Assembly (NCBI GenBank): GCA_002049455.2
Contig: KV918954.1
Span: 62,001 to 126,000, forward strand
Direction: 5' to 3'
Length of the DNA: 64,000 bases
DNA from: Porphyra umbilicalis
Taxonomy: Eukaryota > Rhodophyta > Bangiophyceae > Bangiales > Bangiaceae
Below are positions 1 through 64,000 of the stretch, piece after piece. The position numbers and the translations under genes are program-made. The notes under the pieces are model-generated. The model made no database searches, had not been told where the DNA came from, and worked only from the letters and a program-made list of their open reading frames with translations. Each line of letters begins with the position of its first letter. The first letter of the stretch is position 1.

Positions 1-1175
1 CAGAATTTTAGGGGCGTGATTGGGGCGTGCTTCGCAAAAGAAGTACATCATGTCAAATGCGCTCTTGGGGCGCCAGTCCACCGAATGCTTCTCGGTGCAG
101 TTCCGTGCCACCTTCGTTACTCTTTCAGGGGGCGGTGTCTTACTGCTCCGTCGAGCGTCGACAAACAAGGTGCTCGACTCTATGAGGCGTGGGGACCATT
201 TTTCCGTCGTGCGCCCACAAACAAGGTGCTCGGCGCCATGATGCGCGGGCGCCATCTGTGCGAGATGGGCACAGCAAGAGCCACCTGTTGTCATCAGCAA
301 GGGAGGACGCTGAGGGGCTCCTCGACACGGGCGTCAATGAGGACGTTGAATGCGACGCATCGCGCGCCGGCAACGACCAGGCCGACGGCAGTGATGGAGG
401 GGGCACCGGCGGCGAGCTACGCGCCTCCTGAACAAGGAGGTCACCCGATGCGCCACGGCCGGCGCCGGCGTCCCTGGACAAAACGTTGGTCGTCCTCGTG
501 ACGAGGACGCCCCCGCGGCCATGACCGAGAATGATTTGATGACCATCTGCTCTGGTTTTGTGCGCGGTGAGGTGGGTTGGACTGCTGGCTGTAGGGCGGC
601 CGGTGGAGGCCAGGCGAGCCGACGTCCCGTAATGCTGCAACGCATCATTGACGCAGAGTGGCAGAGGCCAAAAGAGTGTATCGAATGCAGCTGTTTCCTC
701 CATGTTTTCTGGCATTTTTGTGGTCCTTTGAACCATCCAAATTACAAGAATATTGGGTACTTTGAATCGCCTATCAAGTAAGCGTCAAAATATGAGGGCT
801 ACATTTGGGGCGTGAAGAGGGGCGTGCCAATGTTGGGGGCGTGCAGAAGGGCGTGATTAGGCAGGCATCGCCCACCCCGCCGCCCAGCCCTACTTGCCTC
901 ATTTCCCCACAGTGTTCTTCCACACTGGTACAACAGCAATGATTTGCGTTTTGAGACGTGAATGTACTGTGACACTGGCCGGAATGCAAATGCACAGGAC
1001 TTGAAGCATAGCCGACCATTGCAGTGCAACGTAACGCGCGCCGACATCGGTACGTGTCTCGCAGAAACGCGTCCTGCTGACTGTCCGGGCGCTACGCTTC
1101 GGGCCTGCCGGCAGTCGTTCTAGAGGATCGCTTACAATGCGTCCGGGCTTTACTTGTCCTACGCTTCAACAGCCC
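1..1175. other. Unassigned flank with clustered GGGCGTG repeats
   Basis: No convincing gene. The motif GGGCGTG occurs twice at 11-29 and four times at 807-855. The same motif clusters at 11237-11343 and 11838-11926. The opening TTTTAGGGGCGTGA resembles the reverse complement of the sequence around 11840-11855, so this stretch may be part of a short-repeat-ended DNA transposon family. Open frames of 60-200 codons here are on both strands, overlap one another and have no recognisable domain, as expected by chance in GC-rich DNA. Confidence 0.35.
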
Positions 1176-1177
1176 TA

Positions 1178-2593
1178 GTGTCTATTCTACCGGAAAAAAT
1201 TATCAAATGAGCTTGTGCTGAGGATCAAATGAGCTTCTGCAGAATCGGGGATTCCAGCGATCCTGCATATGAGAATGGGTGATCACGGCCTACAAACCCG
1301 CTTCGTTGCTCTTCCCTGTGAGACCATGAGCATCTCAAGCATGGACCCGAGTGTTGCAGGGAGGAAACCCCTTTAGCTTACCTGCTACGAAAGAAGCGCG
1401 TCAAAAACGTATCAGGAAAGTCCATTCTAGCACGCCCGACGTCGACCTGCCCCCCCCCCCCCCCCCTCAAAAAGCACAAAAAACGACGATTTCGTCTTGC
1501 AACGCTATATGAACTGGCCCATGTTGGCCCCATTTCCGGCCCTTTTCTTTCTCTCTCAGCGTGAGATGAATACGTAACTCAAGAGGGGGGGTTGTTTACA
1601 TACCATGCTGAGGCTCACGGTTCCCCAAGAAGTGGTGGAGCCCCGACCAGTGGGCGCTACGAGTGTTCGAGAAACAGCGGGTGGTGGCCACCGTAGGTCC
1701 TCCTTAATCGGCCCGGCCCGGCCCGGCCCGACCCACCCCCCTCGCCCACCACCCGACAACTCTTTCGGACCCACCCTATCATGACGACATCCCGCTCGCA
1801 TGCCCTCCGTGCCGACTTTTTCACCTTCTTCATGCCCCAGTTCTGTCATCTCAGGCAGGGGAACAGACGTCAAGAAGCGCGAAAAGTTGGAGGAAATAGG
1901 TCCACCAGGGCATGCTGCTTTGTACAAGAGCCCAAACTTGATGAATTACTGCTCTCTGGGGTGTTTCATAGCGATAGACTGCGTCCTATCAGTGGTCTAC
2001 CCTTCCCCCAACACGGACCTCTGGGGAGCTTCAAGATTAGACGCTTCAGTACCTCTCAAGGTACATTGGCCGAGAGCTGAAGCTCGAGCGGGTGTCCCAA
2101 GGCCAAAACGGCATCGCTGAGCTCATTTATGCAGTCAGAGCCGCCGTTCGCTATATGGGTTCCTCGGGTCAGCCCTGCCGACAGCAGCATCAAACGGTCG
2201 TTTCTAGGTCAAATGTGCCCCCACGTACAACATACACTAGCAGGTTGGCGCCATGGGGGGCGTCCAAGCGTACCCACGTCTCGGGCAGACGCAATGGTGG
2301 ATGATTTTGCGCGCACGCGCATCCAGAACAGGGCACAGCGCGGACAGAGGGCAGCATTTGAGGTCCCTGGAAGTGGCGGGAACCGCCCCAGGGCGCCCCG
2401 AAAATGGCGCCCCAAAGTGACTTTTCGCTTAGCAGAATGTACCCCGGTTTTCCTGGGCTAAACAGACCACGCTGAGCTCATTACTGTCGTCAGAATGGAC
2501 AGCAGACAACGGGAAGTGCTCGAAAGCAGACGCTGAAAATGAGGATCAAATGAGCGGAAAAGGATCAATTGTGTCCCCCGGTAGCATAGACGC
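1178..2593. mobile_element. TIR element G1 (1416 bp), TA target duplication
   Basis: Left end GTGTCTATTCTACCGG and right end reverse complement GCGTCTATGCTACCGG form a 16-bp imperfect terminal inverted repeat. TA lies directly outside both ends (1176-1177 and 2594-2595). Subterminal GATCAAATGA-type repeats sit near both ends (about 1204-1240 and 2543-2570). Two other copies share the ends: 31593-31881 and 54430-55561. The ends of this copy and of the 1132-bp copy also share sequence just inside the repeats, while the middles differ. No transposase is visible, so it is probably non-autonomous. A poly-C run lies at about 1451-1466. Confidence 0.75.
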
Positions 2594-2752
2594 TAGATCC
2601 CACGACCATGTTCACGGCAAGACTACCACTGCTGAAGATATGCATACACCTGCGCACCACTCAGGTTGCCCAAAAACCGGACAACAGGCAGAAAAAATGA
2701 CGAAACAACCAGAGCAGAGGTCATACAGCAGAGGCGGATCATGAACACGGTA

Positions 2753-3200
2753 TTGCTAACCTCCAAAAATGGCGGTTGCAGAGAGAAGGGAGGCAGAGCC
2801 GACGACACAGCATAGAAGTGAAGTCGGATGGGCTGTTCGACAAGGCACGATCAAACTATTGGCTGGGCGTTACCGCCAGTAATCTTGCAAGCCAATCAAC
2901 GTGTCCTGCAGGAGTCACGCAGAGCCATTGCAACCCACAATGAGATTTCCTGAGATTTTTGGGCCGCTTGCTTGGGCGTGGAGAGGTCATGGAGAGGGTT
3001 CTGGGCCAGGCCTTTGATTTCTCATGAGATCAACAAATTTCTTCAGACTTCTTGAGATCCTGATGTGCGTTTCCAGTGCGCAGAGCTGCATGAGGAGACT
3101 GTGTAAGTAACTCACATGGTTCCTTGCCTTTCCATTGGTCCACGTACGCTGTTGAATGATTGCAACCACTCTGCAACCGCCATGTTTTGGAGGTCAGCAA
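2753..3200 (+). mobile_element. MITE M1, 448 bp, TA target duplication
   Basis: Begins TTGCTAACCTCCAAAAATGG and ends with the matching inverted sequence (TTTTGGAGGTCAGCAA), an end repeat of about 30 bp. TA flanks both sides (2751-2752 and 3201-3202). Two further copies, at 48547-48994 (inverted) and 53980-54427, have exactly the same length of 448 bp. No coding capacity. The TA duplication suggests a Tc1/mariner-type transposase acting in trans. Confidence 0.88.
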
Positions 3201-3202
3201 TA

Positions 3203-3998
3203 AGAAGCAGGACGAGAATCGGACATGGTATCCCAGGCAATCACCAGAGGAGCAGGGAAAAGAAAAATCGGGCGTGACTCTCTCTGTCGGCGGTGCGCGG
3301 TGTTTCATGGAAAAGAAGCACTTGAGCGCGGGCAGTAGATCACAGTCACATAGAACCCTTGGGCACGAAAAAGAGAAAAACACACGAAAGAGGCGCATTG
3401 CGTATGATACACCGGAGCCGACTGTGATCTGCGCAGTAACGTTCACGTCACAAAAGACGTCGTGAGGTGGCGTGCATGGAAGCTATAAGAGTAGAGCCTG
3501 AGCGCATCTGGGCGTGTCGGCGAGGAGGGAAGCCGGAGGGGGTAGGCCGGAGGGGGAGGGAGTGAGGAAGACGGAGGGTGCGATTGTAAGTTCGCGTGCC
3601 GCGAGAGCCGTCATGTTCCGACTTTGTGGTCATCACGGACTCTGGCGGGCTCTCGAAGGTCGTGCTCGTGGATCGGGCCTGCGGTGGCTTCGACCCACAG
3701 CGCCGAACTGCCACGTAACTGGCCTGGGATCACCCCCCGTGGATAGGAGCCTCTGCGGGAGATTGTACGGGACATGATTCGCATCAATTCTGCAAGGCGA
3801 TGTTTTCGTGCGGCCGCGTTGTGCCGCCGAAAAACAACCCAGGCACAATGATAGCATATCATACGTATTGGCGCGCCCGACCACAGCTGACAGCGTGTGA
3901 GCCAGCGTTATCTGGCACATCCCAGCACGACGTGCGCGCTTCAGCGCGTCTTGTTATTGATTTCTCCAAATGAGTACGCTGACACAGAAAATACACGC
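3203..3998. other. Unassigned interval
   Basis: No gene or repeat recognised between the MITE and the degenerate LTR. Short overlapping open frames on both strands show no motifs. Confidence 0.4.
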
Positions 3999-5026
3999 TG
4001 TGGAGCACGTTTTTGCCCGCAATCAGCAATTGCCACTTGTTGCCCCCTCGACTGCTCGAATTCATGGATTGCGTGAATTGGCTTGTGGCACGCACATTGG
4101 GGGATATGGTAGTATGCCACCTACCGCCGTCACCTGTCGAAATCCATCTCAACTAGAGGCCCAGATCGCAGAGGGCACGACAGGCCCAGGGTCACTTAAC
4201 AGGCCATGTCATTGGGATGGTTAAAAAGACGTTCAGTATGTGCCTCAGGTAACGGCTTAACGGGAGACTTGCGATAGTACCGAAGTTCGGAAATATACAC
4301 CCATATCGGGTAACCGTTACATCTTCCGAATCGTCCTGGGTTTTCATTCTTGGTTAACGTTTTTGTATTTACGCCTTGCTTACTGGGCTTCGTTTGTGCT
4401 GGAGCGATGCGTGGTTTACTACCTTCCACTCCCAGTGGGAGTGGGTGGCCCTGTTGGGTCGGGGTGCGTGTCTATGTTGGGACCCCTTTTTGCGTGTTCT
4501 GGGCGGGGTCCCTGAGGGTATATGTAATGGGAGGTCTGCGGTGCTGGCCCCGACCCCCTTCGCCCACCAAGTATACATTCGGCTCCAACAGTGCTGAGTC
4601 GTGCTCGTCGGGGTGTACCCGGCCAGGCCAGTTGTGTGTTGGCGGTTTCAGTGTTTTCTTCCGGGGTCCTTACTCGGGACTACCGGGCACATGGCACGGT
4701 CGCCCCCCGAGCTGGGGGTGGGCGTGCTGTGTTGCCGCAGGGGGTTACTTCCGCATTGTTTTTTTTATTGATTGCTTGCCTATCCTATGCATACCGGCAC
4801 GCACTGCGATCGCTTGTGATCGGACGGTCGATCGACCAGTGCTCTCGTTTATACCAAACCACCATGGGCCTGGGGTCCCCGTCGTAGGCACCACCCGGCT
4901 CCTCATCGGATGCCGTTACACAGAAGGTTTTTCTTCCTCGCCTCCACGGTGATAGAACTCTCTTTATTGCGTGGCTACGGTCAGACGCAATACACAGATA
5001 ATTGAGCCAACGTTATTGATACCACC
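3999..5026 (+). mobile_element. Family B 5' LTR (copy B4), split by a solo F LTR
   Basis: The outer parts, 3999-4106 and 4740-5026, align to the family B LTR seen cleanly at 19084-19476, including the stretches around the GGCTTGTGGCACGC and CGATCGACCAGTGC motifs. This copy is clearly more diverged than the other B LTRs. The left edge reads TGTGGAGCACG, where intact copies read TGTAGCATAT. The two halves rejoin at the G-run after insertion F1. It is followed by a primer-site-like sequence and a gag relic, so it is a 5' LTR. Confidence 0.75.
4107..4739 (+). mobile_element. Solo LTR of family F (copy F1)
   Basis: A 633-bp block beginning TGGTAGTATGCC and ending GTTGCCGCA. It interrupts the B4 LTR within its G-run (left flank GGGGGATA, right flank GGGGGTTA). 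The same block recurs at 53931-56156, there with two further insertions. TG...CA ends, length and isolated occurrence inside another LTR fit a solo LTR, but the exact target duplication is ambiguous. The other copy lies just downstream of the family C antisense gene, where the C 3' LTR is expected. Confidence 0.65.
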
Positions 5027-5050
5027 TTTGGTGGATCATCAGAGCATACC
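5027..5050 (+). promoter_or_regulatory. Primer-binding-site-like sequence of B4
   Basis: TTTGGTGGATCATCAG follows the LTR end directly. The intact B copies have TTTGGTGGAGCAGCAG at this place and E has TTTGGTGGATCAGCGG. This is consistent with priming by the 3' end of a tRNA that I cannot name. Confidence 0.55.
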
Positions 5051-5254
5051 CTCGCCTACGTCGTGCCTCGCGGCTTCGTGTTTCCGAGAACTTTCTTGTT
5101 GCCTCGTGGCATTGTGACGGTGTGGATACGGTCGTATGGCGCGCGGGGCGTTTTCCATCGGCTTGTGGTCATTGTGCCAGGAGCATCGCGATTGTGATCC
5201 TCGGCTGGCGCGCGGGGCGCTAGCCACGGCGGAGCGCGTTGTTCTGGTTCCAGT

Positions 5255-6337
5255 TTGTCTACTGGCGGAATTGGGCGCGGTAGATATGGACAGTTGCCAG
5301 CTGGCTTCCGGCCGCCGAGCGAAGGGCATGGAAATCCTGCCGCCTCCGATGCGCCAGCGGACAGATCTCCCACTCCTTCCGTCCCTGCGGCTCAAGCTGC
5401 CTCCGAACAGTTGCAGGTTGGGGAGAACCCGAAGGCAGCTATTGAAGCACTTCATCGTCTTCTGAAGGTCGAAGAACAGAATAACAAGTCTTTGGCGCTA
5501 GCCCAAGACAAGTTGGTCGGCGACTTCGAGACCCTGCGCAAGGTCGACTCCTACGAGAAGGAACGCCGTGTGGCTAAGTCTCGCCGTCAGTCGGGCAACA
5601 CCATCAAAAGTGCCAAGAAGAAGGGAAAGGTGACGAGGGGCAAGTCCGCCCGCAAGGACGACCAGGCTGACGCCGTGCTTTCATCATCCTCTAATGATTC
5701 TGCCTCTGGGTCGAACCTGACGTCGTCTGAGGACGACAACTCGAACGCGACGGGCAAATCCTCCTCGGATTATGGCCACGGTCCACCAGGCCCACCGTTG
5801 CCCCCAAGTGGGTCCTCTCCGAGCAACAGCCAAAGCGAATCTGACGGGACAACGCGCAAGCGATCAACAGTTCCTACCACACGAAGGGAGCGTGTTGAGA
5901 AAGAAGACAGAACAAAGGTGGTTCGCCGGGCTAAAAGCCATTTCAAGACCCTTTTCAATCATCGGATTTATGCACTGCTTCGACGTTGACTGACATGCAC
6001 CTCTAAAGAGGAACAACGATCTCACCGTCTCAACAAGCGTTTAGAAGGGGCATTCCACGGCCAACAGCCGTTTACAGGAGCCCTACCCGTGAGCACCTCC
6101 ACATTTTTATTGACCTTCCGTCGTGCTTACGATGTAGCCGGGCTGACACACGGCCAAGCCCTTCCCCCCGTAGTCTTCTAACTATCGGGGAATTCTAGGA
6201 TGGCGTTCTCTAGTGTGCTGAGTAGCACACTCGGGAGAAACACGTTACACCACCCGTACAGACGAAGACGGCGTCTATTAGCTTCTTTCGAAGTACGCGA
6301 CTCATGCAACAATGGCTCACGCCTACCAAGACATCAT
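5255..6337 (+). pseudogene. Family B gag relic (B4)
   Basis: Encodes a recognisable but diverged Gag of the family B type. The initiator that is ATG in B1 (19707) is TTG here (5255). The N-terminal half keeps the Ala/Pro-rich start, the region around KVDS and KSRRQSG, and the Ser/Asp-rich acidic stretch. The frame then closes at 5989. Further Gag-like sequence can be followed to about 6337 (AYQDIIT equivalent), after which homology to B stops abruptly. Protease, RT and integrase of this copy are absent. It is the most diverged B copy in the window. I regard it as separate from B3, because its LTR differs from the B3 LTR far more than two LTRs of one element should. Confidence 0.7.
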
Positions 6338-9300
6338 CACGCACGTGACTGTGTTCGAAAGTCAACTTGAGCCTCCAGTTGCGATCGTTTCCGCATTTCT
6401 GATAAGTGGAAGTGCTGCATTCCCCACGGTGAGTTTCTGCCTATGCGAGCGTGATCTGATCTGCCCGTTTTTGCAGCCGGGATTTGAGCACGTCGCGTTC
6501 ATGCGTGCCGTGTTGCCGTCAAAATAGCAGTGCTCGTTTGACGCTCGTTTCACGGAATTGTGTAGCAGTTCACGCCCAATCACGTGCACGATGGCCCGCC
6601 ATCTGGGCAAGGACTCAGTGCCGAGAACTTTTGCATCGATTGTTGCACCGGTCTCGGCTTGTCATTGGCCAGTCGAGTGGACTGAGAACTCCTTCTGAGA
6701 CCCATCATACGTCTGCCAATAGCTGTGTTTGATCGAGTCACTCTTCATAAGGGCCGGTCAACAAGATCCCCGACATCTTGCACGCTCAGAGAGGGATGTC
6801 ACGCAGATGAAGCACTTCAAGCGTGCCTTCTCGATCCTGGTCGCCTGGGTTTTCGAAATGGGACTGGAAACGCGCGACGCGTCAGAAGCACTTGCCGCCG
6901 GACAGTGCAGGACACGCCGGGCAACGTGCCAATTCGGTGAGGCAGCGGCTCGTTTCATGCCAGAGATCTGCAGAGGTTGACCGCGTCGCCTCGGAGATAG
7001 ATTGGAGGTTGAGGAGCTGTGCTGGTCATTTCACCCCAGTGTGGTTTGATATTGCAGCAATGTGTGTGCCAGCTCACGTCCCTGAACGCCTACCGGAATC
7101 GGAGTGCAGACGTTTTTGGTTTGGATTTGGAAAGTGGTGGTGCATCGCTAGCGAGAATATGTGACGAGTCCCAGGGTGATATTCAAAGGACATCGAACGG
7201 ACGCTGTCGACAATCTATATCTCGCAGCCACCACATCCCCCCCCCCCTCCCGCCCCCCCCGTCTTGCATTCCCCGCCGTCTCTGTTCGACAGCATTGGCA
7301 AAAATTGCGAAAACAGCACCACCACCAATCTCAGAAGAATGAAAAGATCAGGAGTACCCCACAGGAGCGCAAGACTGGAACCTCACAGTTGCTCTTCTAT
7401 ATTGGTCGGCTTGTGGGGCCATCAAAACCCATTGGACGACTACCAATTTGTTCCCACGTGATTTCAAGTTTTGCGGTGTCTCTTAGCATCTCATCGATCA
7501 GAAGCCAGCCATGGAATATGCTGCAAGGGAGTCCCTCGCCCAATCTTGAAGTCCACCACCCTTTCCGCGGTGCTGTCGGGGGTCACTTCCCTCCGCGGCC
7601 GCTACAGACACACCGGTCATGCGGCTCTCCCTACCGCGCGCATCCAGAGCGCCAACTGGCAAGCTTTATGGTGGTCGGATGAGCAAGGCGCCTTCGATGA
7701 TGAAATGTACACGTCGCCGCGCTCAGCAGGGAAGATAAAGGAAAATTGGCGATTGGCGCGCACGTCTGGCAGGCAATGGCCGATCGCGCCGCTACACTCC
7801 TACCCCTCGCGAGTACCCAATGGCACGCGCACGCTGCACCCCAGGAAGCGGTCGGTGTGGCGGCCCTGGCGCCGCCGCACCCGGTCGGGCCAAGGCACGA
7901 CCTCGCCCTTCCCCCACTTCGTCATGAGACGCGGCCCGGCGCCGTCGCAGTTCGCTGCACGAGAATCACTACGACCAAGGTAGGGGGCTTTCCACCTGCA
8001 CAGGAACCATTGGCGGCCGTCGCCAACGCCGGGACTCCGCGTTCTGCCGCGTCGATCTCCAAGTCTGTCGACGCCCCGGTCCTGGAGCGACGAAGTATCA
8101 GAGCACAAACACAGCGTCTCCGCTGGCCGTCCTGGGTCCCGGCGGTCGACCATCCCTCCCTTCGCGCTGCTGCCCTTCGGCACCATTGCCTCCATCGCCC
8201 AGGCCGCCGCGGCACTCTGCCCGCTACCCCGCAGAGCCATCTCGCCCCCATGCGACAGGCGCCACCAACCGGCCCGCCCGCAAAAGGTGTCAGTGTCAAT
8301 CCACTTCCTGCCTCAGCACGCGAACTGGCGACGGGCAGTCGCACTGCCGCCCTGCCAGCCACATCTGGTCAGCATGCAGCGACGGGGGCTACAACCGCCT
8401 GCTCGGGGCCAAGGCTGTTGGTACGGAGGGCCGCTAGGGCAGCAGTGACGTCGAGGGCCATCGCCCTCGGGGCCGTCAGGCCCGAAGCAGGTGGAATCGG
8501 CAGAGGTTGCGGCAAGGAGGAAGGAGCGCGGTGATCGGTTTGCGTACCACAGCCGTCCGGGGGCGTGCGAAGAATTCCATCCGCGACGCGCCTGTGGTCT
8601 GAGGAGTCGGCACTAGTGCACAGGGAGCGGACGTGAGCTCCACCATTGTGGCGCCGCGGTAGGACCACTCTGGTGCCGTCGGCCCCGTGGTGTGTAGGGC
8701 GTTCCTTCCGTGGCTAGGTCTTCCTCGCTCTGTGCTCCTCCTCGTGAACGAGGCCCCGCGGGTGCGGCGGCGGCGGCAGTGGCGGTGTCATGATCGTGAA
8801 AAATGCGGTCTGTGGATGTGGATTGAAGATTTCCAGCGTTTATCCTCCAAATACTGAAGGCCCGGGGACCGGGCACACACGTATTTCCGGATGTGAGAGC
8901 GACTATCAGCGTGCGTTGATCTCTGTGAGAAACAACAATAAGCTCTCGTTGCTTCCGAGATCGCCTCTCAGCCATCCCAGATGTGGATAGGACTTTCATG
9001 TGTCACGTGCACACAATGTGAGCCACCATGTGTCCACCCAGCATCCGGCTCAGCGTGGCATATATCTTTTCATAACTTCATGAGTCCACATCCGGTTGCC
9101 CTTCTATCTGCAGCCCAGAGTCGCTGGTGCCGACTATGTTACGATTTATTTGCCCCCATTTTTAAATCGGACAGCCCTGCTTCATTCCTGCGCGGCTGCG
9201 AAATCCACCTATTCCTATGAATGCTGAGCAAAGGCGTGACGTTGACCCACAACCGCTCCCCCGCGGCTTTCCCTGATGTCCTCCACGAGTCAGATGGAAT

Positions 9301-9900
9301 CCAATGCGCCGCGACGAAAAACAACCGTGACCTCGCCAGTGACTTCTAACACACCACCTCCCGTGCAGGCTTATGCCACTACTCACACCGGTCGACGAGC
9401 TCCTCCCCTCAGCAACCCATGGCTGCATTGTTTTCGCATTCTTTGCCTCAGCAAGCTCATTTTTTTCCTGCTCAAACGCAGCATCAAGAAAACTTGTTGT
9501 CCCTGCCGAAGGTCAAAGTTTCTTTTTCACGAAGCATGGTCCCATTATTTCAGTATCGCACTGCCATCTCGGCCTCTCTTCGTGGCTGGCTCTGGTATTA
9601 TTATAGGCCCCTCGGTCTCGGAACGTCGCCTAACGCAGAAAATGGCCACAGACCGGACAAGACTTGCTTGTCAGCGTCGTCAGAAGTTCTGGAAAGTAAG
9701 CTGCATTTGTTTGGGGCATGATCCCCCTTATGATGGAGAGGAGCCATGATAAAATTTGTGTACTTCACTCACCTATATTTGTTCCCAATGGCGATTGGTT
9801 GCCGGCACTGCTGGAGAGGGCACGAGGCGTTTGCCCGGCTGTCGATTCTGGAACACGTCAACGTTGATGCACCTGTGGCCGTGCACAGCGGTAATGGTGC

Positions 9901-9931
9901 TATATATATATACATATATATATATATATAA
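9901..9931. repeat. (TA)n microsatellite
   Basis: About 30 bp of TA dinucleotides, interrupted once by a C. Confidence 0.9.
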
Positions 9932-10483
9932 CGGCGGCTTCAGTGACACAGCGTAGAGGTCCTTCCTTCATGTCTATTCTCCCCCCCGAAGATCACAGCA
10001 GCCAGAACTACCACCATCTATCCACTGGACTTTACCTGTCTGCTGTCCAGCACTCTACGTGGGCTTCGATGTCACATCCTAGGCCCTCTATAAAGAACGA
10101 CAACACTGGAACAGTCGCAATATGTCAAAAGCACGCAGATTACTTTCAACTATCCCAGGAACCCCCGTGTCCTGCGCAGTAGTTGTCTACAGATATGAGA
10201 TGCCTCAAAACCACACTGAACCGTCCTGCACAGCTACCAGATCACACACACACTCCCATTTAAGCCGTGCGTACCCTCAATGCGAAGTTATACAGTTTGT
10301 GCAATCTGACACCAGCTGACTATCGGTGGCCACTGTTAAGGGCACGGGGGAAGCAACTGATATGTGCAATCCCGTGCCCGCGGCACCCGCCAAGTACCCG
10401 CGGATGGGTGGCGGCTCGCGGATAAAACGTCACCCCGATCACATAGAGAGCTACTTATGTCGTGGAAGAGCTGCTGGCGCGCC

Positions 10484-10552
10484 GGCCTTTTCGGCTGCCG
10501 ACGGCCGCCGGTCGGAACGGCGGCCGTCGGCGGCGGCGAAGCCGAAAGCGAC
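10484..10552. repeat. Strong imperfect hairpin
   Basis: TTTTCGGCTGCCGACGGCCG on the left pairs with the downstream GGCGGCCGTCGG ... GAAGCCGAAAG segment around a short GGTCGGAAC loop. No U-run follows and no gene is adjacent. Confidence 0.7.
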
Positions 10553-11236
10553 GAGCCGCGCCACCGCCACCACAAGAAATATTGTCCTGTATATCCCGGG
10601 TTAGTGGTCCCTGAAATCCCGGGTCGCTCGACCAGGAAACAGCTCTCAGAAAGCCGTGAGGCACTCGCAATATACCGACTGTCCCGAGATGTTGGTGGGT
10701 GGAACGTGCTCAGCAGCACCGTGCACCAGTCATCGCAACCGGAGATCCTACGGATGACAATACACTCACAAGACGCCACATTGCAAAAATGATTGGCTGA
10801 GAAGGGTCCTATCAGGCCACCAAATTGACAGCGGTATGACCCACTGAATGACCATACTCGACATTTTTCAACTGGCCCATGTACAGAACTTCTGTCTGTA
10901 AACATCGGTAAGAAAACACTGGACATACCCCCACTAATGCCGTTCTTGTTTGGAATCGTGTACTTTGATCGGTTATGATTCTGCCTTTATTGATTAGTTT
11001 GTTTGTTAAATACCTATGTGTTAGGCGACAGCTACGAAATGGATGCAAGAACTTCTTGCGCCGACCTGAAGGCAGGGGCATGGGTGCCATCCTGGTCACG
11101 AAGCGCGGTCGGTACAGCAGGTAGCAGTGAAGGTGCCGCTAGCGGTGGCGCCGGCAACGCTGTGACCAGGGCCGCTGGCGTCGGCAGCGAGATAGCTTTG
11201 GCATTTTGTGCGCGGTACTCCGCGGTAGGCATGTGC

Positions 11237-11926
11237 TTCACGCTCTTAACGTGATTGGGAAGTCACGTTTTACGTTATCGCATGCACGTTTTTAACGTAA
11301 TCACTCATCACGCCCAAGCAAGAAAGGGCGTGAACTGGGGCGAGATCTCAAGCAATGATGACGCCGACGACGAACTTAACATTGTGCAATCCAATGCACT
11401 GGAGACTTTGGCAGGGGCGCCCTCCTGCGGCCCAAGACGATCAGCCCGCCGGCTCTCGCACGCCGCCCCAAACGCCACGGGGTTGACCCCCTCCTAGACT
11501 GGTGCGCCTCGCACCTTCGGTGGCTGCGGCTGCGACGGTTGCTTCTGCTTCTGCAGCTGCCGCGGTTTTACAGCCGCGGTGGTTCCGAGACTGCCTGGCC
11601 GTCGTCCTTCGTCGTACTCCCGCCCTCTCCCGCCCATAGGGCGAAGCCACACGTCTTCCTCTCCAACCTGCTTGACATAGAGTTGTACTTGAAGGATGCC
11701 AAGGCAGCCTTCGGTCCGTGATTGATTTGTTTTACACAGCCCCAAAGCTGGTTGCAATGATAGCCGCCCGTCCGAAAGGGGTGCTACATAATCACGGGAC
11801 AAGTAGGTTCGAGGACAATGGGTGCTACCTTTGCGTGTTTACGCCCCTAAAAGAGCGTGATCAGGGGGTGATCGGGCGTGATCGGGCGTGACACGCCCTC
11901 ACGCCCCGGGTTTGGGGGCGTGAAAT
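11237..11926. repeat. Putative short-repeat-ended element with GGGCGTG arrays
   Basis: The left cluster (11237-11343) and right cluster (11838-11926) both carry CACGCTCTT-like and GGGCGTG motifs, in partly inverted orientation. The right cluster includes GGGCGTGACACGCCC, a near-perfect palindrome. The clusters bracket about 700 bp. No clean terminal repeat or target duplication could be fixed. Confidence 0.3.
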
Positions 11927-12046
11927 ACAAGCCTACTCCGTGGCGATCGTAGGGAGCCTCAAAAAAACGGCGCACGCTCCCCACAACCTCTAGCAAGCGG
12001 GCATGCGCAGCCTCAGGTCCTCCAGAAGCTCAATAGCGGAGGCCGG

Positions 12047-12364
12047 TCAGCCCAGCGGATGGATACAAAACGTCGCCTTCTCGAAGTAGGTCGCTGCCCT
12101 CTTGTCCATCCAATGCAGCTCCTTCTCGTATGCGGCAGAGCTTTCCAGCTCGAAGGCGTCAACGATCTTCATCCGGTTCACGGATTTGCAAGTCGGCATC
12201 GACAAGGAGCGGCGCCCCGCGTGCTTGTTCATGTTAAACTCAACCCCCCCCCGTCCGATGGTGCGCTCCCGGATGTGCTCTGTAATTTTGGGTCGGGAGC
12301 GGGCTGGCGCCTGGACCTCGGGTGAAGCGTGCTCACAGCCGGAAATGGCCGCCAACCTGCCCAA
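12047..12364 (-). pseudogene. Possible coding fragment, unknown
   Basis: A 105-codon minus-strand frame. Its second half has a balanced, non-repetitive composition unlike the low-complexity frames around it (for example AAYEKELHWMDKRA, with charged and aromatic residues spaced as in a helix). I do not recognise the family. No neighbouring exon with consensus splice sites was found. It could still be chance. Confidence 0.22.
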
Positions 12365-13685
12365 AACGTGTCCGCCAGAGGACTGGGAAGTTGCCCCTTG
12401 CGTGGTCGGAGACGCCGACCGAACCTCAGTTGGCCGCCGTCGAAGAGGCGGAAGCGGCCGCGCCGAAACTTGGTTAGGCGCCTATGCAGACATGCCCGTA
12501 GGGGAGATGCCGATCTTTGAACGAGTTGACGGCGCCGGCGGAGTCGCACGGCGATCCGATCCGGATCCACGCCGTAGATGACGCGGGGCGGTGGGGGGCA
12601 GTGGTGGATGTCGCCGTAAATAGGCTCGCGGCTGCCGCCACAGCCGCAGCCAACTCTGCTGGGACACAGTTAAAGAAAGGAAAGAAACCAGTCGAATGAA
12701 AAGGAAGGCAGAACGAGATGATAGCAGCTCGAACCATGGCCACACAGGAAGGTGGCAGTGACCATATGCGTTTGAGAATCCTTCCATACCAGGGAAGGTC
12801 AACGGTGTGGCACAGAGAGAGAGAACCCGCGCACCAGTACCGCCCGGCCAGCATATGTGACATGTCGTAAACAGGAAAGGTATGCCGGAAAAAGATGAGC
12901 AAACAGAAACTGCAAAGCACGAACCTCCGTCAACGTCAGCGCGTGTACGTTTGACCCGGGCCATAGCGGTCTGGACGCCACGGAGACAATGGTGCGGAAG
13001 GAACCCGATGCGCACGTGGTCGGTCAAGCACAGAAAAAAAACAGAAACACAGAGCGCCAATGCGGCGGGACGGATTGTGGTGACGTTCCCGGTCGCGGGG
13101 CACGTGCCTTTGGCACGACGGCGGGGGAAGTGCCGGGCGCGACGACGATGAGCACGGCGGGCGGTCTGACGGCGTGGACGCTGCTCGCACATCGACGACG
13201 GTAGCTCGTGAGGAGCCCTTTAGATTCATTCGGCCTGAAAGGACTGTGGGCAGTCAACCCCTCCGGAAGCGCCCGCGAAAGGCGGTGGTGGACGCTTGCC
13301 TCTCGCTCGAGCGATGCGTGCGCCACCCCCTATCGTGACCTCCTGACGAGCCGCCCCCCCCGTGATCGTCGACGAGCTGGGTGGAGAGATATCCCACACG
13401 CTCCACCGCGACTCCCACATTCTAGAGCGCAGAAGCCCCCTCGCCCTGGGAGAAAGCTGGATAGATGGCGGCTGCTGGCCGCCGTCGGAATTCTTTAAGA
13501 AGAGGTCTTCAAGTCAGATTTCACGGCGGGCTCGAACATATGCGGCACTAAGTGAACAAGCACAGACTGCGAGGTCCTGGATTGCCACCTGTTCAAGTTG
13601 CCTTGGTATAAGTGAGTAAGCAGCCACTTGCCAGTTATTATTCGAAACAAACAAGTCCCTTGGCAACACAAGCCACCCTGCTCTA

Positions 13686-13925
13686 CTAAGTGTCCGAGAA
13701 CGTCTCTGCACTAAGCAAAACGAATTGCACCCCCTTCCGCTCCATCGCGCCGACCACTTCGGCCAAAGCCTTGGTGAGCACATGGTAGCGCGTCCCTCTC
13801 AAACCAAAGATGCACTCAAATCCAGACTTGGTCGCAGCGTAATCGTAATGGCCGGGGCGGTCCTTCGCGGACTCAACAGGCTCCACGTGAGAAAACGCCG
13901 TCGGGCGCCCATCGATAACAAACTT
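13686..13925 (-). pseudogene. Possible coding fragment, unknown
   Basis: The minus-strand frame reads FVIDGRPTAFSHVEP followed by DYAATKSGFE and ALAEVVGAMERKGVQF, then ends at a stop at 13686. It looks like part of a folded protein, because hydrophobic and charged residues alternate without low complexity. The frame is closed upstream by a TAA near 13926. I do not recognise the family. It lies just left of the D element and may be a captured or degenerate exon. Confidence 0.3.
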
Positions 13926-14117
13926 CTCTTAATGCAGGGCCGCGGCAAACGTAGAAGCAGGCCGCTCTTCCTGTGGGCCCCCTCGACGGCGCACCAGTTC
14001 GGTAGAGTTGCTTAGCAGAAGGTAGTTCCTGCGCCGGTGCTTCTAACAATCCGACCAGAGGGGCCGTGACCCATCAGTTTCCCTTAAGCCACCTCCAAAA
14101 GGTAGTGTATCATCGCG

Positions 14118-14451
14118 TGGTACATTTGCAAGACGTTGTCAAGTTGCACACATTTGTGTTGGGTCATTTTGGGGCGTTACTTCTGGCATGTTTTGGATTT
14201 GATCTTCGCTTTGCTCTAGTGGTTTTTGATTTGGGGAGTGATTCCATTTGGTGCGAGGGCGTGGGCGTCGGTGTGGGCGCGAGAGGGGAGAGCACTTGGG
14301 CCGGTGGGAACTATTTGAGAGGTGCTCTCGGTTGGGAGAGGCGTGCGAACCTTACAACAACCAACAAAGCACGTTCGCACACACACCCACAAGCTCAAGC
14401 CACTCGACCACTTCACCGTGGTCCCCCAACCCCTATTACCACTGCGTTTCA
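14118..14451 (+). mobile_element. Family D 5' LTR (334 bp)
   Basis: Begins TGGTACATTTGC and ends GCGTTTCA. It matches 18642-18974 over its full length with roughly 5 percent differences. A gag-pol region lies between the two copies. No matching target duplication is visible outside the pair (CATCGCG on the left, TTACT on the right), so the outer edges have been rearranged. Just inside, at 14462-14477, is the perfect inverted repeat GCCCCAAGTTGGGGC. Confidence 0.85.
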
Positions 14452-14474
14452 ACAGGCGAGCCCCAAGTTGGGGC

Positions 14475-16309
14475 CCGATGGACAGGGGTTGGCGTGAGAA
14501 CCCTCCCGGGCGCTCCGGAGTGACTAGTGGTGGGGGCGGTGTTAACCTCTTCCCGAATGTCGGACCGCCGACGAGCGGCGACCCACTGAGTCAGAGCGGC
14601 GAGGATATGCGTGACCCTCGGCGTTGGTCTTTGTTCCGCCCCCAAGCCTTGCCCGCCGGGCCCAGTGGCGTTTGCCGCCCGGCTGGGGCACCCTCGGTTC
14701 GCAGTTATGCCGAGAGTCTCCATCCGGGTGCTGGCATTCTCTTCGGCGGAAGTCGGCCGGCCTGTGTTTTGCGGACGGAGAAGCCGTCCCCGACTCGGGT
14801 TGGTTGGACTGTGCCCACTTTGCCACGGGAGCCTCCACGTGGGAGCTCTAGTCGTGCTCCCCGGGGCTCAGAGGGGGTGATAGGTCCAGAGCTGGTGGAC
14901 GCAATCACACACGTGGTACGGACGGCGGTGGCGCGATCCCTACAGGAGTCGCCCGCGGCGGCTTCGGTTCCAGTCCCCAAGGCCCAAACGCGTCCGGGTG
15001 GCAACTCTTACCCCCGTCGTCAACTGGTCTATACGTCGCAGTCCTCAGATGGAGAATATTCAGGGGGAACTTCCCCTACATCCGTACACCCGGCGCCCAG
15101 GAGGACTCCTCTTGGACGCCACGGCGTACCCACGCGTCAATCCCGCGTGGACAACCTAGTAGTGCGGGCGCGGACTATGCGCCCATCCGGGTCAGGCTTG
15201 CCTCATCGGTACGAGTTGTACAGTCCAGGATCACAGTGAGCAATCTCCAGTATAAGGATAAGTTTGACTGTGAGACGTACGCGTTCGAGAATAATTCAAC
15301 TATGTACACGCGCGAGCTGGACCATAACATGGGTCGGCTCAAGAAGGATATCTCACACACCTTCGGGTCCCGATCCGAGTGGGACGGGACCCCACCTCAT
15401 AAGGTCTTCCAGTTCTTTCGTAAACTCGCTAACGCGTGCGACGACAGTTTTGTTTCAGAAGGCGAGGTCTTCTATGTCCTCCAGGACTTCACTCGCGAGC
15501 CACTCCGCTCAGAGGTGATGGCCGTCATGCGTACTCGGCGTGGGGGCAACCCTGCGGAGGTGACCTCCTACTTGGAACTGGTCAACTGGATGATCTGGAT
15601 GCATGCTGATGAGGCATTTATCGCTCTTCGAGTGGAAGATCTTGACCGAGCGTCCCAGGAGGACGGCGAGGACGAGTTGTCCTTCGCCGAATGCCTGCGC
15701 GGGCTGAAAACCGAGTGCGGCTTTCTCCATGATTCGGGAGCCCTCAAGGGGCGCTTCGTGGAGGGCGTTCGCCAGGCGGTGCGCGCCACTGTACATGAGC
15801 GAAACACGCCGGCCATGACTTTGGCCGAGCTGGCTCGCCTTGCCCAGACTAAGGGTGACGAGTTTCGCTGGCTCCGCTCTGAGCAGCAGAAAGAGCGGGC
15901 AGAGAAGGCCCGTCAGGCAGCCTAGGCAAGAAGCCATCGGCGCCAGGCGAAGCAACCCCTTGTGCCTCGCACCCCGCCGCGTACCCGTGCCTACTATGCG
16001 CGGGACTAGGGTGAGGGATCGGCAGTCGCAGCCACTGCACCGATGACTGCCCACTCTGGTGATCGACCGGGCACTCAGCCCTGTTGGCAGCGTGTCCAAG
16101 AGGGACATTGGGCCGAGACGTGTCCGAAGTTGGATGCACGTCTCAGAGCCCGTCTTGCGATGGCGAATCCTTGGGCGCGTCCCCAGACACGGTGCCCTAC
16201 TCAGGCACCGCGCCAGCAGGCGCCCCCCGTCGTTGCTGCCACGCAAGCCGCGGAGGCAGTAGTCGAAAGCGAATCCACGACTGAGGAGGGGGAACCCCCA
16301 TGTTCATAG
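14475..16309 (+). pseudogene. Family D gag (frameshifted, stops)
   Basis: Gag-like structural protein. The N-terminal Gly/Pro-rich part is open from the LTR to 15239 in one frame and includes the motif SSDGEYSGG, which also occurs in the E Gag. The central capsid-like part (about 15236-15925) is in another frame and aligns to E Gag across the TFG-x3-EWDGT and SYLEL-NW segments. After a stop at 15923-15925 the same frame continues to a degenerate zinc knuckle at about 16080 (CWQRVQEGHWAETC), in which the second cysteine is lost. So the gene carries at least one frameshift and at least one stop. The start codon is uncertain; the ATG at 14475 or that at 14608 is plausible. Confidence 0.75.
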
Positions 16310-16408
16310 GAGGATCCGGCACCCGCATCCCACTCCGATGCGGGAAACGCATAACCACTGAGGGTAAAGAAGCCCCGCGGCCCCCGGTGGTACCATCTGG
16401 GGCAACAG

Positions 16409-18640
16409 GTGAGTCGCCCACGAAAGTCAAGTGGCTCCTCACCCGCCCTTCAGGGGGTACGCCCTCGGGATATGCGTCTCTCGAAGGGCGTCGACCGCAG
16501 GATGGTCGTTGCCATCCTGACAGGCAGCAACTATCTGGTGGCAGCCCGAGTATGGCTTATAAGAGGGCATAAATTGGCCACCCGGGTCATAATAGACACC
16601 GGGTCTCGCGTCTCCCTCATCCGGGACGACCTCCTTCTCAAGGATGAGACGGTCAAGGCGGCGGACAAGTCATCCGCCTTCATGTTTGACATAAATGGTG
16701 GGCTAGTTCCCATCAAGGGCACCATTATGCTTCACGTTCGCATTGGATCATATACGACTGAGATCACTGTCGGGGTCGTACCCGGCATGTCAGTCCCAAT
16801 GATTCTGGGGACCGACTACACGGATAGCCATGTTTCGGCGATCTGTGGTCCGGACAACTATATCCGAATGCACAATCGGGGGCGTGTCCCCATCTTGCGT
16901 CGCGGCAGGACTATTGCTGCGACAACCCAGAAGGCAGACATGTATTGCGCCTGCCCCTCTTCTGCCTCCGCCTCAGTCCGGCTGGCGCAGAAGACAGTGA
17001 TCCAACCAAGGTCTCGAGGGTACGTACAAGTACGTAGGGCCATCCAGGGGAACGGAATGGTTTCCCTCCTACATCGGGTGTTTGACAAACACCAGATACA
17101 TGTCGCCCCAGTAACGATGACCTGTACTGCAGTGCAAACCTGGTGGCTGGAGACAATCCACGCTGGAAAGACAACTAAGCGCTTCCCAGAAGGCATGAAC
17201 CTCGGGTTCGTTGATCGGTACGAGGGCAACGTTTCTGCCGTGACTACGGAGCAGTGGAAGGCCTTGGGCACGGATAGTGCCCCGACCTAAGCGCCCGAGG
17301 ACAGCGACAATCGTCCGCATATCTACACTAAGAACGTGCATGAGCGTCTCAAGGCACGCCTCGATGAGCTCATCGAGAAGCATCACAAGTTGTGGGACGG
17401 CTCCCTTGGCCTCATTAAAGCCATTGAGCATCGCATCAAGCTCAAACCCGGGGCCAAGCCAGTACGCTTGAACCCCTATCGGATGGAGCCCCGCTCTCGC
17501 GAGAAAATTCGGGAGCAGGTCGACAAGATGACACAACTGGATGTCATTGAGCCCAGCTCAAGTGAGTGGGCTAGCCCCATCGTCCTGGTACCGAAACCGA
17601 GTGGCTCTTCTCGATTTTGCATCTACTGTTGTCAACTGAACGAGCGGACGGTGAGAGTTGCATACCCTCTCCCCCGCATGGACGACTGCCTCGACTCACT
17701 TGGTGAGGAAAACTTCTTCTTCACATTAGACTGTAACGCGGGCTACTGGCACATCCCCATAGCACTCGAGGATCGCCATCTCACAACGTTTATCTGGCAC
17801 TCGGGGACATTCCAGTGCAAACGTCTCCCCTTCGGCCTATGCATTGCGCCGGCAACTTTCCAGCGCGCCATTGACATGCTACTAGCACGTGTCAAGTGGC
17901 AGTACGTCCTGGTCTACCTAGACGACATGATTGTCTTCTCCCATGACGCAGAGACGCACCTGTCCCACTTGGACGAGGTGTTCACCCTACAGGGCAACGC
18001 AGGCGTCACGCTTAAAGCGAAAAAGTGCCACCTCTTCAGCAACAAGGTGGATTACCTTGGCCATGTAGTTCGGCCCGGACGTATCAGTGTCAATGAGAGG
18101 AACCTGAAAGCCATCAGGAAGGCCCAGTTCCCCAAGACGCAAACCGAACTGAGGTGCTTCTTGGGGATGTGTAATGTATATCGGCGCTTCACCGACAGCT
18201 TCGCGAAGTACGCGAAGCCGCTAAACCGCTTGGCGAGTACGACGTTGCCAAAGAGGCTTGCCCCTTCCACTCAAAAGGAGCAAGATGCGTTCGATAAGTT
18301 GCGAGAAATGCTCTGCAACCCGTCTTTGTTGGCCCTCCCAAGAAAGGACGGCAAGTACATCATTGACGTGGATGCCAGCTACAACCAACTCGGTTGCTGC
18401 CTGCTCCAAGAACAACCATCTGGCGAGTATCACCCAGTTGGTAACTTCAGTAAGGGACAGACCCCGGCTGAGAAGAATTATACCGTCACGGAGATGGAGG
18501 GCCTCTGAGTGGTATGGGCCGTCTCTATGTTACGTCCCTATATTGAACGGACGCACTTCCTGTTGGACTGTGATGCTCGTCGCCGACTCCACTGGTGGTT
18601 CGCGGATGGATGATGGTCGCTGACCCTTATGGTACCACAG
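16409..18640 (+). pseudogene. Family D pol: protease, RT, partial RNase H
   Basis: The aspartic protease has the active site IIDTGS near 16600 and a later ILGTDY. An in-frame TAA at 17288-17290 separates it from RT. RT starts near 17336 and carries LDCNAGYW, the LPFGLC segment and the catalytic YLDD at about 17917. The usual FCIDYR block reads FCIYCC, a visible decay. RNase H begins (VDASY near 18371) but is stopped by TGA at 18506-18508. The sequence then degenerates after FLLDCD, just before the 3' LTR. Integrase and chromodomain are missing, so this copy lost its pol 3' end. Frames of protease and RT agree; only the stop divides them. Confidence 0.85.
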
Positions 18641-18641
18641 A

Positions 18642-18974
18642 TGGTACATTTGCAAGACGTGGTCAAGTTGCACACATTTGTGTTGGGTCATTTTGGGGCG
18701 TTACGTTTGGCGTGTTTTCGATTTGATCTTCGCTTTGCTCTAGTGCCTTTTGATTTGGGGAGTGATTCCATTTGGTGCGAGGGCGTGGGCGTCGGTGTGG
18801 GCGCGAGAGGGGGGAGCACTTGGGCCGGTAGGGGCTATTTGAGAGGTGCTCCCGGTTGGGAGAGGCGGGGAACCGTAGGGCAACCAACAAAGCACGTTCG
18901 CACACGCACCCACAAGCTCAAGCCACTCAACCACTTCACCGTGGTCCCCCAACCCCTATCCCCAATGCGTTTCA
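18642..18974 (+). mobile_element. Family D 3' LTR
   Basis: 333 bp, TGGTACATTTGC to GCGTTTCA, paired with 14118-14451. No polypurine tract is evident upstream (ACCACAGA). The sequence directly after it is the RNase H coding region of another element (family C) rather than neutral flank, and no 5-bp duplication is present. This is either a deleted D element inside C or a recombination junction. Confidence 0.82.
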
Positions 18975-19083
18975 TTACTTCCTTATACGGTGTGATCACC
19001 AGGCACTGCGGTGGGTACTGACCACCACGACATGTACGAATAACCGCCTGACCAGATGGCGGGTACGTCATGCCGAGTTTGAC
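18975..19083 (+). pseudogene. Family C pol, RNase H segment (part 1)
   Basis: An open frame encoding the end of RNase H: FLIRCDHQALRW and then TRWRVRHAEFD. It is cut at the last codons by element B1. The same frame resumes at 28066 with the expected YKPG-type continuation after removal of B1 and one TTGAC copy. The upstream part of C (5' LTR, gag, protease, RT) is not present to the left, where the D LTR abuts. Confidence 0.88.
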
Positions 19084-19476
19084 TGTAGCATATCTCTGCT
19101 CCCAATGGGCAATTGGCCACGAGTAGCCCCCTTGACTGGCCGAATCCACGGACTTGTGTGACTCGGCTTGTGGCACGCCCTTTGGGGGGTTACTTCCGCA
19201 TTGTTTATTTTTTATTGCTTGTTTGCTTGCCTGTCTTATCTGTCTGCCGGCACTCATTACGATCGCTTGATCGGATGGTCGATCGACCAGTGCCGTTGTT
19301 TGTATTAAACCTCCCTGGGTCCGGGGTCGCCGTCGTGGGCACCACCCGGCTCCCCATCGGATGCCCTTCAACAAAAGGTCTTCTTCCTCGCCGCGACGGC
19401 GATAGAACTCGCTTTATTGCTTGGCTACGGTCGGTCTCAGTACACTGGTAATTGAACTAACGTTATTAATACCACA
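19084..19476 (+). repeat. B1 5' LTR
   Basis: Begins TGTAGCATATCTCTGC and ends AATACCACA. It is 393 bp and pairs with 27667-28060. Confidence 0.95.
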
Positions 19477-19500
19477 TTTGGTGGAGCAGCAGGGGATACC
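19477..19500 (+). promoter_or_regulatory. B1 primer-binding site
   Basis: TTTGGTGGAGCAGCAGGGGA follows the LTR directly. The TGG at 19479 would pair with the CCA end of a tRNA. The same start, with small changes, is found in B2, B4 and E. Confidence 0.7.
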
Positions 19501-19706
19501 CTCGCCTTCATCGTGCCTCGCGGTACGGTGTCCCCGAGAACTTTCTCGCTGCCTCGTGGCATTGTGACGGTGTCGATACGGTCGCTTGGCGCGCGGGGCG
19601 TAAGCCATCGACTTGTGGGCGTGGTGCCGGGGGCATCACGGTTGAGATCTCCGACGTTGGCGCGCAGGGCGTAAGCCAAGTCGAAACACTTTGTTCAGGT
19701 CCCAGT

Positions 19707-21354
19707 ATGTCTACTGGTGGTACCGGCGGCACTCGGCGAGCCAGAGACGGCAAGTTGCCATCTGGCTACCGGCCGCCGGGCGGGGGACAAGGCACTCCTG
19801 CCGCCTCCGACGCCCCCACGGACGGTGCTCCAACTCCTCCCATCCCTGCGGATCAAGCCGCCTCTGGGCAGATGCAGGTGGTGGAGAGCCTGAAGGCGGC
19901 CGTTGAAGCACTTCAGCGACGCCTAACGGCCCCAGAACAGACTAACGAGTCTCTGGCGCGAGCTAATGACAAGTGGGTCGACGACGTCGAGGCCCTGCGC
20001 AAGGTCGACTCCAACGAGGAGGAACGCCGTGTGGCTAAGTCTCGCCGCCAGTCGGGCGACAAGACCAAGGACGTCAACAAGACGAGCAAGGTGATTAAGG
20101 ACAAGTCCGTCCGCAAGGACGCTCCGGCTAACGCCGCGCTTTCCTCATCTTCCGACGACTCCGCTTCTGGGTCAAGCCCGACGTCGTCAGACGACGACAA
20201 CCCCGACGCGACGGACACGTCCTCTTCGGACGATGGCCACGGGCCCCCACACCCGCCGTCGCCCCCAAGTGGGTCCTCGCCGAGCGAAAGCTCGAGCGAG
20301 TCGGACGCGGCCGCGCGCAAGCGCCCTGCGCCCCCCACCAAACGGAAGGAGCGACTTGAAAAAGCCGATAGGATCAAGGTGATCCGCCCTGCTAATACCC
20401 GCTTCAAGAAACTCCTGGACTACAGGACGTACTTTCTGATCCGCCGTCAACTGACGTATACGCCTAAAGAGGCACAACGGTCGCATCGTCTCAACAAACG
20501 TTTAGAAAGAGCGTTCCATGGGCAACAGCCATTCACAGGAGCCCTGCCCTTGGGCATCTTCACGTTCTTGACGACCTTTCGCCGCGCATGCGACGCGGCT
20601 GGGCTGACGCACGGTCAAGCCCTTCCGCTTATGGTCTTTCGACTAGCCGGCAACGCCAAGATGGCCTTCTCCGGCGCGCTTCACAGCACCCTCAGACGTA
20701 AGCGTTACGCCATTCGTACCTACGGAGATGCCGTCAACTGGCTTCTTTCGAAGTATGCGACACACGCAACCATGGCTAACGCCTATCAAGACATCATTAC
20801 GATGAAGCAACCAGACAACGAGGCGCCCACGGCCTTTGGTCATCGCGTGGAAACGCAATGCGACCTCCTGAACGGTTTGTTCGACATCCAAGACGTTAAG
20901 GACGTCTTCATCACTGGTCTTTCGGACCTTGTGCAAGCGCACGTCCGGGTACTGAACGACCAGTTCTCCGACCGAACCCTGTCTGAGACAGTCGCCACCG
21001 CCCAGATGTATTGGGACGGTACGAACAAGGTTGCGTTTGCAGCTCAAGATTACCCGCCCAACGGCGATCAAAGTCGCTTACGCGACACAAGACCAGCGGA
21101 CGACGACGGAACGACCGTTCACACCGGTTCGCACCCCGCCGCCCCCTCGGGCCGCCGTCCCTCAAGCCAATCGGGCTGACATCTGTTACAACTGTAACAA
21201 GCCGGGGCACTTCGCCGCACAGTGTGCCGAGCCTTATCGCCCTCGCGAACGTCGGCAACCGCCTGTCGGCGTTCATGCCCTTGCCGACGGCAACGTCGAG
21301 GAAGACGAAGTCGAGCATCCGGCCGACGCCGTGGACAACTCGAAAAACGTCTAG
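19707..21354 (+). pseudogene. B1 gag (one frameshift)
   Basis: Structural Gag protein. ATG at 19707 begins MSTGGTGG. The N-terminal third is Pro/Ala-rich, followed by a predicted helical stretch and a Ser/Asp-rich acidic block (about residues 150-200). The capsid-like core follows, with the AYQDIIT segment near 20790. The frame entered at 19707 runs to 21179, but the zinc knuckle CYNCNKPGHFAAQC (C-x2-C-x4-H-x4-C, near 21184) lies in the next frame, ending at 21354. In B2 core and knuckle share one frame, and comparison places a 1-nt difference at about 21038-21046, so B1 gained one nucleotide there. Without the indel Gag would be about 550 residues. Confidence 0.88.
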
Positions 21355-21482
21355 GCCGGGTGCCCGACTTGGGGTTGCCCGGCGGAACGCGAAAGCGTAC
21401 GGTGCCAAGACTCTTACGTCGTGCCCTTCGGCACTTTGAGATCGCAGCCACGTTAGGCCCATGCCTGCGCGTAATGCCAAGT

Positions 21483-24400
21483 TACCGCCCTGTCTTAGAC
21501 ACGGGCGCCGGGATGAACATAGTGCGAACTAGTGTTCTCCCTTAGAACTGGATGGCTTACGCCGAAGAGTTGACTACGCTTCCGCGCATCCGAGATGCAA
21601 ACAACAATCGTCTTGTGACGAAGTATGCCATACATCTGTATGTAGAAACCGGAGGTGTGCGTCTATTTGACCGATTCCTCGTTGCCGACAACTTGTCAGT
21701 CCCGTGCATTCTTGGCACCGAGTTCATTGAACAAAACATCGAGGGCATTCTGCCGCGCTTGCGCAAGATCGTCTGGCAAGAGCACGTGCGATGCACGGAA
21801 GAGCAACCTCGGCCAACGCCGATCTTCGCTTGTCTTAACGACAGCGCGTGGGACCGCCACTGGCAAGATAAACCCGCTCGGGTTCGAGCCTGCAAACAGG
21901 TGCGTGTCAACGGACACAAGGAGGAGTGGATCCTGGCCACGTGCGACACGCCTGGTATGGTTACCGTCACGCCGAACATTCGCTTGTGCCGACACAAGTC
22001 CATGGCAGTCGCCCGCGGCATCGCCATCGTCAAACCGGACGAACCATTCCTGGTCAAGTTATGCAACTTCGGCAAGGACCAAGTCATTGTTCGCAAGAAC
22101 TCTACATTGGGGTTTGCAGAACCCTACCAAGGGCCGATGCTTTCCCCCGTCTTGGATGACAACACCCCGAAGGGTGGAACTGATAACTCATCGGACGACG
22201 CGAGTCGTGACCCACTCGAGGACCTCGACCTCAGTGAGGCACCCGAGTACCTGCACAAGCAGATTCGAGACATGCTGAAGACGCATTCGTCGATGTGGGA
22301 TGGAACCCTTGGCGTCATCCGTGCTACGGAGCACGCCATCGTCACTCCTCCCGACGCTCTGCCCATACGGGCCCAACCCTACCGAACCGGGCCGTTCAAA
22401 CGGCAGATCATGGCTGATCAGATCAACAAGATGTTGAAGCTCAACGTCATTGCCCCTAGCCATAGTGCTTGGGCAAGCACCGTGGTAATTGTACCAAAGA
22501 AGAACGGCAAAGCCCGGTTCTGTGTCGACTATCGTCGGGTAAACAACATCACCAAGAAGGATGCTTATCCATTGCCTCGGATGGAGGACTGCCTCGACTC
22601 CTTGGGAGATGCCCAGGTGTTCACGTCCCTCGACTGCACCGCGGGGTACTGGCAAGTACCCTTACGCAAGGCCGACCAAGAGAAGACGGTGTTCACAACG
22701 CCTTGTGGTATATACCACTGGTTATCCATGCCTTTCGGCTTGACGAACGCGCCCGCTACCTTTCAGTGCGCGTTGGATATTATCCTCTCGGGTTTGAAGT
22801 GGCAGATATGCCTCGTCTACTTAGACGATGTCATCATCTTCTCCGCAAACGCGGAACAACACGTCAACGACGTTGACACGGTTCTTCACCGTCTCCGCGA
22901 AGCCGGGGTCACCCTCAACTTGGAAAAGTGCACGTGGTTCTCCGATGAGGTCGAGTACCCAGGACACATTGTCCGCCCCGGGCAACTGCACGTGTACAAC
23001 AAGAACGTGGATGCTCTGAAGCATGCCAAGTTCCCAACCACAAAGACCCAGCTGAAAAGCTTCTTAGGCATGTGCAACGTCTATCGACGGTTTGTCAAAG
23101 ACTTCGCCAAACGAGCAAAGCCCCTGAACGCCCTGACTATGGCCGAGATCCTACCGGATTTACCACCACCGACGGACGTGGCTATCGCCGCCTTCGAGGA
23201 CCTTCGCAACACACTGTTGTGCCCACCGGTACTTGCCTTGCCGAAGGCCAATCGGAAGCTCGTCGTTGACGTAGACGCATGCGCCGACCAAGTTGGTTTT
23301 ACCCTCCTCCAAGAGGAGCCGGGCGAACTGCTTCACCCTGTCGGGTATTGGAGCCGAGGACTCACTGCTGCAGAGCAAAACTACTCCACCACGGAGCGAG
23401 AATGCCTCGGCGTTGTGTGGGCTGTCCTCAAGTTGAGGCACTTCCTCGACGGACAACGGTTCCTCATCCGAACAGATCACCAAGCACTTAGCTGGATCTA
23501 CAGCACGACCGACTCAAGCGGACGCTTGATGCGATGGCGACTTCGCCTCTCCGAATACACATTCGATATGGTTTATAAACCAGGTGCATCGCACCACTTA
23601 CCCGACTTCCTGTCGCGCGCCTCTACGGTGGCGCCGCCAGAAGATATCCACGATGATATACCTTGTCTGGCGTTGGCCGAGACGGCCAACGGCTTAATAA
23701 CGGGGAGGTCCACGGGTACCGACACACCGGAACCGGTGGAGTTCGACGATGTTGTCGAAGCACAACAAACAGACGACTTTTGCGTCGAGATGTCCACTCG
23801 CGTGGAGCGCGGTACGGCCAAGGCCTTCTCTCGCGATGAGCACCACGCTCTGTACCGCCGTGCGCCTTACGGCAATCAACTGGTTATTTCAAAGTCGCTA
23901 CGCGAACGCTTGTTGACCCTCGAGCACCACGCAACCGTGGCCGCCCATCCTGGTATGAACCGGATGTACTACAAAATGCGTAAGGCATACTACTGGCCTT
24001 CAATGGTGACGGATATTCATTCGACCATCACCAAATGCACTACGTGTGCGCAAAACCGCCTCGCCTTGCGGCGACACACCACGCCCTTGACCCTGTTCCA
24101 GGCTACCGAGCCTCTCACGGAGCTATCCGTTGACATCTTTGGGCCCATCCGGCCTCCAAGAAGGGCAACCGCTTCATCTTGGTTATCACCGACCGCTTCG
24201 CCAAGCTCACCAAGTGCGTCGCCTTGCGGCGAATCACGGCTATGTCAGTGGCGTCAGCCATCATCGACGCGTGGGTGTCAGCCTACGGGCCACCGGACCG
24301 GATCCTATCGGACCAAGGGCCCCAGTTCATGTCGAACTTCTTCATCGCTGTGATGAAAATGCTTGGCATTGAAACGGTTCGCACCACGGCGTATCATCCC

Positions 24401-25810
24401 CAAACCAATGGGCAAGTTGAACGGTACAACCGTACCATGGCTACGCAGCTGCGACACTACGTCTCCGACGACCCATCACGATGGGATGAGCTACTCCCGG
24501 TAATCACCATGGCGTATAATAGCCAACCACATCGGTCGACGGGCATCGCCCCATTTGAGCTTGTTATCCCAAGGCGGATCCCCAACCTCACGGTTCGCAA
24601 CTTGCCCCCGGGCACTCCGCTTACCAATAAGGGAACGCTCAAGGATGGGTCACCCCTAGCTCGCAAGCGCGAGCTCATGGCCCGCCTGCGCAAGCAGATC
24701 CCCATCTTAGTCGAGGCCTTGCGTAAGACGCAACAACGTTACAAACGTAACTTCGACCATCGCGTCGCAACCCGCAATGCGGACGTCAAGATCGGCGACT
24801 ACCTATACACGACCAACCACGATCGGCAAAACAAGCTGCAAAGCAAAGCCATTGGCCCCTTCGTGGTCGTCGACGCGGACGCGGATGCCTCCACGTTTGT
24901 CATTGACATTTACGGCGAGGAGAAACGCGTCAGCAGTGACCATGTCACCCGCGCTCCTCGTCCAACGACGACGGACAAGGTTCCACACCCCTTGCTAGAT
25001 GGTCTAGACCAACGCAAGTCAACCCCGGCAACTGCCGATGAGTATGTGATCGACAAACTCCTAGGCTTACGCCAGACGGGTGACAGCTATAGGGCTAAGG
25101 TGCGCTGGTTCGACTATGGGTCGAAAGACGACACCTGGGAACCCCTGGAGAACCTCCCCCGCAACCTGGTGGTGCGTTTCCTTCGACAGAAGAAGAAGCA
25201 TGTACCGGGGTGCGAGTGGCAAATGCCAACGCGACGAAGTCGCCGACAGGCCGGGCTCACAACCGTGGCCAACATCGTCATGGACACCACGTGGATACCC
25301 ACTATCCAACATGTCCATGTTACCGGTGACGGAGTTATCCATGCCGATGTCTCTTGGACAGAGTCAAGTACCGACGTTGCAATCAAGGAAGTAATTCCTG
25401 TGGCGTGGCTCAAGTCCACTCTGCCGTCCATGACGCGCAACTTTGCGTATGATCCCCAACTTGCCTTGCGGCATTTCCCTCGGCTGAACCGTGTTTACGG
25501 TCCGTATTCATATGTGTGGCCGAAGTCCGCGCAGGCGACACTGATCTGGAGCGATCCCTGTGTACCAGTGCTCCCCAACGGGTTTCTGGTACCTCCGGTG
25601 CAACACTTGGACTCAGTCCTTCGACGCTTGGTAACAACCACAGAGGAAGCAACCGTGGTAATACCACAATGGACCAACACCAGTTGGTACGCTACTGCCA
25701 TACGTGCATGTTTCGAGTACGAAGTGCTTTTATCAGCAGACTCAAGGGATGCAAATCCCACACCATGGGCCATGCTGGCCCGCCACTTCCTTCATCGCTA
25801 TGATGACTGA
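21483..25810 (+). pseudogene. B1 pol: protease, RT, RNase H, integrase, chromodomain, extension
   Basis: Protease active site LDTGAG at 21495. A TAG in the same frame (21543-21545) lies between the active site and the rest. RT carries FCVDYR, the LDCTAGYW block and YLDD at 22817-22828. RNase H has VDACAD and RTDHQALSW. Integrase has an HHCC zinc finger (about 23925-24060), the catalytic Asp in VDIFGP, SDQGPQF, and HPQTNGQVE with the Glu. A 1-nt deletion near 24155 moves the frame; B2 has the extra base. The chromodomain is at about 25030-25200 (KVRWFDYGSKDDTWEPLENL). An extra C-terminal region of about 200 residues follows to 25810, described separately. Only one stop and one frameshift separate this from an intact polyprotein. 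Confidence 0.92.
25204..25810 (+). other. C-terminal extension of family B pol (domain of unknown function)
   Basis: About 200 residues beyond the chromodomain, conserved in B1, B2 (45900-46511) and B3 (57492-58172). Landmarks: IPTIQHVHVTGDGVIHADVS, then VAWLKSTLPSMTR, AYDPQLALRHFPRLNRVYGP, then LVPPVQHLD and VVIPQWTNTSWYATA. The last two blocks resemble the PPW ... tvVaPxWp..pWy pattern known from the C-terminal part of DIRS-type RT/RNase H polyproteins. Families C and E end shortly after the chromodomain and lack it. Function unknown; the likeness is by eye only. Confidence 0.6.
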
Positions 25811-25831
25811 CAGGAAACTGCGAAGTGATAC

Positions 25832-27072
25832 GCCGAGTGTGCGCGCGAGCGCCGTTACGGACGCAAATGTCGTACAGACTCTGGTCAGCAATGACTGGGA
25901 TCCCATCGACCACCTCGGTCGGGCCAACGTGCGCGCAGAACGAGCCGCGAGGCTGAGGCGAACATACATCTCCAGGTCGGTGGACCAAAAGACATCGGGT
26001 CCGTCACCCGCAACGGCGTGAGCCACGTGCGCCGCGCCGCCGGCCGTTGCCGCCCTTGCCCGTCTTGCCGTCCCTCGACGCCCGCGCCGAAAGACGAACC
26101 GCCCGCGTCGCAGGCCAATGCCGGCCCTCGACGCCCGCGCCGCAAGGCAAATCGCCCGCGTCGCCGGCCGTTGTCACCCTTTCCCGCGCCGTAAGGCGAA
26201 TCGCCCGCGCCAACGGCTGTCGTCAACCGCGCCGCCAGGCGACCCGCCCGCGTCGCAGGCCAATGTCGCCCTTTCCTGCGCCTCAAGGCAAATCGCCCGC
26301 GTCGCCGGCCGTTGCCGCCCTTGCCTGCGCCGCAAGGCAAATCGCCCGCGTCGCCGGCCGTTGTCACCCTCGCCGCAAGGCAAACATCGCCCACGTCGCC
26401 GGCCGTTGCCGCCCTTGCCTGCGCCACAAGGCAAATCGCCCGCGTCGCCGGCCGTTGCCGCTTTTGCCTGCGCCGCAAGGCAAACCGCCCGCGTTGCAGG
26501 CCAATGCCGCTCTTGCCCGCGCTGCCGGCCCTAGACGCCCGCGCCGCAAAGCGAATCGCCCGCGCCGCCGGCTGTTGTCACCCTCGCCGCAAGGCAAAAA
26601 CCGCCCGCGCCGCAAGGCAAATCACCGGCGCCGCCGCGCTTGGCCAACGGGCATGCCGCCCGCACAGCCGGGCGTGCCGCCCTTGCCGCCGCCGCGCTTG
26701 GCCACCGGGCGCGCCGCCCGCACAGCCGGACTTGCCGCCCTTGCCGCCCTTGTGCCTTGCCGCAGGGCGCGCCGCCCGCGTTTCCGACCTCGCCGCCCTT
26801 GCCGACGTTGCCTTCCTTGCGCCTTGCCGCCCTGCCGACCTTGCCTTCCTTGCGCCTTGCCGCCCTTGCCGACCTTGCCTTCCTTGCGCCTTGCCGCCCT
26901 TGCCGCCGTCGCCGCAGGGCTTTCCGCCCTTGCCGCCGTCGCCGCCGGGCTTGCCGCGCTTGCCGCCGTGCGCGCCGCCCCCCACACTCAGCACAAACCC
27001 ACACTCACCGAGCCCACCACCTCGCGGTGTGCCACCTTGCGGCAGCGCACCCCTACTCAACCTTGCCGTTAG
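25832..27072 (-). pseudogene. B1 truncated antisense gene with GCC minisatellite
   Basis: The minus strand retains the N-terminal part of the antisense gene that is nearly full length in B3. From about 25988 downward it reads VGPTEVVDGIPVIADQSLYD, matching B3 (60070-59960). It then stops matching exactly at 25832, where the sequence joins the end of pol. The upstream portion is a low-complexity array (GCCGCCCTTGCC units on +, about 26041-26990), which in some minus-strand frames encodes Gly/Lys/Gln/Arg-rich repeats. The deletion relative to B3 is about 1843 bp. B2 has the same junction. Confidence 0.75.
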
Positions 27073-27175
27073 GCCTCAACCTGTGCGCGAGCACGATGAC
27101 ACGGGATGGCCACGTGCCGACAACCGCAGACCCGTACAAGACACGGTGGTCACCGGCCGCAGGGTACGCACCCTT

Positions 27176-27199
27176 CCCCCCCCCCCCCCCCCCCCCCCC
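27176..27199. repeat. Poly-C tract (24 C)
   Basis: An uninterrupted run of 24 C. The homologous site in B2 has 25 (47674-47698) and that in B3 has 8 (60741-60748). On the antisense-gene strand it is a poly-G run in the expected leader. Confidence 0.9.
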
Positions 27200-27666
27200 T
27201 TCCCATCGGCAACAAACACCCGCGTCCCGGCTTTCGCCTTCTCGCCGGGGTAGTCAAACCCCGACGAAGCTGGCGCCACACGGCACCGACGATGGTCACC
27301 CCAGCACGTGCTGCTCGACGCGCCGCCGCGAACAAGGGTCTTAACCCTGGCACCCGCGCCCGCCTCCGCACCAACGTACCCACACGCGTGGAACCGCCCG
27401 CGCCGGCACGCCTACGCGTAAGCGTCGAGCTGACCCGCAGATCAACCTGCCCGCCACGCACGCACGCGCGTGCGTGATCAGACGGTCGCGGCCAACGCCG
27501 GCGAACCGCCACCTCCCCCCAATCTGGACTGAGCGGCGCGCCCCTTCGCGACTCCCGCCGCCCGGGCCGTTACGCCCGCGCGGGCCCGAAAGAGTCCGCG
27601 ATTGCCCAATCGGGTTCCACCATTCTCGGATCTCACCGGGACGGTTCGAATCTCGCGCTGGAGGTA
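27200..27666. other. Conserved non-coding 3' region of family B
   Basis: About 470 bp between the C-tract and the 3' LTR that is conserved in B1, B2 and B3 without a conserved reading frame. It includes CACGCACGCGCGTGCGTG-like alternating purine-pyrimidine sequence and ends in a short purine tract (GGAGGTA in B1 and B3, GGAAGTA in B2) just before the LTR, a candidate plus-strand primer. It would also be the leader of the antisense gene. Confidence 0.55.
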
Positions 27667-28060
27667 TGTAGCATATCTCTGCTCCCAATTGGCAATTGGC
27701 CACGAGTAGCCCCCTTGACTGGCCGCATCCACGGACTTGTGTGACTCGGCTTGTGGCACGCCCTTTGGGGGGTTACTTTCGCATTGTTTACTTTTTATTG
27801 CTTGTTTGCTTGCCTGTCTTATCTGTCTGCCGGCACTCATTACGATCGCTTGATCGGATGGTCGATCGACCAGTGCCGTTGTTTGTATTAAACCACCGTG
27901 GGTCCAGGGTCGCCGTCGTGGGCACCACCCGGCTCCCCATCGGATGCCCTTCAACGAAAGGTCTTTCTTCCTCGCCGCGACGGCGATAGAACTCGCTTTA
28001 TTGCTTGGCTACGGTCGGTCTCAGTACACTGGTAATTGAACTAACGTTATTAATACCACA
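27667..28060 (+). repeat. B1 3' LTR
   Basis: 394 bp, TGTAGCATAT to ATACCACA, followed by the second TTGAC. Confidence 0.95.
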
Positions 28061-28065
28061 TTGAC

Positions 28066-29187
28066 TATGACGTGGAGTACAAGCCTGGCCGGCGACATGC
28101 AGTGGCAGACGCTATGTCCCGCATCCGGACTGTGGAGAAGGACGAGAACCCCATCCCGAAAGAAATATCCATAGTCGGGGTAACTACGTGGTCAGGGGCG
28201 GTCTTAGACCCCCGCCGCCCGGAGAATTCCCAGGCGCTGCCCTTTCCGTTGGCCAAGTTGGCCACGGCCCAACAGGCAGATAACTTCTGCCAGAAGGTCC
28301 AGAGAGACCTGAATACCACCGAGGCTAGCCGCTTCTACGCCAACGGAGACGGCATACTCTGCCGTCAAGGGCATCAACAGGAGGTACAAAAAGTGGTTGT
28401 CTCCCAGTCCCTTACGAAGGACATCCTCCAGCGGGAACACTCGTCCCCTCTGGGCGCACACCCAGGTGGCACTCGGATGTATCACACCCTCAGACGAAGG
28501 TATTACTGGCCTTCCCTGGTCGCTGACGTGTTCGGGTGGGTGGCGGCATGCCCAACATGTGCCAAGAATAGGCTGATGGAGACCTGGAGTACTGCCTCCA
28601 TGCATCTGTTTCCCGCGAAGGAGCCCTTCGCGGCTGTTGCTTTGGACCTACTTGGGCCTCGAGAGGTATGAATATTTGTTGGTCATCTGTAATCGATTCA
28701 ATAAGTTGAGTCGCGTCGTCCCTCTGAAAGACGTCACGGCTCTGGATGTACTGAGTTCCTTCTTAGACGTGTGGGTTGCCAGTCACGGCGTTCCCGATTC
28801 CCCACTTTCGGATAACGGGCCACAATTTGCCTTAGTACTTTATCAAGGAGTCCTACGAATGCTGCGGATAAGTAAGAACTTTGCTACACCCTACCACCCT
28901 CAGACGAACGCGCATGTGGAACGCTTCAACAAGACATTAGTGCGCCAGTTGCGACACTATCTCAGTGAGCACGTCCCCTCCTGGGCGAGGTACGTGTGAC
29001 TACTTGTGACCGCATACAACTCTCAAGTGCATAGTAGCACGGGAGAGGCACCTTTCCTCCTTGTATGCCCCGGACGGCTGAACCCAATAGCCGTCGAGCG
29101 ACTGACACAGGGGACGGCAGAGGGCGAGTCCACCCTCACGCCAAGTCAGCCGTAGGCCAGCTTTCTCAAACAACTGGATGAGATGAT
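28066..29187 (+). pseudogene. Family C pol, end of RNase H and integrase (part 2)
   Basis: Resumes the RNase H frame with EYKPGRRHAVADAMSRI. The integrase follows. Its zinc finger is His-x-His ... CPTCAKNR near 28550-28570. The DLLGPR block carries the first catalytic Asp, at a small break near 28665. The second Asp is in LSDNGPQF, and the YHPQTNAHVERFNK block carries the Glu (about 28890-28930). An in-frame TGA at 28997-28999 and another stop near 29153-29155 (TAG) show decay. The frame then runs FLKQLDEM and is cut by B2 at 29187. It continues in frame at 49007. Confidence 0.9.
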
Positions 29188-29583
29188 TGTAGCATATCTC
29201 TGCTCCAAACTGGCAATTGGCAACGAGTAGCCCTCTTGACGGACCAAAGCTCATGTATTGTGGGAAATGGCCTGTGGCACGCCCTTTGGGGGGTTACTGT
29301 CGCATTGTTCTTTTCTTATTGTTTGTTTGCTTGCCTGTCTTATCTGTCTGCCGTCACTCATTACGATCGTTCGTGAACGGACGGTCGATCGACCGGTGCC
29401 CTCGTTTGTATTAAATCACCGTGGGTCCAGGGTCGCCGTCGCGGGCACCACCCGGCTCCCCATCGGATGCTTTTCAACAAAAGGTATTTCTTCCTCGCCG
29501 CGACGGCGATAGCACGCGCTTTATTGCTCGGCTACGGTCGGTCGCAGTACACTGGAAATTGAACTAACGATATTCATACCACA
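29188..29583 (+). repeat. B2 5' LTR (396 bp)
   Basis: TGTAGCATATCTCTGC to CATACCACA. It is followed by the primer-site-like ATTGGTGGCGCAGCAGGGGG. Confidence 0.93.
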
Positions 29584-29813
29584 ATTGGTGGCGCAGCAGG
29601 GGGAACCCTCGCCTATATCGTGCCTCGCGGCACGGTGTTCCCGAGAACTTGCTCGCTGCCTCGTGGCATTGTGACGGTGTCGATACGGTCTTTTGGTGAG
29701 CAGGGCGTAAGCCATCGACTTGTGGGCGTGGTGCCGGGGGCATCATGGTTGAGATCTTCGACGTTGGCGCGCAGGGCGTTAGCCAAGTCGGAGCACTTGG
29801 TTCAGGTCCCAGA

Positions 29814-31415
29814 ATGTCGACTGGTGGTATACTGATCGCCGGGCGGTGGACAAGGCACTCCTGTCGCTTCCGAAGCCCCAATGGACGGTGCTCCAACTCC
29901 TCTCATCCCTGCGGATCAAGCCGCCAGCGGGCAGATGCAGCTGGTGGGGAGCCTGAAGGCGGCCGTTGAAGCAGTTCAGCGATGCCTAACGGCCCAAGAA
30001 CAGACTAACGAGTCTCTGGCGCGAGCTAATGACAAGTGGGTCGACGACGTCGAGGCCCTGCGCAAGGTCGACTCCAACGAGGAGGAACGCCGTGTGGCTA
30101 AGTCTCGCCGCCAGTCGGGCGACAAGACCAAGGACGTCAACAAGACGAGCAAGGTGATTAAGGACAAGTCCGTCCGCAAGGACGCTCCGGCTAACGCCGC
30201 GCTTTCCTCATCTTCCGACGACTCCGCTTCTGGGTCAAGCCCGACGTCGTCAGACGGCGACAACCCCAAAGCGACGGACACGTCCTCTTCGGACGATGGC
30301 CACGGGCCGCCAGGCCCGCCGTCGCCCCCAAGTGGGTCCTCACCGAGCGACAGCTCGAGCGAGTCGGACGCGGCCACGCGCAAGCGCCCTGCGCCCCCCA
30401 CCAAACGGAAGGAGCGACTTGAAAAAGCCGATAGGATCAAGGTGATCCGCCCGGCTAATACCCGCTTCGAGACACTCTGGACTACAGGACGTACTTCTTG
30501 ATCCGCCGTCAACTGACGTATACGCCTAAGGAGGCACAACGGTCGCATCGTCTCAACAAACGTTTAGTAAGAGCGTTCCATGGGCAACAGCCATTCACAG
30601 GAGCCCTGCCCGTCGACATCTTCACGTACTTAACGACCTTTCGCCGCGCGTGCGACGCTGCCGGGCTGACGCATGGTCAAGCCCTTCCGCTCGTGGTCTT
30701 TGGACTAGCCGGCAACGCCAAGATGGCCTTCTCCGGCGCGCTTAACAGCACCCTCAGACGTAAGCGTTACGCCATCCGTACCTACGGAGATGCCGTCAAC
30801 TGGCTTCTTTCGAAGTTTGCGACACACGCAACCATGGCTAACGCCTACCAAGACATCATGACGATGAAGCACCAAGACAACGAGGAGCCCACGGCCTGTG
30901 GTCACCGCTTGGAAACGGAACGCGACCTCCGGAACGGTTTGTTCTACATCTAAGACGTTAAGGACGTCTATAAAACAGGTCTTTCGGACCTTGTGCAAGC
31001 GCACGTTCGGGTCTTGAATGACCAATTCCCGGATCGGACTCGTTCCGAGACGGTTGCTACCGCCCAGATATACTGGGACGGCACCAACAAGCTGCGCTGG
31101 CAGCTCAAGATGACCCGTCCAACGGCAACCAAAGTCGCTTACGCGACACCGGACCAGCGGACGACGACGGAACGACCGTTCACACCGGTTCGCACCCCGC
31201 CGCCGCCGCGGGCCGCCGTCCATCAAGCCAATCGGGCTGACATCTGTTACAACTGTAACAAGCCGGGGCACTTCGCCGCACAGTATGCTGAACCATATCG
31301 CCCGCACGATCGTCGCCCACCGTCTATCGGCGTTCATGCCCTTGCCGACGGTTACGTCGAAGAAGACGAGATCGAACATCCGGCTGACGCCGTGGAGGAC
31401 TCGAAAAACGCCTAG
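29814..31415 (+). pseudogene. B2 gag relic
   Basis: ATG at 29814 (MSTGG) but with an early deletion and frameshift. The main N-terminal frame is 29881-30501, broken by a 1-nt loss near 30475 (NTRFETLW, where B1 has NTRFKKLL). The core continues at 30498-30953 to a TAA, and the same frame carries on from 30954 to 31415. The zinc knuckle CYNCNKPGHFAAQY has lost its last cysteine. Nucleotide similarity to B1 is high throughout. Confidence 0.85.
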
Positions 31416-31482
31416 GCCGGGCGCTCGACTCGGGGTTGCCCGGCGAATTGCGAAAGCGTACGGTAACAAGGTTAATGCGCTG

Positions 31483-33282
31483 TGCCTTACGGCATTTCGA
31501 GATCGCCGCCACGTTCGGCTCGTGCATGCTTGTGATGCGGAGCTGCCGCCCTTTGCTTCACACGGGCGCCGGGGTGAACATAGTGCGAACTAGTGTCTAT
31601 TCTACTGGCCGCCTCATTTGAGCCGATTCCCCTCATTTGAGGCTGTTTTCGATGCCTCTCTGTGACCATGTTCCCGGCCTCGGCTGCTCTTTCTGAGAAT
31701 AGATCTGGACTCGGCGCAGTCCACTCACCTATGGGCCAACTCGGCGGCTGTGTACGATGAAAACTCGGAGGGGGTGCCCCAGACACCCCAAAAAGGGCGT
31801 CCTTCCAGGCCATATGAGAGGAAGCCTCAATTGAGCCTCATCTGAGCCTCTTTTGAGCCTCGGGAGCAGTATAATAGACACTAGTGTTCTCCTTGCGAAC
31901 TAGATGGCTTACGCCGAAGAGTTGACCACGCTTCCGCGCATCCGAGATGCAAACAACAATCGTCTCGTGACGAAGTATGCCACACATCTGTATGTAGACA
32001 CCGGAGGTGTACGTCTATTTGACCGATTCCTCGTTTCCGACAAGTTGTCAGTCCCGTTCATTCTTGGCACCGAGTTCATTGAACAAAACATTGTGGCAAT
32101 CTTGCCGCGTTTGCGGAACACCGTCTGGCAGTAACACGTGCGCTGCACGGAGGAGCTTCTTCGGCCAACGCCGATCCTGGCTTGTCATAATGACAGTGCC
32201 TGGGACCGTCATTGGCAAGACAAACCCGCAAGGGTGCGAGCCTGTAAACAGGTACGCGTCGACGGACAACAAGAAGAGTGGAACATGGCCACATGCAACA
32301 CCCCTGGTATGGTTACCATCACACCGAACGCTCGGTTATGCCAACATAAGTTAATGGCGGTCGCCCGCGGCTTGGCAATCGCCAAGCCCGACGAACCCTT
32401 CTTAGTCAAGTTACGCAACTTTGGCAAGGCCCAAGTCATTGCTCGCAAGAACTCAACCTTGGGGTTTGCAGAATCCTACGAAGGACCGATGTTGGCCGCC
32501 GTCTTGGATGACAACCATCCAAACGATTGTACCGATACTTGATCGGACGACCTGAGTCGTGACCCACTCGAGGGCCTCGACCTCAGTGAGGCCCCCGAGT
32601 ACCTGCACAAACAGATTCGAGACATGCTCAAGACGCATTCGTCGATGTGGGATGGAACCCTTGGCGCCATCCGTGCTACGCAGCACCCCACGGTCACTCC
32701 CTCAGACGCTCTGCCCATACGGGCTCAACCCTACTGGACCGGGCCGTTCAAACTGCAGATCATCGATGATCAGATCAACATGATGTTGAAGCTCAACGTC
32801 ATGGCCCCTAGCCATAGTGCTTGGGCAAGCACCGTGGTAATTTTATCAAAGAAGAACGGCAGAACCCGATTCTGTGTCGACTATCGTCGGTTAAACAACA
32901 TCACCAAGAAGGATACTTATCCCTTGCCTCGGATGGAGGACTGCCTCGACTCCTTGGGAGATGCCCAGGTGTTCACGTCTCTCGCCTGCACCGCGGGGTA
33001 CTGGCAAGTGCCCTTACGCAAGGACGACCAAAAGAAGACGGCGTTCACAACGCTTTGTGGTGCATACCACTGGATATCAATGCCTTTCGGCTTGACGAAC
33101 GCGCTCGGTACCTTTCAGCGCGCGTTGAATATTATCCTCTCTGGCTTGAAATGGCAGATATGCCTTGTCTAGTTACACGATGTCATCCTCTTCTCCGCAA
33201 ACGCGAAACAACACGTCAAAGACGCTGATACGGTTCTGCACCGTCTGCGCCAAGCCGGGGTTACCATGAACTTGGAAACGTG
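31483..33282 (+). pseudogene. B2 pol, protease to RT (part 1)
   Basis: Homologous to B1 pol and nearly collinear, but inactive. The catalytic Asp of the protease is replaced by His (LLHTGAG, codon 31559-31561). In-frame stops lie at 32132-32134 and 32540-32542. The RT active-site box reads stop-Leu-His-Asp where B1 has YLDD (33170-33181). G2 lies within the protease part. RT is interrupted at 33287 by element E, and RNase H resumes at 43640. Confidence 0.9.
31593..31881. mobile_element. TIR element G2 (289 bp) in B2
   Basis: GTGTCTATTCTACTG at the left and the reverse complement GTGTCTATTATACTG at the right form a 15-bp inverted repeat with one mismatch. TA duplicates at 31591-31592 and 31882-31883. 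Excision restores the B1 sequence ACTAGTGTTCTCC exactly. Internal repeats of TTTGAG/CTCATTTGAG type are present. Confidence 0.9.
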
Positions 33283-33287
33283 CACCT

Positions 33288-34055
33288 TGTACTGGTTTCT
33301 GCCCGCAAAGCCGACGGGGCACGGCCCCGTCAGAAAACCCAGCACAGGATGCGGAGCGACACAAAGGAGAAAGAACACAAACGCCTGGATCACAGGGCGC
33401 AGAGCGCACCAGAACGCCGGAACTAACGCAAACGCAACGCTGATTTATTCGAGTACGCACGATGACCCCAAAGCATACACGCATATACCCTCAGAAACAA
33501 GACGCAGGGCGTGCACAATCCCGACCCAGGAAAAGACGGTCGTAGGGGGGCCGGGGCCCGATGGGCCACGGTCCCTGATGAGGGGTCCTGGTGGCCCCTG
33601 CCACCGATCAAGGGACCCCCTTCCACTGGAAGAGAGATATGGTCCCTGGATTTAAGCCAGCTTGGACTGAAATTGCCCAATACATCACTAGGGACTTATC
33701 CCCAGATTTTCAACTCTCCGATCGAAGTCCTCGTGGGATATCGACAGTGGCCGATATCTAATCTCGGCCCCGGGCTTCTCCCCAGCCAAAGGAGCTTCCA
33801 CAAGCTTCCAGGCCCCTCTAGGGGGCCAGGATCGAGGGGTCGCGTGGCCCCTCGTCCGCGTCAGGCCCTGTCCCCCTCTGCCTTTGGGCAAGGGGGATGT
33901 CAGACTCGGGGGTGGACCTGAGCGCCACCTGGCATGCGCCCCGAAGGGGCGCCGCACACCGCTCCCTCTAGGGGCATTGCGTGTGTGCTCGCGGCCCCTC
34001 CCCCGGCTCATACCGGGGGGATCGCGTCATCAGGAGAGAGGGGGTTTCCCCCACA
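33288..34055 (-). repeat. E 3' LTR (768 bp)
   Basis: In element orientation it begins TGTGGGGGAAACC and ends ...AGAAACCAGTACA. It carries perfect inverted repeats such as GACGGGGC/GCCCCGTC. Directly inside (34056-34070 on the minus strand) is AAGGTGGGGAATA, a candidate polypurine tract. Confidence 0.95.
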
Positions 34056-34429
34056 TATTCCCCACCTTAGGGCCTGCGTCTCGCAGAACCGGGGCTGTGT
34101 CCAACAGCCCACACACTGGCCAGGGGGAACCCCCGGCGGTTCGTTCGGCCTTGCCTCTCCAGGGCCCCTCTGTGGGACATCCTGGCGGGCCGCCCCCGGA
34201 CTCGGGCCCCACGAGGGCCTCGGTGAGCCCCCCCCCAGGGCATACAAAACGGTCCCCCTCGTTGGGGGGACCGGACTACTCGGGTGTCCCGTTGCCACCC
34301 TCCTCGTCACGAGGTGGGACAGCGCCGAGAGCGCGTGTCCGGGGTTCTTCCCCCCTCTTCGCCGACCTCGTGCCCCGCCCACGGGTGGGGCTTTTCGGAC
34401 TTCTTGGGGGCCCCGTCTCGCGGGGTCCG

Positions 34430-36505
34430 ATGGCGTCGGCCGATGCGGCCCACGGTACGGCCTCCATGGCGGTCGACAGTCGGGGCGGTGCTCCTGGTGA
34501 CGTGCTCGAAGAGGAGGAGGAGATTGACGGCACCCTGGCCTCCCTCCTGTCGGATTCTTGGCCGACTCCCGCCGTCGTGGACGACTCTTTTCGCCGGTTC
34601 CCCTGGGACCTCGGGGGGTCCCTGGTGGAACAGCGGTATGCGGTCCTTGAGGGCCGCCGCATGGTCCGTCTATGGACGACCATCCGGGCCAACTATGGCC
34701 CGTTGTACGCCGTCCCCAAGGGGACGGCAACGGACTTCCCCTTTCTCCGTCGCCAGGAGGACTGGCGGGTGTGTCAGGTGCTTCGCCATCTGGCGTAGCG
34801 AGACCTCCCCCTGGAGGTAGGCGACAAGCCCTACTTCTCGTGGGACTACTACCCTGGCACCCCCCCCAAGTTGGGGGAGGAGGACCGCGGGTACTTTGTA
34901 CCCGGCGCCCTGGGGGAGTGGACGGTTCGGACTACCCTGGGCGTCCTGGTGCTCCATGAGCAGCGGGAGGTCCGAGAAGTTCCGGTATCTCGGCGTAAAG
35001 CCCTGTATCCGATCGCCCCCCTTTGGTGGGCGTCGGTCGAGGTGCCGCGCGGTATGGCCGCGCGGATGCCGCAGATGGTGGCGCTGTGTGGCAGCAAGCT
35101 GATGGGAGAGGTCCTCGGGGGACCCTACCACATTATGTTGGCAACCCTTTGGGCCGCCGAGGTGGCCGACGTCTTCGTCGGCAGCATCCGCCACCATGGC
35201 CATCTGTGGCGTCTTCCACTGGTCCTGCGGACGGCTTTTGTTGAGCTCACGGCAGAGCGACTGTGCTCGGCCGACCCGTCCGCTCGGCCCCTCTTGGAGG
35301 CCGGGTTAGAGCTCCTCCGCATTTTGGAGGAGCATGGGAAGGAGTCGTGGCTCCTGTAGGATGGGAGCCCCCGAGGGGTCTTCCGGTGTGCCACGGTACT
35401 TGACAATGACGGGGTCTTGGTCCTCATGGAGGGCCTTGGTGACTCCATCCTCCCTTATGGGAGGGATGTTACTCATGAACTTCGTCTTCGTCCCCTTGAT
35501 CGGGACCTGGCCACAGCCGGGCCGAACCGTTACGGTCCGGCGGCCCTTTTGGCTCCCCCGGCGGCACAGCCGGCGTCGCCTCCCGCGAGCTTCGCGGGGG
35601 TGCCGTATCCGGCCTCGCCCCTTGGGGGGGCGGTCTCTCGTCCTTACACCCCCCGTGGGGGTGGACGCTTTGGTCGGTCGCGTCGTACCTACCCCGGAGG
35701 AGGGTCGGTTCCCCTTATTGGGGGACGTTCGGGTCCGACGTTGGCGTCCCTTCCCTTGTTCTCGTGGGACGGGGCCGCCCAACTGGGGACCCCTCGGCCT
35801 GTGCGGCGCGCGGTGTGGGATGGCTTGGCCCGCTCCCTAGGGGAGCTCCCCCCGATCCTTACCAACGGGGTGGATCACACCCTGATGATGGCCCTAAGCC
35901 GCACCTTGGTGCGGCTTCGCAACGAGATGGCCGTTATTGTGTCACGCCCTATGGGTGACCGAGAAGCAGACGTGCTGTACTCCTTGAGTACGGTCGACTC
36001 GATCCGCCGCCTCTTGGCGGAGGAGTATGGCGCGGCCGTGGCCGAGACCAAATCCGTCTTGGCGGGATGCTCCATTCGCAACATGGCGTCACCCCCGGTT
36101 CCGGCCGGGGGTGGTATTTCGTCTGCGACGCTACAGCGTCCGCCGTCCCCTTCCCCACCCCACTACGGGGTGGGGCCTGGCTCTTCTGTTCCGTCCCATT
36201 ATGGGGCGGCCTTGGGTTCGGTAGCCCCGCCCCCTTATGGGGCAGGCTTGGAATCGGCTACCCCGTCCCATTTTGGGGCGGGCTCTGGTGTTGCTATTCC
36301 GGTCCCTCAAGGGACGGCGACTGGTCCCTCGGCGACACCCCCGACCTTCTCGGGGCCGGGGTATTACTCGCGCGATGATGATCCCGGTCAGGGGTATAAC
36401 CCTGACTTTGGTTCTCGCTCCGGGGGTTGGCGACTTGTCACCGGGGGTGCTTGGCACCCCTGTCCCTCGGTCATTGGTTGTGTTACCCTTCACCGCCCTC
36501 TTTAA
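34430..36505 (+). pseudogene. E antisense gene (691 codons, two in-frame stops)
   Basis: A single plus-strand frame opposite in direction to gag-pol, from ATG 34430 to the stop at 36503-36505. It is interrupted only by TAG at 34796-34798 and TAG at 35357-35359, with no frameshift. The N-terminus is acidic (VLEEEEEIDG). The centre has WWASVEVPRGMAARMPQMVA near 35030-35090, shared with the C antisense protein. A helical region near 35820-36080 (ALSRTLVRLRNEMA) also has a C counterpart. The C-terminus has four 12-residue repeats of the (H/P)(Y/F)G...GS..P type (36161-36304). It ends 58 bp from the stop of pol, tail to tail, with AATAAA at 36553-36558. No match to a family I know; it is not an env-like protein, since no signal peptide or membrane segment is seen. 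Confidence 0.8.
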
Positions 36506-36552
36506 AGGGAGGTGCCGCACTGTGGGGGAGAGTGCAAGAGGGCCCCGTAGGG

Positions 36553-36558
36553 AATAAA
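36553..36558 (+). promoter_or_regulatory. AATAAA, possible polyadenylation signal of the E antisense gene
   Basis: It lies 48 bp after the antisense-gene stop, in the narrow gap between the two convergent genes. Use of this hexamer in this organism is unknown. Confidence 0.35.
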
Positions 36559-36563
36559 GGGGC

Positions 36564-39500
36564 TTAGCCCCTCTTCTTTGTGACCTTTGTCTCTACGGCC
36601 GCCCGAGCGACTCGCAGGTCTTGTACCCTTTTCTTGATTTGGTCAGAGAAGTATATCCCTTCCCGCGTCAAGGCGGGGAGATTAATTTTCTTCCGGAGAC
36701 AGTATTTCAGGAGGGCTTCTCTCGGAAGAGAAGAGGCAAATTGCCACGTGGCTTCCGCTTCGGGAAACCCAAACCATTTGACTAAGAGCTTCAATTGCCC
36801 GTCATCATTCCAACCATGTTTGATAAATTTTTCAAACACGTATTCGGGACCATCCTTAAGGTGGGTCCCCTCCTTAAAGAGGGCTTGTGCCTTCAGGGCA
36901 CGGGTTCACTTGGCATTTCGCGCCGGGGGCGTGGGAGCTCCAGTGACATGGTCACTGCTCACCGTTCTGATGCCCCTGGAGCTCTCTATCAGGAATCGGT
37001 ACCCATCGGTCTGTAGTACCATGTAAGGCCCCTGGGTCTTGAACCCAAGCTTCTTTGGCGAGCGGTTGTGGGCATCCAGATAGACCCAGTCCCCAGCTTT
37101 TAGCTGGTTATTCTTCTCTCGAGCGCGCGCATCGAAGGCGCGCTTGTACGCTGCCTGGGCTTTCCCCAGGTGCTCCCGGACGTTGGGAATGAGGGCCTTC
37201 AGGTCCTCAACATATTGTTCCGCCGCCGAGCTGGCGTCGACGGGTCGTTCCTCGGCTTGTCTCAGCCGAGGCATCCTCTCAATCCCAATGAGTTGGAGCT
37301 GCCTCGGGCTCACGAAAGCTATGGGGATTTCCCCAGTGCTAGAATGGACCTGCGTATTGTACGCAGTTGTCAAGAGGGACAGATGGCTGTCCCACTCGGC
37401 TTGGTGCTCCGCCACATAGCAGCGGAGCTGTCGGACGAGGGTGCGGTTATACCGTTCCACCTGCCCGTTCGTCTGCGGGTGATAAGGCGAGGTATAGTTC
37501 GAGGCTATACCGAGTAAACCAAGGATGCCCTGGTAATACACCGAGGCAAACTGCGGTCCGTTGTCCGTAAGGACAGTGTCCGGGATGCCGTATGCGGCAA
37601 CCCATGTATCTATAAAGGCTGATGCCACGGTCGGGGCCGTGGCTTCCCTCATGGGGATCGCTCTTGTCAACTTTGTGAACCGGTCACAGATGACCAGGAC
37701 GTGCTTGTGCCCCCATCTAGAGGTGGGCAGTGGGCCCAACAGGTCCATGTCAAGCCCCGAGAAGGGCTCGTCGGCGGTGAACAACTTCATCACCGTCGTA
37801 TGTTTTCTCTCTGAGAGACGGTTCTTGGCGCACGCGGGGCATTGCTCCACGTGCTTGTACACGTCAACGACCATCGTAGGTCAGTACACATACCTACGAA
37901 GGGTGTTTTACATTTTTCTCGAGCCGGCATGCCCGGCTAACACCGACTGGTGTTGGTGAGTTAGGAGGCGCTTCTTTAGCGCCTCGGGGATAACCACTTG
38001 GGTTTCCCGTCCGTACACCGAGCGACGGCAGAGTAGCGCGTTCTTTTCTCGGAAGAAGAACGCCTGACGACTCCACGTGGGGTCGGGGGGCGAAAGAGCA
38101 TCGAGCTCTTCAAGCCTGGCCTGGCAAAAGGCGTCCTCGGCCTGGCCCAGGATAATCTCTCGGGCCGTCAGGGCCCCCATAGGGGCCTCCTCCGGTGACG
38201 CTTCTTGTAAGACGTCACTGGCCCGGGTCTCGACAGCTAGGACGGGGATGTCCTCGTCCAGGGGCGAGGTGTCCAAACCCTCTGTAGGGAGACGCAATAG
38301 CGCGTCTGCCACCTTGTGATCCTTTCCCGGCTTATGCCGTATTTCATAATTGTACTCCGATAGTCGGAGTCGCCATCGGTTAATCCGAGCATTCGGACTC
38401 ATACTAGTGAGAACCGATAACAGGGCGCGATGATCGCACCGCACCACGAATTCCGCACCTTCTAGGTAGGACCGTAAATAGGTCACGGCCCAGACGACGC
38501 CTAGCGCCTCGATCTCCGTGGCGAAATAGTTCTTCTCCGCAGGGAGAAGAGCACGGCTATAGTACCTGATGGGGTGGTATTCCCCGTCGGACTGTTGTTG
38601 CTGTAGGCAACAACCCAGCTGTTCATAGCTGGCGTCGACATCGACGATATAATGCCCGTGCCTCTTGGGCAGGGCTAGGATACGGGCGTCTAATAGACTT
38701 CCTCGGAGTATCTCAAAGGCGTCCGTCTCCTTCCCTGAGGGTGGAGGAAGCTTCTTAGGAAGCTTGGTGCTTGTAAGCGCCGTTAGTGGCTTCGCTATCT
38801 TAGCGAAGTCTGCTACGAAGCGGCGGTATACGCCGCACATACCCAGAAAGCTCTTCATCTGGGTTTGGGTTTCCGGATAACGGAGACCCCGAAGCGCCCG
38901 GAGGTTTTTCTCCAGGACATGTACCCGTCCTGGTCGGATCACATGACCAAGGTATTCCACTTCCTCCTGGAAGAAGTGGCACTTAGACGCCTTCAAGGTG
39001 ACCCCTGCCTTCCCGAGCAGGGTCAGCACCTCATCAAGGTGCTGTAAGTCTTCTTCGGGGGAGCCCGAGAAAACAATCACATCATCCAGATACACCAAAC
39101 ATATCTGCCATTTCACGCCGGCCAGGATCATATCCATGGCGCGTTGGAAATTCGCAGGGGCGTTGCACAATCCAAAGGGAAGGCGCACGCACTGCCACGC
39201 GCCCGAGTGGCACGTGAAAGCCGTGAGATGTTTGTCCTCCTCGGCTATTGGTATTTGCCAGTAACCCGCGTTACAATCCAGGATGGAGAACACCCTGGCG
39301 TCCCCTAGGGAATCGATGCACTCATCCATCCGGAGGATGGGATACGCATCCTTGATAGTCATCAAGTTGAGCTTTCTGTAATCGATACAGAAGCGTACCG
39401 AACCATCAGGCTTCGGTACCATGACCACGGGGCTAGCCCATTCCCCACTTGCGGGCTCAATGACGTCCATCGAGCTCATACGCTCGACTTCCCCTTTCTC

Positions 39501-40709
39501 TCTCTCCCGGGCCATGGGCCCGGCCTTGTACAGGTATTGTCTCACGGGGACAGCCCCAGGCTTCAGTCGGATTCGGTGTTCCACCCCTCGAATTCAGCCG
39601 AGCTTTCCCTCCCAAAGGGAGGAATGCTTTTGGAGGAGGGCCTTTACGGGCCCCGACCACTCCGCCGGCACCGAAGAAACATCCACCTTCGGCAGAGGTG
39701 AACCCTCTACCCCCTTAGGGGGCGTAGCGCGCTCCTTGAGCTCGCTCTCCGAGACCTCGTACGTCGGCCCCTCGTGGGCGTCGATGTACCCGATGGTCAT
39801 ATCGGTTGTTAGCCGCAACGGCGTAACGCCCAGGTGCATCACCTGGATGGTTATGGGCTCGTCTGCCATCATTATGGCCGGGCCTTGGGCGACCTGTAGA
39901 CCATGCTTGTGGTACAAAGGCGGTCGCCCTCTCACGAGGCCATGCCCCGTGTATGTACTTCTTACGGGAACATGGGCTATCGTCCCGGGTTGAACCCAGG
40001 TCTTCCGGGCCGGCTTCAGTTGAGCCGTTAGCCCCTCGGGGCAAGCACAGACCGCCGAAATGGAGGGATTGGGGCGTCCCCTAGGGGCTCCCCTCCTTTT
40101 GATCGGCACCTTGGTGCCGTCTAGGAGTTCCACATGTTGCTCCTGTGTTGCAATGTTTTTTGTCGCAACGTCGATGAAGGAGAAGCCCAAAATAGCTGGG
40201 ACACTCATATTGTTCACGACTCCAAAGGAGATGTAGGAGGTCTGACCCCTAAGGGTCACACCAAGACAGACAGCTCCAACAATGGGGAGCCAGCCCCCAT
40301 TGACATCATGGAACATCTTCGCGAGATCACCCAGCGGTTGCAGCGGGGTGTCGACCGGCAATAGCCGCCGGTCTATGAGCGTCGGGCCACTACCCGTATC
40401 CAATATAGCCCGGGTAGTGAGATCAAATCCTGCCGTCAGGAATAACCGGACGGCTAGTTGGTAACTAGAGAAGGGCATGAACGCGCAAGGCGTTCCCTTT
40501 GGGGGTCTCCCTTGGGAGGCCCCCACTACTCGACTAGGCCGGCTTCTCCCGGCCCTACGAGATGACTTGCATCTCGGGTCGACTCCATTCGTCTCCCAGG
40601 CGGGTGGGATAACCCCACCCGCTACTCGTTTCCCGAGGAAGAGTTGTCCTCCTTGTTCTGCTCGGCCGCATCCCTCTCTGGGGAGGGTGAGTCGTCCGAG
40701 GACGACCAC
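36564..40709 (-). pseudogene. E pol: protease, RT, RNase H, integrase, chromodomain (four stops, no frameshift)
   Basis: One continuous minus-strand frame of about 1380 codons. Protease ILDTGS near 40400. RT has FCIDYRKLN, LDCNAGYW and YLDD near 39090. RNase H has VDASYEQLG and RCDHRALLS. Integrase has CPACAKNR, the Asp in MDLLGP, LTDNGPQF and HPQTNGQVERYN. The chromodomain (36600-36850) reads VKWFGFPEAEATWQF. In-frame stops: TGA 39594-39596 between protease and RT, TAA 37908-37910 and TGA 37881-37883 in the integrase zinc-finger region (at positions where relatives have Tyr and Trp), and TGA 36906-36908 before the chromodomain. It overlaps the end of gag in another frame (40622-40709), as expected for a frameshift-expressed pol. 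Confidence 0.93.
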
Positions 40710-42691
40710 GAAGGGCCATAATGTTCCCGCACCGCCGCGACCGGTTGTCCCTTACGGACTTCCTCGTCCGCCTTGCGGCGCTCTTCGCACCGCTCCAGAA
40801 AGGCTTTGGTCAACAGAGCCTTTGTCCCCGCATGAAGGCGGGGACACTCTCGAAAGAAATGTCCCCGCATGTTACATGCGAGACAGATATTTGTCCGGGG
40901 TCGCCCAGGACGTCCCGCTTCTCCCCCCTTGGGGTTAGTCCGTGGGGAAGGCCCTCGAGGCCCTTCCCCCACCTTAGCGGAAGCCCCTTGGGCCTGTCCT
41001 TGAGGGACGTCCTTCATCCTAGGGGGGCCCCATCGGGATGGACCTGCTTCCCCAACCTTCGGGGGGTCCCTTCGGGGGAGATACACCTCCCCCACCTTAG
41101 GTGGTCCCCATCGGGAATGACCCGGAGAAACTTCCCCCACCTGAGGTGGGGCTGTTACTGCCGCGGTTACGTATTTCCGCGGCGCTGGTCGAGCAGCGCG
41201 ACGCACCCGACGGGCCTCGGCCCGTCGGTCCTCTGCATCCTTCTGCTCCTGGAGGCGCCTACGACAGACGTCCCCCTTCCGCTGGGCATATTGCACCAGC
41301 AGGTCCATTGGCATGTTGGGGGTATTATGTTCGCGCACATCGGCGCGTATCTCCCAACCCAGCCCCTGCATATAGCGACTTTTCATCTGTCCTTCCGTGT
41401 GAATGTATCCACACAGGCGACGTAACCCCCGTAGGCCTACGTAGTATTCATTCTCTGTTTCCTCCGCCCCTTGGGCGGCCCCATGGAACATGGCATCTTG
41501 GTCGCTTAGCGACTGCTCATCCGCATATTTGCGGAGGAGCCAGTTGATCAGTTCCAAGTAGGAGCTGACCTCTCCACTCCGCCCTCCTTGGAGGGACGGC
41601 ATGATCGTATATAATTCCCGTTTGAGATCACCCTTAGTGAACTCGGGAAGGAGATACAGGGCTCGGCCCTCCGAGATGTCATTGTCGTCACCCGCTTTTA
41701 CGAAGCGGCTGAGGAATTTGAAGACGCCTAAGGCGAGCGTCCCATCCCACTCTGCATCACGGCCAAAAGTGGCCGATACATCCTTACGCAGACGGCCTAG
41801 GCCGTGCGCCATGGTCCGGTCGTACCGGATGTCGGTATTCGCCAAAGCATAAGTTGCGCAGTCTAAGCCTGCGGCATAGCGGTCGTCCGCGGGGACGATC
41901 TTAGGGGGAATCCGACGGTGGGATTCCCCTCTCAGCTCGTGCCCTAGGGCACGGGTGACCGATCGACGGGGCACATGGCGACCCCCGTCTCCCCCGGAGT
42001 ACTCCCCGTCCGAGGAGGAGGAACTCATGCGCCTACGTCGGCGCCGGGACCGTCTAGTGGTCCCGAGGGCTGTCTCGATAAGAGACAGTCGATCGTGTAA
42101 CGGGCTCATCAAAGCGTCCAACGAATCCCGTAGGGCTGCCGATATGGCAGCCGCGTCTTGGGCCCCCGTTGGGGCCCGGTCACCACCTCCACGAGGAGGT
42201 GTTCGGGGTGGGCCGGCGGCTCTCGCCAGCCCGTCACATGGGCCCCATGGTAAACGGGGGACCGCTTGGTCCCGCCTCCCCGGGGTTAGAGGAGGTGGAG
42301 GCGGGAAATCCCTTCCGGCTCCACCCTGCACACCTTGGAGGGGAGGAGGTGGGAATTCCCTTCCACCTACGCCCCCCGCACCTTGGGGGGGAAGAGACGG
42401 GAATACCCCTCCGTCTACATCCCCCGCTCCTTGGGGGGGGAGAGACGGGAATACCCTTCCGCCTGTGCCCCCCGCCCCATGGGGGGGGAGAGACGGGAAT
42501 ACCCTTCCGTCTCCACCCCCGTCGCCCGGCGCGCCACGCTCTGGCGTGGCGGTGCCGGCTTGACGCTCCCGCCGAGGATGGATCCCTCCGGGGTCCTGAG
42601 ACCCCGAGCCCTCGCTGGCTCCGTCCAGGTCGCCCAGTGACGGGTTGCCGGCGCCCGGGGCGCCGGTCTTCGCCACCCCAGTGGTGTCCAT
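40622..42691 (-). CDS. E gag (intact, 689 residues)
   Basis: Open from ATG 42691 to the stop at 40622. The N-terminal region has five tandem 16-residue repeats of the type G(R/G)VFPSLPPQGAG. The capsid-like core (about 41900-41250) has RYDRTMAHGLGRLRKDVS, TFGRDAEWDGT and SYLELINWLLRKYADE. Next are repeats containing PPKVGE, then a zinc knuckle CLACNMRGHFFREC (C-x2-C-x4-H-x4-C, about 40890) and an acidic Ser-rich tail. It is homologous to the D Gag. I chose ATG 42691 over an upstream GTG because it is the first ATG. This is the only intact large gene I find in the nest. Confidence 0.9.
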   Translation of the reverse strand: MDTTGVAKTGAPGAGNPSLGDLDGASEGSGSQDPGGIHPRRERQAGTATPERGAPGDGGGDGRVFPSLPPHGAGGTGGRVFPSLPPQGAGDVDGGVFPSLPPQGAGGVGGREFPPPPLQGVQGGAGRDFPPPPPLTPGRRDQAVPRLPWGPCDGLARAAGPPRTPPRGGGDRAPTGAQDAAAISAALRDSLDALMSPLHDRLSLIETALGTTRRSRRRRRRMSSSSSDGEYSGGDGGRHVPRRSVTRALGHELRGESHRRIPPKIVPADDRYAAGLDCATYALANTDIRYDRTMAHGLGRLRKDVSATFGRDAEWDGTLALGVFKFLSRFVKAGDDNDISEGRALYLLPEFTKGDLKRELYTIMPSLQGGRSGEVSSYLELINWLLRKYADEQSLSDQDAMFHGAAQGAEETENEYYVGLRGLRRLCGYIHTEGQMKSRYMQGLGWEIRADVREHNTPNMPMDLLVQYAQRKGDVCRRRLQEQKDAEDRRAEARRVRRAARPAPRKYVTAAVTAPPQVGEVSPGHSRWGPPKVGEVYLPRRDPPKVGEAGPSRWGPPRMKDVPQGQAQGASAKVGEGPRGPSPRTNPKGGEAGRPGRPRTNICLACNMRGHFFRECPRLHAGTKALLTKAFLERCEERRKADEEVRKGQPVAAVREHYGPSWSSSDDSPSPERDAAEQNKEDNSSSGNE
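42300..42520 (-). repeat. 48-bp tandem repeats in E gag
   Basis: About five units of 48 bp, each with GGGAATACCC(T/C)TCCG and a CCCCC...GGGGG palindrome. They encode the 16-residue Gly/Pro/Phe repeats of Gag. Confidence 0.85.
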
Positions 42692-42844
42692 GGCGGGAAG
42701 ACTTCGTCCTGCTGCGGAAACAATCACTCCTCAAAGACGATCTCAACGGAACAGTCACAGCCAAGGGCAAGACAAAGCACAGCAGAGAGACCACCGTGAG
42801 AACTGCCACAGGGTAGACCCGACTGATCAAGAAGGGCCAGACCC

Positions 42845-42866
42845 TGTCCCCCGCTGATCCACCAAA
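42845..42866 (-). promoter_or_regulatory. E primer-binding site
   Basis: On the minus strand the LTR end ACATTTGG continues as TTTGGTGGATCAGCGGGGG, close to the B primer site. B and E probably use the same or related tRNAs. Confidence 0.65.
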
Positions 42867-43634
42867 TGTAGTGGTTTCTGCCCGCAAAGCCGACGGGGCA
42901 CGGCCCCGTCAGAAAACCCAGCACAGGATGCGGAGCGACACAAAGGAGAAAGAACACAAACGCCTGGATCACAGGGCGCAGAGCGCACCAGAACGCCGGA
43001 ACTAACGCAAACGCAACGCTGATTTATTCGAGTACGCACGATGACCCCAAAGCATACACTCATATACCCTCAGAAACAAGACGCAGGGCGTGCACAATCC
43101 CGACCCAGGAAAAGACGGTCGTAGGGGGGCCGGGGCCCGATGGGCCACGGTCCCTGATGAGGGGTCCTGGTGGCCCCTGCCACCGATCAAGGGACCCCCT
43201 TCCACTGGAAGAGAGATATGGTCCCTGGATTTAAGCCAGCTTGGACTGAAATTGCCCAATACATCACTAGGGACTTATCCCCAGATTTTCAACTCTCCGA
43301 TCGAAGTCCTCGTGGGATATCGACAGTGGCCGATATCTAATCTCGGCCCCGGGCTTCTCCCCAGCCAAAGGAGCTTCCACAAGCTTCCAGGCCCCTCTAG
43401 GGGGCCAGGATCGAGGGGTCGCGTGGCCCCTCGTCCGCGTCAGGCCCTGTCCCCCTCTGCCTCTGGGCAAGGGGGATGTCAGACTCGGGGGTGGACCTGA
43501 GCGCCACCTGGCCTGCGCCCCGAAGGGGCGCCGCACACCGCTCCCTCTAGGGGCATTGCGTGTGTGCTCGCGGCCCATCCCCCGGCTCATACCAGGGGGA
43601 TGGCGTCATCAGGGGAGAGGGGGTTTCCCCCACA
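42867..43634 (-). repeat. E 5' LTR (768 bp)
   Basis: Pairs with 33288-34055. It is followed in + orientation by the second CACCT. Confidence 0.95.
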
Positions 43635-43639
43635 CACCT

Positions 43640-46511
43640 GGTTCTCCGACGAAGTCGAGTACCTCGGACATATTGTCCGCCCCGGTCACCTGCACGTTCA
43701 TAACAGGAACGTTGACGCTCTGAAGCACGCCGAGTTCGCAACGACAAAGACCCGGCTGAAAATCTTCTTGGGCATGTGCAACGTCTATCGAAGGTTTGTC
43801 AAGGTCTTTGCCAAACGAGCGAAGCCCCTGAACGCCCTGACTAGGGCCGAAATCCCACCGGATCTACCTTCGCCAACGGACGTGGCCATCGCCGCGATGG
43901 AAGACATTCGAAACGCACTGTTGTGCATACCGGTACTTGCCTTTCCAATGGCCAATCGGAAGCTCGTTGTTGACGTAGACGCATGCGCCGACCAAGTTGG
44001 TCGTACCCTTCTCCAGGAGGAACCGGGCGAACTGCTTCATCTTCTCGGATATTGGAGCCGAGGACTCACTGCTGCAGAGCAAAACTACTCCACCACGGAG
44101 CGAGAATGCCTCGGCGTTGTGTGGGCTGTCCTCAAGTTGAGGCACTTCCTCGATGGGCAACGGATCCTCATCGGAACGGATAACCAAACACTTAGCTGGA
44201 TCGGCAGCACGACCGACTCAAGCGGACGCTTGACGCGACGGCGATTTCGCATCGCCGAATTTACATTCGATATGGTTTATAAACCAGGTGCATCGCACCA
44301 CTTGCCAGACTTCCTGTCGCGCGCCTCTACGGTGGCGCCGCCAGAAGATATCCATGATGGTCTACCTTGTCTGGCATTGGCCGAGACGGCCAACGGCTTA
44401 AGAACGGGGAGGTACACAAGTACCGCCACAACGGAACCGGTAGAGTTCGACGATGTTGTCGAAGCACCGCAAACAGACGACTTCTGCGTCGAGATGTCCA
44501 CTCGCGTGGAGCAAGAAACGGCCAAGGCCTCCTTCCGCAACGACCATCACGCTCGGTATCGCCGGACACCTTACGGCAACCAATTGGTTACACCAAAATC
44601 ATGACGCGAACGCGTCTTGACGCTCGAGCATCGCGCCACAGTGGCAGCCCACCCCGGTATGAACCGAATGTATTACACAATGCCAAAGGCATATTAATGG
44701 CCTTCGATGGTAACGGACATCCACACAACCATCACCAAGTGCACAACTTGTGCCCGAAACCGCCTCCCCTTGCGGCGAAACATCACGCCCATGACGCTGT
44801 TCCAGGCTACTGAGCCTCTCAGGGAGCTGTCCGTTGACATCTTTGGGCCCACCCCGGCGTACCAGACGGGCAATCGCTCCATCTTGGTTATCAACGATCG
44901 CTTCACCAAGCTCACCAAGTGCGTCGTCCTCCGGCGAATTACGGACATATCCGTGGCGTCAGTCATCATCGACGCGTGGAAGTCCACCTTTGGGCCCCGA
45001 ACCGGAACCAATCGGACCTAGGGCCTCAGTTCATATCGAACTTCTTCATCGCTTTGATGAAAATGCTTGGCATTGAAACGGTTCGCACCACGGCGTATTA
45101 CCTCCAAACCAATTGGCAAGTTGAACGGTACAACCGTTCCATGGCTACTCAGCTGCGACACCTCGTCGCCGATGACCCATGACGATGGCACGAGCTACTC
45201 CCGGTACTCATCATGGCATATATTAGCCAACCGCACCGATCTGAGGGTATCGCTCCATTTGAGCTCGTTATCCCAAGGCGGATCCCCAACCTCACGGTTC
45301 GCAACTTGCCCCCGGGCACTCGGCTGACCAATAAGGGAACGCTGAAATATGGGTCACCCCCAGCTCGAAAACACAAGTTCATGGCCCGCCTACGCAAGCA
45401 GATCCCCATCGCAGTCGATGCCTTGCGTAAGACGCAACAACGTTACGAACGTAACTTCGACCATCGCGTCGCAACCCGCAATGCGGACGTCAATATCGGC
45501 GACTACGTATACACAAACAACCACGACCGGCAAAACAAGCTGCAAAGCAAAGCCATTGGACCCTTCGTGGTCATCAACGCAGACGCGGATGCCTCCACGT
45601 TTGTCATTGACATTGACAGGGAGGAAGAACGTGTCAGCAGTGATCATGTCACCCCAGCTCCTGGTCCAACGACGACGGACACGGAGCCGCACCTTCTGCT
45701 AGATGGTCTAGACCAACGCAAGCCACCCCCGGCAACGGCCGACGAGTATGTGATTGACAAACTCCTAGGCTTACACCAGACTGGCGACAGCTATAGCACG
45801 AAGGTGCACTGGTTCGACTACGGGTCGCATGACGACACCTGGGAACCCCTGGAGGATCTCCCTAGCAACCTGTTGGTGCGATGTTCTCGGCAGAAGAAGA
45901 AACATGTATCCGGGAACGAATGGCAAACGCCAACGCGACGAAGGCGCCGACAGGCCGGGCTCACAACCGTTGCCAACATCGTCATGGACTCCACGTGGAT
46001 ACCCACTATCCAACATGTCCATGTTACCGGGGACGGAGTCATCCATGCCGATGTCTCATGGACAGATTCAAGTACAGCCGCCGCAATTCAGGAAGTAATT
46101 CCTGTCGCGTGGCTGAAGTCCACTCTGCCGTCCATGACGCGCAACTTTGCGTATGATCCCCAACTTGCCTTGCGGCAATTCCCTCGGCTGAACCGTGTTT
46201 ACGGCCCGTACACATATATGTTGCCGAAATCCGCGCAGGCGACACTGATCGGGAGCGATCCCTGTGTACCAGTGCTCCCCAACGAGTTTCTGATACCCCC
46301 GGTACAACACTTGGACTCATTCCTTAGACGCTTGGTGACAACCACAGAGGAAGCAACCGTGGTCATACCACAATGGAACACCAGTTGGTACGCTACCGCC
46401 ATACGCGCATGTTTCGAGTACGAAGTGCTTTCATCAGCAGATGCAAGGGATGCAAATCCCACACCATGGGCCATGCTGGCCTGCCTCTTTCTTCATCGCT
46501 ATGACGACTGA
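43640..46511 (+). pseudogene. B2 pol, RNase H to C-terminal extension (part 2)
   Basis: Continues RT/RNase H directly after E (GGTTCTCCGACGAAGTCGAG, matching B1). RNase H keeps VDACAD and the TAAEQNYSTTERE block. Stops lie at 44602-44604 and 44695-44697. A frameshift lies near 44990, with a TAG at 45019-45021. The integrase HPQTNGQVE block reads YLQTNWQVE, and TGA at 45180-45182 follows; both changes are shared with B3. The chromodomain (KVHWFDYGSHDDTWEPLEDL) and the full C-terminal extension are open to 46511. Confidence 0.9.
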
Positions 46512-46533
46512 CAGGAATCTGCGAAGTAGATAC

Positions 46534-47560
46534 GCCGAGTGCGCGCGCGAGCGCTGTTGCGGACGCAAATGTGGTACGGACTCTGGTCAGCAATGACCGA
46601 GATCCCATCGACCTCCTCGGTCGGGCCAACGTGCGCGCAGAAGGAGCCGCGTGGCTGAGGCTGACATACATCTCCGGGTCGGTGGACCGATCGACATCGG
46701 GTCCGTTACCCGCAACGGCGTGAGCCACGTGCGCCCCGCCGTTGGCGTTGCCGCCGTCCACCGCCAGCACTGCGGGGTCAACCATGCTGGTCCCTGGGTA
46801 TACACCCTTACCGCGTCTGTGCGTAGCCGCAATGCGAATTGCTCGCGTCGCCAGCCGTTGCCGCCTTTGGCCGCGCCACAAGGCGAACCACCCGCGCCGC
46901 AAGGCGAATCGCCCGCGCCACAGGCTGTCGTCAACCGCGCAGCAAGGCAAAAACCGCCTGCGCCGCAAGGCGAATCACCCACGCCGCCAGGCAATCCGCC
47001 CGCGCCGCCGGCCGTTGCCGCCCTTGCCCGTGTTTTCGGCCCTCGACGCCCGCGCCGCAAGACGAATCGCCCGCGCCGCCAGGCGAACAGCCCGCGCTGC
47101 CGGCCCTCGTCGCCCGCGCCGAAGGCGAACTACCCGTGCCCCCAGCCTTACCACCCGTGCTGCCGCCGCGCTTAGCCACCGGGCGCGCCGCCCGCACCGC
47201 CGGCCTTGCCGCCCTTGCCACCCTTGTGCATTGCCGCCGGGTGAGCCGTTCGCGGTGCCGACACTGCCGCCCTTGCGCCTTGCCGCCCTTCCGCCTTGCC
47301 GCCCTTGCGCCTTGCCGCCCTTGCGCCTCGCCGCCCTTGCGCCTTGCCGCCCTTGCGCCTTGCCGCCCTTGCGCCTTGCCGCCTGTGCGGCTCTTGTGAT
47401 TTGCCGCCCTTGCCGCCCTTGCGTCTTGCCGCCCTTGCGCCGCCGCCGCCGCCGTGCACGTCGCCTCCGGCCGCCCCGCTCCCCCCCCGCCCCCCCCCCC
47501 CCACACTCACCAGGTCCGTAGCCTCGCGGTTGGCCACCTCGCGATAAAGCGCCCCAACTC
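46534..47560 (-). pseudogene. B2 truncated antisense gene and GCC minisatellite
   Basis: Same organisation as B1. The match to the B3 antisense gene begins exactly at 46534, directly after GTAGATAC, the same breakpoint as B1 (25831/25832). The plus-strand array GCCGCCCTTGCGCCTT (about 46850-47470) gives minus-strand frames of Gly/Lys/Gln/Ala/Arg repeats, such as GGKAQGRQGARAARRK. A homologous leader and a 25-C run (47674-47698) follow up to the 3' LTR. Confidence 0.75.
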
Positions 47561-48155
47561 AAGCATTGCCGTTAGGCCTCAACCTGTGCGCGAGCACGTT
47601 GCGACGGAATGCCCCCGTGCCGACAACCACAGACCCGCACAAGACACAGTGGTCACCGACCGCAGGGTACGCACCCCCCCCCCCCCCCCCCCCCCCCCGG
47701 TAACACGAATTCGTGTCCCGGCTTTCGCCTTGTCGCCTGGGTAGTCAAACCCCGAGGAAGCTGGCGCCACACGGCACTGACGATGGTCACCCCAGCACGT
47801 GCTGCTCGACGCGCCGCCGCGAACACGGGTCATACCCCTGGCCCCCACACCCGCCCCCACACCCACGCACCCACACGCGTGGAACCGCCGACGCGGGCAT
47901 GCCTACGCGTAAGCGGCGATTTGACCCGCAGATCAAGCTGCGCGCTACGCACGCATGCGCGTGCGCGATCGAACGGTCGCGGCCGACACCGGCGAGCCGC
48001 CACCACTCCCCGATCAGGACGGATCGGCACCCATTCGCGACTCCCGCCACCTGGGCGGTTACGCCCGTGCGGGCCCGTAAGAGTCCGCGATCGCCCAATC
48101 AGGTTCCACCATTCTCGGATCTCACCGGGACAGTTCTAATCTCGCGTTGGAAGTA

Positions 48156-49001
48156 TGTAGCATATATCTGCTCCCAGTTGGCAATTAACCACGAGTAGCC
48201 TCCTTGACGGACCAAACCCCATGTATTGTGGGCGTTGGCTTGTGGCACGCCCTTTGGGGGGTAACTTCCGCATTGTTCATTCTTAATTGTTTTTTTTCTT
48301 GCCTGTCTTATCTGTCTGCCGGCACCTATTACGATCGCTTGTGATCGGACGGTCGATCGACCGGTGCCCTCGTTAGTATCAAATCACCGTGGGTCCGGGG
48401 TCGCCGTCGTGGACACCACCCGGCTCCCCATCGGATGCCCTTCAACAAAAGGTCTTTCTTTCTCGCCGCGACGGCGATAGCACTCGCTTTATTGCTTGGC
48501 TACGGTCGGTCTCAGTACACTGGTAATTGAACTAACGTTATCAATATTGCTGACCTCCACAAAATGGCGGTTGCAAAGTGGTTGCAATCATTCAACAGCG
48601 TACGTGGACCAATCGAATCGCTAGGAATTATGTGAGTTTCTTACACAGTCTCCTCAGCAGCTCTGGGCACTGGAAATGCACATCAGGATCTCAAGAAATC
48701 TGGAGAAATTTGTTGATCTCATAACAAATCACAGATCTGGCCCAGAACCCTCTCCATGACGTCTTCAGGCCCAAGCAAGCAGCCAGCAAAACTCATATAA
48801 TCTCATTGTGGGTTGCAATGGCTCTGCGTAACTCCTGCAAGACACGTTGATTGGCTCGCAAGATCACTGGCGGCAACTCTCAGCCAATAGTACGATCGTG
48901 GCTTGTCGAACATCCAATCCGACTTCATTTGTATGCTGTTTTGTCGGCTCTACCTACCTTCTCTCTGCAACCGCCATTTTTCGGAGGTTAGCAATACAAC
49001 A
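48156..49001 (+). repeat. B2 3' LTR, carrying MITE M2
   Basis: TGTAGCATATATCTG to ATACAACA, 396 bp after removing M2 and one TA. The last seven bases (TACAACA, from 48995) lie beyond the MITE. The second ATGAT follows. Confidence 0.92.
48547..48994 (-). mobile_element. MITE M2, 448 bp
   Basis: The inverted-orientation copy of M1 and M3, identical in length. TA at 48545-48546 and 48995-48996. Removal restores the B LTR end. Confidence 0.92.
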
Positions 49002-49006
49002 ATGAT

Positions 49007-49261
49007 ACCGCTTGTCCAAAAGTCAATGGACAAAGCATAAGCCCGATACAAGCAGCACTTCGACAAACGAGTCCAGAGCCGACGCCAGGCGCTCCGAGTT
49101 GAAGCATGGGTTTTCGTGAAGTCACACGAGATCCAAGGAGGAAAACTCATCTTCAACACCCGCGGCCCCTATCAGATACTAAAGACCGATGGGCGGTTGC
49201 TGACCATCGAGAGTGACGATGGTATCCGCAAGATTATCAACAATCAGCACGCCCTGTCATA
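49007..49261 (+). pseudogene. Family C pol, integrase C-terminal part (part 3)
   Basis: In frame with 29187 across the B2 insertion: PLVQKSMDKA, a TAA near 49040, then ARYKQHFDKRV and GPYQILKTDGRLLTIESDDG, the usual segment between integrase core and chromodomain (the E counterpart is GPYMVLQTDGYRFLIESS). The frame ends at TAA 49259-49261. Confidence 0.88.
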
Positions 49262-49722
49262 AGAATCTTTTTCAGCTACGAATACGGTATATACAAATGG
49301 TTGAATTCGAGTACGAATACTGGCCACGTATATCTTCACGTGTATCAATACGAAATATACCTTGAAAACACGAGTACGAATCAGTTCCGAAATTGATTGA
49401 CTTGGAACAGCTGCCGATCTTTAGCAGCGCCAAGCGCCCATTTTTCCCGAGCATGTCGGATCCGTTCCGTCACGTGAGTCATCCTGTTTGCCGCGTTGTC
49501 AACGGCTTGCGTGAGAATTCTAACGGGCGCCCTTTGGCGAGCACACCACGGTTCGGAAAATCCACCCCAACTAGAACCTTTTTGTTTTCAAATAAAGTTC
49601 AAATATGAACTGGTACTTAGTGGAGGTGAAATGACATTATTGCATTCGATTGGCGCGCTCTTCTGGGTTATACTCCGCTGTCGGTCGGAAGTGATATATA
49701 CCGACGGCTACCTACTCAATTT
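49262..49722. other. AT-richer interval inside family C pol
   Basis: It separates the integrase C-terminus from the chromodomain and changes the frame, so it probably holds an insertion. GTACGAATAC-like motifs recur (about 49276, 49310, 49374). Neither inverted ends nor a target duplication could be fixed. A short frame at 49393-49608 has no recognisable domain. Confidence 0.4.
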
Positions 49723-50124
49723 TTGATATGGGTGTGGGTGCCAGCCGCCTTGCTGCCTACGGGTACGGCAGTTCAGACATTTACACCAGTAAAAACACCT
49801 ACTCACAATATACGTATGGTAGGGCCTGGCAATCAGGCACCGGAGCCACCCGAGGGCGACCCAGTTAGGGAGCGGGCTCTCGCGGCGTGGCAAGTGCACG
49901 CCCTGCCTTCATCGTCCACAAACACGATGGAGGCGGTGTTCGACAAGTTTGTCGGACAAGGGTATGGCGAAAAGGGGCATTTCATGCTGCGCGTGCGCTG
50001 GTTTGGGTATGGTCCCCGAGAGGACACTTGGGAATATGTCGAGGACCTTTCGAGTGAGAAGGTCCGCCGATACTGCAGTCGGCACAATATCGCGCTGCGG
50101 CAAACACCCGAGCCGGGGGAGTAA
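49723..50124 (+). pseudogene. Family C pol, chromodomain end (part 4)
   Basis: The open frame ends at 50124 with a chromodomain: VFDKFVGQGYG, LRVRWFGYGPREDTWEYVED, then a short tail. The aromatic and Trp positions match those of B and E. It is displaced in frame from part 3. It ends 137 bp before the stop of the antisense gene on the other strand. Confidence 0.85.
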
Positions 50125-50261
50125 CCCTGGACAACGCGTGGTCACCACCCACAAGGAACAATTCCGACTGTGGAATGCAAACGGCCCCTTTATGTGTGTA
50201 CCAACGCTAAACAAAGCGAGCTACGCTCTCCACCGCACTGGGTCCCCGGCAGGGCCCTCAC

Positions 50262-52462
50262 TTACGGCTCCATACCACCGGGGTGGCCCTGTCCGTCCCT
50301 GCGCGGCGACGCATCCCGGTGGGCCCCACTCGGACCACCCCAACTCCGGCGGCGGAAAGTTGTCGGAGCGGGCGGGACACCAGGGACAGTAGACCGCTGC
50401 GCCTCCCACGCCTGCATCAGTCGCGCATGCGTAGGCGTGGTTCCCGTCACGGAGGACCCCCGACCGTGGGCATAGCGCAGTTGCGAGTACCCCGGCGCCG
50501 GCGGGGAGGAACGATCCCCGCGCTGCTCAGCGGACCCATATTGTCCATAGGACGCCCAAGTCCGGACGCCCCACTGCGGCGTGGCCGCGTGACCAGCCGG
50601 AGGTGCAGTATCCCCATATACTCCGCCGTGCGGCCAAGCGAATTGGGCTCGGTGCTCCTCGAGGCGGGTAACCAAGTGGGCTCCGACCGAGGGGAGAGCG
50701 GTCTCCTCCAGCAGACGGAGCCCCGCGGAAGACTCATCAGCCGACCCGACTTGGGCGGCAAAGGAGGCGAGACGGCGGCTCAACTACCCGACCGTGTCAG
50801 CCAAAGCGACAAGGGTGACTTCCCAGGCCGCGTCCCAGATGACGGGCGCCACGGCGGGAAGCACCTCCTGGAGCCCCCGAGCAACACATTGCGGCAGGGG
50901 CTCCCGGCTCTGTCCCCCGCGCACATGGCGCAGGGGGGAAGGCTCCACCATGACGAACGAAGGAGGGTCGCGACGCCAACTTGGCGCCGCACCAAAACAC
51001 GGGGACTCACGGGCCGAGTAGGCACTAGAAGAACCTCCACCGGTCGCCCCCGGGTTCGGGGCGTGCAGGTGGTGATGGCCACCGCGGGTACGGCCCGGCG
51101 CACCTCGGCCGCCTCGGCGGGTACTCGAAATTCTGGCGCCCTGAGCGCCCCGACCACCATCGAAGACGGGGGTTGTCTTGTCCACCGCGTCCCACCCACT
51201 TGGGGGGGGCGACGTCGCTGGCCCACACCCGTCGGCGTAGGGGTAGTCGCCCCGTCCAAGGCCCTCGCCGAGGCGAAGTTCGCCGTCCTCGAGCCCCTTA
51301 TTACAATGGGCGAAGCCCCGAGTATCGGGCTCCTTCCCCGGTGCCATCCGCTTACGACGGTGATGAATGACCGCCGCCCCCCAATCAATTTGATTGTGGA
51401 GGGTGAGCATGCACTCCAGGACAGTGGCTGCGTCCCCTTCACGCCTCGCCGCGAGTTCTGCGGGGCCCAACGACCGAATGGCCGCCACCAGGCTGGCCGA
51501 CTGGTGCCAGAGTCGGCCCCTGTCGCGTACGACGGCGTACCACGTCGACGCCACTCCGATCAACCAGTTGGTAGCGAGGATGGCAAACGCACGGTGCAAC
51601 TGATCACCGGGTTGGAGGGCCGTGGCGAAGTACGCCACGTACCGCGGCATACACGCCGGGAAGCCAAAAGGCACCTCTACATCCAAGTACCACGGAGGCA
51701 GCGCCGCATAGCAGCGCGGGCGAATGTGCTGGTGAACTTCACCTGCACGGCCCACAAGAGGTAGGCGTGCTCGTCGCGCGCCAGACACTCTTGACTCGGC
51801 GCCGCGCGGTTGACGTGCGGGTCCGCCTCCGCCACGTAGGGCGGGGATAACGACGCCCACGCCCAAGAGGCGGCCGCACTCTTGCCGTCGATATTTTTGT
51901 TCTCCGGGGCGGCCGCCAACAAGCGGTGGGCGGTCATGACGCCCTTCTCATCCCTCGCTTCAAGTAGAGCCGGGAGGCAGTCCTTGAACCCCAGGAGAAA
52001 CTCCAACTGAGCGGGGAACTGGGCGCACCAGTTCTTCCAGGCATCAAAACGACGTACGTCCGGAATCGCGAAGTAGACGTCCCGCAGGTGACCCACCTTC
52101 ATCCCGGTTCGGTGCGGGGGTGGTGTCCACCAGCCCTGCGGCGCGGGAGGAGTAGTCCCAGCGCTGGCTGCCTCGACTTGGGCCGCCACGAGCGCCGCCC
52201 GCACGGTACGGGCGCCCGCTTCGAGACATGCCGGAGGAAGTAATCCCGACGCCGCCGGGCCTTGTCCGCGACTCGGGCAGACGGCCGAGTGAGCCGCCGA
52301 CCCGGCCCGGGATGACCAACTTGGTTGCCCCGACGCCGGCGAGGAGTGCGCCGCGGGGGGGGAGTCGGGCGACATGTCCATCGCCGGTTCCACCTTCTCC
52401 TCCTCCAAGAGGGGCCCCCCCGGTGAGGAGCTCCGCACCTTCGTAGACGCCGAGGACGCCAT
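50262..52462 (-). pseudogene. Family C antisense gene (~733 codons, one frameshift, one stop)
   Basis: The minus-strand ATG at 52462 begins MASSASTKVRSSSPGG and soon reads LEEEKVEPAMD, recalling the acidic N-terminus of the E antisense protein. The first frame is open to 51677 (includes FDAWKNWCAQFPAQLEFLLG). A frameshift near 51700 passes to a frame with WYLDVEVPFGFPACMPRYVA, which aligns directly with the E motif WWASVEVPRGMAARMPQMVA. It continues with ILATNWLIGVAS and ends at a TAG (50784-50786), after which the same frame reads LSRRLASFAAQVG to the stop at 50262. Length, position and orientation match the E gene. Confidence 0.78.
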
Positions 52463-53930
52463 CGCCGGAGCCCAAGGGACGCGGGAGTCACCCGTCCCGC
52501 GGGGAGAAACAGCCCCACAACCTGCACTCCGGAAACCCACACAAAGGGGGACAGGCAAAACAAAAAGGGGGTAGGGGGAGTGACCAACCCGAAGGAAGCG
52601 GAAGGACCGACGCCCCCACTCATGGCTGGGTGGGGGGAGGCGTCGATGACGGGGGAGTGTTCCGGCCGCCGGCGAAGCGCACGACGGCGGCGAGGCTGCT
52701 GCACACCAGGGGTTGTCAGGATATGCATTTCGAGGCGAAATAGGATACGGATACACGCCGATGCGGTGTATCTGATTTCGGACAAATCGCTTAACTAAGA
52801 TCCGGATGCGGATATCTGCCTCCGAAACAGGATTATTACGTAGATTATATCCGTATCTGAGTACGATTATCGTATCCGATTACATTCCTGCAAGTCCGTC
52901 AGGCCGCACAATTAGGGCCGGAGAAAGACGCCATTCAGACACTTGTGGAGTGCTGAATGGACGTCAAGTACGACGTGATGTTCACATTTGATGTGTGCGC
53001 CCCAACGGGCGCGGTCCAGGCAGTTCCCCGCCGTTTTTGCAAACGGTCGTCAGATAGACCGTTCTGAAGCTCGTGGCACTCTTTGCTGATATCGCAAGCG
53101 GGCCGAGTCGCGTGCTTAAAAGGTTTCTTCCGGGTCGGTCTGGAGTGCCGCTTGTCGCTGCAATATGCTTGCACAGGAATCTCCCGATGGTCGGATTGGG
53201 AAAAGAGAGGTGGAGTGCGTTGTACCGGAATTCTGTTGGCCCGAGAAGTTTGATAATCTTGTATATCCCTGTATCCTGCCCTTTCATATCTGGAATACGG
53301 ATCTGATATAATCTTGCAATTTTTTGTCGGACAGGATAGATATATCCTCTCCTCTCTTTTCTCAGGGATATATCTATGACAACCCCTGCTGCACACCCAG
53401 CTGGACGCGAGTACCCGTCGAGCCCGCGCGACCCATAAACGGGCGCGTCCAACACGGCACACCCGAGTCAGGGGCGGCCGATGGGCACTGGGAGGGCGAT
53501 GGGCTCGCCCTGCACAAACCAGCGGGGGTAAGTGGCCTCACGCTGGCAGGACAGCACGCAACCCCCCCTCTCAGACACGAGGGAATGAGGGTACGCGTGG
53601 CGGTGCGCCAGAGGCAAAATGCGCCTCGGGCACGCGACACCACACAAGGCGGCTGCCTACGAAACAACACGCGGCGACTCCCCGCGTGTCATCATGACGT
53701 AGGGGCGGGCGAACACCCCCGCGTTGCAACTGATTGCATCCACACTCGGGCCCTTGCACTCGGGGCCCGAGCCAAAAAAATCTTCCGACCGCGGCCCGCC
53801 AAGTGGGCGGACCGCATCGCTGTCCCGTGTCACGCCACAGCCCCGGGCGAGTGACCCCGTGGCTCCCCTGTTTCCCTAATCTCCTAACACCCGTCAGCCG
53901 GGACGGCTGACCCTTGAGCAGGGGTAATTG
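52463..53930. other. Leader between the C antisense gene and the F LTR
   Basis: About 790 bp of C sequence plus the 680-bp TIR element J. GC-rich, with overlapping open frames but no domain. It corresponds in position to the conserved non-coding 3' region of B and to 34056-34429 of E. Confidence 0.5.
52708..53387. mobile_element. TIR element J (680 bp) with 10-bp target duplication
   Basis: The left end AGGGGTTGTCA and right end TGACAACCCCT are perfect inverted repeats of 11 bp. GCTGCACACC is directly repeated outside both ends (52698-52707 and 53388-53397). It is AT-richer than its surroundings, with GGATACGGATAC-type repeats near the left end. The long duplication (9-11 bp class) fits Mutator-like elements; it is non-autonomous. 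Confidence 0.85.
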
Positions 53931-53979
53931 TGGTAGTATGCCACCTACCGCGGTGACCTGTCGCGATCCGTCTCAACTA

Positions 53980-54427
53980 TTGCTTACCTCCAAAAATTGG
54001 CGGTTGCAGAGAGAAGGGGGCAGAGCCGACGACACAACATGGAAATGAGGTCGCATTGGCTGTTCGACAAGCCAAGATCAAACAATTGTCTGGGAGTTAC
54101 CGCCAGTAATCTTGCAAGCCAATCAACGTGTCTTGCAGGAGTTACGCAGAGCCATTTCAACCCACAATGGGATTATATGAGTCTTTTTGGCTGCTTGCTT
54201 GGGCCTGAAGAGGTCATGGACAGGGTTCTGGACCAGACCTGTGATTTGTCATGAGATCAACAAATTTCTTCAGATTTCTTGACATCCTGATGTACGTTTC
54301 CAGTGCGCAGAGCTGCATGAGGAGACTGTGTAAGAAACTCAAATGATTCCTAGGCTTTCCGTTGGTCCACGTGCGCTGTAGAATGATTGCAACCACTCTG
54401 CAACCGCCATTTTTTGGAGTTCAGCAA
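53980..54427 (+). mobile_element. MITE M3, 448 bp
   Basis: Third copy of the 448-bp MITE (TTGCTTACCTCC ... GTTCAGCAA). TA at 53978-53979 and 54428-54429; the right TA is shared with element G3. Confidence 0.92.
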
Positions 54428-54429
54428 TA

Positions 54430-55561
54430 GTGTCTATTCTTCCTCGAAAGAGGATCAAATGATCCTCTCGTGAGGATCATTTGATCCTCTTCCAGAATCG
54501 TCAATTCCAGGCCATCTGAGTAGGAAAACGGGCGATCTGGTCCCTACAGAATCACTGCGATGCGTTTCTCGTCGATACCAGTGCGCTGGGCCGCAACGGC
54601 CCAGGTACAGCATGAAGAAGGCAGGGACTCTGTTATGTTTCTTTGAAAGAGGGATTCCCCTAAGTACATTACGACAACTGGCGGCTGGTCCGCAGTTAGA
54701 CCCTTCCGCCGCCCACTCTTGCCAGTGCTCACGACGCGCTGCGTCAACGAGTGCTGCCGGGGCGCCCCGCCGGCGCCCGACAGGGCGCCGACGCGCGTCG
54801 CCGCCTTGTGCGCCGCACCGGACGAGGCGGTGAGGCGGTGACGGAGGGACCAATGTTTTTCGTGCGCACACGCGCGGCGACAAAACCGTGGGGGGCTGGT
54901 GGGGTCGCCCTCCTGGCGCAGGGCGGACGGCGCACTGGCCCCTATAAAGCGAGAAGTGTAGCTAGGGCTGACGCGGCCGGTGGAAGGGGGGGGGCAGGAA
55001 GGCGGCCGGGTGGGCGGGGGGGCGGGGGGGGTGGTGCAGGACTCGACAGCGCTGGGGGGGGTGACGCAGGGGGGGGGACACCGCCAGACACATGCAAGGC
55101 AGCGTCACCCATGCGCTTGCGACGCACCATGGTTGCAGCGAGGGGGGAAGCGAGAGAAAGAGAAAGTCGAAAGGGGGGGGGGGCGGTCTCGGTTAGTGAC
55201 CACGCGAACGCACGGCCGTCTGCGGCCGACGGATTGTGGTGCGTTGATGGGGACGAGGCGGGGCCGCTTGGCGGGCAGAAGGCATCCGATGTGTGAGCTG
55301 AGAGCGGATTTTCGGTGGACGCCGTACGGAACGGGGGCGTGGCGGGAATGCGCTTGCTGCGCGACAAAAAAAGTGCCATATGTCGAGTTTCTCTCCTTTT
55401 TGGATGCACCGAAAGTCTCCCATGCGTAAACAGATCGCGCTGAGTTCGTTTCTGGTTTCAGAAAAGACGCCAGACGCTGGGAAGCACTCGTAAACGCGTG
55501 CCATAAAAGAGGATCAAATGATCCTAAAAGGATCAAATGATGCTGTTGGTAGAATAGACAC
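54430..55561. mobile_element. TIR element G3 (1132 bp)
   Basis: GTGTCTATTC at the left and GAATAGACAC at the right, with TA outside (54428-54429 and 55562-55563). Subterminal GATCAAATGATCC repeats lie at both ends (54452-54485 and 55511-55543). The interior is GC-rich with G-runs (about 54980-55070) and no transposase. Its ends resemble those of G1 beyond the inverted repeat. Confidence 0.85.
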
Positions 55562-56156
55562 TAGAGTTCTAGATCGCAGAGGACCACACAGGCCCAGGGT
55601 CACTTAGCAGGCCATATCATTCGGATGGCTAGCAAGACGGTCACTAACTGAGTTACCCAAGTGACGGCCTAACGAGCGACTTGCTTTCGTACCGAAGCTC
55701 GGAAATATACACCCAAATAGGGTAACCGTTACATCTTCCTAATCGTCCTCGGTTTTCATCCTGCGCTACTGTTTTGGTATTTACGCCTTTCTTACTTAAT
55801 GGGCTTCGTTTGCGCGGGAGCGATGCGTGGTTTACTACCTTCCACACCCAGTGGGAGTGGGTGGCCCTGGTGAGTCGGGGTGCGTGTCTATGTTGGGACC
55901 CCTTTTTGCGTGTTATGGGCGGGGTCCCCGAGGGTATAAGGGGGGAGGTCTGCGGTGCTGGCCCCGACCCCCTTCGCCCACCAAGAAAAACATTCGGCTC
56001 CAACAGTGCTGTGTCGTGCTCGTCGGGGTGTACCCGGCCAGGCCAGTTGTGAGTTGGCGGTTCTGGTGTTTTCTTTCGGGGTCCTGGCTCGGGATTACAG
56101 GGCGTCACGGCACGGTCGCCGCCTGGGCTGCGGGTGGATGTGCTGTGACGCCGCAG

Positions 56157-58172
56157 GTGGTTGTCCGCCTACGGGCCACCGGACCGGATCCTATCGGACC
56201 AAGGGCCTCAGTTCATATCGAACTTCTTCATCGCTTTGATGAAAATGCTTGGCATTGAAACGGTTCGCACCACGGCGTATCACCTCCAAACCAATTGGCA
56301 AGTTGAACTGTACAACCGTTCCATGGCTACTCAGCTGCGACACCTCGTCGCCGACGACCCATGACGATGGCACGAGCTACTCCCGGTACTCATCATGGCA
56401 TATATTAGCCAACCGCACCGATCTGAGGGTATCGCTCCATTTGAGCTCGTTATCCCAAGGCGGATTCCCAACCTCACGGTTCGCAACTTGCCCCCGGGCA
56501 CTCGGCTGACCAATAAGGGAACGCTGAAAGATGGGTCACCCCTAGCTCGAAAACACGAGTTCATGGCCCGCCTGCGCAAGCAGATCCCCATCGCAGTCGA
56601 TGCCTTGCGTAAGACGCAACAACGTTACGAACGTAGCTTCGACCATCGCGTCGCAACCCGCAATGCGGACGTCAATATCGGCGACTACGTATACACAAAC
56701 AACCACGACCGACAAAACAAGCTGCAAAGCAAAGCCATTGGACCCTTCGTGGTCATCAACGCAGACGCGGATGCCTCCACGTTTGTCATTGACATTGACA
56801 GGGAGGAAGAACGTGTCAGCAGTGATCATGTCACCCCAGCTCCTGGTCCAACGACGACGGACACGGAGCCGCACCTTCTGCTAGATGGTCTAGACCAACG
56901 CAAGCCACCCCCGGCAACGGCCGACGAGTATGTGATTGACAAACTCCTAGGCTTACACCAGACTGGCGACAGCTATACCACGAAGGTGCGCTGGTTCGAC
57001 TACGGGTCGAAAGACGACACCTGGGAACCCCTGGAGAATCTTCTACGCAACCTGGTGGTGCGCTTTCTTCGACAGAATAAGAAGCATGTATTGCTGATCC
57101 CCGAATTTTGTCCTCGGGGACAGAGACCGCGACTGACTCTGACAAAGAGCACTCTATTTGTTTCACACGACAGTAAGAAGGCATCGAGGCCAATATGATG
57201 CCCGCATTTGGTTCCAGGACCCTGCATCCAGCAGAACTCACTGTTGGTTGCCGCTGGATCCGCTTTTCTTGGTATGGAGCAAGCTGCCCACGCGAGATTC
57301 TGAGATTTTCTACTGCTCCCTCGCAAGAAGTGCAGAAAAAAAGAGGCGCTGATGTTGGTTTCCAGGCTGTATGGGGACATGTAAGCAATCAGAAGCATTA
57401 ACTCAGTCCCAGGGGCGCATCTGATTGGTGGTGAGAGTCGGTCCGCAATTCAGTCTCTGTCTACCAGGACAAAACTCGGGAATCAGCAATACCAGGGTAT
57501 GAATGGCAAACGCCAACACGGCGAAGTCGCCGACAAGCCGGGCTCACAACCGTGGCGAACATCGTCATGGACACCACGTGGATACCCACTATCCAACATG
57601 TCCATGTTACCGGTGACGGGGTTATCCATGCCAATGTCTCGAGGACAGATTTAACTACCACCGCCACATTTGAGGTTGTACTTCTTGTCGCGTGGCTTAA
57701 GTTGACTCTACCCACCATGACACGCAACATTGCGTATGATCCGCAACTTGCCTTGCGGCATTTCCCTCGGCTAAACCGTGCTTACGGTCCGTACACCTGC
57801 GTGTGGCCAAAATTCGCGCAAGCGACACTGATAGAATCCGATCCCTCGGTTCCAGCGCTCCCAAACGGATTCCTCGTACCACCAGTATAGCACTTGGATT
57901 CAATCCTTCGTCGCCTGGCGACCTCCACAGAGGAAGCGACCGTGGTCATCCCACAATGGACAAACACCAGTTGGTACGCAACCGCCATACGCGCATGTTT
58001 CGAGTACGAAGTACTTTTATCAACAGATGCAAGGGATACGAATCCCACACCATGGTTCATGCTGGCTCGCCACTTCCTCCATCGCTCTGGTGATAAACAG
58101 AAGAACTGTGAAGTGGATACAAACATGTCAAACGACAAACAATCACAAGACGACGAAAAATCAACACCTTAA
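56157..58172 (+). pseudogene. B3 pol, integrase to C-terminal extension
   Basis: Starts inside integrase (YGPPDRILSDQGPQF) and reads HLQTNWQVE where B1 has HPQTNGQVE. TGA at 56362-56364 is the same nonsense codon as in B2. The chromodomain is near 56940-57080. The frame enters the 399-bp TIR element H at 57091 and resumes at 57492 in the C-terminal extension. A TAG at 57888-57890 lies within LVPPVQHLD. The end at 58172 is longer by about 20 residues than in B1. Up to about 57000 it is very close to B2; beyond that it is clearly more distant. Confidence 0.88.
57091..57489. mobile_element. TIR element H (399 bp) in B3
   Basis: TTGCTGATCCCCGAATTTTG at the left pairs with the reverse complement of the right end (TTGCTGATTCCCGAGTTTTG). 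The inverted repeat is about 36 bp, with few mismatches. TA at 57089-57090 and 57490-57491. Excision restores the pol sequence GAAGCATGTACC. It shares the terminal heptamer TTGCTGA with the 448-bp MITE family but not the rest. Confidence 0.92.
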
Positions 58173-58245
58173 AGGCGTAAGCCCAAGATATTGGCACCCC
58201 CTGCAGCCATGGTCAACCAAGCAAGGCACTTAACAGTGAACCCTG

Positions 58246-60294
58246 CTACTCTTCCTCCTCATCGCTACGACGCGAGTCGCGACGGCAAGGGTGGCGAGAG
58301 CCAACGCTGGCCCCCGACTCCTGGGAAACGCTATGCGCACGCGTGTTGCGCGCCGACGGCGGGGCCCCGCCTGACGGCCCCCCGTCCGCATGAGCGCGAC
58401 GCCCCAGATCGCTCTGGGCATTGAAGCGCGTCGGCGCTACCGCTTCCTCCGGCTGAACAGCCTCGAGGTGCTGAGAAAAGCGCTCGTAGTTGGCATCGCC
58501 ATCGACGGCGCCAGCCAAGGCCTGCACAATATTGTCAAAGGCCGGCTCAACCCCTCGCCCGTCCGCCCGCTCCACAGCACGGCGCAAGCCAGTAACTTGA
58601 ACAACCAAGGCATGCGCCACCGCTGACGCAGCAGCCCAACGGGGCGCGCGAAGGCGCACGTCGCGCACGCGCGCCGACCCAAACAGGGCAACCGCCGCGG
58701 AGGACGAGGCACGCGTCGGCCAAGTGGCCTCGATGGCCCGTGGCGGCGATATCGACCGCGAGCGATCGCGACGCGGCGAACGCGGACGGTGGTAACCACC
58801 ACGATCGCCACTGATGGCTTAAGCCCCCACCGAATGGGTCTGCTGACCGCGACGCCACACCCCAAGGTGACTCGGAGGAACCGTTGCCACATGAGCAGGC
58901 GCGTTCGGTTCAGGTGCTCAATCGAAATTCACACACGCGTGTCGAAGGCAAAAGCCTACCTCCTTGGTCGCATCGACCGTCACGCGCACCTGTCGCGCCT
59001 CGCCGGTGTCTTGGTCCCGACGGACCACGTCCTTAAGGACGACCTTCCAAGGGAACACGTCCATTGCGCGGCGCATCTTGCTATACAAGGCATGTGGCGC
59101 CTAGCCGTCAGGCGCCTCACGCAGTTTGGACTTGTCCAGGACGTCAAAGTGACGCAGTGTCTTTTCGTCCAGACGGACAAAATCCTTGTCCTCTTGAAAG
59201 GTGCGAACCCAAGCAGCAGTCAGACTGCAGTAGTACTCCGAGTACACAATCTTTCAAGCAGAACTATACTCGCTTCGCAACGAGTCCGCCAGTTACGACA
59301 CCACAACCGGGGTCGCCACCCAAAGATTGGTCTTGGGCTCCCAGTCGGGAACTGGCGGAAGCCATCAAGACAAGTCAAACGACTTCGGCGCCCGGAGGAA
59401 TCCGGCTGACCACTCCGTCGGCAATAACCCGCAGCCGCGAAAGAACCGTGTGTCCGCCGCGCGGCGATGACCGCTCGCGAACAGCGGCAGCGGGAAGTGG
59501 TTCGGTAGCTCGCTCATGCAAGGGCTTCGATCTTCACAGACCGCATCGTTCTCCTCCGCCGCCACCAGCGTAAGCTGATTCAGGTACTCCGCCAAACCGG
59601 CACCGTGGCCGATCGGGACCGCGAGGTCCGTGGCCACCGAGCGCCCGAAGAAGACGGCCTTCGGCCAGTTCCGCCACAAGCGGCGAAACAAGTTGGCTGC
59701 CGCCTCGAAGGTCTCGGTCCCCTTCACGGGAAACAACAAAGCTTTGATGTACACCAATCGGTGGAATGGGTGCAAGGGCACTTGGTACCAAATATCTTCG
59801 TTGCAAAACGACATGACCTCGTATATACGGCGCTGTGGCCTCTGGTTCCCAAAGAACGGGTCCCCGTGGGCCTCGATCACGCGGTCCCCAGCATAGCTGG
59901 GCGCACCGTGTTCGGCCAACACGTCGACGAAGCCCGGCAGGGCCTCGTACCGCGCGTGAAGAAGCCGAGTGTGCGCGCGAGCGCGGTTGCGAATGCAAAT
60001 GTCATACAGACCTTGGTCAGCGACGACCGGGACCCCGTCAACCACCTCGGTTGGGCCAATGTGCGCATATAATATGCCGCTAGGCTTGAACTGTTGCAGA
60101 ATCTCCGGGTCGGTGGACCGTTCGACATCGGGTCCGTCACCCTCCACAACGTGAGCCACAAGCGCCTCGCCGGTGGCGTTGCCGCCGTCAACCGCCATCG
60201 CTGCTTGGTCCGCCATGCTGGTACCTGGGTGCGAACCCTTCCCTCCCCCGTACGTAGCCGCAAGGCAAACCGCCCGCGCCGCAAGGCAAACCAC
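58246..60294 (-). pseudogene. B3 antisense gene (longest family B copy, broken)
   Basis: The minus-strand frame from 60294 to 59365 (310 codons) is open. It includes VGPTEVVDGVPVVADQGLYD, RRIYEVMSFCNEDIWYQVP and VYIKALLFPV, the latter two resembling the WYLDVEVP...YVAYFATAL region of the C antisense protein. Clear coding sequence continues in other frames: AAWVRTFQEDKDFVRLDEKT near 59190-59130, ALYSKMRRAMDVFPWKVVLK near 59080-59020, and a final helical part (ALVVQVTGLRRAVERADG) in a frame that ends with DEEEE at 58246. At least two frameshifts and a few stops are present. A Gly/Lys/Arg-rich low-complexity start may extend to about 60619. It ends 73 bp from the pol stop, tail to tail. Confidence 0.75.
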
Positions 60295-60560
60295 CCGCGT
60301 CGCCGGCCTTGCCGCCCTTGTCTTCGTCGCCCTCGCCGCCGGCCTTGCCGCCCTTGCGCGCCGCCGCCGGGCTCGCCGGCCTTGCCGCCCTTGCCGCCGT
60401 CGCGCTTAGCTGACGGGCTGGCCACCGGCGCCAACGGGCTCTTCGCCCTTGCCTTCGGCCTTGCCGCCCTTGCCCCCCTTGCGCGCCGCCACCGGGCTTG
60501 CCGCCCTTGCCGACTTGCCGCACTTGAGCCCCGCCGCCGGGCGCGCCGCCCCCCCCCAGC
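60240..60560. repeat. GCC-rich minisatellite of B3
   Basis: Units such as GCCGGCCTTGCCGCCCTTG. Homologous to the longer arrays in B1 (26041-26990) and B2 (46850-47470). In each it lies at the 5' end of the antisense gene. Confidence 0.8.
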
Positions 60561-61212
60561 CCCTCGCCCACACTCACCGGGTCCTTAACCTCGCGGATGG
60601 CCACCTCGCGGTTGAGCACCCCTACTCAAGAAATGCCGTTGGGCCTCAACCTGTGCGAGAGCACGAAGACACGGGATGGCCCCGTGCCGACAAATGCGGA
60701 CCTGCACACGACACGGTGGTGACCGGTCTCAGGGTACGTACCCCCCCCTCGGTAACACGGACCCGCGTCCCGGCTTTCGCCTTGTCGCCGGGGGAGTCGA
60801 ACCCCGACGAAGTAGGCGCCACCCGGCAACGACGACGGTAACCCCAGCACGTGCTGTACGGCACGTCCGCACACCGGCGGGTCTTAACCCCGACACTCGT
60901 CACCCGGCACCCGGCCGCCTGGCCCACACTCCGACGCAGACCCGCCTGCGCGGGCGTGCTTACGCGTAAGCTTCGATCTGACCCGCAGCGCAAGCTGCTC
61001 GCCACACACGCACGCGCGTGCGTGGCAAGACGGTCGTGACCGGCGCCGGCGAACCGCCACGTCCCCCCGATTGGGACTGGGCGGCGCCCCTGCACGACTC
61101 CCGCCGCCTGGGCGGTTGCGCCCGCGCGGGCCCGTACGAGTCCGCGATCGCCCAATCGGGCTTCACCATCCTCGGATCTCACTGGGACGCTTGGAATCTT
61201 GCGTTGGAGGTA

Positions 61213-61608
61213 CATCGCATATCTCTGCTCCAAATTGGCAATTGGCCGCAAGTAGCCCCCTTGACGCGCCCAAGCCCATGTATTGTGGGCGTTGGCCTGT
61301 GGCACGCCCTTTGGGGGGTAACTTCCGCATTGTTCATTTTTGATTGTTTGTTTGCTTGCCTGTCTTATCTGTCTGCCGGCACTCATTACGATCGCTTGTG
61401 ATTGGACGGCCGATCGACTAGTGCCCTCGTTCATATTAAATCACCATGGGTCCGGGGTCGCCGTCGTGGGCACCACCCGGCTCCGCATCGGATGCCCTTC
61501 AACAAAAGGTCTTTCTTCCTCGCTGCGACGGCGATAGAACTCGCTTTATTGCTTGGCTACGGTCGGTCCCAGTACACTGGTAATTGCACCAACGTGATTA
61601 ATACGACA
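61213..61608 (+). repeat. B3 3' LTR
   Basis: 396 bp aligning to the other B LTRs. The first two bases are CA instead of TG and the end reads ATACGACA. The purine tract GGAGGTA precedes it. The flank GCTGC follows; the 5' LTR of B3 is not in the window. Confidence 0.9.
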
Positions 61609-61795
61609 GCTGCGGTGGCGGCAGCGGCACCCTTCTTCTCGCCGCACGCCGTGCCCGCCTCGGCAATGTGAATGTTTGTGCCCCCGTGCGCGCTGGCGGC
61701 TATGGGCCCGGCCGGCGTGCCTGGAGTGAGTGCGTTGCCGAGCGCGCCACCGCCCTCAAGGCCAGGGTATTGCACGCGCGTGACTGGAATTCCCA
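61609..61795 (+). repeat. Direct repeat, copy 1, at the B3 right border
   Basis: About 190 bp that recurs imperfectly at 62326-62455 plus 62916-62987. Landmarks are GCTGCGGTGGCGG, TGCGCGC and GAGCGCGCCACCGCCCT. B3 therefore integrated at the edge of a locally duplicated sequence. Confidence 0.7.
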
Positions 61796-62325
61796 CACAA
61801 CCCCGATTTGTTCCCTGGCCTTATGGACAGGGTGCTCTCAAAGTGCAGTGATGCACACATATACTTGGACCAAAACACTTGCCCTGAGTTTCAGAGGTGG
61901 CGTGTCCTCAGGGATCTGAGGGCGTGTCAGTGCGGGAAGGGTCAAGATGACGCTAAAAGCGAATGGTTTACGTGGCTGAGAAAGACTGTCCTGCCACAGG
62001 GGTCACGGGGACCGGACAGCGCCTGCCCCCTTGCCCCCCCCACCGCCCCGAGTTGCGCACGGCTACCGCGTGCAGCGACTTCCGGGGTTCGACGCGCCCA
62101 CGATGACTCGCGGGTGATCGTGCCTGCGCGCCTGCTTCTGTTGCGGCGGCGCGTCGGCCGTTGCTGACGCCATCTAGCGGCGCGGTTAAAGGCGCCCCGT
62201 CACGCAGCGGTCGGTCCCAACGGCCCGCCCGTGCGCCGTGTCTGCCTTCCCGCCCGTCGTGCGCAGGTGCGCTGCGCGACGGTGTGACGACCCCACCTGT
62301 GGGCGCCGCGCGACGCCGGCGGGCC
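61796..62325. other. Unassigned interval between direct repeats
   Basis: No gene recognised. GC-rich with overlapping open frames on both strands. Confidence 0.4.
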
Positions 62326-62987
62326 GCCGCCGCTGCGGTGGCGGAGGCAGCACCCCTCTCCCCGCCCCGCGCCCCCCCCACCACGGCAACGTGACTGTAG
62401 GTGCCTTCGTGCGCGCTTGCGACCATGGAGCCGGCCTGCGCGCCTGCGCAGCGAGCCCAGAATCATCGTCAAAAGCACGTCTGTTTTTTCCTGTTTTGAG
62501 CCTCTTGGAGGCCCGTATTCCTGTTTCAATAAACAGAACTCCTGTGCAAAAGACAGACCGACCCCCCTTGACAGTATCTCAGAGGCCATCCCATGCGAGG
62601 TCCTTTAATATTTGTGTTTGCGAGAACAAGAATCGTTCCTCACTCCACACATTGCGCCTGTTAGCAGGGCCATAGATGCTTCTCCGTCTCTCTCTTTTTC
62701 TGGAAGGGTGAAGTGTATACGTCTTATGCTGTGTCTCTCTTTTTACGAGTGGAGATGCATCTATCCCGGCGAACAGATGCTTTTGGCGCCCGTTCTGGAA
62801 AATAGCAGCCCTGACAGAGCCCCAGGGCGGTTTGCAGATTATCTGTTCGTCCCAAGACACCCAAAAGCAGACGTGCTCTTGAAGACTGTTTTGGGCCCGC
62901 TGTGCTGGTGGTGATGCGTCGCCGAGCGCGCCACCGCCCTGATGGCCAGGGTGTTATTATAATGCACGCACGTGCCTGGAATCACGA
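62326..62987 (+). repeat. Direct repeat, copy 2, interrupted by a TIR element
   Basis: The two halves (62326-62455 and 62916-62987) match copy 1, with about 460 bp between them, mostly the TIR element at 62456-62895. Confidence 0.65.
62456..62895. mobile_element. TIR element (about 440 bp)
   Basis: The left end CCCAGAATCATCGTCAAAAG continues as CACGTCTG. The right end in reverse complement, CCCAAAACAGTCTTCAAGAG, also continues as CACGTCTG. About 21 of 28 positions agree. It breaks a direct repeat, which supports insertion. No clear target duplication. Confidence 0.6.
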
Positions 62988-64000
62988 ACTGGTACAGTTG
63001 TCACGTGCTGAGGAGGGACGGATACAGTCAAAGCTGGTCGACGCGATTGGGGCCGGATTGGGGCCTGATTGGAACGTCGCGTTCCCATTGGCTAGAACGC
63101 ACTTGTGCGCGCCGTGCACGCGCCTTCCAGACAGGGCCTAAGGGTAAGGTTGGCATATCGGTAAATTTGGTCGATAAACGATATAGGTAAGGGTCGGTAT
63201 CCCGATCGATAATCGGTATTTGTCAATCGCTCAACTGTCGATACATGTCAGTATGGTACTTCTATTGGTACTTATGATTGGGAGGAACTCTACTGATGCC
63301 ACACAACATACGAGGCACCTGACAGACCCACCATATTTTTGTCACCGACCAGACAGACCAGCAAACCAGCCGCGATACATAAGATACTGAGCGCATAAGG
63401 CACCAGTGTCTGGCAAACATACCCTCCCGCGCCAGTCCCGGTGGCCCGCTCTGCCGGAGCAAGGGTGCCCACTGCCATCTCATGACGTGCCTGGGTATCT
63501 CCAAAAGGTAGTGTGGCGGTTGCGCACCATCGGTGCCACCAAGTTCCCTTTGCGCCATACTGTTGGCAGCAGAGTGGGCGAGCAGTCTGCTATCGATATG
63601 TGTGCATTGATGCATGAGGAAAAGAGAGCGTGGCTTGGCATGCAAGAGAATAATTGACAGGGGGGCGAAGATATGGGTCCAAGCTACCTCAGGTCAGGCA
63701 CGGTCGAACTCGTGGCGCTGGTTGGGTGGAGTGCAGATGCGAGCAGTTGCACTGTGAGATGGAATACTATCTTCGAGAACATCTGCAGGATTATCACTTT
63801 GAGATATATAAAAGGTTATCTCCTGGATTTATGGTCAAACAATTCTGAAGATGATGGCACAGACCGCCCTGGAATTGCTTAGAGCGAATCCCGAAGACAG
63901 TCTGGAAGCGGACTGTGGAATCATTCGGGGAGCAATATCGCGGATCGTGTCATGACGACTGCGAGACGACAGCGGGATCGTTGCGAGAATCGTTCTAGAG
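62988..64000. other. Unassigned right flank
   Basis: No gene recognised. An AT-richer patch at about 63150-63260 holds repeated CGGTA/CGATA motifs with partial dyad symmetry (GGTATCCCGATCGATAATCGGTA). Short open frames have no domains. Confidence 0.4.

What the first reader, a model, noticed from the sequence alone, without database searches (positions are those of the whole stretch)
34430..60619. A conserved antisense gene in three Ty3/gypsy families
In E (34430-36505, +, element on -), C (52462-50262, -, element on +) and B3 (about 60600-58246, -, element on +) a gene of about 690-730 codons lies between pol and the 3' LTR on the opposite strand. In all three it ends tail-to-tail with pol at 58, 137 and 73 bp. 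Size, place and direction are the same although gag-pol of the three families has diverged strongly. Antisense ORFs 3' of pol are known from some plant gypsy elements (for example Grande and RIRE2). A homologous set across chromodomain families in this kind of GC-rich genome may be undescribed.
Basis: partly seen in the sequence, partly recalled or inferred. Interest (0 to 1): 0.92.

Follow-up and report, generated by a model that had tools for sequence, protein, structure and literature searches.

The report
Conserved antisense gene in algal retrotransposons
Several families of jumping genes (Ty3/gypsy retrotransposons) in an alga carry an extra protein gene on their opposite strand, near one end, that selection has preserved; its function is unknown, and one amplified branch of these elements has lost most of it, which offers a ready natural comparison.

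Summary
The finding holds and is larger than reported. The antisense gene is real, although the window's own copies are damaged: E has two internal TAGs, C is frameshifted, B3 has six in-frame stops. Elsewhere in this 84-Mb algal genome many copies are open. Antisense hits close to a scored integrase hit were all on the opposite strand and 3' of it: 28 of 28 (E/C-type, within 2.3 kb) and 59 of 59 (B-type, within 4 kb); many hits could not be paired. E and C are homologous (profile E 5e-23), and two further lineages, F and G, join them. B3 is only suggestive. Selection acts on the antisense frame: pooled dN/dS 0.38 in E (0.20 for a diverged pair, against 0.07-0.10 in pol of the same elements), 0.53 in a C-like group, 0.23 for one B pair. 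In E the other five frames hold medians of 8-17 stops. No convincing Pfam domain, PDB sequence relative or plant TRP28 domain was found. A B subfamily sharing a deletion of most of the gene has amplified (junction in 40 of 40 scored places), so the gene is not needed in cis there. Best reading: an ancient accessory gene, laid out like plant 'aORF-3R' genes, whose product, probably nucleic-acid-binding, acts in trans.

The parts
33288..34055 (-). E element, 3' LTR (element on - strand)
   Evidence: 768-bp direct repeat, 98.96% identical to 42867-43634
42867..43634 (-). E element, 5' LTR
34430..36505 (+). E antisense gene (broken: TAG at 34796 and 35357; homology ends at 36430)
   Evidence: 30 genomic copies at 86-100%, the window's own included; pooled dN/dS 0.38
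36564..42730 (-). E gag-pol remnants (gag-like with zinc knuckle 40622-42730, RT/RNase H 37908-39593, integrase 36906-37880, chromodomain-like end to 36564)
   Evidence: Pfam; chromodomain-like end read by eye
50262..52462 (-). C antisense gene (frameshifted between about 51748 and 51679; stop at 50786)
   Evidence: HMM of the C-like group E 2.5e-45 and HMM of E 1.8e-13 on 50787-51947
49630..50124 (+). C pol, C-terminal end with chromodomain
   Evidence: Pfam Chromo E 9e-5, 22.7 bits, just under the 25.1 cut-off
58246..60216 (-). B3 antisense gene (six internal stops)
   Evidence: B HMM pieces at 59368-60405, 59104-59253, 58921-59100, 58822-58917, 58249-58818; dN/dS 0.23 against L069
56365..58172 (+). 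B3 pol, integrase end and downstream part of pol
   Evidence: the Chromo match (E 1.2e-4, 22.4 bits, under the 25.1 cut-off) is in the sister copy 45183-46508
19084..28062 (+). B1 element, deletion derivative without most of the antisense gene (LTRs 19084-19478 and 27667-28062, 97.7%)
   Evidence: junction at 25831/25832
46396..46974 (-). B2 remnant of the antisense gene (N-terminal part only), same deletion, junction at 46533/46534

Best explanation
It is an ancient accessory gene of chromodomain-bearing Ty3/gypsy elements in an alga: a protein gene in one uninterrupted frame, 3' of pol, read from the opposite strand and converging on the end of pol with a spacer of about 80-140 bp. Shown: position and orientation in every close pairing examined, homology of E, C, F and G, and purifying selection on the protein in E, C-like and B. 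Inferred: because the gene is antisense it must be made from its own mRNA, started in or near the 3' LTR, while every sense genomic RNA carries its complement; the protein (no clear membrane segment, Arg-rich linker in E, C-like and B) is most likely a nuclear, nucleic-acid-binding regulator of the element, such as an anti-silencing or RNA-handling factor. It acts in trans, since deletion derivatives that lack most of it have multiplied beside full copies.
For: Opposite strand and 3' of integrase in 28/28 close pairs and 59/59. E-C homology, profile E 5e-23 over 281 columns; F and G recognised by both HMMs. Pooled dN/dS: E 0.38 (30 copies), 0.31 (16 intact ones), C-like 0.53 (17 copies), one B pair 0.23. 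In E, variable sites shared by three or more copies fall 58/29/124 on codon positions 1/2/3, rare ones 235/232/241, so selection acts on source copies rather than on dead insertions. The phase signal starts at the ATG, which is kept in 30 of 30 copies. Spacers of 130 (L011), 137 (L051) and 79 bp (L069). Sister pairs by identity agree between antisense core and integrase for E-C and F-G. Hydropathy shows no membrane-like stretch in four of five representatives and a borderline one in E; Arg-rich linkers in E, C-like and B. A shared deletion amplified with long pol frames kept.
Against: No expression data, so the antisense mRNA, its promoter and the protein are unproven. No domain or solved relative supports nucleic-acid binding; the model is poor (mean pLDDT 37). 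F and G lack an obvious Arg-rich linker. The amplified deletion subfamily also fits a gene that is dispensable or even restrictive. B is not proven homologous (hhalign probability 12%).
Confidence: 0.5

Rival explanations
1. Self-restriction factor: the protein (or its antisense mRNA) lowers transposition of its own family, as Ty1 antisense RNAs do, and is kept because it spares the host; deletion derivatives are escapees that amplified.
For: A deletion subfamily lacking most of the gene has spread (junction in 40 of 40 scored places; 33 of 140 B-type integrase hits). Antisense RNA inhibition of Ty1 is cited in a paper of which I saw passages (PMC4007536).
Against: An antisense-RNA-only function would not leave a protein-level signal with dN/dS of 0.2-0.5. 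A restrictor should be lost often, yet the gene is kept in at least four diverged lineages.
Confidence: 0.2
2. Structural or envelope/movement-like accessory protein of the particle rather than a nuclear regulator.
For: Position 3' of pol is where env-like genes lie (review); long protein with repeats at the C-terminus in E (by eye).
Against: Antisense orientation prevents expression by splicing of the sense RNA; no clear transmembrane stretch; no Pfam family, env or movement included, matched better than E 0.05.
Confidence: 0.12
3. The open antisense frame is a by-product of GC-rich composition or of a sense-strand gene.
For: The three regions are 63-68% GC and overlapping long frames occur on both strands. 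In the C-like group one sense frame has a median of only 2 stops, and L069 (B) has 3 in the same frame.
Against: That sense frame has dN/dS 1.06 (C-like) and 1.25 (B pair). In E all other frames hold medians of 8-17 stops, and 16 stops are seen in the antisense frame of 29 copies against 56 expected if the same substitutions fell at random. The one other frame with dN/dS clearly below 1 shares its third codon position with the antisense frame and has a median of 15-17 stops.
Confidence: 0.02
4. Host gene captured by the elements.
For: Gene capture by LTR elements is known (review).
Against: A recent capture is unlikely: different lineages are only 21-46% identical in the core, the frame is uninterrupted, and close pairings always show the same place. 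An old capture is not excluded.
Confidence: 0.1

Closest known systems
Plant aORF-3R genes (Grande gene23, RIRE2, Retand ORF4 with Transposase_28/TRP28); also Boty of the fungus Botrytis
   Same: Between pol and 3' LTR, antisense to gag-pol, present in most copies, conserved coding; tandem repeats in the same region in Retand (PMC7264820, parts 1-2 of 3 read; PMC11963269, abstract and passages)
   Different: No TRP28 match in the 47, 18 and 31 proteins scanned or in the whole genome; Retand is described as non-chromovirus while these elements bear a chromodomain-like end; host is an alga, whereas the paper says TRP28 appears only in flowering plants
REM1 of Chlamydomonas, ORF3p (recalled, no paper read)
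   Same: As I recall, a gypsy element of an alga with an inverse ORF downstream of the polyprotein
   Different: ORF3p is recalled as carrying PHD finger and chromodomain; neither was found in the antisense proteins here, and the chromodomain is at the end of pol
Antisense genes of deltaretroviruses (HBZ, APH-2)
   Same: Antisense genes whose products are nuclear (stated in PMC11963269, passage)
   Different: No sequence relation tested; different host and element class

Membership tests
Antisense additional ORF class (aORF-3R) | Lies between pol and 3' LTR | tested here: met
   E in the window (LTR pair); elsewhere only '3' of the integrase' was tested: 28/28 and 59/59 close pairs
Antisense additional ORF class (aORF-3R) | Opposite strand to gag-pol | tested here: met
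   28/28 within 2.3 kb and 59/59 within 4 kb; of 11 pairings at 3-9 kb, 7 were same-strand, taken as chance neighbours
Antisense additional ORF class (aORF-3R) | Present in most copies with protein-level conservation | tested here: inconclusive
   Conservation met (dN/dS); share of copies not settled: of 140 B-type integrase hits 59 have the core, 33 the deletion, 48 neither (capped searches)
Antisense additional ORF class (aORF-3R) | Own promoter and antisense transcript | not testable with these tools
   no RNA data
Antisense additional ORF class (aORF-3R) | Nuclear product (known for Grande) | not testable with these tools
   Arg-rich linkers only
TRP28 / Transposase_28 (PF04195) proteins of Retand | PF04195 match | tested here: not met
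REM1 ORF3p-like (recalled) | PHD finger and chromodomain in the antisense protein | tested here: not met
   no such Pfam match
Env-like third ORF | Sense orientation and transmembrane segment | tested here: not met
   antisense; no clear hydrophobic segment
One homologous antisense superfamily E/C/F/G | Significant profile similarity | tested here: met
One homologous antisense superfamily including B | Significant profile similarity of B to the others | tested here: inconclusive
   negative, nothing above noise; E 0.0025 but probability 12%, score 35.1 against a shuffle maximum of 20.3 and 22.5 reversed

The most novel reading that the evidence does not exclude
All the antisense proteins, B included, descend from one accessory gene that has travelled with this gypsy radiation and encodes a new fold: an element-encoded, antisense-transcribed counter-silencing or copy-number regulator, with a deletion subfamily that lives as a cheater on, or an escapee from, the full elements. 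It would be an algal counterpart, independent of TRP28, of the plant and retroviral antisense accessory genes.
Probability: 0.3. Interest if true: 0.78.

Novelty: new variant of a known kind. Interest (0 to 1): 0.6.

Why it matters
Antisense accessory genes of LTR retrotransposons have been described since the 1990s without an established function, mostly from flowering plants, with a fungal case (review). A further family of them in an alga, unrelated in sequence to TRP28 as far as tested and kept under selection across diverged lineages, suggests that this layout has evolved or survived more than once and does something for the element. Full and gene-deleted B elements with long pol frames coexist in one genome, so what the gene does can be approached directly by comparing copy age, insertion sites, methylation and small RNA.

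Tried and rejected
Sense-strand origin or composition artefact: rejected by per-frame dN/dS and stops, noting that one sense frame of the C-like group and of L069 has few stops. TRP28, PHD, chromodomain or other Pfam homology of the antisense proteins: nothing better than E 0.05. Solved structures by sequence: one chance-level match (E 0.27) for E, none for B. Viral contigs: 75 pattern matches, none confirmed. Structure of the E protein: mean pLDDT 37, pTM 0.27, only about residues 481-540 (helical, 72-84) reasonably confident, so no fold claim. I first took the '1325-aa' rve family (L074) for a gypsy family without the gene; its sequence reads as Ty1/copia by eye, so it is no such control, and I have no gypsy family shown to lack the gene apart from the B deletion. 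Host identity: chlorophyll-binding proteins show an alga; a red-lineage LHC type is my reading of the sequences from memory; an 18S search did not complete.

Counts: I used 143 of the 150 rows (seven second fragments dropped) plus 14 rows of the 107 that I picked as new; of these 157, 39 had an rve hit within 9 kb: 28 within 2.3 kb, all opposite and 3' (six of them from the 14 rows); the farther 11 were 3 opposite-3', 1 opposite-5', 4 same-3', 3 same-5'; 118 had none. rve hits were 150 scored of 1246 candidates. In one search I used 117 of 118 rows; 59 lay within 4 kb of one of 140 B-type integrase hits (of 1271 candidates), 2 at about 7 kb, 56 unpaired. Copies of one family are not independent, so I attach no probability to these counts. 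The E-values are for the small sequence sets searched there.
Full report
1. What is there. The window is contig C194:62001-126000 of an 83.8-Mb genome in 665 contigs that encodes chlorophyll-binding proteins (10 matches), so an alga; the sequences look red-lineage to me, from memory. All three window copies are damaged: E by two internal TAGs and loss of its terminal stop, C by a frameshift near 51.7 kb and a further stop, B3 by six stops. B3 starts at ATG 60216 rather than near 60600.

2. It is a family. The middle piece of the E protein finds 150 scored places (213 candidates). The best 30, fetched as L009-L038 and including the window's own copy, are 86-100% identical; 14 of them have an open frame of 746 aa or more with no stop inside the match, and 18 of 30 have no stop over the 618 codons compared. 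Most of the rest are 26-40% identical and include the window's C gene, E 2e-6. The C piece finds 107, including E-type copies. The B3 piece finds 118, many with frames of 700-880 aa. Relatives in metagenomes: 65 (E), 36 (B) and 20 (C-like), 8000 candidates scored each time; none is named (one carries only an empty label) and none has a Pfam domain. Seven are at least 98% identical to copies held here.

3. Where it can be paired, it sits in the same place. Within 2.3 kb of an rve hit, 28 of 28 E/C-type antisense hits are on the opposite strand and 3' of the integrase. Within 4 kb of a B-type integrase hit, 59 of 59 B-type hits are. Farther pairings are mixed, and most E/C-type hits had no scored rve neighbour; the counts are under Tried and rejected.

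4. Homology. E against C-like: hhalign probability 99.5%, E 5e-23, 281 columns, 30% identity. The E HMM finds 19 of 20 C-like proteins and the C HMM 61 of 65 E proteins at E below 1e-3, and both recognise F (L072) and G (L073): E HMM 6e-12 and 1.3e-8, C HMM 5e-21 and 3e-16. Antisense core identities: E-C 29-32%, F-G 43%, E-F and E-G 24%. Integrase C-terminal identities over 158 columns: E-C-like 50%, F-G 55%, E-F 42%, E-G 41%, B to the other families 32-41%. The sister pairs agree, though this is five groups and no tree. B: E 0.86 and 0.22 against the single profiles, and only noise-level HMM scores for the other families. Against a broader profile of 25 sequences that I chose: score 35.1, E 0.0025, probability only 12%, over 133 collinear columns; 60 column shuffles reached at most 20.3 and the reversed profile 22.5. 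I read B as probably but not provably related.

5. Selection. My Nei-Gojobori script, 30 E copies, 618 codons: antisense frame pooled dN/dS 0.38 with a median of 0 stops (maximum 3). The other five frames have median 8-17 stops and dN/dS 0.92-1.6, except the frame that shares third positions, 0.50 with 17 stops. Sixteen intact copies: 0.31. Variable sites shared by three or more of the 30 copies fall 58/29/124 on codon positions 1/2/3; rarer ones 235/232/241; among the 16 intact copies the rarer ones fall 106/91/160. So ancestral changes were filtered and recent ones, largely in dead copies, were not. Stops: 16 seen against 56 expected when the same substitutions are scattered. Two diverged elements give antisense 0.20 (dS 0.35), integrase 0.07 and RT 0.10 (dS 0.42): constrained, but two to three times looser than pol. 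The phase signal is weak in the 201 nt before the ATG (11/10/15) and clear in the first 600 after it (12/6/33); the ATG is kept in 30 of 30. C-like group, 17 copies (L055 gave no match and was left out; 7 have no stop): 0.53, shared sites 25/22/75. There one sense frame has a median of only 2 stops, but dN/dS 1.06. B, one pair (window B3 against L069): dN 0.214, dS 0.926, ratio 0.23; a sense frame of L069 has 3 stops and ratio 1.25.

6. A natural knock-out. Two other B elements in the window, B1 (LTRs 97.7% identical) and B2, keep only profile positions about 48-149 of the antisense gene, with the same breakpoint, 58120/59964 in B3 coordinates. A 201-bp probe of B1 across that junction matched over 199-201 bases at 94-100% in 40 of 40 scored places, B1 itself included (417 candidates; B2 is not among the 40). 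Of 140 B-type integrase hits, 59 are followed by the antisense core, 33 by the junction, none by both, 48 by neither within the capped searches; open pol frames of 1300 aa or more occur in 20 of 59, 10 of 33 and 11 of 48. The deleted form therefore spread with pol kept. Either the product is supplied in trans, or it is dispensable there, or losing it was an advantage.

7. What the protein looks like. 516-781 aa in the five representatives compared: an acidic or low-complexity start in several, a conserved central region (WW..VEVP.G and G.LW.LP motifs in the E/C alignments, read by eye), then a linker rich in P, G, S, A that is Arg-rich in E, C-like and B but not in F and G. Hydropathy maxima 0.98-1.65, so no clear membrane segment. 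The AlphaFold model of the E protein is poor (pLDDT 37, pTM 0.27) except for helices at about 481-540; the other families were not modelled. Nothing convincing in Pfam or PDB sequences, and no PF04195.

8. How it most likely works. [quoted passage not shown] Sense and antisense expression then oppose each other, which suits a factor needed before or apart from genomic RNA production. Arg-rich linkers and no membrane segment point to a nucleic-acid-binding, probably nuclear protein; deletion derivatives point to action in trans. All of this paragraph is inference. Anti-silencing or RNA-handling regulator is my first choice, self-restriction second.

9. Known relatives. The layout is that of plant aORF-3R genes, whose function is unknown; Grande's product is nuclear and Retand's carries TRP28, said to occur only in flowering plants (PMC7264820, parts 1-2 of 3; PMC11963269, abstract and passages). 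In an Ectocarpus transposon survey (PMC12477816, passages only) I saw chromodomain gypsy lineages but no mention of an antisense gene in them in those passages. REM1 of Chlamydomonas is recalled, not read. The listings of my paper searches showed no description of this family.

Noticed in passing
window 29184-48546: E (33288-43634) is nested inside a second B element, B2: B-type sequence stops at 33285 and resumes at 43635.
   Followed up: partly
[quoted passage not shown] a parallel to tandem repeats in plant Retand.
   Followed up: no
window 48545-48997 and 53978-54429, also 2750-3202: A 453-bp repeat, about 89-90% identical, in inverted orientation on both sides of the C fragment, with a third copy near the window start; nature not determined.
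   Followed up: no
G000:C127:112158-118922: Three integrase hits spaced exactly 3231 bp, suggesting a tandem array of an element piece.
   Followed up: no
L074 (G000:C9:395500-399500): Ty1/copia-like pol (by eye) followed by an inverted integrase with a chromodomain-like tail; no antisense gene of the present kind recognised there.
   Followed up: partly
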